64,000 bases of DNA from Tribonema minus. Taxonomy: Eukaryota; Sar; Xanthophyceae; Tribonematales; Tribonemataceae. The stretch's first letter is position 1. Each line of letters starts with the position of its first letter. This document shows, in pieces, positions 1-64,000 of the stretch. The DNA lies in assembly GCA_017506865.1 (NCBI GenBank), contig JAFCMP010000335.1, positions 806,001-870,000 on the forward strand, read 5' to 3'. The notes under the pieces are model-generated. The model did no database searches and was not told where the DNA came from. It saw only the letters and a list, made by a program, of their open reading frames with translations. The position numbers were made by a program, and so were the translations under genes.

Positions 1-691
1 AATCCTGTGCCCCGCCCGAAGCGTATTACTGATACTAACCCTGGCTCTAACCCTGGCTCTAACCCTAACACCAAATGCAAACCTACTGTTTGCCGCATTG
101 TTATATGGGAGTACACTGAGTAGTGCAAGCTGTGCTGCGGCGGCATAAACTTCAGAGTACAAAAACCCGCTTCAGTAGCGCTAGCGAGGAGGCAGATGAG
201 GGAGCCAAGGGGTTGAGTTCTGTTGGCACATTTTTTCATTGGTCCTCTGAGCACTGCTGATCAAGCGCAGTCACAGCAAGTACACCGGCTTGCTGCGACT
301 CTCATTTGCAGCTTTTCACGTGGGGTGTTGCTGGCATCTCAAAAGCCCCTTCACTTTTGGCATTGTGTGTGGTCCACATATGCATTGGCACCCGATGGAA
401 CGCAACCCTCCCTCAAGCATGCACATCTGCTCGAAATGCTTTAATAAATGATGTCAAGTACCAGCACGAAACACTCAACACCAATCTGCACCTCAGCCCT
501 CAGTTTGTGCTCTTCAAAGCTCAGAAGAAGCAGTAACATTCGGTGTGTTGTCACAGTGCAATAACGTGCACCACCGGCTCTGTCCCTTTGCATTGGCTGC
601 AGTGAACTGCACAGGCGATCACCTCACATCTCCAACTTTGCCCCCCCCCCCCCCCCCCCCCTTACACACACACACGCACACGCACGCTCAG
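1..691. other. Upstream intron or flank of the ARM gene
   Basis: No exon can be assigned with confidence. It has imperfect CCCTAA-type repeats at about 35-70 and a run of about 20 C residues near 641-661, followed by CA repeats leading to the exon 1 acceptor at 690-691. Short open frames at 223-536 lack protein-like composition. Confidence 0.5.
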
Positions 692-3600
692 ATACTGCAA
701 CACGGCATGGTGGACATCTTGGTGAGCATGTGCGCGCCCGGTAGAGTCGACCCAGCCGCCCACCGCTACTGCGCGCTGGCCTTCAAGGTCCTGTCAGCGG
801 ACAAGGTGAGGGCGCACAAGGGCACTTGGTTATGATCAAGGTCAGGGTAGGATGATGTTTCACCAGGGGTGGTAGGATGTTTTGTCGTCAGGGTTAGGGT
901 TAGGGCAAGGGTTGACCCAGACGCCCATCGCTACCGCGCGCTCTGGCCTTTAAAGTGCGGTCAGCAGACAAGGTGAGGGTGCATGCATTTTTGTGATCAG
1001 GGCTAGGGTAGGATGTGTCAGAGTGGGTAGGATGTTTCATCGTCAGGGTGAGGGTAAGGGTGAGGGTCGACCCAGCTGCCCACCGCTACTGCGCGCTAGA
1101 CTTCACAGTGCTGTCGGCAGATAAGGAGACGGTGCGTGAGCGTACTTTTATGTTAGCAGGGTTAGCATTCAAATGTTTTGTTGTCAGGTGTAGGGTTATG
1201 TCAGGGTGACCAGCCACCAATTGCTACTGCGCGGTGGCCTCTAAGGTGCTGTCAGCGGACAAGGTGAGGGCGCATGAAGGCAAAATTTCACAAATCAGGG
1301 TAAGTGCTGGGATGTTTTGTCATCAGGGTTATTGTTAGGTTGGGGTTGACCAGCCACCCACCGCTGTGCGTTGGCCTCCAAGGTGCTGTCGCCGGAAAAG
1401 GTGAGGGCACACGGGCGCATTGTTTGCACCACCATTGTCCACTTGCAGAGCACTGACGCCTAGCCTTGCCCTTCACCGTGACCCTAACCCTAACTGTAAC
1501 CCTAACCCAAACCCAAACCCGAACCCTGCACTGTGGCTTTTCCTCCTGGTGTCTATGAACGCACACCTTTGTGTGGGCATATGTCAGGTTGAAGGCGAGG
1601 GCTTGTTTTGAGGGTAGATCTTGGGTCAGTGTCAAAGAGGGTTAGGGATAGGGCTGAGCGCTAAACCTAACCCTCACCGTCCATTACGGCATTTCCCTGC
1701 TGGTGTCTGTAGAGCACATACCTTTTTGTGCTGCTAGGTCAGGTTGGACGTAAGGGTCAGACCTCGAGGTCAGAGTCAGAGTGAGGGGTAGGGTTAGGGT
1801 TAGGGCTGAGCGCTGGTGAGTCACCTGCACGCAGTTCTTTGTGGGAGAGCCAGCGTCATGGAGCAGCGCAGCGATGATGCGAGTGGCCTCCATCTACAGA
1901 GGCTCCAAGACTTGCGGGCGTCCGGTGTATGTCTGCGTTGATGTTGCTGTAGATTGCGTCACTGCAGAGTACAGTGCTACTAGCAGCGCTCCGCTGTGGC
2001 AAAAATCCCCACTTGCAGTAACCCCTAAAATTCAACATCAGTCCTCGTGCACGACTCAATTGCTTTTGTAATGTGAACGTAAGCGCGCACAATTGTGGAT
2101 GGCGGCGCCGTAACTGCCATGATGCCGCTCACCACGCTGGCGCTGGAAAGCATCGCACTTGGGCCCTGTGCAGATATAAACCTACTGGCAAAAACAAAAT
2201 CTACCACCTATCCCTAGGTACATCTCAATGCTTTTGTAATGCGAATCAGGCGTACACGCGCGTCAAAGTGGAAGGCGGCGCCGTAACCGCCATAAATCAG
2301 CTCGTCACGCTGGCGGCGGCATGTACTGCACTCTGCATTTGTACCGATGCAAATTCTTCCTGACAGAAGGATCACGATCCACCATAATCCCTAATGTACA
2401 CGCCCATATTGTTTCAACGCTCATCATTCAGGCGTATGCGCGCGCGATCATGGATGGTGGCGCCGTGACCGCCATAAAGCAGCCGTGGCGCTGGCGTCGG
2501 AATGCAATGCATCTGGGGGCTTGTACTGATGCAAATTCCCACTAGCAAAGAAGCCCAACGTAATATCTATTGTCATGTAAATTTCAAATGTGCGGATGCA
2601 GGCGTACGCGCAAGCCATTGTGGACGGCGGCGCTGTAACTGCGATGAAGCAGCTGGTGACGCTGGCGGCGGGCGACGCTCCAACGCGGTCGTACTGCGCG
2701 CTGTCGCTGTGCCACATCATCCGCTTTGGCGTGCGCGTCCCGCTGCTCATAGAGAAGGGCATGCTGCAGGCACTGGTGAGGGCAGGGCGCTTTTATGACA
2801 CAAAAAGCAGTGACAACTTGAAGTTTCAACTTGAAGTGTCACCGTCCACCTAGAGGGTGTAACTTATAGATTCGCCATTCACTGTTGAAAAGGCGTATCA
2901 GAAGTACAAAGTGAGCAAGGAACTTTTGAAAACACGGCAAGGACAAACGGGCCATAGCTGCGGCATGCTTGTTGTTTTCGTGAGCCGCACTGCGCTCCTG
3001 TGCTTGTGCTCGAATTTGAACCAACTCTCACCATGCACATGAGTGGTTGCAATACCTGTTCTGGCATGCCGCGGCGTCCCAGCAGCACGCAAACAATCCG
3101 ATCGTTTGCGCTCTAGCCCTCCACGCTATTTGCAAGCATCGGCATGGGATGCTAGCATGCAGTGAGCTCCCTAAAGTGTGATGTATATTATACCTGAGTT
3201 GACAACTACGCCAATAGAACCTAGCCATGTGTATTGCTGGGGCAGCGCTCAGCGCCACATCATTTCTCATCGCTGTGTCATTGCTCAGGTGGATCTGGCC
3301 GACCCCTCGGACCAGGACACATGCGAGTGCTGCGCCATCGCGCTGTGCCTGCTGTACTGCCACCCGCACGCGGCGGGCCTCATCGACAGCCGCGTGGTGA
3401 GTGCCTGTCCCTTCAAGTGCGTATTGTTATCCTTTGTACTTGGAGTGCTTTGTTCTGTTTGCGTTTGCTTCAGGGGTATATATATGGCAGTGAACTACTG
3501 GTCGTGCTGAACTCTGACTGTACTGAGTCGCCTGCGGCTGGCCTCATCGACAGCCGCGTGGCAACTGCGCCGCCTTTTGTTTCCAAATTTCTAAAACGCG

Positions 3601-6600
3601 GCTTGAATAAGGAATGATTCATTATTGTTTCTACTCAGGGGTACATACTGTACAAACTGTGCAGTATATTGCTCGTGTTGGAGTACGTCTGTACTGCTAT
3701 GCGCATGGCCTCAGCGACGGCCGCGTGGTGAGTGCGCCGCGCCGCCGGTGCGCATGCGGCACGCGCAAGCGTCTTGCGCTCTCTAACAGATCTTACAGTT
3801 TGAAAGCGTAGCCTGGATGTCTCCTGATGAGCGCTGCTGCTCTCTTGTCGGGATGCGCAGCGCCCAGTGCAAGAGAGGCCCACGCGCATGAAACTGCTAT
3901 TGTAGCCACTGTACTGCTTTATGCGTATCACGGTCCGCGTGTATCCACACTGTACGTATGACAGTCCGCGTGTATCCACACAGTTTTCGAACTTTGCGGC
4001 GACATTGAGCCATCACCGCGCGCGCCACACCTCAGAGGTACAGTTGCAGCACGTGATGCAATTACAGAGTGTTTGTGCGGTTGCGGGGGCTGGCAAGCGC
4101 CATAAACTTTCAAACTTGAAGTGCATCGGACTGGTGCAGTGGCACGCGCTCATGGCGAATGCGAACGGCAGCACATCGCGCTGCACTGCTTCTCGGTAAA
4201 TCTCCTCAGGCCCTGGAAGTGCGAAACCGCCAATGGCCCCTGCCCCAGGTGATACTCAAAACACAGCTGCCGAGTGCAATCTCACAGACACAACATCAAC
4301 GGCACAGTGCTCAAAGAGCACCGCCACGCGCTTTCCATCCACTCTGGTCGCAGGTCATTCACGCTCTGATCGGCATGTGCGCGACGGGGGGAACGGCGCT
4401 GCGGCGCCACTGCGTAACCGCTCTGTGGCAGCTGTTCAGCAAGGACGCCGCTGTGGACGGGGCGCACGACTGCATACCTACCCTACTGCAACTGCTGCAG
4501 GTGACGTGCCATACCCAACAGCGCGATAGTGCCCGTCAAACAAACATTCTTGTTAGGATTAGGGTTAGAATTAGCACGACTGCGTACCTACCCTGCTTCA
4601 ACTGCTGCAGGTGCTGTGCCTCCTCCGATAGTGTCATACTGTGCATGTGTCGTGAGGGCGATGCGACAGATGCTATACTCGTCAAAGTGATGCTGAACAC
4701 ATCCAGGCCCGGCTGGAGTAGGACTTGCGGTAACATTCAGTGTTGAGGATGTATCCAGCCAGGGTGCTGCTGTCAGTGGAGCCCAAAAGGCGCACATAGT
4801 AATTTCAAACGCTATCACAATGTCTTCTAAGAACTATCAATACACTTAAGGATCTGTGCCGGTGAATGTCGAGTCAGTGGCTGATAATCACCGCTACCCA
4901 GGCTATCATTCCATTCTATTCAAGATGGCACGAGATGCAAGAGGTATGCAATGAAGTATAAGTACTTCGTTTATTTTCGCTGGAGGGCTGTAGAAGTACC
5001 AGTTCCAGCAGTACATTATCTCATTATTGGCTTCCACTCGGAGGGCGAAAATACCATTGCAGAAGTGCATTGGGCGGGGCATGCTTTACCAGATTTGCTC
5101 ACTATAAACCAAAACCTCGTTTCTGAAGCGCCCTCGCACATCTATTGCTAAGCGCTGCTGCAGGGTGATGTGGATCTGGACCTGAAGGCGGACTGCGCGG
5201 CAGCGCTTTACAATCTGGCTGAGGAGCCCGCCAACTGTCAGGTGTGAGGGCGTAAGGCGTTCCGCTGCGGAGCTGCCTATTTGCCGTACTTTGTGATGTA
5301 CTTGCTCATATGGACTTGGACTTGAAGTAAGAGTATGGAGACGGAAGTGCGCAGGAAGAGGTAGGCAGCAAACACGCGGCTTTTTGAACTGCGCTGCTAC
5401 CTACCTACCTCACTACCACCAGCCACATTTACGCACCCCAGCATCCTCTTCTGCAAACATGGTCGCCACAGGGCTTTGCCGCTTCTTGCGCAGGGAGGCC
5501 ATGCATGCAACAACAGTCATGCATGCGTTGCAAACTTGCCACTGAAGTATGGACCATATCCTTGCTGCATGCTGCGCATGCCGTGCGTGCCAAGTGCTGG
5601 TTGCACCGCAAGCCGCAGCGCTGCCATCCGCCGCACTGCCTGCGCAGCGCCACTGGATGGCGCCACAAGAGGACGTGAGCTGCTCGAGTGATGAGAGCAT
5701 GATTCTGGGTACTGCGACCTGCGCTTGATGCACAAAGCGCCCTGCGCCGCAGCACAGCTGGCTGTCAATTCTTGCATCTTTGAAACACTCCGCTGCTTTG
5801 CAATCCGGTAATACCTCCACCGGAGGCCTCCTGTGCACCGCCGCGCAAACTGCCATTACTTGTGACCGATTCAAGTATCGTTGTTGAAGGCAACAGCGAT
5901 TGACAGCAGCGCATTGGGCCCGCGTACGATGCAGGAAATGATTCAAGCAGGAGCGCTGCTGCCCATCATCCGACTCACGGAGAGCGGCACGTTTGACACC
6001 AAGGTGCGTGAGCGAGACACAGCAACACACCGCAAACTGGGCAGTGCTCAGTCGTACGGCGGCAGCCCTTAGCCTAGGGTTAGCATCAAGGCTAGAGCCT
6101 CAGCATGATAGTCATCAACTCAGCTTAAGGCATACCGGTTCATCTCCAGAAGGTGCTCTTGTATCCTCCATTTCGACTATCTGTACGTTTTACGCCAGAG
6201 CAAATTTGAAGTTATGCCCATGAGTGCGCGATGGCGCTATGAGCTACCTTGGGCACGCCTCGATGTCAGTTACGCCCTGCACCAGCTTAGGGTTAGGGTA
6301 AGGGTTAGGCGAGTGTGCCCACTTAACCACAAACGCCTACAAGCGCCTTCACGGCAGCTGTTGTGCGCCACCTGCCTCTTATGTATATGTGTACAACGTA
6401 CTCACATTCGAGCGTCTGTGCCTGTAAGTTGCGAATTTGATGATGGGACAGTCATTGCTCTGTGCTGACCCGCAAGTCCCACATTCAGATTTGTTCACAA
6501 TTGTTGCTGCGTGCCGCCTGCCGCGTGCCAGGTCCAGTGCATGTCCATCCTGCAGCGCATGCTGGTGGGGCACACGCTGCCGCAGGAGATGATGACGGCA

Positions 6601-9087
6601 TCCTTCGTTCATGGGTGAGTGTCACCGCCTGCGGTTGCAGTTCCCCTTGAAGTTGGGGTTAGTGCCAGCATTAGGGTTGGAGATAGATGATGACGGCGTC
6701 CATTGCTCATGGGTGAGTGTCACCGCTTGAGGTTACAGTCCCCATCGCAGTTGAGGTTAGTGCCAGCATTAAGTGCCAGCATTAGGGTTGGAGATAGATG
6801 ACTGATGATGATCCTTCGTTCATGGGTGGGTGTCGCCGCTTGAGGTTGCAATTCCCCTTTCAAGTCAGAGTTAGCGCCGGCGTTAAGGTTACAAATAGGG
6901 TGAGAGATGGGATTGAAATCAGGGTTAGGCTGCTGTGCCTGCATGTGTAGGGCGGTGCTGGATAAAGTGTCAGCGCTGGCGTTGCCCCTTTCTCTTCGCT
7001 TATTGAACGGTCTGCGCCGCGAACTGTGCTCTGCAGCGAGCGGCTGGAGCTAAGCCATTGAGAGCAGCACGCAGTGCCGCAGCGTGTTTGCATCAGCATG
7101 TGCTCAAGCGCCAGCGTCAATCTTCAGCACAGACCCGTTTGGAGTTCCTAGTGGAATTGCGCCCATGGCAGCGGCAACTTGCAGGAGGGTCGCCTCGCTG
7201 ATTCTCCCCCCCCTTACCCTTAGGCTGCTGGAGCTGAGCAAGCTGGAGCACCGCGACACGTGGCAGCACTTACCATTGGTAACCAACCGCAACATTCATC
7301 AGCGACAACTTGAGTAGCACCAGCTCGTCGAACCAGTGTCTGCAGCATGCATGCACCCAGCCACCGTGCTAACCCCTGTCACCCCCCCCCCCCCCCTTCC
7401 GCCTCTTGCCTCGCAGCCTGTTGGAGCTCAGCAAGCTGGAGCACCGCGACACGCAGCAGCGCATCGTCATCGGCCTCTACCGCCTCAGCCGCGAGCCCGG
7501 GACGCGCGCGCTGCTGCTGCAGCAGGGCGCGCCGGCGTGCCTCGTGCGCCTCATCAGGTGCGACGGACGCGCTGCACTTTGCTGAGCGCTGCCATGATTG
7601 CTGCGGCAATGCGCACGCGGTCGCCAGCGCGGTGATTTCAACTCTGCGCCTCCGTATGCTGCGGTGTCACGTGCCTCGTGCGCCTCATCAGGTGCGACCG
7701 AGCACGCGCTGCACTCTGTCGAGCGCTGCCGTGTAATGCTGTGGCAGCGCTCTGCGCCACAATGCGTGCACGCTTGTGGGTTCACTGACAGGGACCGCTT
7801 TAGGTACGGTGGTGTCGCCGTGCGAGTCTCAAACGCACAAGAGCGCGCTGCCGCAGACCCACATGCCCCGTGCATTCCACACGGTGACACAGTGTAGTGA
7901 TGCATTGTCCTGTCCATCGCTACCTGATTCCTCACCATTATTATTTATATTTCCATCAACACTCGACTTCTGCAGCCTGCGATAACGACTCCTGCAGCCT
8001 GGTTGTTGCAGGCCATGCGCTGCGCAGCCGGCGCAAAGAACGCCGATCGTGGCATCAGGAGCTGCCCGCAGTTACCTGGCTGCATGCTGCATTATCACAG
8101 CTCGCACAGAGTCTTGTGCTGCACGTTGCGCGCAAGAGGCGGAGGTGATGAGGGTGCTGGCGCAGCCACCTGCAGACTTGTGCAATATCAAGCACCTGTA
8201 GCTGCCGTGTCTGTTTTGTGTGTACACACACGCTGGCTGGCGAGCTGGACTCTCTGGAAGCACCTGCGCGTGCACGGTCGCAAGCTGCACGCGCTTACGC
8301 GCAGCGTTACCAGCTGGCCTGTGCAACAGGCATATCCGGAGCCTCATCCGTGTGCGCGCTGTGCACGCATGGGTGCACTACTGATGCCGTGTTCACTGTA
8401 CTGCACCACATGTGCACTGCGCAGCAAGCCCAATGAGCAGATGCGCAAGGGCTGAACTTTACCAGCATCAGCGTGCTCTGCACTCTTGTAGACTGGTCTG
8501 ATCAAGGCCCCACAGGTGGCCGTGCCCTGCGCTGTTTCATTATTCATGCACTCCATGTGAACTCCATGTGAACTCCATGTGAACTGTGCCATGCAGCAAG
8601 CCCAATGAGCAGATGCGCAAGGGCTGCGCTGCAACACTGCTCAACCTGGCGTCGGACGCCGGCAAGGAGGCCGCCGCGGCACTCGGGGAGAACGAAGACG
8701 TCACAGGTGACGCCCCCTTCTGAAGAGTATGTATGCTTGATGAGGCGCTCACGACCTTGCATTCAAAGGGGGCCCAAGAGAGGCTGCATGTGTTTGCATG
8801 TGCTTGCAGTCAAGGCGTACCTGCACAGCACCACTATCCATTGAAGTATGGAATTCGGGTTGTCGAGCAACGCAGGATGCGCCGCTTGACGTGGCACACT
8901 CTCCGGGCAGCAAGTTCTGCATGTTTCCATGCATACTGTGATTGTTGAGCGCTGCTGTGCAACTGTTGAGCGCTGCCCAGCCCCCGCCCCCTGCAGCACA
9001 CAACGCCATCATGCCTGAGGGCAGCAAGCGACCCATGGCCTAACGCACTGCTGCCGCCGCCGCCGCTGCTGCTGCCGCCGCCGCCGC

Positions 9088-9120
<33 letters not shown>

Positions 9121-10325
9121 ACTGCCTGCTGCTGCCGCACAATGTTCCAGGCGTGCTGCTCATCACGGCGCTGGTGGCTTGCGACACTGTGGACACGCGA
9201 CATCTATGCATGCGCGCACTGACCAACCTGCTGCTCGCCAAGCAGCTGCACCCAGCCATGGTGCGTACCCCCACCCCCTCCATCTCCCGCACACGTTGTC
9301 CAACTGCGGGGGCTGGTAGCAATGCTCAGGCCTGACTAATTTTTTTGAAGTTCATGCCTTGCCGTTGAAGCGTTGTGAATGCAGCACCTCGCCATGGTGC
9401 GTCACCCCAGGGTGCCCAACACATTACAGCAGTGCACAGGCTTCTGAGCAACACGTTACAGCAGTGCACAGGCTTCAGTATTCATGATTTGAATAATGCA
9501 CCTCGCCATAATGCGTGTTCCCCAGGGTGTCCGACCGGGGGCCTTGCGGCAGCGCTCACACCTTAGTCGAATCAACAGATCACAGATGACAACTCAGAAA
9601 ACATGTCGCGCAACGGGCGGCGCTCTCACAGTTCTGCTCTGGGACAAGTGGCTGCGGGCAACCCCCAGCGCATCGGGGCTTTCATCAGTGCTCAAGTCAA
9701 ATGTCGGCAGCGTCAGCTACTGCGCCACCAGCTGCCGCTTCACCGTCCAGCATGCCAAGACAGGGCAAGTATTGCCGTATGCAAGCTGATCATAGCACCC
9801 GATGGAGTGCATGTTGCGGTTTGCAGTCCCCGGTGCCGGCCATGGGAGACGGATGGGGTAAGAATTAGGGTTGCGGTTGCAGTTAGGGTTAGGGTTAGGG
9901 TCAGGGTTAGTTGTGTGGAGCTTTTGTGGCGTGACATAGGTGCCGGCGCATCTACGATGAAGTTAACTACTTAACGCAGAATATTTGTGCAGCGCAAACG
10001 CTCACCGGTACCAGCACCGGAACCGGCACCGATTCGCTGTCCTCTGCTCTCACACTCATGACTTGCTGCTCTGCCGCTGCGCTCTCAGGTCCGTGCAGGG
10101 GTCATCTGGGGGCTGACGTGCATGAGCGAGGGGGTCGCAGGCACTGGTCCAGAAGACCTGGAACAGTCTGAGGAGAGTTCCAGCGCTGTTGTTCAGGCGG
10201 AGCTGCGACCCTCCAGCGCGGGGGGGTGCGGGGGGCCGATGGCTGTTGCGCGGCTGTGCACTGCCGCGCTGTGCAGTCTGAGCGGCGTGTACTGGTCAGA
10301 GATTGCGCCCAGCAAGTCCATGCAG
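692..10325 (+). CDS. ARM-repeat gene, exons 1-11 (N-terminal ARM block visible here)
   Basis: Most exons carry about one ARM-sized unit (26-79 codons). Exon 1 gives '[15 protein letters not shown]'; exon 2 '[14 protein letters not shown]'; exon 3 '[15 protein letters not shown]'; exon 4 '[15 protein letters not shown]'; exon 5 '[12 protein letters not shown]'; exon 6 '[13 protein letters not shown]'; exons 7 and 8 join in phase 2 ('[15 protein letters not shown]'); exon 9 '[15 protein letters not shown]'; exon 10 '[14 protein letters not shown]'; exon 11 '[14 protein letters not shown]'. The shared pattern (C/A-x-x-A-L-x-x-L) is the hydrophobic helix 2-3 signature of ARM repeats. Exons 1-6 start and end in phase 0, a state that would let them be copied or skipped without frame loss. 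Confidence 0.78.
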
Positions 10326-13300
10326 GTGGGGTGTGACTCTCCTCCCCACGCAACGGCGCGTGTCTGTCGAGCGCCCACGAGTGATGTCGCTGCAGATGAC
10401 AGGTTTGCCCGCGTATTTCGCGGCAGCAAATGGTCAGCAGAGAGGCACTGAAGCCATAAAGTTCAATGGAGTATGATGTGTTGTAACCATGCTGCACACT
10501 GCCGCGCTGTGCAGCCTGAGCGGCGTGTACTGGTCGGAGATCGCACCCAGCAAGTCCATGGGGTGTGACTCTCCTCCCACTACGTGACGACACCGTGTGT
10601 TTAGGGCGCCGAGTGTTCTGTCGAGTACCGACGAATGATGTCTTGGCAAATGAGGTAGTACTTCAGGGCACTGGGAGAATGGTTTCGGATTCTGCAGAAC
10701 AACGCACTGGGAGGGATGGTTTCGGATTCTGCAGAACAACGCGCAGTCGATGCTGCTCATCAGAAGAGATGCAGGAGTCACACAGTACGAAATGGCCGCG
10801 TCTGTGCTGCACACTGCCGCGCTGTGCAGTCTCAGCGACGTGTACTGGTCGGAGATTGCGCCCAGCAAGTCTGTGGGGCGTGACCATCCTTCCTATGCTG
10901 CGCCGTACTTTTTTTCCGGCATGATGCTGGGTTGAAAAGGTAGCAACGTATGGACACCTTGCTAGATCTCCCCACAGGCTGCAAATTGGCGCATCTGAGT
11001 ACCTACATCAAATCTAATCCTAATCCTAACTCCAACCCTAACCCTAACGCCAACCCTAACTCCAGAGACCTGCACAGATAAACCTGTGCGCATCTGAGCA
11101 AAGTTGCTTCGGCGTATACACCCAGCCCACGACCGCTCACCAGCCTCAAATGCACCATGCTTCACCTGCCAAGGTACGCTCCACTGTCGTTTTGCCGTCA
11201 CGGCGCGCCGCAGGGTATATACCAGCTGGCCACGTGCAGCGACCCGCAGTGCTGCGAGGCGGCCATGAAGGCGCTCTTCAACATCCTACTTCAAGCGGCA
11301 CGGTGAGCCCCGGTTCACGCAACCTCCGTGCTTAAACATGCATGCAGAGAGACGGTAGAAGCAGCAGAACTCATTCTCGGTCTGCGCAAGGGCGTGTTGC
11401 ATGTAGCATATGGCATACTTTGCGAGCACCAGTCTAGGCTTACTCCAGCCCTAGGGTTAGGGCTGGGCCTAGCGCCCACATCACTCCGGCCAGACAAGCA
11501 TGCACATCTTATGTACATGCACATTTGCTTGCACCCCTGCGCCACTTGCCGTGAGCGCTTTTGGCACTGTTTACTCAATTTACTCGCTAGTTACCCATTG
11601 TGCAACGCTTCGCTTGCTAATAACAACACGATGTGCTGACTTCCGCATTGCATCCCCAGTTTCCTCGCCAAAAGCATCGTACCTTGACTCGCTCGCTCAT
11701 GGTGACATGATACAATAATGTCTACATGTGCATGCCACGTGTGCACTAGGGCCAACATGAAGCGAGGGGGTGGAGCGGGGGGGTGGAGCGTCACCGGAAG
11801 CGACTGCGTGGAGCGCTGCCCCCACATGATGACGTCCGTATTGCATCCTCGGTTTCCTCGCCAAAAGCATCGTGCCTTAACTCACTCGCTAACAGCAACC
11901 GCCGCTGTTGTCTGCATTTGCACGCCACCTGTGCGCTTTGTAGGGCCAATATGAAGCGCGGGGGTGGAGCGTCACCGGAAGCAACTGCGCGGAGCGCTGC
12001 CCCTGCGGCCGGGTGGAAGGGCGCCCTGCACCAGGTTCACACCTACGCATCCGCCGTGGCCAACAAGGGCCTCAACCATGACAGGTTGGTGTCAGAACTC
12101 CTGTGTACGTGTATACTTTGAAGTATACTGTTATATTTCAGAGTGATTTCTGACTTGTGTATACGAAGATCACCATCCATTGAAGTAGACCTTCAGTACA
12201 TGCTTCGAAGTACACGTTGGGTAACACCAAACCTGGGCTTATTATCACTTTTACCATGAAGGCAGACACCAGAATAGTGGGGCTCTCTTGATCAGCTGAT
12301 GGAAGCTACAACACTCGTGGCTCTGACAAAACGACCTTCTTCTTCAATGCATTGATTCCCCAAACAATTAAATTTTTGTTTTAATAGCCTCCTTAGGTTG
12401 TCAACACCATGACAAATATGGTTTTCAAGATCCTGCGTCACCAAACATACTTGTATAGATATTTTCACAATTGATTGACTTACATCAAAGTAGAGTCTAT
12501 TTTTAACGCCAAGATTGTTTGCCACCTGACTATATTTGTCTATCAAAAATCTAGCAAACGCTAAAAATTCACAATAGCAAAGGAGACAGACAATACACTG
12601 AACAGTAAAACCAGAAGTACATGCCCCAGAGATGCGCGTGGAGGTGAACGGTGAAGCTCGCATTATCTGCTCCCACCTAGGGTGCCAGCAAGGGGACCCT
12701 CTAGGGCCGCTGTACTTTGCAGTGGCAGCGGCCTTCCTACTCTTCTACCCTGATGGAGTGAATGCGACGCCCGGCAGTATGCCGGCCTACGGCCACAGCA
12801 CAGCGGAACCGCCAGCCCCGCACTGCGCTTTCCTGGATGACCTCAACGTGCTGCAAGCTGCCTACTTCGACGATGCAGCGGCCGCTGGGGTGGCAGAGGT
12901 GATCCGCCGGCTGGCGGCAGGGGGCCTACGCGTTCGACCAGACAAGTCGCTGGCCATCGCCATGCGCGGCACAGTGTTTGATGAAGCGGCCAGAGCACGC
13001 CTGCGCGCCCTTGACATACCGTTTGTGGACGCCACCATGCCAGAATCCAGTCAGGGCTTTACGTCGGTCGGGGTACCGGTAGGGCACCCAGCCTATGTGC
13101 ACGCTGCCATGAGCAAGCATCTTGTCGACGCAGGGACATGGCGATTGTCGTGGCAGCTAGCTGGAATGGCGCGGCATCACCTACAGGCAGCACAGTTCAT
13201 TCTACGCAGGTCACTGACGAAGCGCATGGGCTTCTTAGCTCGGGTCGTTGACACGGCTTTGAGTGAGACATGGTTGCACGCGTTTGACGGGTTCTGTGCA

Positions 13301-16300
13301 TGGACGCTCGAACGCATGCTGCATCTGCACGGCTGCTCTACCGCGGCAGCCATGAAGTCACACCTGCTGGCCGCCTGCACTGCTGGTGACAATGAGGAAG
13401 CCAGCAGTGGCAGCGTGCTGGTATTGCCGCGCTTGGGCCCGCCAGAACTCACGGACATCGCAGTGCCACTGCGGGCGTCACGGTTGCCGGAGCGACGAGG
13501 CAGTCTGGGCATGCCGCTTTTGGGGCTACTGGCACCAGCCGCATACACGGCCCAGGCATGCACAACACTGAGGCCGGCAATAATTCATGCCACTGTGGCA
13601 GCAGGGGCCCTGAGGCTCGGCACTGACGAACACGGCGCAGTCACCTGGTTCGCGAAGCACTCATGCGCAATACGCGAGGACCAGGGACTGCCGCCAATCA
13701 TCGAGGCCGTGCGACGCTCTACGCGAGCGCTGACAGCTGATGGCGGCGAAAAATCACGCACAGCTGTGGCCGAGCAGCTCCCAGCATCGTTGCTACGGTG
13801 GGCAGCAGATACGACGGCCGCAGCGTCGACGCTCCCCACTGCGGTGCAAGCGATCTACGCCGCAACTGCCGTCACGGAGACAGTGACCACTGAGCCAGCC
13901 CCACACACCCACGGCATTGTGCCTGGCGCCGAGGCGGCCGCTGCGGCGGCGACCGTACCTGGCCCTCAAGCCGCTGCCGCGGCTGCCCCTTCCACGCCCG
14001 CTAAAACACAAACTAGCGCGGAAGAAAGCAGCTGCAGCGGCGGGCAGGAGGACGACGACGACGACTGGGAGGCCTATGCTGACGAGATCTGCAGGAAGGT
14101 AGTGCCCCGCCGCCGGCGCGGTCACTTCACGCACGGACTACAAGCCGGCCTTTCAAATGTTCTTCGACGTCAATATGAGGATTGCCTGGTGGAGGACCTA
14201 GAGGCTGCCTCGGCTGGTGCCGTGGGCAAGCCGACGCAGGCTGCACCTATTGGTGACTCGCGCGACACCAGCCGCCGCCGCCAACAGGCTAGCGCACGGG
14301 TCCTGGCGCAGCTGCGCAGCCAGCGTGCGTCCGGGGCAATGGCGTGGATGAGCGTGCCACCCACTGCCAATGACCGCCCGGGTGCGGCGCCCATGTCCAG
14401 TATGGCAGCAGCCACGATGATTTTGATTGCGATCTTCATAGACGGGTGGGGCATACAGGGCGAGGTGTGCCCATGGCGGTGCAGTGATGTGAGCCCCACC
14501 TCCACGCATGCGATCAGCTGCCCCAGCCAGCACATACGGGGGCACAACGCGACACACACTGCCCAAAAGCGGTGCCTGCAGCGCATCTTGAGACAGCACC
14601 ATGTCTCTATTGTCCGCAATGAGGACGCTAGCGTCTTCAAGGTACCGGGGTTTCGGGCGGACACAGTCATTGACCCAGGGTGTCTGCACTTTAGCAGTGC
14701 ATACCGTAACAAGGGAATAGTGCTAGACACAAGTGTGCGCGCGCCCACAGCGAGCTCGTACCTGACAGGCAAAACAAATGCCTCGAACACGGACGGCTAT
14801 GCTGCTGGGGTGGGGGAGGACGCGAAGGTCAAGCACCACACCGGCACCTTGACGTCATCTTGGGCTTTTGTGCCATTCGTGCAGGAGTCGTACGGACGGC
14901 TGGGCAAGCAGACAAGCCTTTTTGTTAAGGAGTTGGCAATGCACTCAGCACTGTGCTCAGGGGGGGGGAAGGCAGATGTGTTACGCAAGGCCGGGTTAGC
15001 TAAGCGTCAGATCCTCATTGAGCTGAGCATATCGCTGGCGCGGGAGTTGGCGGAGCGCGTCATGGCGTACACACGTGGAGCGCGAATGCTGGGCTGTGTT
15101 GCGGCGCCGGTATCCAAGCTCCTAGGGCACAGCGCAGACTAGGCTGCTGCGTTGACGCAAGCTTTTCGATTGCATAGGCAACCCGGCCTCCCTTGGGCCT
15201 TTATAAATACAAGTCCATACGTACATTTCTTATAGACTCAAAGCACCGTACTAGAAGCCAACGCAGGCGAATTGGTTCTGCCCGCTTGATGCGTTTCACA
15301 ACCTTGGAGGCCTACCCTCACCATCTGCGTGCCTCGACATATCCACTCCCTTAGGTGTGTGCGCGCAGCACGACCGTGCGGATGAGAGTTATTGCTGCAA
15401 GGGTCATAATTCAACCATAATTCGAACTGCCCCCACACTCGCTGTCGACACGCCACAAAGTCTGTTCCTCTCCGCGGGGGCACGCGCAGCGCCGGCGCGC
15501 GGACAATATTATCCATGCCCTGCTGCTAGGGCTAGGATTTGGGTTAAAACTAAGTCATTTGACCATGCTCACTTTCGAATGTCCCCGCATCAGCACGCCG
15601 GAATGTCTTCGCTTCGAATTTTTTTTCAATTGTTTGCTCTTGTATGTCAAGAACTGGTAAGGTTAGGCGCGTATTATCGCATTAAACCACATGTTCCACC
15701 CCCACATTTTTGTGCGTATGTTGTGAAAGAGTGTACAACTGCAAAATTGTTTTCAAATAAACCTGAAGATAATGTAGGACCTGTAAATTTTAACACACTG
15801 AAATTGAAATGGCTGTGAAGATACAGCCTATCTGCAGCTAGACGGAAAGATTCAATGACGCCCATTCTAGGCACGTCTCAGAAACAATAAGGAAAACTAC
15901 ATAACACGGTATTTGGTTCGAATCCTGTTTTCGCTATTAAAAAAATTGCTAACTTTGATCAAGTTGTAGACAATCAGGGTTCTGCCGAGAAACGTACAAA
16001 TCTTAAACGACGTGGATTTCGACGCGTATATGTATATATTAAGCTTGCTAATCGTTTAAACCAAGTATCATTATATCTTCTTCGTAAAGGTGTTTTTTAT
16101 GGTCAATGTAGCGAAATTTGCGGTGTAAATCATGGATTTATACCCATTGTTGTTGAAAGTGGATTGAAAAAATTAGTGGACAAGCTATTAATGAGGTCTA
16201 TGGTCAAATTCATTTTTGGCTTATATTTGTTGGCGTAAACCTTACTTTTTTTCCACCATAGAAGTATGGTCTATCTTTTATAACATACTATATAATTTAT

Positions 16301-19300
16301 ATTCTGTTCATGGTTCAACATGTCTTAATCATCGTTCAATTCAAGATTTTCCTCCCCGTTTATTAAACGGGGAATTTAAGGTTGAAGAATTTAATTTTAA
16401 TACCTTATTTATTAGCATCTTTTTTTGATGCACCTGTGCGTGCACGCTGCTCTGTGGTACGGACGTTTTCATCCTTGCCCTGCTACTAGGGTTAGGGTTA
16501 GACACGATCTTGACACTGACCTCGACGACCCCCACGCTTGACCAAAGACTTGGCGCAATGTCCAATCCTCTCTGCGTGTGTGCAAGCAGCGACGTCATGC
16601 AGACATTTTTGTGCATGCCCTGCTGCTAGGGTTAGGATTAGGATTAGAATTAGGTCGTTTGATTTTACCTGCCGCCGACTGCTCCTTCATCGATATGCAC
16701 ACAATGTCTACTGCTCTCTGTGTGTGCACGCGCAGCGCCGTGGTGCGGACGGTGGCGCTCAAGTGCTGCTACGTGCTTAGCTCTGTCACTGTGGGGCGAC
16801 AGACAATGGTGCAGCACGGCCTCATGGCACGGCTCAGCAGGGGCATCCCCTCCTTCGTGGGGGACGAGCCGGCGTGCTACATGTACGCCAGCCTCGTCAA
16901 CAATCTGGCGCAGGTAAGCGTGCTGCGCTCACGTCTCATCTTCCTTTCACAGTGGTATGTAGCATGTACTGCTTCTTTATTCTCATTTGAATACATGTAC
17001 TTCTGAAGTACTACGTTCACGTGTTTCGGTAAACGTTCTGCGCTACTAGCTTTTCTTTCTGGTACATATCACCTACTAGAGATGACAACAGAGTGTTTCG
17101 GGCTTGGCTCACACCTCAGCGTGCATGCCCATGTATACTTGTGAACACCCTCCATCGTCGATGACCAGCTCGGGTGCGACTTGTACGCCAGCCTTGCTCG
17201 CAATGCTGGCACGGTCAGAGCAGATGGAATTTATTTCAAAGGTGTAGTGACTTGTATATTTTCCTAAGGAACATGCTGGTTTTTGCTCATGGCATGGCTC
17301 AGCAAAAGCAAGCCCTCCTTTGTTGGTGACGAGCCCGTGTGTGGCATGTACGCAGCCTGACAAGTGACTTTACGCACTTACGAGTAACAGTGAAGTCCTA
17401 TTTTTGTGTCAACGTTATTTTAGATTATGGCACGGCTCAGTGGGGACGTATACGCTGGGGATGTATACGCCTGCTGCGGCACCTCACCTGCGTGCTACAT
17501 ACGTACCGATGTGGTCAACAACCTAAGGTAGGCTTACGCACCAGTCTTACCATTACACGGTGCTTTTTCTATGCTGTCCCTGCTTGTCAAAAACCCTGGT
17601 CGTATCATGATAATCACGCACCGCTCAGCTCGGACATGTCCTATGCCACCACACATCGTAAAAACATAAGGGAGCAGGTAAAATATCCATGGCCTAGTCT
17701 GCAGTACGGGCAGACTGCGCTGACCATTGGCATCTGGCGCGCCCGAAGACGATTGCGTTTCACAGAGCAGGTGACTTCCCCCCCCCCCCCCCAACACAGG
17801 ACGACAGCGCGCACGTCCGCAGCGCGCTGCTGCAGTCGGACGCCGTGTCGGCCTTCGGCGGGCTGTGCCAGATCAGCGCGCGCGTCGCTTCCGCCATCGC
17901 TCAGGCGCTCTATGCTGTCAGCTGCGACGTCGGCAGGTGCGCGCATACTTCAGCACTAGTACATAAATTCAAAATGGAGTGCAAAGTGGTAATTTGCAGG
18001 TACTTTATGCACCATCGCGCGCGCGCCACGTCCGCCATCGCTCAGGCACTGTATACGTGAGCATACATGAACTCAGGTCAGAGAGGGAATGCGGAAGTAC
18101 CGTGTGCGCGTTCGCTCAGATGTCGTGCCCGATTGGCTGCGGCAGGAGCTCATGAATGATGCAGCGCCGCGCATGCGTGCTGTGTATATGCGCACTCCAA
18201 GCGCATCGACACTTCCATCAATACACCATTGATACACCATTAATTTGCAGGTACTTTATGCACCATCATGCGCGCATCGCGTCCGCCACTGCCCAGGCGC
18301 TGTGCGCCGGCAACTGCGATGTTGGCAGGTGTGCACGCATACATGAGCTGACACCAAAGTCATGGTTATAAATGCTTCAGAAGCAGGGAGCTACTTGATG
18401 CGCCAGCGAGCACGTTGCTTCCGCCGTCGCCCAGGTGCAGTACGCCATGAGCTGCGACGCCGGCAGGCGCGCGCAAACATAAAATTTCAATTCAATTGGA
18501 GTGCAGAGTGGTGATGCGGAAGTACTGTATGCGCGATCGCTCAGACGTTGACTGCACATGCGTCCTGCACACATGCGCGCACTCCAACCAAAGCAAGACC
18601 TTCTCATCCATAATACATCATTGCTGGGCCACTGCAAGCCGTCAGCGGCGACGCCGGCAGCTGACAGATATGCCTTGCAAATGTGTGGTCGACACTCCTT
18701 GCATGTGTAATTGTGCTCGTCCCTGAGCCTTAAGGACTACCGCTTTCAGTAATACTATCTGCCCTCTTGGCTGTACCTGGGGTGTTAACTTGCAGTACGC
18801 GCTTCATACCCCCTATCTCTCCCCCCGCCCCCCACGCCCTCCGCCACATCATCACAACCTCAACTTCAACTACTACAGCGCAGCAGCGCTCGTCTCGAAA
18901 TGGCGCGCCGTGGATGTGGTGTCCACCATATGCATGGAGACCGCTACCACTAGCCTTGCAGCGTCGCAGACCACATCATTGACTGCATCAGGCCATGCCC
19001 CCCACGGCTGCGCCGAATTTTCTCATCCCCCCCCCATGCCCGCTGCTACGTCCCCATAACTTCAACTTCAATTACAGCGCAGCAGCGCTCGTCTCAAACT
19101 GGCGCGCCGTGGACGTGGTGTCCACCATATGCGCCTCCAACCTACACAAGGCAACGGTGGAGCCCGCCCCCTCCCCCAAGGCGTCCATGAGCGGGTATGG
19201 GGGGGGGGGGCTGAACAGGGGGGGCTCAATGGCAGGGGCGGCGACGGTGGTGACTGACGCAGGGGGCGTGCCCCCCATCTTTGCGCTGCTGAGCGGGCTG

Positions 19301-22300
19301 CTGTTCAATCTGTCCACGGAGAGTGAGGTGAGATGGCGCAGTTTGATTATGAGCGTTTCGTTCTTCAGAGGGGCTGTGTTTTTTGAGTTGTCGCCAATGT
19401 GAAGGGGGGGGGGAGGGGAGGGGTGTAGGCGTGGATCGAGGAGCGTTAGCGGTAGATGGGTAGCGGTGGGGCAAGAGCAGGATGGGATGAGCTCTTCAAG
19501 ACAGGACCTCGAATGATCAGTGTGGTGTTGCAACATGTCACGGCACATGCGGCTGGTGTGCACGGCGAGGCAATGTTCGACGGGGACCAGTTCATGCCCA
19601 CGCCGAGGCAATGCCAGACAGGGACATTTGAGGAAAACCGTTGTTGGTCGTCAGAGGCTCAAGCACATCTGGTCTTCACATTTAGAAGCCCATTTTTCTC
19701 GGGTAAGTGGATGTAGCTGAGAGCCGACGAGCATCGGCGGTAGAATTTGGGCTGTGCGGCACAGGTCCGGAGGAGTCTGTTGATCTGCAGGTGCAGGTTG
19801 ACATGATGACCCAGGGGATCACACAATTGTATAGTTTTGAATTGCTGCACGAGGCTGGTGCGCCGCATCTGCACATTTTCCACAAGCGCTTGTGCTGCCG
19901 GCATGCAGGCGCTGTGCATGCTTGTGCAGGCACTGCTGATGCAACACTCATGCACCGCATCGTGGTCGCGGTCTGTGTTGACTTCAATATTGACTAGTGG
20001 GCATGATTGGGCGTGGCAACCAGGGGACATTGTAGAAGTGTCTGAGCGCTGCTGCTCGAGTCAGCACTGCAGCACGCCTCAAAGCTGCGCAGCGGTCCCC
20101 ATGCGCTGCTGATCACAGACCCTCACACCTTGTGTATGCTAGTTTTGACTGCAGAACATGCTGGAGTATCACAAAGGCGCTGTGGCTCACAGACGTCGTA
20201 GTTGCATGAGTGCAGCTTCGAAGTTGCAGTCTCCGTTTTAAGCTTCCCCCTTTTTTTACGCAGGTGTGCGTGGACATACTTTTTGCAACTGTGACAACGT
20301 GAATGACATGACCTGCGCTCAGCCTAGTTCTGCCCACAGTCGCTAAGCATCTGGACAAAGACAGCATCCTGAAACCCTCTACTTCAAGTATGAAATAAAT
20401 CTTGATAATACTCGAACAGCTCGCAAACAAAACTGCACTTCAACCGCAACGTCAAGTGCTAGCCTGAATTAGGGCATGCAGCCCCAACTACACAACAGCG
20501 CCACATTGTAACGAATTGAAACCCATGCGGTGCAGGTGCGAGCCGATATGGTAACGCAGGGCGCCACCAAGCTGGCGGCGCTGCTGTGGGAGGCGAGCGC
20601 GCCGCCGCAGCCGCCTCCCCCCGCCGCCGCCAACGCCCCCCTGCTGGGGGCACCCCCTGCGGTCACGGCTCAGCTGCAGGCCTGGCAGGCCGCGTGGGCG
20701 CCGCTGCTGCTGGTGCAGCAGGAGTGCGCGCTGACCGCGTGCAACCTTGCCATGGGGCGCGTCAACACGGCCGTGGTGAGCAACAGCGCGCGTGTTCGTC
20801 TTGATGTCTCAAGCCTCCAGTCATTGTAGCGCCGCGCAAGAGCTGCGGTCGTCGTCTAGTTCAGCGTGTGACTGTTTCAGCAGCAGGAGTGCGAGCTCGC
20901 CGCGTGTGACCTCTTCATTGGGCGCGTCAACACGGCCGTGGTGAGAATTCCAAGCACACATCCACATTGACGCCTATGCAGAGGTCTTGCCGCTACGTTC
21001 AGAAAATAGAGCTGCGGCACTGACCGCTCAGGCCGCAGGGCCGACGGCTGCTGTCTGCAGAGCAAGACTGCGGCCGCAATCTCGCTCAGGGGTACGTCAA
21101 CATGACCATGGCGACCAGCGCAGCGCATGTTTGCACTTCGTGCCATTAACCTCCTCTTCTGTCGGCGCTCAGTAGACAACAGCAGCGTGCGGTGTATCAG
21201 CCCACCCCTGCGCTTGTTGGCAAAGCAATAGTGCGATCTCATTGACGCTGCACGCTTCTGCTGATCGCAGTGCACAGCAGCAGCTCACATCGTCTCTCTC
21301 AGCCTGCGACTGTCTTGCGACGCTGGCGCTATGCGCAGATTGTGCGGCGCGGCTGTGGACGCCCACACAGCGCGCCACGCCCTCAATTCTTTAACACTGC
21401 ACATAGATGGTAGAAACCCGGGACTATCTAGCTAAGTAGTGGATAGAAGTATATATATTTTTCTGAGTAATGCTGACCAAACGCGCGGCGCGCTGCTGCC
21501 TCCCCGCGCGCCGTCGCCGCGCGCAGATGGTCCGGCACGGCGCAGGGCGCCTGCTTGCGGATCTCGCAGCACGGCGGCTCGCGTCGCACCGCTCGCTGTC
21601 ACTTTTCCTGAGCACTGCTGACCAAAATTGCTGCGCTGCTGCCCCCCTGCGCGCTACCGCAGATGGTGCGGCACGGCGCCGGGCGCCTGCTGGCGGACCT
21701 GGCGGCGCGGCGGCTTGTGTCGCGCCACGCGGACAGCGGGCGGCGCGACGCCGAGGCGCGGCGCGCGCACCTGGCCGCGTCCGCGGCGCTGCGCAACCTG
21801 CTCTGCTGCTGCGGCAACCACGCACGGCTCGCCAGGGTGAGTAGGAATTACAACAAGGGTCTGACGTTGTGATCTACATGCAGCGCGTTGCTGACAAGGC
21901 GGTGCCTATGTAACCTGAGTTCTGTGAGATATCGCACCTGGCAGCATCCGCGGCGCTGCGCAGCCGGCTTTGCTGCCGCGGCAACCACGCGCGGCTCGCC
22001 AGGGTGAGCAAGGGTGAAAATCAAGGTTACGATTGAAGTGGAAAGTTCAGAATTAGGGTCAGGTGCAACCCTGACCCTGACCCTGACCCCAGCTCTTACC
22101 CTTGTTCTCAGTTGTATTAAATTGCTCAGGATGGCGCTGCGCGCACGCTCGTGGCGCTAGACCGCGATGCGGGCAACATGGCAGCGTTCAAATCTAACTC
22201 CGAGCCCACTCTACTTCTTGCGCTCTGCAGCAGCTCACATACAAACATGGGTCTCTGTCTGTGTTCTTGTTCTCACTTGTATTGCATCGCTCGTGATGGC

Positions 22301-25300
22301 GCTGTGCGTGCGCTCGTGCCGCTGGACTGCGATGCGGGCAACATGGCAGCGCTCAGTCTAGCACCAGTCTCAATCCTCAATTGTATAACAGTGCTCAGGA
22401 CGGCGCGCGCTGTGCGCGCGCTCGTGGCGCTCGGCCGCGATGCGGGCAATATGGCAGCGCTCAAATCTAACTTCAAGCCTACCTCTAGTTCTTGTGCTCT
22501 GCAGCAGCTCACATACAAACACGGCCTGGCCCTAATCTCATTCCTTGCTTGTGTGGCAACGCTCAGGACGGCGCTGTTCGCGCGCTCGTGGCACTCGGCC
22601 GCAAGGCGGGCGATGCGGTGGCGCATCCCTGCCTCTGACCCTGACCTAACCCTAGTCCAATCTATCCCTAGGCCTAATTCTAGCACTAATGTCAATCCTC
22701 ACTTATGGCATTGCTCAGGACGGCGCCGTGGGCGCGCTCGTGGCGCTCGGCCGCGAGGCGGGCGACGCGGCGGCGCGCCACAACTGCGCGCGCGCGCTGC
22801 GCAGCATGTCCTGCAAGTCCGACATCCGCGGCCAGCTCATCGACACGGGAGCCATCGCCGTCATCCTGGAGGACGCGCAGGTGCGTTGAGCGTTGCTGCG
22901 CGAGTCCCGCTTTGGGCGTGACATGAGTGTTTCATGAGTCAGAGTCGGTCTCACCGGAGGCCGCGTAGGTGCGTGCTCCCAGCAGCGCTGCTCTTGAGCG
23001 TTGCTGCGCGAGTCCCGCACTGGGTGTGACATGAGTTAGTCACGAGAGGGAATTCTGTTTTCGTAGCGCAACCCGAAGTCTGAGTATGCAACCCGAAGTC
23101 TGAGTATGCAAACCTGTACTATGAATGCTGAGGACGCAACCCGGTATCGTGCATAACCCGGTATTATCATACCCCGGTGTTGTGCATAATACCGGGTTGC
23201 GTCCTCAAAAGTCGGTTGCGCTACACAAATGCTTCCCGCAAATCGGAGTCAGTCGCACCGGAGGCCGCTCAGGGGCGCGCGCCCAGTAGCGCGGGTCTCT
23301 CGCTCTCGGAGTAAGATGCGCGAGTTTCCTGTCAGGGTCGTCCATACTGGAGAGCGCTGTGGATGGTGCCGCTTCGGCAGTGAGATGAGTCTCAAGTCAG
23401 AGTCAGTCATGCCACAGGACGCCCAGGTGCGTTGTCCGCTCGGCGCAGGCTGGCTGCGCGTATGTAATCTGAATCAACGCCGAGCCTGGCCCTAACCCCA
23501 ACAACGTCTTGACAAACCAGGCACTGTGATCTGAGCGCATGCTGGCCCAGAGTGCCTCTAACTCGAAGCTGCTGCCCCCCCTTGCGCGCCTGCCGGCGCA
23601 CACGGAGCCACATCTTCAAGTCAGCACGCTGTCGAGATGCAAGAGGCAGAGCTCCTGGCGCGTCCGGCTTTCAAATTCCTCATGTCGTGGATTTCACGGC
23701 CACGTCAGCACCATCCCACGAGACAGTGATTGACAGCGTCGAGGACTGCAGGTTTCTGACCTCAGGCTGCTGCCTTCGTACTCGCGCTTGCGTGCACAGA
23801 ATCAGGACAGCGACGACAACCTGGGCATCTCCGAGTCTCTGCTGTGCGAGATTGAGGCGGAGAGCTGGGTTAACGGTGAGTCGGAGCGCTGCCGCTCATG
23901 CTGAAACACCTGTGATTAGTAGCAATTCGTTGACAATGGAGTGCAGAAGTAGCGCTTGAGCACCGGGGCATGATGGTCACTTGGTGCATGTCACGATACG
24001 CGTGAGCTGTACCGTGCTTGTGCCAGTGGCCTGCATTGACCACTGTGATCTGTCGCACTGTGTGCAGGCACACAGGGGATTCTGGGGGGTTCATGCCGTG
24101 CAGTCCGAATTCACTACTGTGATCTGTCGCGTCGTGTGCAGAGGGGAATTAATTCTGGCCTAGTCGCGTGTACTCACCATCGTGACATGTCGCACTGTGT
24201 GCAGGCACAAGGGGGGTTCTGGCCTGTATCCACCTTTGAGACCCGTCGCACTGCGTGCAGAGGGTGTGTGTGCCACAGTGCAGTGGCAGTGGCCGCTGTT
24301 CACCACTTTGATCCGTCGCACTGAGTGCAGGCACACGGGGGATTCTGGTGGAGCAGCGCGCCCCCGCGCTCCCCCCGCCGCCGCAGAACGCGGAGCTGCT
24401 TGTGGGCTGTCAGCGCGGTTCAGCAGGGCCGGTCGCGTTGGAGGGCGTGCCGCTCTACGACATGTCATGGGAGAAGGTACTTCAAGTTGTTGAAGTTGAA
24501 CTTGGTAGTTGGGAAGGTCTTGTATAATGCGGGCTCACGGAAGTACGAGCGGGGGGTGTAAAGCCAGGTGCAGTGAGTGCTGCGCATTTGCGACGACTTC
24601 TGTCCGTGCGGGCTCTGTGTGTCCACGGTCCTCTTGCATCAGACGCGCTGGCGCACCTCGCGGTGATTTGAGAGGGGTGTCAGCGCGCGGTGTGGTATGC
24701 ATGTATGACGGCATTGTCCCCTGTACATCCGTTCATCCTGTGACGGTACAGAACACAGGTATGATGCATTGGTCAGCCGCCTTTTGTGCGCTCGTGGCGG
24801 TAGCAATTAGCAAAGCGTACATTGCAAGTCAGCTGCGCCGCCGCAGGCACACTAGCGTACATGGAGAGACACAAACTTCAACTTGTGTTCTCCCAGCGGG
24901 GCTGGCGACATCACAAGAAAATGCTGGCCAATGCACCACTGCAGCGCCCTGCAATATGTCGCGGGGAATAGTCGCTGACTACAGTACGCACTGAATTGCA
25001 CAACGTGTCCATGTGTACAAAAATCAAGCCGGTGAGTACAAAATCAGTTCAGCAAATTTTTATTCATCATTTAGCACCGTGCATTCCTCAAGTAAACATA
25101 GTGCTGGTGGGAATGTGCAGGCAAGGAGGTTCCAGGAAGGCCATGAACGGGATAAGGCGGGGGCTAGCGTTCGGGCCACATGTCGGATCATTAGGTCAGG
25201 ATCACTGGGTCAGGAATTCAATAGGGCATGCACGTTCAAGCACCTCCGGTGATGCGCATGGCTGCAAACCAGTCGGCGCTCACAGAGTACGCAACACTTT

Positions 25301-28300
25301 ACATGTACTTTATTTACTTGGGCTGAAACCGTATCCCGCACCATCTTGTATACAACACGCATGCTCCTATTGAGCTCGTGCAGCTGGTAGTACTACTGCA
25401 TGTGTGCGGCCGTGCTGTGAACAGCAGAGCATGAAGGGGTCTGACTCAATGCGCCTCACAGACCTGCTGCCCTGCGCTGCTTGTAGCGGCAGCATTTTTT
25501 TGTTGAAATTCACGAGCACTGGCTTTTGGCTCTTGCAATTGCGTCCGCGCAGGAGGTCGCCATGGACGTGGTGGTGGAGGAGCCCGCGGCATCGACATAT
25601 GAGGCCAGGTGTGTGATGCCTACATACCATATGTACATGCACTTGAAGCCCTTGGGTTACAGTATGTGCCGTGTACGGCAAATGCAAGTGCTACAGTACA
25701 AACACGGCGCTCATGCGTTCGATGCATGTTCTGTCTCCGCAACACCAAAGAGGGTGGGCTACGTGTAGCACAGTACGGACGCAGGTCAGTCTGCAAAGAG
25801 GACGTCGGCGTTCAGCGCGAGTCGGTGGTTTAGGGTTAGGGTTAGGAATCATTAACCCTGGGTCACCGCCTGCTCCTTATGTGTGATGCCCGGGTTGCAC
25901 AATGCCAGCTCACGTTGGGTCTACAGTAATGCGCATGGGTCTTGTGCTGGGCAGTCTAATGAACAGTCCAGCAGAGCCTGACACAGTCCACTCACAGTAG
26001 TTCTGCTGCAAGGCAGTCAAAGGCCAGCACTAAAGCATGACTCTGCACTTCAACTCCAGCCGGTATGTGGTGACATGCAATGCTGTGCGACAGCCATTAG
26101 GCTTCAGAAGCGCATTCACAGTGAAATCAAGCGCTGCTGGTTGCGTAGATTTCACAGATCCTCGTAGAAAGCGTATTTGTGCAGGATCATTGAATTTGAC
26201 ATGTGTTGGGGTTAGGGCTGAGGGTTAGGTCATACAAAACCCCACATGGCAGCAATGGACTCGCATCCTTGACGTGTAAGAAATGCAGGCTATTCATTGC
26301 ACGATTGCAGCCAGAACACTACAGCATGCCACAATGACATCCTCTCACAGACTGGCTTTCACTACCGAGGCAAGAAACCCCGTGTGCATGCACACAGAAC
26401 AGCATAACATGCCCGTGGGCGCGTGTGCAGTGCTGGCAGCAGTACGCGCTCAGCAGAATCATGAACTTCCAAGTACTTAGAATTGCTGTGGTGAAAAGCA
26501 GGAAGGACTCACATGCAAAGCCGTCCACTGCCCCGCAATGCTGCACTCCAGGTTTGACGGCGAGTCGTTCATAGAGGCCAAGGGCGCCGCCACCATGAAC
26601 GGCTACGAGGACAACATGGTCTGCAGGCATGAGAGCCTGTGGCCCAAGGTGCGTAATTCAGCTCTTTACTCAAAATTGTGTAAACAACAACACACTGCTA
26701 AGCCTTTTTGACCAACCATTCGTGCTAAGCCTAAATTTATTCCTACATAATTTGTTTTTAGAAACCTAGATAAAAGTGTGCATCAATGGCACACATCCTG
26801 ACATGGTACTCCTGATTATCTAGTTGTATGCATTAGGGGAGGCCGGATCTGAAGCGTTTCTTCAAGGGGTACAAGCCTTGGAGCAGCGTGATCATTTACG
26901 CACATTGCATGTACGCCACGATACGTTGCCGGGTGCTCATTGCAGAGGTACTCACCAAAGCCCCCCCGAGAGGGGCCATCAGGATAGGTTTTAGCATGCA
27001 TGGGGCAGATGATGCCCCAATGCAGGCAGGTACTGAGCACTGAGCACTGTGCCCATACCCGTGGGCCCAATATCCCAGAAGGCAGAGTCGCACGTTGAAG
27101 AAAGATCAACATCGTGTGGTCATGTTCCCTGTCCTACAACTTGAACTTCAAGTCTTCACCTGTGAGGCCCGCTTTGCTGACCTCAAACAGAGCATCCGCT
27201 TTGCGGCCACAGGCAATTGTGATGGCCGTCGCTGAGCACCCACTGGCAGGACGGGGCCTGATTTGAATCACAGCTCACGCATCGCCTATGCTAGGAATTG
27301 ATCGCAGAGTGCCGCTCAGATCACTTCAGCTTGACAAGCGTGCCGACATGCCCGTAGTGCCACTGTAGCCCAGGTGCAGTTTGCGGACACATCATGTGAA
27401 TGTTTGTCAGTAGAGACAACGTTGCAAACAAACCTCGGGGATAATCATTACACCATTACCTGCACAACCAAGCAACTCTGAACGCGGCGCATGCTTTGCC
27501 AAATGATGAAACGACCTGGCACAAGAAAATGGGTTGCGAGACAGACAACACCACGTTGCGCAGTCGCTCCATGCAATCTCTGTGGTAGCGCTCATACACC
27601 CCACCATGGCCACACACCTCACTGGCAGTTGCTTGCGTCTTGCAGCATGGACTTTGCTCGGCTCGCATCGCATCGTGCAGACAAGGCCGAGACACTAGCT
27701 GGTCAAGACTATCTTTTCACGCATTGTCCCCCCCTGCAATGCACCTTGAATTGGAGCAGCTGATTGCTGCCGACGCCGCCGTTTCCCCGGGCAAACAATT
27801 GTCTCATTCTTGCGGCACGACCAACACGACACGCCACGACGGAACATCTGGGAGTACCAACAAATGATTCCATTACACTTTTCACTCAGGGCGCGTATTC
27901 GTACGTTTTTGACTGCCGCTGCCGCGCAATTTGAGCTGGACCAACACGATTTGTCACACTAAAACTTCCGAAGCACGAATCTCATGCAAGCTTTTTTCAT
28001 TGCCCCTCCATTGCCCCTGCTGCGTATCACACTGCCCCCGCTGCGCAGTTCGAGCTGGACTGGCTCATTGCCGCCGGCGCCGCGGACGCCGCGGCCCACC
28101 CCCCCAGGGTCCCCGAGAGCGGCGACGCCGACCCACTGGAGGACCCCCTGGCGGCAGGTGTGGCAGCGCTCAACAGGACCAGCGCCGGCGGCGGCGACGA
28201 GCGCGGCGTGTACGACCTGCGGCAGATGAGCGAGCAGTACGAGGGGGGCAGCGCTCAGCCAGAGAGCGCCTCCGACGGCGGCGGCGGCGGCGGCGGCGGC

Positions 28301-29678
28301 AGCTCGAGCGAGAGCGACGAGGGTGGCGGCGGGGAGGAGACGGACGAGCCAGGTGGGGGGCTTCGTTGAACAGCCAGGCCTTGAAGAGTGTGAGCTTATT
28401 TGCAAAGGGGCTGGGGGATGCAGCGGTGTGTGCGCAGCAGCGCTCGTGGCTTGGCATTGACGGGCAACACGAGGCACATAGCTGCGGTGCTGTAGCTGGT
28501 AGGCTAGCGAAGAAAGCAGTCCTAAGCTCGACCAAGAGCGTAGTGAGCAGGAGACCAGCGCAAACACCAAACAACACCATAATTAAGGGGGGGGGGGAGG
28601 AGTGCTTCCGCCACTGCCACAATTGACGGCAGATTGAGCGACGGTTACAGTGTGGAAGAGGGGGGGTGATGGAGTTCCAGTAGCAACAGCATTCTAGCCG
28701 TGTGCTATGCAGGCAGCATCACCCCTCAACTGTAACATTGTGGTCGGATACCACCCAATGACACATGGTGCAAGAGTACAAGAGCTGCTTGCTGCTGCCA
28801 AGCACATCATAGTGATGAGGAGAGTCAACTATGGTCACCAGTATGTGATGCATACGATGGTGACAGAAGTTAGTAGAATAATCTATGCGGCTCTCACTGT
28901 GGCCCTTCACCTCCCACCGACGCACACCCCGGCTGCAGAGAGCGCGGACAGTGTGGACCCCAGGCTCAGTACACCGGACAGAAACGCGTCACTTCACAAG
29001 CAGCAGCAGCAGCAACACCACAACCACCACCAGCAGCGGCACGACGGCGCCGTGTCCCTCGCCGCCACGACCGGCAGCATCGCCTCCGCATCAGCGCGCA
29101 GGCCCTCCTCCTCGCAGCAGCAGCGCTCAGCGTCTTCGCCGCCGCCGCCGCCGCACGCGCGCATGCACTCCGTCAGCGCCGCCATCACCTCGCACAAGCG
29201 CGGCTTCAGCATCAGCAGCGGCGGTGCCGGCGCCGGCACAGCGCACAGGCACATGTCGGTGGCGGCGGTGGCGGCAATGGCGGAGGCTGCGGCCGCGACG
29301 GCGGCGGCAGCGCAGCACCGGGCACACGGCGGCGGCAGCAGCGGCGGTGGTGGCACCGGAGACGACGCTGGTGCCAGCGGCGGCGGCGGGCTGCGGCGCG
29401 TGTCCGCGGCGCACTCGCGGCGCCGAAGCAGCGTGCGCATCCGCGTGGAGGCGCTGGCGCGGCTCGTGAACGAGAGCGCCGGCGGCGACGCCATGGTGGA
29501 GAAGTACCACCAGGCGCGCCGCAGCCTGCTGGGGCACGTCGCGACGCCGCCGGCGGCAGCGCGCGGCGGCGGCGGCAGCGGCAGCGCGCGGCGGCTCAGC
29601 GCCGCGGGCGTTGAGGAGGAGGAAGCAGCGGTGGCGGCAGCGGCGGCTGGAGGCGTTGCGGAGGAGGCGGCGGGATAG
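692..29678 (+). CDS. Giant armadillo-repeat protein gene, 25 exons (3' part of gene)
   Basis: Exons: 692-805, 2602-2775, 3289-3396, 4354-4500, 5164-5241, 5890-6003, 6532-6614, 7417-7557, 8597-8706, 9151-9260, 10089-10325, 11214-11302, 11995-12084, 16736-16913, 17800-17936, 19078-19327, 20536-20775, 21663-21836, 22719-22880, 23752-23875, 24331-24476, 25553-25608, 26552-26648, 28049-28352, 28939-29678. Their sum is 4,203 bp (1,401 codons with stop) and every junction keeps phase with GT-AG introns. Exons 1-19 encode ARM-like helices: '[14 protein letters not shown]', '[15 protein letters not shown]', '[13 protein letters not shown]', '[15 protein letters not shown]', '[15 protein letters not shown]'. 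Exons 20-25 are a non-repeat tail. ARM solenoids are usually protein-binding scaffolds; no specific partner is evident. The first exon begins in phase 0 without an ATG, so the 5' end lies upstream. The acceptor of exon 13 (GGAG) is weak and chosen for phase. Coding density is only about 15%. Confidence 0.8.
740..1410 (+). repeat. Tandem array of partial exon 1 plus donor, 5 units
   Basis: The second half of exon 1, its GTGAGG donor and about 90 bp of intron recur at about 745, 910, 1066, 1207 and 1346 (period 140-165 bp). Each unit keeps a recognisable 'GCTACTGCGCGCT...GCGGACAAGGTGAGG' block, but later copies carry substitutions and indels. The intronic part contains TTAGGG-like repeats. Only the first copy is joined to a good acceptor. 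Confidence 0.85.
2085..2700 (+). repeat. Tandem array of partial exon 2, 4 units
   Basis: Segments resembling 'GTGGACGGCGGCGCTGTAAC' start near 2091, 2263, 2446 and 2620, spaced about 175 bp. The last is the full exon 2. The first three are decayed copies of its 5' half with flanking intron, lying upstream of the functional exon. Confidence 0.85.
3360..3730 (+). repeat. Tandem array of exon 3 donor end, 3 units
   Basis: The end of exon 3 ('GGCCTCATCGACAGCCGCGT') is repeated near 3540 and, more diverged, near 3705. The third copy retains GTGAGTGCG after the copied exon end; in the second the donor is lost (GCAACTG). Confidence 0.8.
4470..4615 (+). repeat. Duplicate of exon 4 donor end
   Basis: The last 33 bases of exon 4 (4468-4500, 'CACGACTGCATACCTACCCT...') recur at 4578-4610 with few changes, again followed by GTG. 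An ATTAGGGTTAGAATTAG stretch separates the two copies. Confidence 0.75.
6575..6835 (+). repeat. Tandem array of exon 7 donor end, 3 units
   Basis: 'GATGATGACGGCATCCTTCG' plus 'TTCATGGGTGAGTGTCACCG' recurs near 6686 and 6800 (period about 110 bp), each copy followed by similar intron sequence ('TTGAGGTTGCAGTTCCCC'). Confidence 0.82.
7220..7700 (+). repeat. Copies of both ends of exon 8
   Basis: Upstream, 7223-7270 repeats the start of exon 8 ('CTGGAGCTGAGCAAGCTGGA'). Downstream, 7669-7695 repeats its end ('GTGCCTCGTGCGCCTCATCA' plus a GGTGCGAC donor). The functional exon 7417-7557 sits between them, so copying occurred on both sides. Confidence 0.8.
8418..8640 (+). repeat. Duplicate of exon 9 acceptor end
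   Basis: 'GCAGCAAGCCCAATGAGCAG' and the following 14 bases at about 8420-8455 duplicate the start of exon 9 at 8593-8628, including the AG acceptor. Between them lies a short 'AACTCCATGTG' triplication near 8550-8585. Confidence 0.82.
9047..9135 (+). repeat. CCG/CTG trinucleotide repeat in intron 9
   Basis: Mixed CCG and CTG triplets run just before the exon 10 acceptor at 9149-9150. They form part of its polypyrimidine environment and are a potential length-variable tract. Confidence 0.85.
9245..9530 (+). repeat. Decayed copies of exon 10 donor end
   Basis: 'GCACCCAGCCATGGTGCGTA' is echoed at about 9379 ('GCACCTCGCCATGGTGCGTC') and 9498 ('GCACCTCGCCATAATGCGT'), together with a duplicated 'CAGTGCACAGGCTTC' around 9430-9475. 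Confidence 0.65.
10248..10885 (+). repeat. Tandem array of exon 11 donor half, 3 units
   Basis: The last 75 bases of exon 11 ('CTGTGCACTGCCGCGCTGTG...') recur at about 10493-10560 and 10805-10872. Both extra copies keep an open frame for '[17 protein letters not shown]'-like sequence. The donor GTGGGG survives as TGGGG plus 'TGTGACTCTCCTCCCA' in the second copy. Confidence 0.88.
11214..22880 (+). CDS. ARM-repeat gene, exons 12-19 (central ARM block)
   Basis: Exon 12 reads '[17 protein letters not shown]'; exon 13 '[16 protein letters not shown]'; exon 14 '[16 protein letters not shown]' then '[13 protein letters not shown]'; exon 15 '[17 protein letters not shown]'; exon 16 ARM-like ends flanking a Gly/Ser-rich loop with a poly-G tract; exon 17 a Pro/Ala-rich insert followed by '[15 protein letters not shown]'; exon 18 '[16 protein letters not shown]'; exon 19 '[14 protein letters not shown]'. 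Exon 13 (phase 2) and exon 14 (starting with one base) still match across the 4.65-kb intron loaded with mobile and organellar DNA, which argues that the gene is still spliced and functional. Confidence 0.72.
11640..12000 (+). repeat. Tandem duplication upstream of exon 13
   Basis: A unit containing 'TTTCCTCGCCAAAAGCATCG' and 'GGAGCGTCACCGGAAGC' occurs at about 11643-11815 and again at 11835-11990 (period about 185-190 bp). The second copy leads into exon 13. Confidence 0.8.
12292..12625 (-). other. AT-rich foreign-looking segment with an open frame
   Basis: This stretch is markedly more AT-rich than its surroundings and holds an open frame on the minus strand. The frame is about 123 codons including a start in neighbouring sequence, with Leu/Ile/Lys/Asn-rich composition and segments such as '[19 protein letters not shown]' and '[20 protein letters not shown]'. 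I do not recognise the protein. It abuts the 5' truncation point of the LINE at about 12,600-12,632. It may be an organellar or bacterial insertion or part of an older element; composition is the only evidence. Confidence 0.4.
12632..15142 (+). mobile_element. 5'-truncated LINE retrotransposon: reverse transcriptase C-half, CCHC and restriction-like endonuclease
   Basis: An uninterrupted frame of 836 codons. Residues 18-26 'CQQGDPLGP' match the conserved RT motif (QGDPLSP class), and 'FLDD' at about 67-70 replaces the usual F/YxDD catalytic box. A Cys/His cluster at about residues 613-631 (C-x3-C-x8-H-x3-C) is followed by '[10 protein letters not shown]', then 'GIVLDTSV' and K-rich 'DAKVKHH', the order seen in LINEs whose C-terminal endonuclease belongs to the PD-(D/E)xK restriction-like class. 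The RT fingers and everything upstream are missing, so this copy is 5'-truncated as is typical of target-primed insertions. It lies in ARM-gene intron 13 on the same strand. Part of the 3' flank (15143-15240) may be its 3' UTR; no poly-A tail is evident. Confidence 0.82.
15796..15853 (+). pseudogene. Mitochondrial LSU rRNA core fragment
   Basis: The string 'TGGCTGTGAAGATACAGCC' followed by 'CTGCAGCTAGACGGAAAGA' corresponds to the universally conserved domain IV/V junction region of large-subunit rRNA (bacterial version: GATGCAG ... GGCAAGACGGAAAGACC). Upstream AT-rich sequence from about 15720 may belong to the same rRNA. It is broken just after GGAAAGATTC. Confidence 0.72.
16053..16160 (+). 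pseudogene. cox2: cox2 fragment (mitochondrial cytochrome c oxidase subunit II)
   Basis: Translation gives '[13 protein letters not shown]' followed by '[16 protein letters not shown]' and 'IPIVVES', the hallmark CuA-binding region near the COX2 C-terminus with both Cys, the Glu and the His ligand. Upstream and downstream residues leave the family, so only about 36 codons are present. It cannot function here. Confidence 0.9.
16178..16255 (+). pseudogene. cox1: cox1 fragment (mitochondrial cytochrome c oxidase subunit I)
   Basis: The frame beginning at GGA 16178 reads '[17 protein letters not shown]' then 'LTFFP', the conserved transmembrane segment of COX1 near its C-terminal third. It starts within 20 bp of the cox2 piece in a different reading frame and ends at an in-frame TAG, so it is a captured fragment. 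Confidence 0.88.
17870..18665 (+). repeat. Tandem array of exon 15 donor half, 4 extra units
   Basis: The end of exon 15 ('GCGCGCGTCGCTTCCGCCAT...GACGTCGGCAG') recurs near 18015-18058, 18265-18330, 18400-18468 and, shortest, 18638-18662. Two copies keep an open 'A[13 protein letters not shown]'-like frame and one a GTGTGC donor. Units also share 'TACTTTATGCACCATC' upstream. Confidence 0.85.
18868..19140 (+). repeat. Duplicate of exon 16 acceptor half
   Basis: 'TACAGCGCAGCAGCGCTCGT' plus about 50 following bases occur at about 18873-18940 and at 19074-19140, the second being the functional exon 16 start. Even the upstream 'CAACTTCAA' pyrimidine context is duplicated. Confidence 0.88.
19780..21110 (+). 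repeat. Partial copies of exon 17 on both sides
   Basis: Near 19790-19830 'GTGCAGGTTGACATGATGAC' mirrors the exon 17 start ('GTGCAGGTGCGAGCCGATATG'). Downstream, 20880-20942 repeats the exon end ('CAGCAGGAGTGCGAGCTCGC...GCCGTGGTGAG') almost intact, and a more decayed copy lies near 21060-21110. Confidence 0.8.
21510..22015 (+). repeat. Copies of both halves of exon 18
   Basis: Upstream, 21520-21590 repeats the exon start ('GCAGATGGTCCGGCACGGCG'). Downstream, 21938-22018 repeats its end ('CACCTGGCAGCATCCGCGGC...CTCGCCAGGGTGAGCA') with the donor preserved. Confidence 0.88.
22128..22790 (+). repeat. Tandem array of exon 19 acceptor half, 5 units
   Basis: Segments beginning 'GCTCAGGATGGCGCTGCGCG' recur at about 22126, 22286, 22393, 22562 and 22714; only the last continues into the full exon 19. 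Each copy contains the acceptor, 'GCGCTCGTGGCGCT' and 'CGATGCGGGCAACATGGCAG'-like sequence plus about 80-110 bp of intron. Confidence 0.9.
22868..23435 (+). repeat. Decayed copies of exon 19 donor end and flank
   Basis: The sequence after exon 19 ('GAGCGTTGCTGCGCGAGTCC') recurs at about 22992. 'AGTCGGTCTCACCGGAGGCCG' (22945) recurs near 23248 ('AGTCAGTCGCACCGGAGGCC') and near 23400-23430, where 'GGACGCCCAGGTGCGTT' copies the exon end and donor. Confidence 0.75.
23063..23224. mobile_element. Hairpin-forming MITE-like element
   Basis: Ends are inverted repeats: GTAGCGCAACCCGA at 23063 and its counterpart TCGGTTGCGCTAC ending at 23224. A second, internal pair (GAGGACGCAACCCGGTAT at about 23132 and ATACCGGGTTGCGTCCTC ending near 23206) makes it nearly palindromic. 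A 20-bp direct repeat (GCAACCCGAAGTCTGAGTAT) lies near the left end. It interrupts the copies of the exon 19 flank in intron 19. No clear target-site duplication was seen. Confidence 0.65.
23752..29678 (+). CDS. ARM-repeat gene, exons 20-25 (C-terminal low-complexity tail)
   Basis: Exons 20-23 are short and acidic or mixed ('[16 protein letters not shown]', '[10 protein letters not shown]', '[15 protein letters not shown]', '[16 protein letters not shown]'). Exon 24 is acidic with a Gly run and a Glu/Asp end. Exon 25 carries Gln/His runs near its start, then Ser-, Ala- and Gly-rich stretches, Arg-rich patches resembling phosphorylation sites (RRRSSVR, ARRLS) and a poly-Ala/Glu C-terminus, ending at a TAG codon at 29676-29678. 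Such tails are usually disordered and regulatory. A canonical AATAAA at 29800-29805 lies about 120 bp after the stop and may be the polyadenylation signal. Confidence 0.7.
24050..24360 (+). repeat. Array of exon 21 acceptor sites, 5 units
   Basis: 'GATCTGTCGCACTGTGTGCAG' and variants recur at about 24047, 24121, 24183, 24240 and 24310 (period about 60-75 bp). Several are followed by 'GCACACGGGGGATTCTGG'-like exon start. Only the last leads into an open exon 21. Confidence 0.85.
25830..25850 (+). repeat. Interstitial TTAGGG repeats (example tract)
   Basis: Perfect or near-perfect short runs of TTAGGG occur here and at about 893-906, 1795-1808, 6288-6308, 9877-9905 and 16490-16501. In the CCCTAA orientation they occur at about 1483-1515, 11030-11050, 41190-41216, 42857-42915 and 44322-44358. 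Most are in introns or between genes and only two to four units long. Confidence 0.8.
27735..28090 (+). repeat. Decayed copies of exon 24 acceptor end
   Basis: The exon 24 start ('GCGCAGTTCGAGCTGGACTG...GCCGCCGGCGCC') is echoed at about 27927 ('GCGCAATTTGAGCTGGACCA') and 27745-27785 ('TTGGAGCAGCTGATTGCTGC' with 'GACGCCGCC'). Confidence 0.7.
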
Positions 29679-32593
29679 TAGTGTAGTACGCTGAGCGGTG
29701 CTGCTGCTGCTGCGGCAATCCTTGGCACAACTGCTGCGATGCGCGTGTTTTGTCGGTGGGGTGCGCTGCAGAATTCAGGCGGTGCCTGGTTATTATGCCA
29801 ATAAAGCAAGTACAATGCAACGTACTGTGAGGTGCTTTTACACCCGTGCAAGCCACTGCTGCCATGATTGCTCTGATGTGATGCATGTTTTGCTTTGAGA
29901 CAGTGCACAGCGCCATGGCAGCTTAGAGCGCCGACGGTGAATTATGCAGCTGGTGCCAGAGACAGGCCTACTGTAGTGCCCTGCGAGTCCACAAGTACCT
30001 TGCAATTCAGTTCAAGCCCAAGCAATCTGCTGCGAAGCGCTGGGGTTTTCGCACACCAGTCTCTGCGCAGCCTCTGAGGGATGTCACCGCAGATTGGTGC
30101 AGGCAAGTGCGCGTCGCTACCGAATCTGCACCTCTGTGTGCCACCGAGACTTTGCAGCGGGGCTGGTTGACGGAACGCCAAATTACGTGAGGCCCACAGA
30201 ATCAAGTACTTGAACTCTGCGGAAGCTGTGCAAAGCTTTAGCAAATGCAAAGAGACAGCTGCGAATGTGCGCACAATGCTGAGAAAAATCAGCATTGAGG
30301 AATACATGGTCGCAACCTGCGCAAGGGGCTGCCATGCTTTGCGTGTCGAGGAGGTGCTTAAAAGGTAGCATAGGGCCATGTCATTGTACACGTATTATGC
30401 CAATTAGAAGGGAGCCTTACAGGTCACACAGGACGACCTTTGAGAATGACAGTGCCAAGCATCTCGCAGGCTTAAGCTCCGTGCAGGGGCCCCGGGCCGC
30501 ACCATGTCCGAGGTCCACATGCCAACATGACAGAGGTCGCAAATCCCATGATGCTATAGCTTCAACATCGCATGATTTTCAGTGGGCGTTTATGTGAGCA
30601 ACCGCGTTCTGCAGTGCGGTTTGATGCATTGCCTGATGATGCTGATCCAGTACAAGCAGTGGGGTTTGCTGGCAGGTCAAAGACCTGACAGTTGTGAAAT
30701 ATGGCAGCTCTGCGGCCATTTGTCGCGGCCGCTGGCTATGACACCATCTCCTTGGGATAATCAGAGCAATGTTCAAGCCCTGCCATGAGCAGAGAACCGT
30801 ATTTACAGAAGCACTTGTGTACACAGTAGTCATTGTAGTCAACAAGCAATTGCTGTGGTGCCTTTGCCAGTTGCACACGTGCCTCATTAAGTGTGAGTCC
30901 CACAGTCAATACAAGCAAGACTCTCAAGCATGCTATCATCGTTGACCAGACTGCGCTTGATGCATGCATCATGGAGCTGCTGCTCTCGCCTGAGCCGCCG
31001 ACAAGTGGTCACAATTTGCACGTTTGTGAGTGCTACTGAGCACTGTCATGCACATGCATCATGATAGTCAGCTGATCAGCATACATGAATTAGTTGGGTA
31101 TGACTATCTGGTGCAGTCATGAATTGCAAGGCACATCAGATTTGCACATGCCGCCGGCAGGTGCATGACAAGCCACGCAGTCAAGCGAGTACGTCAAGGC
31201 CATTATGTACCGCATACGAGGTCCAGAGTGTGCATAGCACACGCACCGATAGGTATGAGCACACGCACCGATAGGCATGTGCCTTTAGCTACTAAGGTCA
31301 GGTGGATCATTGCACAATGCGCATACAAGTGCACTCTCACGACCTCACGCTAGTGTGCACCATGGTGACTGGCACTGAGTCTCGTCGTAATGCATTCATT
31401 AAATCTTTCCAAGACAAAAGGCTCTTGTCCAATGCAAGCCAATGAATGAGACCAGGTCACAGAGAGGTTCAGGGCACAGGCGCAGCCGCAGACGGCAAAA
31501 TCATGACTCTCATGCATAACATAGCACCAATTTGAACTTGATGTGACGCCAATACGACCTCAGGCTGCGGTGTGACACAACTGAACAGCCTGTGAACTCC
31601 TGAACCAATCAGTGTCTGTTGTCAAATCGATGTCTGTTGTCAACTTCTCAAATTGACCATCTTCACACTTTAGTCTAGAGCGACTCTACAAGCAGGCAGC
31701 AGCAGCGCAGCACATATGAGAGGCTCAACAAGAAATGCACGTTTGAGCAATGTGTGGTGATTCATTGATTGTGACAGCACATCATTCTCACATTGTATGC
31801 GTGCATATGTAGTACGGTAAGAAAACAAGTTATACCAACGTGTTGGCGCACAGCACTTGTGGGCGGTATTACGTGCTCTTGTATGGTGTGCACGATGCCG
31901 AGTGTGTGAACCATGACCCAAGTCCTCATGAGATCCCAAGAATACGCCTATCTATAGAATTGAGCAACCCAGACGTCAATGCCACTCAGTATCAGCGAGT
32001 CAAGCACAAAGGTACCCCTTGCTGTAGCATGTAGGTTGAGCTCAACATTGCGGTGCGGGCAGCACAGCCAGCCTTTTGCCTTGCACAGCTGTTGGTGCTG
32101 TTCAGGAACTGCAGCCCAAACACACGCGTCTTGCTACCAGCAGCGCCTCCCATCTGTCCGTGGTGAAAGGCAAAACGGGCGTCCGGCAGTTCCACAACAC
32201 TGACGCACCTGGCATGCGCAAAGATCCAGGGCTACCTGAGAGTATTGTATCCTCGCCAACTTGTTGAAAGCAGCCTCAGTTCTGTCTTGCCTCCAGCTCT
32301 TTGTGGCACCATGGCAGCTCGAGTAGAGCAGCGGCGCGGCCTTAGTTTTGCTTTATGCGCACACCCTGCCAGAACTTCAAGAATAAATCAACGATGAACT
32401 TCAACTTTCATCATGTGAATGGGTCAAAAAAAAAAAAACCAAACAAAAACAGACCGAGCATCACGCAAAGGCTCTTCAGAGGTGAGTGAGGTTAATGGAG
32501 ATGCTATCACAATGACGCACATGCTCTCGCAGCCCCCCGTCTGCGACGGGCGTGGTACAGCAGCAGTGATGAAAGACCTGACTTGGTGCAGGC
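29679..32593. other. Intergenic region with left copy of a segmental duplication
   Basis: After the ARM gene there is a putative AATAAA at 29800. No convincing exon was found. From about 30,830 to 32,030 the sequence is a diverged copy of about 36,365-37,560: shared blocks include 'AAGCAATTGCTGTG', 'GATAGTCAGCTGATCA', 'CTCTACAAGCAGGCAGCAGC' and 'GCTCTTGTATGGTGTGCACG'. Conserved order but many indels. Confidence 0.6.
29800..29805 (+). terminator. Putative polyadenylation signal AATAAA of the ARM gene
   Basis: Canonical hexamer about 120 bp after the stop at 29678, the first one downstream. Supported by sequence only. Confidence 0.45.
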
Positions 32594-32995
32594 ATGGAGC
32601 GCACCCGGCCCAGCGCGCCCACAGCCCCTGCGAATCACCATGAGATCATGAAAAGGGTGTTCACCAGCATGGCGGGGCGCAGGCTGCTGCCCAAGGAAAG
32701 CTGGAGCCTCAACAGGGCCATCCACGACACAGCCGCTCCTACGGTCAAAGCTCGCCTGGACCTGAGAAGCGTGCCCTTGGATATCCCACATCGCCTTCTA
32801 GAGGACACCGCCAGGAGGCTCATTGTTGACTTGACGATGGGGGGTGACTTAAAAAAAAATCAAGAGCACCCGCTCAGCCTGCCTCCCTCCCTGGTGCGGC
32901 TGGAGCTTTATGCTTTAAGGGGTGAGCTAGGCCCAGCGCCATCAGGCCTGCGAGAGCTTTATCTGTGCGCTTCGGGCAGCAGAGGAGTTATCCCT

Positions 32996-33275
32996 TGACG
33001 AAACTATAACACCGTGGCAGAGTAGGACACCCAAGGTGGACCCAATGCAAAGTGCAGAACAGCACTAGACCAGGGCAGGCTGGTATTGCAAAGAAGTGAT
33101 TATTATGTAGATGCTTGTGCAAGTGGAGAAACAATCCTGACGCATGGTCGGAATGGTGCTGAACTGGTGCTGGACCAGTACATGGTGGACTAACAAGAGT
33201 AACTCCACTGTGGTGAGAACCTGTGCAGGTATGTAGGCACATGCAAGTAGGGTATGTAAGTTTCATACTCCGTCA
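32996..33275 (-). repeat. LTR (3' LTR in element orientation)
   Basis: 280 bp, TG...CA ends, nearly identical to 34673-34952; flanked on the outside by TCCCT and on the inside by the polypurine-type tract. Confidence 0.92.
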
Positions 33276-33780
33276 CCCTCCCTCAGTACAAAGCCGTGTG
33301 CTGTAGTACTGGAAAGCAAACATGTGCAGGTATGAGCCGGGTGTGCTCCTTGTTGAAGTGCGATGGTGTGTGTGCTAACTGGTGTGGACCACTGTATGTG
33401 CAAGTGTGCTTCCTCCCACGGTGAATGCTCTCAGGTGTGAGCCGGGTGCACTTCCTGATACTATGCTGTGGTGTTTCATGCAAGCTGATATGGATCCCCA
33501 GCGTACTCTGTAACTGGATTAGGCACCAGTGTATACAGGTGTAGACAGCTGTGGAAGGCTCGATTGGCTGATGTTGGCCGTTGATGTGAGCCGTGATGCG
33601 GGCCCCTCAGGCGGTGGTCTCGATGCTGCTGAAGAAGGCGTTGATGCTCCAAGGCATTTGATGCCTGCTTCTGCTGTAAGCTGGCGTTGCCGCTGTTGAT
33701 GCAGTTGTAGCTCCTGCTGTGTATGTGGAGCTAAATGGAGGTGTGCTCCATTGTGGTGAAGTCATCACCCTGGCTGAGTC

Positions 33781-33895
33781 TGCCATGTCACTGATGGCAA
33801 TGATGTTGACGAAGATGACATGTCGCTGATGGCAATGATGTTGACGAAGATGCCATGTCGCTGATGGCAATGATGTGGACGAAGATGCCAATGAT
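33781..33895. repeat. 35-bp minisatellite inside the LTR element
   Basis: Units starting TGCCATGTCACTGATGGCAA at 33781, 33816 and 33851, with a partial fourth, period 35 bp. Just downstream (33960-34110) lies a looser series of 'CCTGTATAGG'-type repeats. Confidence 0.8.
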
Positions 33896-34672
33896 GCTGG
33901 CATGATGCTGGTGATGTCGAATCCCAGTTGTGGTTGTGTGCAGACGACCTCGTTTAGGCGTTCACCTGTATAGGTAGAGCCCTGTATGAAACCTCTCTGG
34001 ATTCGCTAGGCCGCTCTCCTGTGTAGGCCGAACCCTGTATAGAGCCTCTGCCGGTCCTGTATAGGCCACTCCTGTCGTAGGAGCCCTGTGTAGGACCTGG
34101 TCTGCTGATGCCGTGTTGTGACGCTCGCAGGTGGATCCCTCCCTATTCCCGCTGTTCCTGTACTAGGACGTGCGCGGTATTGTGCCTGCCGCTCACGTAT
34201 ACGTGCTTTCAGCTCCCTTGCGCCCGGCGCACGCGATCACTGTTTTTAGACAGGTCGCACGATCACTGAAAAGTGCATCGGATTTGGTGTCGCACTGATG
34301 CTGTGTGGATTTTCCTCGGCTGCGGCCTGCAGGCCGGACGCGCACTTGACTGTGCGGATTTGATGTCGCACTGATGCTGTGCGGATTTGGTGACGCACTG
34401 CTCTGTGCGGACTCCCTTGGGGGTGTGTGCCAGGTCCCTTGAAGTTGCAGAATTGAACCGAACCGGAGCGAATGCCTGCTCCTGCGCCATGACCATGATG
34501 GCTTGGCGGTAGCGGTGAAAGAACTGACTGAAGCTCTCATGCTGTACTTCGTGGACCCTTACGCCATGACCGTGATGGCTGAGTAGCGATGGAAGAACTG
34601 ACTGCGAGTTCTCGTGCCCATCGAACTCTGGCGACACACCTTGGTGTGCCCCGCATCTAGGCCGTCATAACC

Positions 34673-34952
34673 TGACGAAACTATAACACCGTGGCAGAGT
34701 AGGACACCCAAGGTGGACCCAATGCAAAGTGCAGAACAGCACTAGACCAGGGCAGGCTGGTATTGCAAAGAAGTGATTATTATGTAGATGCTTGTGCAAG
34801 TGGAGAAACAATCCTGAGTCAATGGCGGAATGGTGCTGAACTGGTGCTGGACCAGTACATGGTGGACTAACAAGAGTAACTCCACTGTGGTGAGAACCTG
34901 TGCAGGTATGTAGGCACATGCAAGTAGGGTATGTAAGTTTCATACTCCGTCA
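34673..34952 (-). repeat. LTR (5' LTR in element orientation)
   Basis: 280 bp, TG...CA ends. Differs from its partner only in a short cluster around 34816-34825 (GAGTCAATGGC against GACGCATGGTC). Outer flank is TCCCT. Confidence 0.92.
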
Positions 34953-36010
34953 TCCCTCACCCTCTGCTTGCCGACAGGAGAGACCTCGATTATGACTGTG
35001 CCGAGCACACATTTCACCAAGAGACAGCAGAGATCATCAGGGCCGCGTTGCCCACTCTGCGGGTCCTTCATGTAGGCGGACTGCATGCAGATGACCCGAA
35101 TGACTTGATCCCCTCTCGCGCATGCATCCAAGCACTGCACGACGTGCCACACCCACATCTTGAGGAGCTTTGCCTGTGTGACTGGGAACTGCACTGGGCG
35201 GACGTGCTGCCGCTGCTGTCGCCAGGTGTGACAACAGTGCAGATCAAGAACTGCCTCTTTGCGCCAGATCATCCTCCTTCGGACAGAGTCATCATACCGC
35301 CACTGCCTCAAGGTGTTGTGTCCTTGGAAGTGTCCAGCTGCTACTGCGATTACGACATCGTGGCGTTCAGCAACTTGCCCGATACTTTGCGTCACCTTGA
35401 CGTCGAAATTGGTGACATTGTAGTTCAATTTGAGCAGCCACTGCCGACTCTCTTGGAGTCATTCGCATGGAACAGTGGGGTCAACATCAGTGTAATCGGG
35501 CGCATGCTGCCAGCAGGCTTGCGGGTGCTGGACCTTTGGGGGGATTTCGATCAGCCCCTGGGTGACTTGCCGCCAGACTTGCACGTGCTCCAGTTGGGCG
35601 CTTACGAGCACCCGCTGCCGCAGCTGCCGGACACGCTCGAGACGCTGGTGCTAGACGGGTGCACGTGTCACATCGCCGCTCTTCCCGCCAGCTTGCGCTC
35701 GCTGTCGGTGTACTGGCAGCCCCCCTTTCACGCGCCGAGGCTGCCCCTGCGGGCCGCCGCCTGGCCCGCGCGCCTGGAGCGTCTCGTGTACTGGGCGAAG
35801 ACCGAGTCAGGTAGTGCACGCCTGACGAGCATTGAGCACCTGCCTCCCACGCTTACGCAGGTAGAGCTCAATGGGTGCGAGGTGCATGCACGCCTCCCGC
35901 ACGAGTTGCGGGAGGTGCGCCTTGGCCGCGCATTTCGACAAGCGTTGGACCTGACGCTTTCGGGCGCTGCCAGGGTTGTGGTCAACGAAGACAGGTTTGT
36001 TTACGCTTAG

Positions 36011-38534
36011 GGCAGTCAGTTTCAGTCATACTGCCACAGCCAGATCAGGCAGGGTTGCGGTCAACAAAGACAGAGTCGATTGCGATCAGGCCGTCAATTA
36101 CAGTAGTGAATCCACACAGCTGGTCGGCTAATCATGATGCCATTGGCTACTGGAATGGCATGTTCTGATTTTACAAACAACCCACTTGACTCCTTCTGCC
36201 AGTGTTCTGCTGCGCGTGGCATTGCGTCTGTATGCCTGATTGCCGATTATTACCCAAGCTTTGCATGGTTGCATGCAGATTGTTCCACAAAATACTGTGC
36301 GGCCTGCCGATCCACCCATTGCGCTCTTGACATCAAGCTTCACCGCTGATGCTGCGCGCTCGCAGTAGGCATTCTAGTCATGAAGCAATTGCTGTGATGC
36401 TCTTGCCAGGGCACACGCGCATCAACAAGTGGCGCACAGTCAATGCAAGCGAGACATTTAAGCATGCTACTAGAGCTGACCAGATTGCGCTCTGTGCATC
36501 GGCAAGCAGCTGCTGCTGCGCTGGCCTGAGCCGACGACAAGTGGCCACAACTTGCACATTTTCAACTGCCACTGCACACTGTGGTGCAAATGCAATCATA
36601 TGATAGTCAGCTGATCAATATGCATGGCTGAGTCGGGTGTAATACTATCTACTGCTGCAGTCATGAATTGCAATGCACATCAGATTTGCACAAGCCAGGT
36701 GCGCGACAAGCCACCCAATCAAGCGAGTACGTCAAGTCTATTAGCGTATACAAGGGTCAGAGCGTGAACAACACACCACCAATAGGTATAGTTATGCGCC
36801 ATTAGCTACTACAGTAAGGTGTGTCATTGCTCAATGTGCACACAATTTCAGATGTTCTGGGGCTTGGTACACTCTCATGAACTCATGCTGGGTGTGGTGA
36901 CCGGCACTTGTCGTAACGCGTTCTTCGCCCGCTCAAGACAATAGCTAGGCTCTTGTCCAATGCAAAGTCAGTGAATGAGATCAGGTCACAGTGAGACCGC
37001 AGCGGTCCCTGCTACCCATGCACAGGCGCAGTCGCAGGGCGAACTCATGACGATGATTATTTGTAACACAGCACCAACTTGAAGCTAGGCCAATACATTC
37101 TGCAGGGTGTCACATTCAAACAGCCTTGTGACCTGCTAAACAAATTGATGCCTGTTGTCAAAACAATGTCTGTTGCTAACTTCTCAAACTGACCATCGTT
37201 ACACTTAGTCTATAGCCTAGAGCGGCTCTACAAGCAGGCAGCAGCAGCGCAGCAGATACCAGAGACTCGCCAAGAAAGGCACGTTGGAACAATGTGTGAT
37301 TTATTCATTGATTTTGACAACACATCATCTGTACATCAATTGTGTATGCATGCATGTGTGTTACGGTAAGAAAACAAGTTGAACCAACGAGTTGCAACGG
37401 CTTATGTGGGCGATATCACATGCTCTTGTATGGTGTGCACGATGTCGAGTGAACCATGACCCGGGTCCTTCTGAGATTCTGAGAATACCCAGTCCACAGA
37501 CTTTTGAAAATCAAGCATTCCAGGCGTCAATCATTATGGCATATGGGGCTAATGCACGCAAATGCCTTCTGAATCAGCTGCTGCAGAACGTTGTGACCGC
37601 CGTGAGAGCATGCTGCCAGACTCTCTCACCTTGCGCTTGCGCTTCAGAACATGTGTCAAAGCAATCTATGTAGAACAGGAACACTTGTCAGCACCAGACG
37701 CTGACTGCGGCTGGGCTGGGCTCTGCGCAAATGCAACCTGCATGACCATCACTGTCATGACATCAACAAGGCACTTCTGTGTGTGAATAAATCGGACCGC
37801 GCAATTCGCTGGCTCCAGCCGATGTGCGTCTCAGCCGAAGACGACATATCCATTCAGTCTGCAAGCTGGGATGCCTGAGAAGCGAGCAGGTGTGCGGGTT
37901 GTAGCTCAGACGGCAGATGAAAAGCAATGCAAAACAATTCAGCTTTCATCAACACGCAACAAAACACATTTGGGAATAAACTCGCAAGAGAGCCCTGTTG
38001 CTGCTGCTGCCGCTGTTATCGCGTTCAACCCATTTAAGAAGGAACTGGTACGCCACATAGCAGAAGTCAATGCGCCTGAGAATCAACTTACTGGCTTTGG
38101 TGGCGCCCCTAGTCCATATGCATGACCAACGCTGAGACGGTGGACAGAATAAATGGAGAGCTTGAGTGGCGTTGGCATAGTGTCGCTTACCAATATATGG
38201 CTGCAGCCGAAGTCAGCCTTCGCTTCCTCGCCCCCCTTCTGAGGTTGCGCGGTGGACTGCAAGATCCACAGGCAGGTGAGTTGCTACGTTTACACACAGC
38301 GTCTAGCTCCAACTTAAAAGCTCCAACTTCAATGCCGACGCTTTTTGCAAGAGCCACGCAGCAAGGGGTACAGCCAGCCGGCCAGCCAGGCGCTACTGTT
38401 CTGCATGTCACTCATGGCTTCATCTTTAGAGGTGAGCGGTCTAGGAGATGCTTTCGCAGTCCTATCCTATTACAACAACTTCGTCGGTTACTATAGTAAC
38501 CACAGGTAGACCGCTTCTCGTGCAACGGCAGGCA
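36011..38534. other. Intergenic region with right copy of the segmental duplication
   Basis: About 36,365-37,560 aligns in order with 30,830-32,030 (offset about 5.53 kb, which includes the LTR insert). Nothing in it looks coding. A frame at 38122-38280 ending before CAG|GTGAGT could be an upstream exon of the copy B gene, but no homologue of it was found upstream of copy A. Confidence 0.6.
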
Positions 38535-39992
38535 ATGGAGCGTCCCCGGCCTACCGCACCCGCAGCCCCTCTGCCCCACCAGGAAATCATAAGGCGAGTG
38601 TTCACCAGCATGGCGGAGCGCAGGCTGCTGCCTAAGAACTGCTGGAGCCTCAACAAGGTCATCCACGACACAGTCGCTCCTACCGTCACGGTCCATCTGG
38701 TGGCTGGCAGCGCCGCCCTCGCCATCCCACATCACCTCTTGGAGGACACCACTAGGAGGCACGTTGTGACGCTGACGATGGACGGCGACTTCACAAGCAC
38801 CCAGGAGCGTCCGCTGAGCTTGCCCCCCTCCCTGGTGCGGCTGTCGCTGCGGGGCTTCAGGGGTGAGCTAGGCCCAGTACCATCCGGCTTGCGTGAGCTG
38901 CATATTTGCGCTTACCGTAATGCTGAAGGCAACCCATATCCCATCTACCACCCTCATCCACTCCTTGCGGACATCACCAACAGCGATGCCGTGCAGAGAT
39001 TCCTTCAAGAGATGTCAGAGATCACCGTGGCAGTGTTGCCCACTGTGCGACTCCTTTGTCTAGTAGGCATGAACACGGAAGACTTCATCTTGCTCCGCAC
39101 CTGCATGCAAGCGTTGTGCAAAGTGCCACATCCCAAACTCAAAGATCTGCGCCTTTATGCTTGGACACTGCACTGGGAGGACCTGCTTCAGCTGCTGTCG
39201 CCGCCGGCGGCAGTGCAAAAGGTGACGATAGAGAACTGCCACTTCACCTCAGACTCAGAGTCTGCCGAGGGCAGATTCACCATACCGTCTTTGCCCGAAG
39301 GACTAGTGTCCCTTGAGGTGGCACGCTGCCACTGTGGCAGCGAAGTGATGGTGATCAGCAGGTTGCCGGAAAGTCTGCGCCACGTCAATGTTGCAGTAAT
39401 CCGTACCGATGTTGAGTTTGCGCAGCCACTGCCGCCTCTCTTGGAGTCCTTCAGTCTGAAGCTGGTAGATGTCCACGCCAACATCAGTGCGGGCATGCTG
39501 CCGGCGAGCTTGCGCGTGTTGGAACTGGTAGGTCGCCACCTGCAGCTGGAGGAGGTGCCACCTAGCTTGCGGGTGCTCAAGCTGCGGGCCTATAAGCACC
39601 CGCTGCCGCAGCTGCCGGACACGCTTGAGACACTGGTGCTGGACGAGTGCAAGCACCACGTAGCCGAAGTCCCCGACAGCGTGCGGTCGCTATCGCTATG
39701 TTGGTGCCATCCCCATCCCGCGCCCCCACTGCCCGCCCGCTGGCCCACGCACCTGGAGCGTCTCATATATTGGGGAGAGTCAGACGAATTCTTCGGCACA
39801 CCGCATGACATGCCACACATTGATAGTCTGCCTCCCACTTTGAGACGGCTTGAGCTCAACGGGTGCGCCGTCATGGCAGAGCTGCCCCAGGCGCTGCAGG
39901 AATTGCGCCTGGGCTGTGAGTTCAGAGATACGGTAAACCTCAAGGACTTCACAGGCAGTGTTACAGTCAGCAGACGCAGAGTGCGCTTCTGA
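38535..39992 (+). CDS. LP-repeat leucine-rich protein, copy B (intact)
   Basis: Single-exon frame of 485 aa; the ATG at 38535 is chosen because the paralogue begins at the matching ATG (MER-RP-APxAP), although the frame is open upstream to 38448. Residues about 1-60 form a short N-terminal domain ('HQEIIRRVFTSMAERRLLPK', 'NKVIHDTVAPTV'). From about residue 95 onward come irregular leucine-rich units with LP at their start: 'LPPSLVRLSLRG', 'VPSGLRELHICA', 'LPESLRHVNVAV', 'LPASLRVLELVG', 'VPPSLRVLKLRA', 'LPDTLETLVLDE', 'LPPTLRRLELNG', 'LPQALQELRLG'. No signal peptide or membrane span. Likely an interaction protein; the N-terminal part might be a degenerate F-box-like region, but I cannot establish it. 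Confidence 0.82.
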   Translation: MERPRPTAPAAPLPHQEIIRRVFTSMAERRLLPKNCWSLNKVIHDTVAPTVTVHLVAGSAALAIPHHLLEDTTRRHVVTLTMDGDFTSTQERPLSLPPSLVRLSLRGFRGELGPVPSGLRELHICAYRNAEGNPYPIYHPHPLLADITNSDAVQRFLQEMSEITVAVLPTVRLLCLVGMNTEDFILLRTCMQALCKVPHPKLKDLRLYAWTLHWEDLLQLLSPPAAVQKVTIENCHFTSDSESAEGRFTIPSLPEGLVSLEVARCHCGSEVMVISRLPESLRHVNVAVIRTDVEFAQPLPPLLESFSLKLVDVHANISAGMLPASLRVLELVGRHLQLEEVPPSLRVLKLRAYKHPLPQLPDTLETLVLDECKHHVAEVPDSVRSLSLCWCHPHPAPPLPARWPTHLERLIYWGESDEFFGTPHDMPHIDSLPPTLRRLELNGCAVMAELPQALQELRLGCEFRDTVNLKDFTGSVTVSRRRVRF

Positions 39993-42059
39993 GTTCGGCT
40001 GACTTCTGCTTTCACCACAATCATGACGGACAAATGGGTGTTTTTCATGACGAATCACAGAGCGCCCGCCCCCCTTGGGAAGTTCTTCTCTGCTGCATTG
40101 CCGTATCCACTTTCATCCACTGTCAATGCACATGGCATGGTATCTGATGTTGCAATTTTGTCGACCGATCGGCTTGTGTGATGATGCGCTTTGCTTTGTA
40201 CCCGGCCATCCAGCGGGAGCAGGCTCTCACAAGGCAGTCCCGGCGAGTGCTGCCTGCTTGTTGAGATCCTGTTGCGCTGACGGTTATCGTGCCAGTGCTG
40301 GTACCGATGAGGTTCACAGCAAGTGTCCACCATGGCGCTGATGTTCCACCAATGCTTTCGGGGGGGGTAGGGGGGAAGTGACCCCCGCCGGCGCCATCAC
40401 GGCCGACGCTACCTTCACAACACGTGCCACCCCCAAAGAATCAACTTGAAGGTACTCCAGTATGCTGCGCTATGTACTTCAGAATAATCTAAGAATCTGA
40501 AGGAGCTATTGTGCAGAACTTGTGCGTGGAACAGCTGCTGAGCTGCAGTTGTTGCACAATCAGGGGCACAGTGTTCACATATGCAATTCAGGATTCACGT
40601 CATGGGCTGTGTGCACCGAGTGCAGAGACAGAACCACACTGCAGTTCGCAGTGATTCAAGTCAATTATTTAAACAAAAATGATCTGATTGTCGTCAGCCG
40701 ACTCCAATCGGTCGGTCCTCAGGGGACCGCCTCTCTTTCCGCCGGTAATGGGGCGCATTGAGGATAAGTTTCCGGTACTGATGTCACAAAGCATGTGTTT
40801 TCTGCGCACATCTCATTGCAATGCGCGATTCAACATGGAAGTATGACAGTGCACACTGTCAGGTACAGTCAGGTGCCACAGTGAGCTTGCATGCACTGCA
40901 CATGCATGCATGCATGGCATGCCAAGGCAGCCGCAGCAAACAGGCACTTGACACAAGCTGAACGGCGTTGACGCCTCAAAAGCGCAGGCACTAATACGCT
41001 GGAGTTCATCAAGAGCAGACCAGCCTCGCAGCAGGATCAACCAAAGCAGATAGGAATAGAAAATTAATGGGCTATAGTATACTGGGTGCCTTCACCAGCT
41101 ACCAGGCTGTGTTCTCAAGGTCATGCATCTCGAGTGGCAGAGAGCCCGCTGTCTGCAAGCAACCGGCACGTGTGTGCCATCACGAAGGCAAACCTAACCC
41201 TAACCCTAACCCTGACCAGAGCTGCTGCTGGAAGGCGCGTATCCATCATGTCGATTTCAGCATGGATGCGACCCTACAAACCCAACGCCATTGGAAAAGG
41301 AGTGAACAGAAAAAAGCGGTGCCTGGCATGCATGCTTGGCCTTTTAAAAAGTAAATGGTGGGGAGGCGGGGAGGTAAAGGCACAACAAGTCTGGGCTGAA
41401 TCAGACGTACTGAAGTACGCTCATCCTGGGAGAAGCTTGGCCGTGGACCAGACTACTGCGCTGCGCGAGAAGGAGTCTGCATGCTCCCCAGTGCAGTTGC
41501 AGAAAAGGCTTGGAACATCATCAAGACATAGGAGCACAAAGTGCCGAAGGTGTTCATCTGCTGCTGAGCGCGTAGGCGTTTGAAGGTAAATCGAAGTGCT
41601 AATCTGTCTAAAGCACCACCGTCTCACACACCGCTGCAGACGTGGCTGTCTGCGTGCCGAAACTTCACACGTTAAGGTGCACACCTCTTGAGCTGAGCAG
41701 TGCCACGGAAAGTGGCACAAAACGCTCAGCACCAGCTGGCTCGGCCTGTCAACAGCCGAAGCGGCGGTCTCACAACAACAGTCTATAGTACCCGACATCC
41801 TCCTCGGAGAAGGGCCAGGGGGGAGGGGGAGGGCGGTCACGTGCCACACGCCCCAATCAAGGCAGCAAATCTAACTTTTTGCCAGACTGAAACCCCCACG
41901 TGAATCACCGCGCACCCATGGGCCAGCACTGATACCGCAGCTCGTGGCAGCATCGTAGCGCGAAGGGTGACGTCAGGTCAGGCCGTGGGCTAACCCTAGC
42001 GTAGAATCAGACAGAACCCCAGGGGGCCAGGGCAAGTGCACACCCCCGTGACCCTGACC
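39993..42059. other. Intergenic region
   Basis: No gene recognised. It contains a poly-G tract near 40,362-40,375, a run of ATGC repeats at about 40,900-40,915, and a telomere-like (CCTAAC)n tract at about 41,190-41,216. Short frames at 41,086-41,583 are not protein-like. Confidence 0.5.
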
Positions 42060-45000
42060 CTACTTGTCGCGCTTGGCGAACCAGGAACCGTCGAGGTACC
42101 TCTCCAGCACGACCAGGGCGCGCTCCGGCTGGTACGCGGGCACCTCGTGGCCCGCGCTGTGCACTGTCACAAACGCGAGCGCGCCGCCGCTGAACTTGGT
42201 CGCGTAGCCCGCGGGCTGACCGTCGAGGCGCCACTGCTGCCACAGCGACACCGCGCTGCGGCCGAGGCTGTAGATCCACACCTGCGTGCCGCCGGTCGCG
42301 CAGACCGAGTCGTTGTCGCCGGAGAAGATGAGGATGCGCTGCTCCGGGTGCTCGTCCAGGATCTGCTTGTACAGGGGGACCACGCTGCGCCTGGGGGGGG
42401 GGCGGGGGGGGAAGGCGGGGAGGAGGGGATATGCGTCAGCACGCTGCAACGAACTGATATTCAGCATGCGCCTGTGGGAGGGGGGTGGTGGTGATGGGGG
42501 CGGGGGTGGGGCGGGGGGGGACAGGGGTCATGCAGGGTGAGGGATCGTGGACCGGCATCTTCACAAATGAGCGCACGCCGAGACTTGTCTGGGAGTTTCG
42601 AGCGCCATGCAGGGGGCTGCCCATGGCATCGTGGGCGGGGCAGGCATCTGTGGGCATTGCGGGGGTTCACAAAAAAGCGGCGAGCCTCTCGGCATGAGCA
42701 AGGAACGACGTGCGCGCATGCCGCACGAAGCCGTGCCCATTGAAAGTTTTTGAGCACACTCTGAAAATATCTGGGACCACTCGGCGCGCTCAGGGGAGTT
42801 CATGGGGCAGGCAGACCGCTCCACGGCTGCGTGTGATGCGGCGGGTGGTGCCTAGCCCTAACCCTAACCTTGAACCCTAGATTCAAACATCACCCAACCC
42901 TAGCCCTAACCCTAAGGCACGCTAACCCTAAGGCACGCATTATGGGCAGCGGAGTGGTCGTGGGATCTCGCAACAGATACAAGGTATGCCAGGGAGCCGT
43001 TCAAAGCAGGTCTGTTGAAAGTTATTAGCACTTACAAATATTACCCCTATTTCAAATATCTCTGGTTCAAGCCAACACATATAACGTTGGTGCTTTTCAT
43101 TCAGCAACCTTTGTAATTTTGCAGTTGTTCACGGCAACCTTGGACCGTTGTGTTTTTCTTTCATGTAAAATAAAACAATAAAGTCGCCAAGGAACAGCGT
43201 TGGCTTTGAAAAGTCGCACTGCCTGTAGCAGTGGAGGTTACAATGAACGCTTCTCTGCAAAGCAGCCGTCCGGGGGGCAGCTCCCACAGGTGACGTCATC
43301 TGTTGAGCCTGATGTCAACCTCGCGAGCAGTTCAAATCAGCGCGTTGGTGCTTGCAATGGGACACCACCTTCTGAGAGCTCACAAAAACACTACCTCAAA
43401 TGGATTTTCGAGTTTTGCTGGACATGCAGGCCTGCAAGAGCCTCCACACGCTGCCTACCATAGATCACGGAGAATACACCCCCCCCCGTTTTAGCGCGCT
43501 GCGAGGCCCGTGTTAGGAAGACGGGGGGTCTTATACGGGGGGGGGGCTTATACAACGTACCCCCCGTCTCGCAGGCGCGTGTGTGGCCGCGATGGCATGG
43601 TATCGCATGATATATACTGCAGCACACAGCTACTGCAAGCAGCAGGCCACAATGAACGTTCTGCAGCTCCTAATCTAGCACGCGTGGTTCAGACACAATT
43701 TCAGTTCTACAAACTCAAGGGTGCAGAGGCATTGCGCAGCAACGCAGCTCGCACCACCTGCTTTGGCGCTGCACCACAACGTGTCCCCCTCGCGCGCTGA
43801 ATTATGCCGAAACGACTTGAAGTTTGCGTAACTGCCATGTTCCTTTTTCTACAGCCCCGGTCTTATACAACACGTGCTTACCCCGGTCTTATACAGCGTA
43901 CCCTCGGTCTTGCGCACACACACACGCCTCCCTAGGCAAACGGGGGGTCTTATACTACTGTATACGATGGGGGGGCTTTATACAAGAGGGGGGGTTTATA
44001 CTCCGTGATCTACGGTATGTAGCAACTTCACCACTCTCTTGTACGCACTCCCGCTTTCTTCACCGCTCAAGCAAGGCGCATTCTGGGCAAAAGCCGCAGG
44101 CTTCCGTACGCCCTCCCGCAGCAGGAATTGACAGAGGCGACAACTCTAACCCTATCCCTCACCTGAACCTAGGCCACAGGATGCGCACCCGCACATCGTC
44201 AGGGCGGTTGCAGCACAAAGTACGCTGTGCATGTGGCAGCTGCGCTCTCCAAACGCGAGCCGCGAGTTCACTGCAGTTGCGGTGCCATGGCGTGATCCAA
44301 TCCTGACCCTAACGTAGCCCTAACCCCAACTCTGAACCAACTCTCACCCTAACCCTAAGCGTGCACTCACTTGCGGTCGCCCTCATTGTAATGCGAGTCA
44401 AAGTAGTCATTGCAATCCTGCCACTCTATGGCCGGCATCGCGTGCAGCGCGCGCTTGACGGCGGGCTGGTTGAAGTACGTCCCCAGGTAGTCGATGAAGC
44501 ACCGCGCAAACGCCGGTTGCTCGCTTCGCAGTAGACAAACGCACGCGCGCACACACAAGCACGCGATCGGGGGAGCGAGATCAGCACGGTGAGGAGATGG
44601 TGTTGCCACGATGTCTGAAGTCACATGGGGTGCAGGCGATGTAGGTGGGTCACAGTTACACTTGATGTACACGGTGAGTTGGGGGTTCGGCACAGCGCAA
44701 GCACCAGTCACCGTAATCAAACATGCCGTGCGCAGGCAGGCTCCCTGTGCACGCCCTGCTGATGCGCACAGCAACAGGTGCAGCTGGCGCAGTCCACCAG
44801 TGCGGTTGCCCGCGCTCGTTTCGACGATCATGTTGACACCGCTCTGAAGCAGGCAGCGCTGCTGCTGGAACCAGATGCAACATCGACTAGGCGGTCAGAT
44901 ATCCGTTGCGCCGCGCGTACTCGTGCCCTGTAGTGCTGTGCAACTGCACGTGCACACGCAAGGACTTCAAGTTAAGGTTTACATGACCAAACCATCTATG

Positions 45001-48000
45001 GAGTTTGGTATTGGTGTTGAGCACACCGCGGGTCCGCACAGCAGCTCAACTGCATTTGCACCTTGCTTCACCTATGAATTTTAATGCGTGTGCAACGCAC
45101 CAGAGTGCGATCAAACACATCTGCATCTCACTTCAAAAATTGAAGTTTTGGTGCGTGTGCAAAGGCAGCAGAGTGCGCAGGCTGCCCGTTTTGCACCATG
45201 TTCATGCGCACAAACCGACACGTCACGGAGATGGCACTGGCAAGCTGTGTAAGACTATGGCGCTGCGTTGATAAAGGGTGGCACGCCTGAGGTGGTGCGT
45301 GTCGCAGCGCACTTGTTGGCGCTTGACGTTGCTGTTGGTACGGTGTGCTGTGCTAGCGCGGATGCATGGTTTTTCCCAATCGCTGCGAGGTCACGCGCCG
45401 GCTGCCAAGGAGGCTCCACACGCAGAGCAACGCAGCGACCCCGCCTGTGCTTGCTTCACGTCAAGGAAGTCATGTTGAGCTTGGAGTCTGGATGGGGCAC
45501 CTTGCATCTTGAACCCTAGCGTAACCTTAAACAAAAAAAAAGAGCTTGGCGAGAAAAGCTATTGGCACCCAAGGATGGTGAGCTGTGGCTTTCTGCATTC
45601 AAAATTCTGTGCAGGTGGTGGTTCATTGCTTGGCGAGAAAACATATTGGCACCCAAGGATGGTGAGCTGTGGCTTTCTGCACTTTAAATTCTGTGCAGAT
45701 GGTCATTGCTAACGCCCACTTTGACCTTTCAGAATCTGTGGTGCCCACCAGCTGGGGCTCTCCTGTAGCTGCGTGCCTCGTGTTGTTGGCCGGTGCCAAT
45801 CAACCAGTGATGGCCCTGTCGCTGCTGCTTCCCCCAATTCTCTCCACAGACAAATCACTAATGTTCTATTACATGCGCCCGTGAACCGTTTGCAACGCTC
45901 ACTCTGAGTGTCACCACACCTGCCTGCGTTGCAGGAAAATGCCCCACCACTTGCCGTCCCGTCAGGGTCGCTTGTTTAGGGTCAGGGTTAGCAGGGCAGT
46001 GCGGCAGGACAGAACATTCACACTTTTATTCTTAGTCGGGCTTAGCCAGATCTCGTGCGGTGGAGCCCCGTATGGCTGAGTCGCCCAGTACAGCTCAGTA
46101 CAGCGCAGTACATTTCAGCAGAGCACGCACAGTTCACACCAACCCACACCTGTTCGCGCCAGCTGCCCGGGCGCCGTGCACTGCCGTGGCGCCAAACCTG
46201 GTGAGCTGGAGACCCTGAGGGGACGTCTGCCCCCCAATATTGCAGATGGGGTAGTCAAGGCCGTAGGGGTTGATGGTGCCCAGCTGTTTCAACATCTGAG
46301 AAGGCCGAGGGAGCGCAAAGGTGGGAGCTTGCCGTTTTGAGACTTCAGAGTCAGGGTTGCGGTTTGAGTAAGGTACCATTGACTGCGGTGCTAAAGGCAC
46401 AGCGTGGGGCATCTTTCAGCAGCACTGGGAAGCACACAGCATGACGTTTGCGCAGGTGCGAATGGTTTGCGAAAATCAGGTCTTCCTGTAGAAAGGAGTG
46501 CATCGATGGCGCCGGCACAGCAATGGCTGTGGCGAGCTTGGCGAGTCACCACTGCTGGGCCTCTTGCTGCATTGAAGCGTGGCGCTGGGCCACTTGCTGG
46601 TGGCTTTCATCGAGCGCCAGTACCCCGCAAGGCAGTGCGTGCTTTGAGTTATCTACACATGTCAATGGCGCAAGCGGCGCGCAGCACACACGCTCCGCTG
46701 CCCCATGCGCTCATCGTTGGGACAATGTTCTTCATGTCGTCATTCGCAGTGCTGTCTGACACCGGGGTCGGCGCCACTCCTGCGATGCACAAAGGCAACA
46801 CGGTGGAACTCTGTAGTCATCGCGGCCATTGAGGCCCCATTCGAGCACTGTGACTCACCCTCACCCGCATCTCAAAATCACGACTACGTAGAGCCGTACA
46901 TGACCTGCCCTAGGTGCATTGTTGTGGGACGATGCAGCCGCTGAGCACTGGCGCAGAAGGCAACGTCCTGCAATGCTGCCCTCAGCGCAGTGCTGCCCTC
47001 ACCATGCACCAACAGACTGCAGCATATGCAATACTTTGACTTCGAAGTTGTACAGTTTTGCATGCGTAGCGTGCAGTGTCACTGAGCGTTGGTGCAGCTG
47101 GGCGCCCCATGATCTGGGTACACATTACAGCGCGCCTGCCAACCCTCAGCATCACAGCACGACGCAAGAGCATGAGCCGTGATATACCCTTAGCAACAGC
47201 AGGTCAGGGGGGACTTGCCCCAAGTCCTAGAATTGACGAAGAGCCTTTCATCTGCCAAAGCAGTGACGGCCAGTATAACTATTGTGGTGCTGGACCAATC
47301 TCGAATTTGAATGAAGGGGGCATTTCCATCATACCTTATACTCGAGGTCTCCACACCGCGGCGCGTATGTGTACTCGGTGAGGCCCTTTGCGCACACTGA
47401 CTGCAAGGAGCGCGCGGCAGCAAGCAACGGACGGACGGACCAGCGTTCAGTCGCAGCTGCGCATGATGCAATGCGCCCATACAGCAGTGCAGTGGTGCCT
47501 TCAGGGACAGCGTTGTCGCCAGAGGTGTCACCGCCATTTGAATGCTGATCCAACAGAGCTTTCCATGTGTGAACATCGCTGGCGGCCGTGTCGAACAGAT
47601 CTTACTGCCGCGACTTGGAGGCGTTGAATCCTAGGTGGCTTGATGACGTCTCTGGCACATGAGCTGGCGGAGCGCATCATGATGGGTTAGGGTTTAACCT
47701 AGGGCTAGGGTTAGCCTCACCTAGCCCTAATCTGCAGGGAGCGCAAACACTGGGCTCTACAACACAAGTGTCCTTGTGAGCTGTTGTGGTGCAGCACAGA
47801 TCAGAAATGAAGCGTAGCTGCGCACGGCTTGACCGCAGGCACGCGCCAGACCTTGCGCCATCTCTTGGGGCCTGTATTGACAATGAGCAAGTAGCACCTG
47901 TCAGTGACTGAGGCTCATGCCATCTACGTTGTGAAAATTCAACACAACCTCAATCCGCCAGCCTTCCGCCCATTGACCGTACTCACTATGGAACGTGACA

Positions 48001-51000
48001 TGATCATGGACTTCACCATTATCTCTACAATGTAGTGATGTACGGCATACCTTCCAAAGGAACCAGCGCCAAGCACAGCGCACATCGGCGCCACTCGGCG
48101 GCGAAAGAAATGGCCATATGCTAGTGCAGATGCCGTCAGATGCAGCCCCATGCTAATTGAACCATATCACATTCCATACAGAAGTGTTGCGACGCCATCG
48201 TGTTTGGTCAGGGAGCACTGTGCCTCCTCATGCACTGCACCATTTCCACACCGCATGCAGCACCCGAATGAGGCCTCATTCGGGCAACCCTGCTCAGCAT
48301 CGGGGTTGTTCTGACCCCGAAACACCCTTGCACGTCATCACTTTATGTAATGGATGATGTGGCATACAGGCCTCCGGTCAGTGACTGCGCCTGTGCGCAA
48401 TAGCGACGGCCAAAGGAGAGCATGGGACCTAAACCTGACCCTCACTTTAAGAACTATTATACAGCTCTATACAGGCGCTGGGAACGGTCTCACCCCATGC
48501 CCTGCGCGCGCTTGGGCGTCCTACAGCAGCAACTGACCTCGGCAGACTCGGAGGCACATCGAAGCAAGAGTGCGTACTGAAGTTTACAATTACCACACCA
48601 AGAAATTAGATTAGTTCGTAATTTGTGTTTTGCTACTGTTGGTATTGTAAGTAATCGTGACGCATCAAATTTAGTTCTTGGAAAAGCTGGTAGAAAACGT
48701 TGGTTGGGTATACGCCCAACGAAGGGGTGCACCCTGCGGGGAGTGCAGGCAGCAGCGCTCGTTGCGTCCACTCACCCGCCACGTCTGGTAGAGGTCCTTG
48801 CTCACGACGCTCGCGCCCCAGAGCTTGTCGAATTTGGCTATCCGATTGGAGCCATAGTCCACGCAGGGGTTGCCCAGGAGTATGCCTGCGCAGGCGTGAC
48901 GCAGAGAGCGCGTGCAATGGTTATTGTTCTGCTGAGCTGTGCTGCACACTGTACGCAGGGGTTCGGGTGCAGGTCAGACAGAAATGCGCTCGAGCTGAGT
49001 GCCATCACCCGCGCAGCGGCCGAAACCCCTGAGACCTACTTCAACTGCATCCTCTGTATCCCTGGCCGTGTCGTTGTGCTGTAGATGTACGTGAACTGCA
49101 ACCCCAGCTAATACCACCCAAGCAAACCAAGGGTGAGTGCACCTGAATTTAGTGTCACCTCGCTGCAAGACAGACCGCTCTGGCTCGAACCTGAGCTTCA
49201 ACACGTCCCATCCTGCCTCACGCAGCAGTAGCATTGTCCACCATAACCTGAAGTACAGGAAAGATTTTGCTACAATGGTGACCAAGCCAGCACTGCTTCG
49301 GAGTGGGCAATTTCGCAACAACGGCAACTAACCCCGCACCATTTTGGGGCTGGCGCGCCACAAGTTGCAGTTCACCTTTAAGGTTGAGCATGTCCGCCTT
49401 GCTCTTCGCGGCGTCATTCTGCCTGAGGATCTCCAGCGCGAGGGTAGGCATGTAGTGCCCGCCGTAGCTCTCGCTGGCGATGTGCAGGTCGTTGGCGCGC
49501 AGGTGCGGGTACCGTTCCAGGAACGTTTGCAGAACGGCGGCGTTGTCCCGCGCGACGCGCGCGTCGCCCGTGTCGTACGACTGCGCGCCCTTGCGGTAGC
49601 TGAAGCCCACGCCGCAGGGGGTCTCGATGTACAGCATGCTGTGCGCATGCACAAATTGGGAACAGCGCTGCCATCACTGTCGCGGGTGGCACGAAGCCCT
49701 TGCGCTCGCTGTCACGCTGGCCTGCGGCGGGCGGTCGCTGGAGTGTCACCATTGAAGTTGTGCATCACTGCAGCATCAGAGGCCCTGGCGGCGGTGTGCT
49801 TCTCTGAGCGGCACACAGCACTTTAACCTCTGGGTGAAATGGACCAGAGATCCATGTTGTCAGTCTTCATCGGCAACATATAGGTCACACTTGTTCTAGG
49901 ATAACAGAACCAATACAACTAAAGGGAAAAATGCAAGCGTCTGATTTGCAGAATATCATGTTGTACCAGCATTGACTTATACGTATGTCGCCTTGAACTG
50001 CGGGCATGTACATTCGCAAATGCTGATATGGCAGCTGAAGCGGCGACGCCAACGTGCTGCGGGATGCATTGTAGTCACATAACAGTACATCTGAGCCTAC
50101 CAGTGGTTCTGCTGCAGGCTTAGGGTAGGTACAGGTGTGTTTACAAAGTGAATGGCCAAACTTCTGAGTATATTGTATCGTTGGCCACGACAGGGAATAT
50201 CCGCATGGTGGAGAATTTGACAACGACATCACTGCACGCTTGTGCTGTATTTGGTGACTTTTGAATGCATGTCCTATGCGAAAATTGTGCACCCTACATG
50301 ATATGAAACATGTGTGCATGTGTCCTGGCTATGAGTGTCATACAGCTGCCACAGCGCTGGTGCCACCAGGCGTGCTGGACTACCTATGCAGTACAAAACA
50401 TGCTGCTGGATGATAAATGATCTGAGTTTGCTGCACAAGATGGCAGCAGACGTAAGCCTTGGAGCACTCAGTTGTAAAGCAAGGGTCGTAGTGCGTGATG
50501 CTGTGAGTGCTCCGCAAAGTATGCCATGAAGCGCATGTTGGCCTGCATTGTGATATTAGATGTCTGTCGGCATCATTCTTGCCATGAGGTAGCAGCGTGA
50601 ATCGCTCAATTCAATAGTTGTGTCCAAATTTGTCACCTGGTCTCCTCAACTTGAACTAAGGGCGCCGATGCTCAGCTGAAGCTTGTGCTCGTGTGTTCAA
50701 ACAGTTTAACAAGAAGCCCACTCAGAGTGCTAACAGGGAGGCATGTTGTCCTTCTCGAGCTCCGCCAAAGCGTGTCTGCACACGACACACCTGAGTGCGC
50801 CTTGAGGAATGGTACTGCAACGTATTTGCTGGCGTGAAGCTTCAAGTAACAGCACAGCAGCGACCTCAGCAGAACGTCAACGCGCCTGGAAACAGACTTG
50901 CAACAACCGCCTGTGGCAGAATGCCACAGGGCAGGCTGCAATGGGTTGCGGGCCAGCCTGACTGAGTGTAACAGCCCTTGCTGGGCTGACCCCATGACAC

Positions 51001-53128
51001 TGTTGAAAACCGGCTGGTTGTGTGACACTGAGGACTCCGAGGTGTTTGATGACTGAGAACATACACTGATGACACTATACTTGCTTACTCACTTCACCGC
51101 GGCATTCCATGAGGAAGGGTTGGTCTTGAGAACGAGGTTGCCACCCTTGCCCTGGCGCAGCAGGAATGGGCCATGCTCCGTCAGTAGCCCTACGCAGCAG
51201 TGGAAACCATTGCGCAGTTGTGTGAGGGTGTGTAATGGTGGCGTGTGGCCCCGGATGCTGGGGTTCAGTGCCCTCACCACATGTGGGGGTGTGGTCCGCA
51301 AGACCGTAGGTTCAAACAGAGCAAATCTCGAATTGAGTCAAGAGAGTCTATAGGGTTGGCACAGAACGCCGTAGTAGGTACATTGGTGGTACCAGCGAAG
51401 ACTGGCTTCACTAAACCCTCAGGCTAAGAGAGTTTTGAAGATGAACGGTCAGTTCAGAATGGAGATGAAATGCCTTGTAGGTTCGCCAGGCCATCAGCAG
51501 TACAAGCTGTACAGAGCCCTGTGTGACTTGTCAGTCAGAAAGTACGCCAGCATTTTGATTCCAGAGGCTGCGCCAGTCAATCGGCAGCAGGATTGGCCAA
51601 TACGCGGCAGTCACTCTGCAAAGTGGGACTTAGGTCAAGCAGATGTAATGCACACAAACATGCCAAGGATTTACGACAGTATCATGTACGATTGGGCACG
51701 CAGAAGCGACTCTTGAGCCCCCTGCACGCAACATTGGACTTACAAGCAACTGCACATTTGAAGGGCCCACCTACATAGTAGGGGCCACAAAAGCTAGACT
51801 AAAGGCGCCTTCTGTGCAACCTAGTTAAAGCCGCGCTGGAGCAAGAAGAGCAAGAAGGCGCTGGCTGGCGTACAGCACGCGATGCAAGACGCTGCGTAAG
51901 GGCTGTGACGAGACCCCGAACAAGGCAAAAAAACAAGGCGCTGTTCGCGCGAAGCATTCGCGTGTCAAACAAAGGGGGTCGGGACTCACAGCTCAGGCCC
52001 TGGGGACAAAGAGTGGGCCGAGTCGCCAATCGTCATCATGGTACGACGTTTATGACGTACAGAAAAAGTGCAAGCGGCAGCAGGAGGAGGGCGAAAAGCT
52101 CGGTGACCCACGCTTCAACCAAGATTGAGAAAAAGTGTAGCGCTGAGCAGTTGTGAAGCAGGAGTGGCTCACCTAACAGCCCACTGCAGCCGGGCCCTCC
52201 ATTAGTCCAGAGCATCAGTGGGTCCTTATTGGTGTTTTTCTGGCTTTCGACAAACCAGTAGAAGATGTTGCACTGCTGTCCTGCGGCCTGTGAGCAGAAA
52301 ATGCAGGTGATGATTTAAACTTTGCGGAAGTTTATTGAAAAAACACAAGCCGCATCAGTTGATCATTGACAATTGCATTGCTACTAGTACGTGAGTCAGT
52401 GAGACGCGTATGCACTAACGAGAGCAGTCTGAGCAGGAAAAAAACAATAACAAAGTGATAATGCTTCAAATGATACTATCACTATTGAGTCATCAATCAA
52501 AGTGCTACTGTTACCATTCTATGCAAATTGCAAGCAAGCAATGTAAAGATCTTTAAAACTTGAAAGCACCCCGATGCCACATTCGGGCATCATCAAGCGA
52601 TGCAAGAGCAAGAGCCACAAAAATCGCCGCGGCGATGCACCTCAGTGCAAGACCCCATTAGCCTTGACTAACCCTCCATAATCCAACTAATCCTATGTGC
52701 ATCAATTTTGAAATGTTCTGTTGATTTACGAAGAACCCTTGAGCTGTGACAGTCATCATATGAAAGGAAGCCAACGGGCCTTGGCCATAAGCACCAGTGA
52801 GCCAGTCACCAGCCAACACCAGCAAGAACCAGCAGAATATGTCAAGTTCTATTTGTCTTGCTCGAGCCGCTGACTCTCGGTTGAACTCAATGAGAGGCCG
52901 ACAAACATATATCACCTTGCTGCGATTGATCGGCAGGTAGCCGGCGAACATGCGAAACTTGTTTTTGATATCACCCAAGTCCTCCGCCCCAGGGAGAGAG
53001 CTCCAGGATACCTCGTCTTCGAGGGCAGCAGCGCCATACTTGGGTTCGGTGGCGGCTGCCGCACCTCGGACAGCACCGTGCTCGACCAGCAGTGGGAACA
53101 GCAGCAGCACCGTAGGGTAGCAACGCAT
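42060..53128 (-). CDS. Serine carboxypeptidase (peptidase family S10), 9 exons
   Basis: Exons on the minus strand: 52916-53128, 52173-52287, 51093-51189, 49376-49638, 48776-48885, 47335-47400, 46150-46295, 44371-44523, 42060-42390; 1,494 bp, 497 aa, all phases agree. Exon 1 gives a signal peptide ([15 protein letters not shown]...) and '[21 protein letters not shown]'-type start; exon 2 'FYWFVESQ' and '[15 protein letters not shown]' (oxyanion region); exon 3 '[16 protein letters not shown]'; exon 4 '[12 protein letters not shown]' and catalytic Ser in 'SESYGGHY'; exon 5 '[14 protein letters not shown]'; exon 7 '[12 protein letters not shown]'; exon 9 the Asp motif 'FSGDNDSVC' and His motif 'SAGHEVP'. 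The family removes C-terminal residues from peptides in acidic compartments or outside the cell. Exon 6 (66 bp) is the least certain. It should enter the secretory route and act in a vacuole/lysosome or be secreted. Confidence 0.9.
43458..44015. mobile_element. 558-bp MITE with TA target duplication, in carboxypeptidase intron 8
   Basis: Terminal inverted repeats of about 28 bp: CCATAGATCACGGAG... then a C-run on the left, and the reverse complement CCGTAGATCACGGAG... on the right. TA dinucleotides flank both ends (43456-43457 and 44016-44017), as produced by Tc1/mariner-type transposases. The interior contains repeated 'GGTCTTATAC' next to G- or C-runs in both orientations near 43528, 43860, 43890 and 43950. 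No transposase is encoded, so it is non-autonomous. Confidence 0.82.
45545..45712. repeat. 84-bp tandem duplication in carboxypeptidase intron 7
   Basis: 'CTTGGCGAGAAAAGCTATTG...GGTGAGCTGTGGCTTTCTGC' at 45545 recurs from 45629 with few changes. The period (84) is a multiple of three, and each unit contains 'GATGGTGAGC', a potential donor, but no exon of the gene corresponds to it. Confidence 0.8.
48590..48718 (+). pseudogene. rpl2: rpl2 fragment, organellar (probably mitochondrial) insertion
   Basis: The frame from TTA at 48590 reads 'LPHQEIRLV' then '[10 protein letters not shown]' and '[17 protein letters not shown]', the central part of ribosomal protein uL2. It is AT-rich against a GC-rich background and stops matching at about 48718, just before the conserved VRG-VMNPVDHP part would begin. 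It lies in the carboxypeptidase intron only about 60 bp past the exon 5 donor, on the opposite strand. IVSN and LGIRP look mitochondrial, but a plastid source is not excluded. Confidence 0.85.
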
Positions 53129-54136
53129 GCTGGAGCAGCGACCCTTAATCCGGTACAGAGGTACCCGCGCGCAGGCAGCGAGAGTTGGACCTTTTTCCGC
53201 CGCGAAAACTTCAGCAGCTGACGCGCCAGGCACGGGAAACGGCACTTCTAAAAGCACAAAAGCACCCTGGTTCGGGGGTCGGGGGCTTAAAGCTGGGCGA
53301 CCGGTATGTGTTATGGTGCAAAGTACATACATACATAGCAAGTTTCGTGTTGGTGACATTTTGTAAAATCGCATTGGATGAAATGTTCACCATTCATCAT
53401 TTTTAAAAGCACCCACGACGAAAAAATTGGCTAAAGCATTGTTATGCATGTACACCAAGCATTTCTACAGGAGTGCAGGAAACACAGCAGTCCATATGAC
53501 ATGACCTTTGCAAGCAGACCAATATGATTTCTGCACAGAGCAGAAACGAGATTAGCGACGAGAGCTAAATCAGAGTTCACATGCGCCCATGCTTACACGC
53601 CTTGTGGGACAAATGCATTAGTCCACGACCTTGGGCTGCAGCACAGCAAAGCAAGGCCAGAAATCGGTGACACCATCACTGAGTATCCATGTTATGACCA
53701 TTAGCCAAAGAAAATGGCTCTCGATGCTGTAATCAAACTGCGCCTCGTTGCAATTGCCGCTGCATGGCAGCCCACATGAACGTGCGCGAGTGTCTCGTCC
53801 TATGTACTCTCCGCATGCAGTTCTAAGCAGCAGCTGCTGAGCAGCTGATGCAGCGGCATCATCCTTCGTTTCTGTGCCCTTTTGATGATGCAGTTACAGT
53901 TACCCTCAGATATGAGTAGAGTGCGGTGGAGGTGCTCCAAAAAAGTTTGCTCAGGCACAGCAATTTGCATGCAGCAGCAGGGCTGTGACTTCAAACCTGG
54001 CCTGAACGGCCGCGCGCTACCAAACACCAAAGTGGTGCTGACCATGCATCGACGGCATCATACGTGTGGCAGCACTAGCAGCTGCCGCAATCACGAGCAC
54101 TGGTGCCCCATGCAAGCAACTACAACAACTTGAAGT
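53129..54136. other. Region between the carboxypeptidase start and the plastid-protein gene
   Basis: It holds the presumed promoter of the minus-strand carboxypeptidase (immediately above 53128). The reading frame stays open upstream of the chosen ATG to 53374, but that part lacks signal-peptide character. Nothing else coding was recognised. Confidence 0.45.
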
Positions 54137-55270
54137 TCACTTCTTGCGCTTGAACATGCTGCGCCCCCGCGCGCTCTGCTTGGCCGCACGCGCGCCGCTG
54201 AGACCGCCCAGTTTCGCCTCGTCGTCCATAACGTTCCCCAGGCTTAGCTGCTGAGCGCCGATGCCTGCGAGCACCACCGCGCCGAGCACGAGCGGGACCC
54301 ACATTGGCGGCAGCTCGTCGCGCATGGAGGTCACCACCTGATAGTAGCGAAGATGACAGTGGGAGTTGAGGGCATGAGCTCACTTGAAAGGCTGATGAGG
54401 CTCAAAAGCTGGTAAGAGGGTTGAGCATCACTGCGCCCCGCATCACTGAGCGCGCTGCGTTGAAAACAGCACGAGCTCATCACGAGCGAGCTGACATTGA
54501 CGGCAGCTCGCCGCATTTGAACTCAGCCATGTGCCGGTGCAGCGCATGTCGTCAGCGGCAGCGCACGCCATGGGCTGCACAGGGGGTTGAGGAAGGCGTC
54601 TGCTGGTATTTGCAGTTGATTTACGCGCGTGCACTTCACTTGCAAACTGGTTGGGTGTCTGTCTCTGAGCTTGCGAGTAAGGAGTGCGAGTAAGGAGTGG
54701 ATGCATCGCCTGCGGCAGAGAGTTGCGTTCGCTGTCTTGCAACTCCAAACAATTTAGTGTCGTGCACGAGACCTGGATGTAGTCACTGTATAGGACTGTG
54801 GCATGCAAAACTCTAGGCTCACCTCACACGCAGTGTTGAACACGAAGCGGAAGCAGTTCATTGTGCTATTTACATTGCACCCGCTAGATAGCAAGTGCAA
54901 TGATCAGTCCGGCGCTGCGTTCATGCACGTCATACCAGTTGCCTGGCTGCCCTCATATTGTGAGCTACTGTGCTACATGAGCTACTGTAATCCTGACACA
55001 CACAGACACCCGAGTGAACAAACAATGTTTTCTGGCACTGCACCGTACCTGCTCCTCGTCCACCACCACCGCGATGGCTGCTTGTGCAGAAGCGAGCGCA
55101 CCGAAAGCAGCAGTAGCAGCTGCTCCCGGTAGCTGCGCTAGTACAGGCAGCGACTTGCTCCCCATCCTCATCGTGGCAGCACTCCGGTGTGCATGTGGTG
55201 CTGGCCGCAGCGCCAAAGCACGCACTGAGGCCAGCGCTGTCAACAGCAGTAGGATCACTGTTTGCATCAT
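54137..55270 (-). CDS. Plastid-targeted single-span membrane protein, 140 aa, 2 exons
   Basis: Exon 1 is 55049-55270 and exon 2 is 54137-54337, joined in phase 0 over a 711-bp intron (CAG|GTACGG ... CAG|GTG). Residues 1-19 (MMQTVILLLLTALASVRAL) form an ER signal peptide; 'RPAPHAHRSAATMRMGSKS' is a basic, Ser/Ala-rich transit-like stretch; 'LPGAAATAAFGALASAQAAIA' is a hydrophobic Ala-rich segment ending AIA, like a thylakoid-transfer peptide. The likely mature part starts 'VVVDEEQ', has one membrane helix ('WVPLVLGAVVLAGIG') and a basic tail ending FKRKK. This tripartite layout fits a small thylakoid protein of an alga with a complex plastid, possibly a photosystem-associated subunit; I cannot name the family. 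Either of two adjacent ATGs (55268 or 55265) could be the start. Confidence 0.72.
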
Positions 55271-56132
55271 CTCTCCGCCTTGTGCAACACACCCCGCGCC
55301 AACGCACAGCCAAAGCCCTAGGCAAACCCTCGTTACTCATCGCTGCCTGAACTTCAGCCAAAGGGCTGACGTGCCTCGTGGAAACCCTAATCCTAACCCC
55401 CCTTAACCTTTTGCAGACGGCTCGGAGTTAACAACCAGGCTACCTGGACGATCCAGACGCTTTCAGGAGAGCCAAACGATTGGCATATGCGCTGCTGCGG
55501 GAGGGAGGAGCAACGAGCAGCGCGCCCAGGTAAGGCGCGTAGACCTTTGCGACGTCTGCCTGTGCCAGTTAGGCGGCAGGCAGCCTGATCGCAAGCAGAG
55601 GCAACCAACTGCCTTACTGCCTTACTGCAAGGGATTTTGTCTTGGTGCTGCGTGCTACCAAGCGATACACTACATGATGGCGTGCCATCAGAGCCGTGGA
55701 CGACTCTTGTCATCACATGTCATATGCCGACCAAGGCGCGAAACACCGCTCAGTCTGCGAGACTTTGACTTCACGTACACTGTCAAAGCCGCTGGTGTGG
55801 TCCACACACATTGCTAGGGCCGTATTTGTCACTGCACAACCGAACGATGGCTGCAATAACTTCAGAGCAGGCAGCAATTGCGCGCTTTGCCTTCTTTACC
55901 TCGTGTTCCGACAGTTGCAGCGCGCTACTCGGCACACCGACCTCACGTTCTTACCACCTTCAACCATTGAGCTAGCTTGGCATGCACTAGCGTCGTCATC
56001 ACCGCCATCATTCCTATACCTGGCGCTACCTCGCTGCTGTTCTGACTTACCCTCAACACAGGATCTGGCTGCTTATGCCTCACACACTAGGCGAATTTCG
56101 ACGGTTCAGCGAAATCTCACAGTTGCGGCACC
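55271..56132. other. Intergenic region between divergent genes
   Basis: Separates the minus-strand plastid-protein gene and the plus-strand kinase gene, so it probably holds both promoters. A CCCTAA-like stretch lies at about 55385-55402. The frame at 55696-56136 does not resemble a protein family. Confidence 0.45.
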
Positions 56133-59100
56133 ATGACGCCTGGAGGGCCATTCTATTGCACCAACTCGTTGCGAGCCGAAAGCAACATTGATACCAGTCG
56201 CAAGATTGACCTCGCGGACTCATCGGTGATATATCACAACCAGTGGGACGGTCCACTAGCAACATCTGGTGTGCTCCCCGATTCCGGTACCCCCACTGAT
56301 CATCATGGAGTGCACATATCAAAATGGCTGTGGGAATCAGCTCATAAGGAGGCGTCAGCAGGCACTACTAATGCTGTCGATCCCGGGAACAGCAGCAGTC
56401 AAATGGCAGCAGCACGTCCAGTGCAGCCAGCGCTGCACATATCGGACCTGTGCGGCGGCGGCGGCGCCCATGGCGAGGGCGGCGGCGGCGGCGCATGGAG
56501 CAAGGCCATCGCAGTGGCGGGGACGCTGCGCTGCGATCATGACGACGGTGACGATGAAGCCGACGCCACCACCCCAGCAATGACGCCCGAAGGCGGCAGC
56601 CCCGCAGTGCACGAGCTGTTCCACCAGCAGCGTGCCGCAGTGCCGCCGCAGGCGCTCGCGCGCGCCGCCGCCACCAGCCCCGCCACGCAGCGCCGCGCGC
56701 CGCCGCTGCGGCCGGACCTCGCCCGAACCATGAGCGCCATGGAGGACGCGGCGTCGCCGTATATCGGCGATGAGCGGTCGACTCACGGCGGCGATGCGCT
56801 TGCGCGGATGGACGCCGCCGCCGAGCGCGAAGCCGACGCTGCCGCAGCCACTGCTGCTGCCGCTGCCGCCGCCGCGCCGCACGGCCTGCAGCAGCTGCTG
56901 TGGCCTGCGGGCACGCCCGCCGCCGCCGCTGCCGCCGCGGCGCGTGAGTGCGCGCCCATGGTGACGGCGGAGGCGCCGCCGCCGAGCGCCGCCGCGGCGG
57001 CAGCGCCCGTGTCGACAGCGCGCGCAGCGCCACTGCTGCTGCCGCCGGTGCCGTGCGCGCAGATGCGCAACGCGCTGCAGCCGCGCCACTGGGTCCTCGG
57101 CTCGGTGCTCTCGGATTTCCCGCAGGAGCTCATGACGCGCGCCGCGCAGCGCGCCGCCGCCGCCGTCCCGCTGCTGCCAGACGCCGGGCCCGTTGCGCGC
57201 CCCCTGGACTGGTTCTGCACGTACGAACTCGGCGCGGCGACGGTGCTGCGGCGGCACGGCGGCGACGGCGGCGGCGGCGGAAGCAGCAGCGGCCAGCGCT
57301 GGCTGCTCCTGCGCCAGAACTGCCTGCTGGAGTACGAGAGCGCCGCCGCCGCCGCCGCCGCCGGCGCGCCGCTGGGCTTCCTCAACGTCAGCTGCGCGCG
57401 CGTCGCGTTCGACGTGCGCGCCGCTGCCGCCGCCGCCGCCGCCGTGGACGAGGGCGATGCCGGCGGCGGCTGCGCGGCGGCGTGCGGCATCCGCGTGGTC
57501 GCGGTGGCGGCGGCGCCGGGCGGCGGCACGGAGGAGGTGGAGGTGGTGATCGCGCCGGCGGCGCGCAAGCGCGCGGCGGCGTGGTGCGACGCGCTGCGCG
57601 CGGCAGCGGCGCTGACGCCGGAGTCGCTGTACGAGTTTGTCGCAGCGGAGCCGGAGGGCGGCGGGGAGGTGCGTGGCGGTGACTTTTTGAATTACATCCC
57701 CCCTCTGTTTCTGCGCGTGCAACTCTCGCTCTGGTCGAGGGTTTGAGCTCGCGCACACGACCACACGGCAGTTTGTCTGTGCGCGTCCCCTGTTCTGCAT
57801 GTGCGGCGCTCTTGTGCGTCCAGGGTTCGCGTGACAGGCACGTGGCTGTTGAAGGGCGCGCCAAGTGGCTAGTGTCGGCTGCAGCGGCTCACGGATGTCA
57901 GACGGCACTGGTTGATGAGCAGCGTTCGCCACCTGCAGGCGCGTGCACCGCTGAGCACTGATGCGCGTGAGCCCCATCATTGCGTTTGGGCCCCATCATA
58001 CCTACCCCCCCCCCCCCCCCAAGCCCCCCGGCCCCTGTGTTGTAACCCTTCTCACAACCCTCATCCAAAGAACATTCAAAAACTAACCCTACATCCGGAC
58101 GCGCCTCTGCAGGCTCACGCGCGCGGCGCCGAGCTCGGCCGCGGCCGCTACACGAGCGTCCACCGCGCGCGGCGGCGCGCGCTGCCGCCGCCGCAGGGTC
58201 CCGCTGCCGCCGCCGTCGACGCTGCCGCCGCGGAGCACGACCTGGCGCTGTGCGCGCTCAAGCTCATCGACAAGCGCCGCTTTTTCCGGCGCGTGGCGGA
58301 GGGCAAGGAGCGCCCCGACGCGCTCGTGCGCGAGGTGCTCGCGCAGGCGGTGCTCACGGCGCGCTGCGGCGGCGCCGCGGGCGGCGGCGGCGGCGACGGC
58401 GGCTGCGCCATCGTGCGGCTGCGCGGCGCCTTCGAGACGGAGTCGCAGCTCGTCCTCGAGCTCGAGCTCATGAGCGGCGTCGACCTGTTTGATAGGCTCA
58501 GCAGCGGCGGCGTGCTCGGCGACGCCGACGCGGCGGCGCTCGTGCGCAGCGTCCTGCGCGCCGCCGACTTCTGCGCGCGCGCCGGCTTCGCGCACAGGGA
58601 CATCAAGGTACGCCTTAGGAACGGCACCCAGTGCGTCTTCGCAAGAAAGACATGGGACATGGGCGTACAGTACGCAGTAAGGAACAGGGCTCATACAGTA
58701 CAGTATGGGTGCGAGATGTCCGTACAAGGCCTTGCCGGGGACGGAATGCGACGCGCAGCGCGCACGTCACGTCGCACAAGTAGGCGGCAGCAGGCGCGCT
58801 CGATGCGCTCGCGGCGTGCGTCGCATCGGACCTCGGCACTCCTGCTGGCACTTGCAAGAGCGGATGCTCCGCAGGCACGCAGAGCTGCAAGAGCCTGCCA
58901 GAACCCATACTCTCAGAATCAGATGCACTGTTCCAACGTGTTTCCTCGTGCACTTTCACCCTCCGCACGTCGCAGCTCAGCAACCTCATCTACCCGCGGC
59001 GCGCGCGCGACGGCGGCGCCGCCGCCTCCGCCGGCGACGTGCGCCTCGCGGACTTTGGCATGGCGGGCCGCGTCGACGCTCAGGGCCTGCTGCACGGGCG

Positions 59101-59515
59101 CTGCGGAACACCAGGTTACGTCGCTCCCGAGATCTGGCGTGCGGGCCTGCGCGAGGGCTACGCGGCGCGCGGCGTCGACGCCTTCTCCATCGGTGCCGTC
59201 GCGTACACGGTGCTGTGCGGCTACGAGCCGTTCTACGGCGGCGACGAGGGCGCGCTCGCGCGCGCGAACCGCGACGCGCGCTACGAGTTCCACGCCCCCG
59301 AGTGGTCGCGCGTCCCCGACGACGCCAAGGACCTCGTGGCAGCGCTCCTCGAGCGCGACCCCACGAAGCGCCTCACGCCCGCGGCGGCGCTCGCGCACCC
59401 GTGGCTGCGGCGGCACGCCGAGGCGGAGGCGGCGACGCGGCGCGGCGCGGGGCGGCGCGAGCGCGAGACGGTGTGCTGCGGCGCCGGCGGCCAGCCGGGC
59501 TGCGCGGTCATGTGA
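56133..59515 (+). CDS. PH-domain Ser/Thr protein kinase, 3 exons, 856 aa
   Basis: Exons 56133-57668, 58113-58607 and 58976-59515, all phase 0. The first 300 or so residues are disordered with poly-Ala and Gly runs. Residues about 350-510 look like a PH domain ('WLLLRQNCLLEYES', 'PLGFLNVSCARVAFDV', 'VEVVIAPAARKRAAAWCDAL' with the typical C-terminal Trp). The kinase domain has 'LGRGRYTSVHRA' (P-loop), 'CALKLIDKRR' (VAIK lysine), 'HRDIK' split by intron 2 from 'LSNL', 'DFGMA', 'GTPGYVAPE', 'GVDAFSIGAVAYTVLCG' and 'DPTKRLTPAAALAHPWL', most like the CaMK/AGC-type kinases. All catalytic residues are present. A membrane-lipid-responsive signalling role is inferred from the PH domain. The N-terminus before about 56400 is uncertain and could lie in an upstream exon. 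Ends 'GCAVM', a possible CaaX-like prenylation motif. Confidence 0.85.
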
Positions 59516-61744
59516 GTGTCGCGCAGCGCGCGCTTTTGCGGCCGCAGCGACGGCTGCTGCTGACGCCGTGCAGTGGCATGCCCGCGGCGGCACTGAGAGC
59601 GGTCGTGGTTGCTGCAGGCCGCGGAGGCAGCAAGCGCAGCAGCAGGCGTGGCACTGCCGCTGTGCCGGCGACCAGCAGACCTGCGCCTCTCTGTCGCCAA
59701 CGTGCTGACGCTGCCGCGTGCGGAGGAGCCTACGGTGCGCACACAGCCGCTTGCTGCTGCTGCTGCTGCTGCTGTGAAGCGCATCACGCTATGCCGGGCG
59801 CCGCCGAGCACGACGCCGCTGTGCCTTTTTCTCTTGCGGCGCACTGCGTGTGCGACTCGATTCCTTTACGTGGGTTCAAGTTTGCGGGTGGGTCGTGTTG
59901 CAGCGCCGTCGCGAGGGGGGGCAAGACCCCCTTCTCTGCATGACAGTCTGAGGCACAGACGCTGTGCGCCGTTTTCCTTGTATGTAGCATGTCATGATCG
60001 TGAAAGCATTCGTGTTTGGCGGGGCAGGTGGGACACTTACAGGGACGCAGCACGCTAAAAGGGGGGCAGAGGGGTCACATTAGTGGTACCGCGCTGAGGT
60101 CTCCATCCGATCCGAGGCTGGTGCAAGGAGCAGAGGGTTGTGCCCGTTTTGCGTCAGCGACGCTGCCCCTGTTTGAGGCATGCCGCACGGGTAGCATTGC
60201 AAGGCTGGACGCTGAAACGTGCCTTGCAGTACGCTTGGCGGTCTGCCATTTCATGTTTACCTTTGGAGAGAGACCGCCGTAGAGATGTGGGCCCTAATAC
60301 AGCGCGTGGCCCACACGCCGCACGCACCGCCATTCCTTTGCATGTATAGACCAGAATATATCAGCGGCGCACGTCCGTTGAGGTACTTGCGTTGAGGCGT
60401 TTCCGCTTGTAATGGGCACCTCATGCGCCATCACCATCATCTGCCACTTTTTTTGTGTTGCTGTCTGCCTTGCTCAAGGGGGTCGATACGCAAGCGCTTC
60501 TCTAGCAACTGCTGTTACTGCTGTTGCTCATCTCTCATGGACTGAAGTCAGCGCTATTAAGCTCCGTTTGGCTTCCACCTCATGTCTGTGTGTCATCGTC
60601 GTTCAGATTTTCAACTGGCAAGTGTAAGGGCCCAAGGTTGATTGGCGGCATGTTGGTCACGACTGTCCACTGAAAATTTTGCATCAGCACATTGCACGCA
60701 TAGCGCTGAAGTTACAGAGGGACGTGCGGCCTTCGGATGTTGGGTCATGATCTACAAATGTATGAGTCAAACAAGCTGGTGCTTAATGTGAACACGAGAG
60801 AGGCACTGCACTGAGGCTCGCCCCCTTCGACCTCAGGTGCTGTGCACCTACCTGAGGGTCAGGTCCTACAACCTCAAACTTGAAGAAAAACTATTTACTA
60901 ACCAACACTAACGCAACGCCCGCCCGTTCCTCCGGCTGCGACGGTGCCTGCTGCCGCTGTCCGTGTCGTAGCAGCAGCTGCAGTCCCTGGAGCAGCAGTG
61001 TTGCCTGCGCCCGCAACAGCTGCGGCAGCCATTTGTGGGGCTGACGCTGCAGCATGAAACAGCTGCGGCATGTGCTGCCGCTGCAGCATGCTGCTGCCCC
61101 TGTCGCTGGGACAGCTCCAGCTGCCGTCGCCGGACAAAATGCGCACTGCATGGCATGCTGTCGCTGCTATGCAACTCCCAAGAAAGACTGTATGTACTGT
61201 AGGGCACAGATACTCTGATGGGCATTAGTCATTCCATTCACCGGTTTCCAGCAAAAAGTGCCTGCTTTGCTGTCCTCACGGTGGCTCACCGTCAACTGTC
61301 GACCGTGAATGTAGAAAACAATTCCCGCCTTGCTGCATTTGTTCATAAACAATGGCAATCCAATTGATTTATAATAAACAATCAATGTCTGTTTTGTATG
61401 TAGCACATCAATATGGCACATGACGGCACTGGCACATGTACAACAGCACAGCGTCGCAAGCTCGTTAACGCCGAAAGGCGTGGCAGCGAATGCGGCTGGT
61501 TTGGTGGGTGGGCTGGGCTGCAGGGCTTGCAGGAGCTAGCACCAGCGGCCCTCAGGTGATGCCAGCGTGCGTAGCCCCTTCGAGAGAACTTCAAACGTGT
61601 GGTGGTGTCTCGAAGCCCTGGCTGGCGTGCGGAGGAGGGACAGGCAGCGGCTTGGCGTGCTTGGAGAGCAAGCGGAGTCGGCTGCACGCCACGGCACCAA
61701 CCACAAGTTACTCGCAGCGGTAAATGGCTCAGGCTTGCAGCCTG
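59516..61744. other. Kinase 3' flank and intergenic region
   Basis: A (CTG)n tract of about 9 units lies at 59748-59775. 60,900-61,150 is rich in CAG/GCTG triplets and open in several frames on both strands, but no domain is recognisable. The rest shows no gene. Confidence 0.45.
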
Positions 61745-62405
61745 CGGTGAGCCGTGACCTCGCTCATCAAGGAGGGATGCTTTACTTAGTTATAAAGCCT
61801 TTCTCTCTAGCGTCAGCGCCTGGCGCCCAGTGACTCCCTCTGCTTATCTCTATGATATCGGGGTTTACGTAGATAGCCACAATCTCCAGTTCAGGGCCCA
61901 TCATGGTGACCTTGGCCTGCATGAAAACTTTGAGATGGAGTCTGCGTGGAGCTGGGTGGCCCTTAGAAGGGTCTGTCTGTGGGGGGAGAGTCTTGCAGCT
62001 TTGTTTGATATCCCTGCTAGTGTGTGGGGGACAGTCGCTTGCGGATGCTTTGTTGGGGGTCATATGGGAGGCCCGGTGAACCACCGTCCCGCTCATCAAG
62101 GAGGCGATGCTTTGCTTAGTTATATAGCCTTTCTTTCTAGCGTCAGCGCCTGGCGCCCAGTGACTCCCTCTGCTTATCTCTATGATATCGGGGTTCACGT
62201 AGATAGCCACAATCTCCAGTTCAGGGCCTATTATGGTGACCTTGGCCTGCATGAAAACTTTGAGATGGAGTATGCGTGGAGCTGGGTGGCCCTAAGACGG
62301 GTCTGTCTGTGGGGGGAGAGTCTTGTAGCTTTGTTTGGTATCCCTGCTAGTATGTGGGGGACAGTCGCTTGCGGGTGCTTTGTTGGGGGTGATGTGGGGG
62401 GCGGG
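61745..62405. repeat. 330-bp tandem duplication, two copies
   Basis: Copy 1 about 61745-62074 and copy 2 about 62075-62405, offset exactly 330 bp over most of the length (for example CGCTCATCAA at 61761 and 62091; TGACTCCCTC at 61831 and 62161). Identity is roughly 93-95%. The plus frame 61830-62510 runs through both units ('YLYDIGVHVDSHNLQF', 'WSWVALRRVCLWGESL'), and the minus strand is open across 61782-62252. A one-base difference near 61775 shifts the frame at the start of copy 1. No family recognised; it could be a piece of a repeat element or an unknown repetitive protein. Confidence 0.75.
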
Positions 62406-63077
62406 GTGTGGCGTGCAAGCTTTGCATGCTACATCCAAGTGAGAACAAGGCGACACACCTACAACATGGCATTTCCACAGCCACAAGTGGAATATAATAA
62501 AAGTACATGAACGGCAGCCCATCACAGCACAGTCATGAAGGTGCTCTAAAAGAAAGAAGTCAAACGCAACTCACTGTGCACGTCATATTGCTGCAGTGTT
62601 GCCGGATACACTGCTGACTGCAGTGGGCAAGAGCCAGCTGGCCTCTGCTGTTGGGCAGTACCACCCCACTAGCGTGAGTCAAGCTGACACAGCATTCCCA
62701 AATGCAATCACTGTAATTTGATCGGATCCCTCACAGAAATCAAAGTGTACGGCAACACAGGATCTCTGCCTGCGGCTGCTCCTAGTGCACAAGTCATGAT
62801 ACAAGGTGATGAAGCAACACGTTGTCTTGTTGCGACGCTGCAGCGATGAGTGTAACCGCCGCTGACTCCGAGTCCCCCAAGATGCAGATCTGCTGCGTGC
62901 GTGTGTGACGCATGCTGTACAGCTGTCATGAAGCCGGTACGTTGTGGACGTGAAAGCAGCACTCGGTCCCGGTCTCCATATGTATAGGTACGTGATTCCT
63001 ACTAGTAGCGCTCACATCACTGGCCCACTTCGACTGCGCTGGGATGACATTAGCACAATGCGCCCGCATGTGACCAA
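62406..63077. other. Intergenic region
   Basis: An AATAATAAAAG stretch at about 62493 could serve as a polyadenylation signal for a plus-strand transcript over the 330-bp repeats. No other feature was recognised. Confidence 0.4.
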
Positions 63078-63669
63078 TCACTGTCTCTGGGAGGTATCAA
63101 GGATGGTTGGCCCACAGCCGTCACGTTTGCAGGAACAGCACGGTGCCGCGTCGCCTTTTGACGGTCGCTGAGCGCCGCTTGCGCCGTCTCTGCAAACTCG
63201 CGCAACGGCCTCGCACAGCCTACTAGGCCAGTGTGCTGGTGCACAGTTTGGCAGATCGATCCTCCGTGCCGGATGCGCATGTGTGCGGCGGCATGGCTGC
63301 GCTGGCTTTGACCGCGTATGCGCCGACGCTCGCGACAGTGCGATCGTCGCCGACCAGTGTTGGGACAGCCTGACGTGCTGCTCGAACCCGCGCGACTCCT
63401 CCGAGGCGAACTTCGGTATGAGCCTGTCGCACTTGTCCATGACCTCGTAGTCGACCAGCGCCATGCTGGATGGCAGGTACTTGTGCGGGAGTATGCGCTT
63501 GGGGAAGTGGTACAGCGTCACCGCGGTGTAGTGCGCCTGCAGCGGCTCAAAGAAGGCCACCGGGTCCTCCTGGTTGGTGGCAATGTACAGGACTGAGCCG
63601 TGGGGCACAAACAGCTCGATGGCCTTCAGGATGCCCTCCGGGGAGGTCTCATAATCCAGGTTTGGGTAC
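63078..63669 (-). CDS. Glycosyltransferase-like exon (possibly O-fucosyltransferase family), partial
   Basis: Minus-strand exon entered through the acceptor CTGCAG|G at 63670-63671, phase 2. It encodes 'YPNLDYETSPEGILKAIELF', 'GSVLYIATNQEDPVAFFEPL', 'HYTAVTLYHFPKRILPHKYL' and 'PSSMALVDYEVMDKCDRL'. The pattern 'LYIATNxxD...FxPL...' followed by 'ALVDYEVM' is what I know from the C-terminal half of GDP-fucose O-fucosyltransferase-like proteins, where the region binds the nucleotide sugar. The frame stays open to 63078, but residues after about 63380 turn Arg/Ala-rich and may be intron, so the true 3' end is uncertain. Upstream exons were not found in the 330 bp remaining in the window. Confidence 0.55.
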
Positions 63670-63671
63670 CT

Positions 63672-64000
63672 GCAGGGGAACACAGGGAAGCCAGCACGCA
63701 GTCACAAACTGGCTTGTGTACGCAGCAAAGACACGAGGTGTATTGCGCTGATTCATGTGGTGCGTGGGGATGCACGGTCACCGTGGTGAAAGTTGACGGG
63801 CCAGTCTTTGCGTCATTTCAGAGGTTCGCGTGTGTGTTGGCGGGACGTCAATCTGAAGTCAGGTTAGTGAGTGAGTGAGCATGAACCTGCCCCGACGTGC
63901 AGTATGTTACGTGGTGTGCCGTGAAACGCTGCAAATACGCTCAGGCAAAACAAGTGAGGCACCTGACGAAACGGCGTGAGTAGTAATGACAGGTTGTACA
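63672..64000. other. Intron or flank upstream of the glycosyltransferase exon
   Basis: Expected to be intron on the minus strand. No further exon with a matching phase was recognised. Confidence 0.4.

Follow-up and report, generated by a model that had tools for sequence, protein, structure and literature searches.

Tandem copies of exon ends, splice sites included, in the introns of an ARM-repeat gene and chaperonin genes of Tribonema minus

In an ARM-repeat gene of the alga Tribonema minus, many introns hold decayed copies of the end of the adjoining exon, together with its splice site, which raises the question of how such spare junctions come to lie beside the working ones and how they persist there. 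The gene lies in the window, by which we mean the whole 64,000-nucleotide stretch analysed (contig JAFCMP010000335.1, positions 806,001 to 870,000). Self-BLAST of the window revealed dense direct local repeats in 1–28 kb, where we built a phase-consistent model by hand, with 23 introns that all have GT donors and AG acceptors and a match to the Pfam Arm family (E 1e-7):

692..28369, + strand: ARM-repeat gene with 24 modelled exons; stop codon at 28367-28369

The gene probably runs on upstream of the window, and another Arm match lies upstream at C335:796430-796549, outside the modelled exons.

Each exon end (60 bp, or 56 bp for exon 22) was compared with the adjoining intron and with 60 dinucleotide shuffles, and ends with z > 6 were counted as copied. 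Diverged tandem copies that include the splice site were found at 18 of the 46 junctions, belonging to 16 of the 24 exons. They comprise 8 of 23 acceptors (exons 2, 8, 9, 13, 16, 18, 19 and 21) and 10 of 23 donors (exons 1, 3, 4, 7, 8, 11, 14, 15, 17 and 18), as follows:

743..1412, +: exon 1 (692-805) donor end and four decayed downstream copies including the intron start (z 22.7)
2055..2671, +: exon 2 (2602-2775), upstream copies of the acceptor end with the intron end (z 17.6)
3352..3561, +: exon 3 (3289-3396) donor end and copy (z 14.9)
4464..4620, +: exon 4 (4354-4500) donor end and copy (z 20.9)
6587..6898, +: exon 7 (6532-6614) donor end and copies, unit about 98-113 bp (z 7.4)
7222..7746, +: exon 8 (7417-7557), upstream acceptor-end copy at about 7225-7267 and downstream donor-end copy at 7670-7746 (z 19.7 and 7.0)
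8421..8626, +: exon 9 (8597-8706) acceptor-end copy, 34 bp identical (z 17.2)
10253..10893, +: exon 11 (10089-10325) donor end and two copies (z 30.4)
11634..12003, +: exon 13 (11944-12084) acceptor-end copy (z 38.6)
16821..17358, +: exon 14 (16736-16913) donor end and two decayed copies (z 12.3)
17874..18548, +: exon 15 (17800-17936) donor end and copies (z 14.2)
18825..19132, +: exon 16 (19078-19327) acceptor-end copy (z 28.2)
20715..20945, +: exon 17 (20536-20775) donor end and copy, step 165 (z 24.6)
21458..22008, +: exon 18 (21663-21836), upstream acceptor-end copy and downstream donor-end copy (z 20.9 and 25.1)
22101..22776, +: exon 19 (22719-22880), four copies of the intron end and acceptor end (z 18.7)
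24020..24351, +: exon 21 (24331-24476) acceptor-end copies (z 7.8)

The copy junctions of exon 1 lie 167, 320, 458 and 595 bp downstream. The arrays of the gene contain two to five copies, the working one counted, and step from copy to copy by 98–352 bp; the longest steps probably jump over an undetected copy. A preliminary description of this DNA had reported exon-end copies with splice sites throughout the gene, and the comparison with dinucleotide shuffles bears this out, with 16 of 24 exons here in place of its count of at least 17 of 25. Its array size of two to five copies agrees with ours, whereas its unit of 60–190 bp is shorter than the steps measured. Most of the exon ends that it assigned were recovered, except for the exon 10 donor, which had no copy under our 24-exon numbering (z −0.2), the exon 24 acceptor, whose weak match (z 4.3) falls below the threshold and was not counted, and the acceptor ends of exons 14 and 17, where the donor ends alone pass. 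Its exon numbering may be shifted by one relative to the present model.

The same description had seen the pattern in no other gene of the window. Inside the window this contrast stands, with 19 repeat components in 1–28400 against 7 in 28401–64000, although gene models cover the first part only. Outside the window it fails: exon-end copies also occur on other contigs, in four of the six CCT chaperonin genes modelled there, and we therefore reject a pattern confined to the ARM-repeat gene. These six loci were assigned to the Cpn60_TCP1 family, the names CCT2, CCT3, CCT4 and CCT8 being a reading of the translations only. Reading frame and homology guided the manual building of every gene model, and 5′ exons may be missing from five of the six CCT models; in the ARM and CCT genes alike, the modelled exons join in frame without using the copies. 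With up to eight copies sought per junction, the seven genes, unrelated ones among them, have copies at 39 of 138 junctions at z > 6 and at 32 of 138 at a score of at least 45. At the latter score, a reverse-complement control in the seven genes gave 0 of 138 junctions, and a wrong-side intron control in three genes gave 0 of 68. No repeat component covered a full exon in three genes, as tandem or mutually exclusive exons would require.

The copying is local and directional. In 285,100 bases, close repeats (within 2 kb) form 357 direct pairs and 1 inverted pair. Unit size peaks at 100–190 bp, with a median of 141 bp, and the smallest step is 70–190 bp in 99 of 128 components (loci shorter than 5 kb, L001-L008 and L027-L036, left out); implanted units of 60–320 bp were recovered at 0.90–1.0 and units of 45 bp at 0. 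The units are thus peaked near 100–200 bp, as for Okazaki- or nucleosome-sized duplication. Loss of FEN1-family genes was considered and is not supported, XPG_N and XPG/FEN1-family domains being present in the genome. Light-harvesting matches mark the source as a photosynthetic eukaryote; among solved structures, the best matches are entry 9vfj and cryptophyte antenna proteins.

Assemblies are known to go wrong in repeat arrays, yet an assembly artefact or unresolved alleles are a most improbable source of the copies: substitutions and indels separate most copies from the exon in five genes, each on its own contig, and array members differ among themselves. An origin from introners or other mobile elements bearing splice sites is not supported by the two arrays searched genome-wide and was rated just as improbable. 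Introners are reported in algae (PMC9860276) and resemble the present case in remodelling introns genome-wide; they are dispersed mobile families, whereas the copies described here are local and gene-specific. The copies resemble the adjoining exon, the inverted pair is a single one, and two arrays searched across the 158 Mb genome, skipping very common words, matched their own locus only.

We favour, with a probability of roughly 0.7, a reading in which frequent, size-limited local tandem duplication would supply junction-crossing spares that are spliced out and then decay neutrally. Local tandem duplication of segments of about 75–220 bp, with a peak at 100–190 bp, would be frequent in this genome, and most of those within exons or over whole exons would disrupt the protein and disappear. 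Crossing one splice junction would be harmless if the spliceosome keeps to the complete exon on the outside: the additional half-exon would leave with the intron together with its splice site, and this removal of the spare is why junction-crossing copies would survive. The working exon would stay conserved while the spare decays as intron, and further rounds would sometimes build arrays of two to at least nine copies.

The decay of the copies is consistent with this. The codon and splice counts cover 63 aligned copies from five genes, without those whose alignment stops over 4 bp away from the junction (in the three genes taken first, 4 copies of 57). Relative to the working exon, codon positions 1, 2 and 3 show 9.1, 7.3 and 18.1% substitutions and the intron side 21.5%, the pattern to be expected if the first two positions changed in one lineage and the third position and the intron in two. 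Where an array has at least two copies, 33/27/41 changes over the three positions are private to one copy and 3/0/10 to the working exon. Judged from these counts, the copies behave as dead sequence, in the largely neutral decay expected of spare copies left by tandem duplication.

Conceivably, the cell keeps the copies as decoys, be it as regulated alternative splice sites, as extra ARM repeats or through gene conversion with the working exon, and some features lean that way. Between copies, exon-side identity is 0.83–0.86 and intron-side identity 0.63–0.75, with exon-half preservation striking in exon 5 of L038; the exon halves are about 1.3–2 times better preserved than the intron halves predict, so gene conversion with the working exon may be involved, and the acceptor dinucleotide is retained in 24 of 27 copies. 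We nevertheless consider retention by the cell improbable. Coding constraint or steady conversion would skew the copy-private changes towards third positions, and their spread does not support constrained decoys; the donor dinucleotide is retained in only 26 of 36 copies. Read-through is possible in 6 of 63 copies, namely 3 of 36 donor copies that can be read into without a stop (a length that is a multiple of three not being demanded) and 3 of 27 acceptor copies that are in frame and stop-free. With so few readable copies and no clear codon-position bias, the suggestion in the preliminary description of a route to new ARM repeats is not supported for the present. Nor is its idea of decoy splice sites supported as one of decoys under selection, as 50 of the 63 copies keep their splice dinucleotides, and ordinary exon dinucleotides are kept at 76%.

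A further alternative is that duplication is targeted to junctions by nascent RNA, R-loops or a nucleosome phased on the exon edge, with breakpoints 20–86 bp into the exon and at least 65 bp into the intron. Placement is indeed non-uniform, a point against the favoured reading as well. The test used 32 of 38 junctions, leaving aside those whose first copy lies beyond 260 bp or lacks a measured reach; among the 32 first copies used, the copied piece runs past 86 bp of exon in 1, against 39% expected, and includes less than 60 bp of intron in 1, against 36% expected. Uniform simulated duplication also yields relatively fewer junction copies. In a uniform neutral simulation matched on junction frequency, intron-only copies occupied 0.53–0.59 of windows, compared with 0.15 observed (three genes), and at two lower simulated rates the value for the first 45 bp of the exon was 0.09–0.13, compared with 0.27 observed (five genes). 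The uniform simulations, which were uncalibrated, were rejected as a misfit as run. Intron halves are recognisable in 0.20 of real copies but in 0.45–0.58 of simulated ones, and by an arithmetic estimate the faster real decay of intron halves closes most of the gap, leaving a factor of about 1.3–1.8.

Several observations make junction targeting unlikely all the same. From near to far from the junction, the share of intron windows with copies in the seven genes is 0.108, 0.108, 0.167, 0.191 and 0.135, with no rise towards the junction (the profile leaves out any window with over 15 masked bases, exon windows shorter than 40 bp, introns shorter than 250 bp, and intron 13 of the ARM-repeat gene). 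Purely intronic repeats exist, making up 7 of 36 components, at least two of which belong to or abut junction arrays. Slower loss of exon halves, which conservation of the working copy keeps recognisable for longer, accounts for much of the junction excess. A tight exon reach of 58–60 bp, clustered near 59 bp, was not repeated in the further gene L041, where the largest reach per junction is 21–81 bp, and the wider range was therefore kept. Of the earlier proposal that duplication is focused on junctions, direct local tandem copying across them stands, while the focus itself appears to be largely a visibility effect, with a real placement bias left over.

If size-limited local tandem duplication is the source, true sites would have to be told from near-identical decoys, presumably by exon definition, that is, by pairing across the exon; the survival of decoy sites at about the ordinary exon rate points in this direction. 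The rarity of copies with long exon stretches may reflect selection against decoys that compete too well. The duplications may be products of replication, with a nucleosome or an Okazaki fragment as the ruler, unit size being what links them to Okazaki fragments.

Internal gene duplication, a subject of Gao and Lynch in 2009, is reportedly intragenic, can include exon–intron boundaries and is said to have been studied as coding repeats; the copies in the alga are likewise intragenic, but non-coding, decayed and intronic. PMC4974935 describes a tandem genomic duplication across an intron–exon boundary in the potato RdRp gene, which gave rise to an additional fragment of exon as well as a new intron. 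The alga shares with that case the tandem duplication over one boundary and the passing on of splice signals. Unlike in the potato case, which is a single duplication, the copy in the alga was apparently swallowed by an existing intron, and 39 of 138 sampled junctions are affected, often with arrays; here no new intron was seen, and the copied piece brings a ready-made junction and its intron. Failed processing of Okazaki flaps leads to internal tandem duplications in cells under stress, inhibition or mutation, according to PMC12633238, a replication-linked process that the alga's copies resemble in unit size only. Among the titles and abstract openings listed from the open-licence PMC literature, there was no description of exon-end copying across many genes.

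In four of the seven sampled genes, a third or more of the junctions have been duplicated into the intron. By extrapolation, if strict exon definition hides the copies, the genome would hold thousands of decoys graded in age and exon length. The whole picture, in which a genome-wide process lays down nucleosome- or Okazaki-sized tandem copies, strict exon definition hides them and the cut-off near 86 bp marks a dangerous exon context, is offered tentatively, at somewhat less than even odds. Boundary-crossing tandem duplication, a single case in PMC4974935, looks here like a widespread driver of intron growth. Each decoy would closely duplicate a true splice site, within its native gene but lacking a partner across the exon, and so these introns may serve as a natural test of exon definition and splice-site choice beyond animals. 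The peak in unit size likewise offers a handle on the mechanism of small tandem duplications.

Copy frequency differs strongly among genes (chi-square p 9e-5), which also weighs against the favoured reading. At z > 6, copies occur at 18 of 46 junctions in the ARM-repeat gene, 6 of 16 in L037, 8 of 12 in L038, 0 of 16 in L039, 1 of 10 in L040, 6 of 18 in L041 and 0 of 20 in L042, leaving two of the seven genes without any. Weak matches below the threshold, not counted, were seen at the exon 3 donor of L039 (z 4.9), the exon 7 donor of L042 (z 4.8) and the exon 5 acceptor of L040 (z 3.3). In a post hoc comparison across the seven genes, copy frequency correlated with exon GC and with intron length (rho 0.88 each).

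Self-comparison of the window (C335:806001-870000, in a 158-Mb assembly of 554 contigs) revealed dense local direct repeats between 1 and 28 kb, where the ARM-repeat gene lies. Our hand-built model of this gene comprises 24 exons (692-28368, plus strand), whose phases join without an internal stop, with one acceptor shifted by 3 bases. When 60 bp of each exon end was compared with its own adjoining intron, 18 of 46 junctions scored z > 6 over dinucleotide shuffles. The repeats and the junction scores thus bear out the proposal, made in a preliminary description, that tandem copies of exon ends lie in the neighbouring introns. At a score of at least 45 in three genes, copies were found in the exon's own intron at 27 of 74 junctions, as compared with 0/74 for the reverse complement and 0/68 for the intron on the wrong side. 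Copies of donor ends lie downstream and those of acceptor ends upstream, as required of tandem duplication across one junction with the exon still working.

The same description had confined the pattern to one gene, which does not hold. Among six genes of the CCT chaperonin family, located on other contigs (L037-L042), copies at z > 6 occur at 6/16 junctions of L037, 8/12 of L038, 1/10 of L040 and 6/18 of L041, and at none in L039 (0/16) and L042 (0/20). With the ARM gene included, copies occur at 39 of 138 junctions, at frequencies that differ between the seven genes (p = 9e-5). This sample is not random: the six CCT genes, from about ten gene loci, were chosen for having their exons mapped by a single family search, and the ARM loci for their match to the Arm family. 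At other Arm-family loci, read without gene models, close direct repeats are often abundant (reaching 13 components within 10 kb at L014), and some have few or none. Among the seven modelled genes, exon GC is lowest and introns are shortest in L039 and L042; copy frequency follows exon GC and intron length with rho 0.88 in this post hoc comparison of seven genes.

Sixty-three copies, from five of the seven genes, were aligned. Relative to the working exon they diverge by 9.1, 7.3 and 18.1% at codon positions 1, 2 and 3, and by 21.5% on the intron side, with numerous indels. Purifying selection on the working exon, with the copy left unconstrained, is expected to give such a profile. Changes private to the working exon number 3, 0 and 10 by codon position, and those private to a single copy 33, 27 and 41. 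The splice dinucleotide is kept in 26/36 donor and 24/27 acceptor copies (50/63 in all); the figure for ordinary dinucleotides on the exon side is 76%. Reading from the exon into the copy meets no stop in only 3 of 36 donor copies, and of the 27 acceptor copies 3 are both in frame and free of stops. Exon halves are 1.3-2-fold better preserved than intron halves, which could reflect indel-prone introns or some gene conversion. In the hand models, L041 exon 6 and L042 exon 10 have GC-AG introns; at the former, both decoy copies also carry the GC donor.

The window and the loci at least 5 kb long add up to 285,100 bases, in which close repeat pairs are direct in 357 cases and inverted in 1. The smallest step is 70-190 bp in 99 of 128 repeat components (median 141), with a sharp drop above 190. 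Implanted two-copy duplications with 60-320-bp units were recovered at 0.90-1.0, so the size peak is not a detection effect within that range; none of the 45-bp units was recovered. Plain slippage is expected to favour short units; attractively, a nucleosome- or Okazaki-sized ruler may set the unit size. Two whole arrays searched against the genome matched nowhere beyond their own locus, which argues against a mobile family for those two. A young tandem duplication at 61761-62408 (unit about 329 bp, 94-95% identical) has roughly twice the usual unit size.

A focus on splice junctions, also proposed earlier, stands in part. The terminal 45 bp of exon ends is copied in 28/113 cases, the next 45 bp in 7/98 and the third in 2/59, whereas copied intron windows show no rise towards the junction (0.108, 0.108, 0.167, 0.191 and 0.135, from near to deep). 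Uniform neutral duplication, simulated without calibration, does not fit: matched on junction frequency, it gave copies in 0.53-0.59 of intron windows against 0.15 observed (three genes), and at lower rates it predicted 0.09-0.13 of exon ends against 0.27 observed (five genes). This misfit favours duplication targeted to junctions, which we consider unlikely given the flat intron profile and the slower loss of exon halves. Intron halves are recognisable in 0.20 of real junction copies as compared with 0.45-0.58 of simulated ones, which removes most of the gap and leaves a factor of roughly 1.3-1.8 by our own arithmetic. Conservation of its partner keeps the exon half legible for longer, and this in large part accounts for the exon-bound look of the pattern. 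Placement is nevertheless uneven: of 32 first copies, only one extends more than 86 bp into the exon (39% expected under uniform placement), and only one has an intron part below 60 bp (36% expected). We read this bias as selection against decoys with an excess of exon context; alternatively, a breakpoint rule would produce it. In the first genes exon reach clustered near 59 bp, which did not recur in L041.

The best explanation, to which we assign a probability of about 0.72, is that tandem duplication is frequent, that duplications across one junction would survive because the spare is spliced out, that spare copies would then decay near-neutrally, and that repeated rounds would build arrays. 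The misfit of the uncalibrated simulation at exon ends holds our confidence at this level. Some decoys, at L038 exons 3 and 5, match the true exon perfectly for 40 bp; such near-perfect decoys are seemingly tolerated, which suggests that the true sites at either end of an exon may be recognised jointly (exon definition).

A study of a potato gene describes a single duplication across an intron-exon boundary that created a new intron, and lays out the Rogers/Hellsten model (PMC4974935); other papers present introners as mobile and dispersed (PMC9860276) and link Okazaki-flap errors to internal tandem duplications (PMC12633238). The listed titles and abstract openings from open-licence PMC literature contain no description of half-exon copies across many genes. 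We therefore rate the kind of event as already known and half-exon copies over many genes as a new variant.

The window also contains the following features:
12632-15142, in intron 13 of the ARM gene: 836-aa open frame with motifs resembling, by eye, non-LTR reverse transcriptase
about 15880-16420, in intron 13: AT-rich stretch with mitochondrial-like pieces
35048-36010 and 38448-39992: a pair of FNIP-repeat open frames
57912-59708: match to protein kinase (E = 7e-10), where GC content is about 70%

The 836-aa frame has no Pfam match at E 0.01. Within the AT-rich stretch, Pfam matches a piece from the C-terminus of COX2 (E = 4e-9) and, below the cut-off, a piece of COX1 (E = 1e-4), in different frames interrupted by stops; the stretch is likely a nuclear mitochondrial insertion. 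The FNIP-repeat frames, 67% alike in DNA across 966 bp, are probably a diverged local gene pair. Genome-wide, light-harvesting-family matches number 92, which marks the organism as a photosynthetic eukaryote. TTAGGG/CCCTAA-like interstitial tracts occur in several introns and intergenic stretches of the window.
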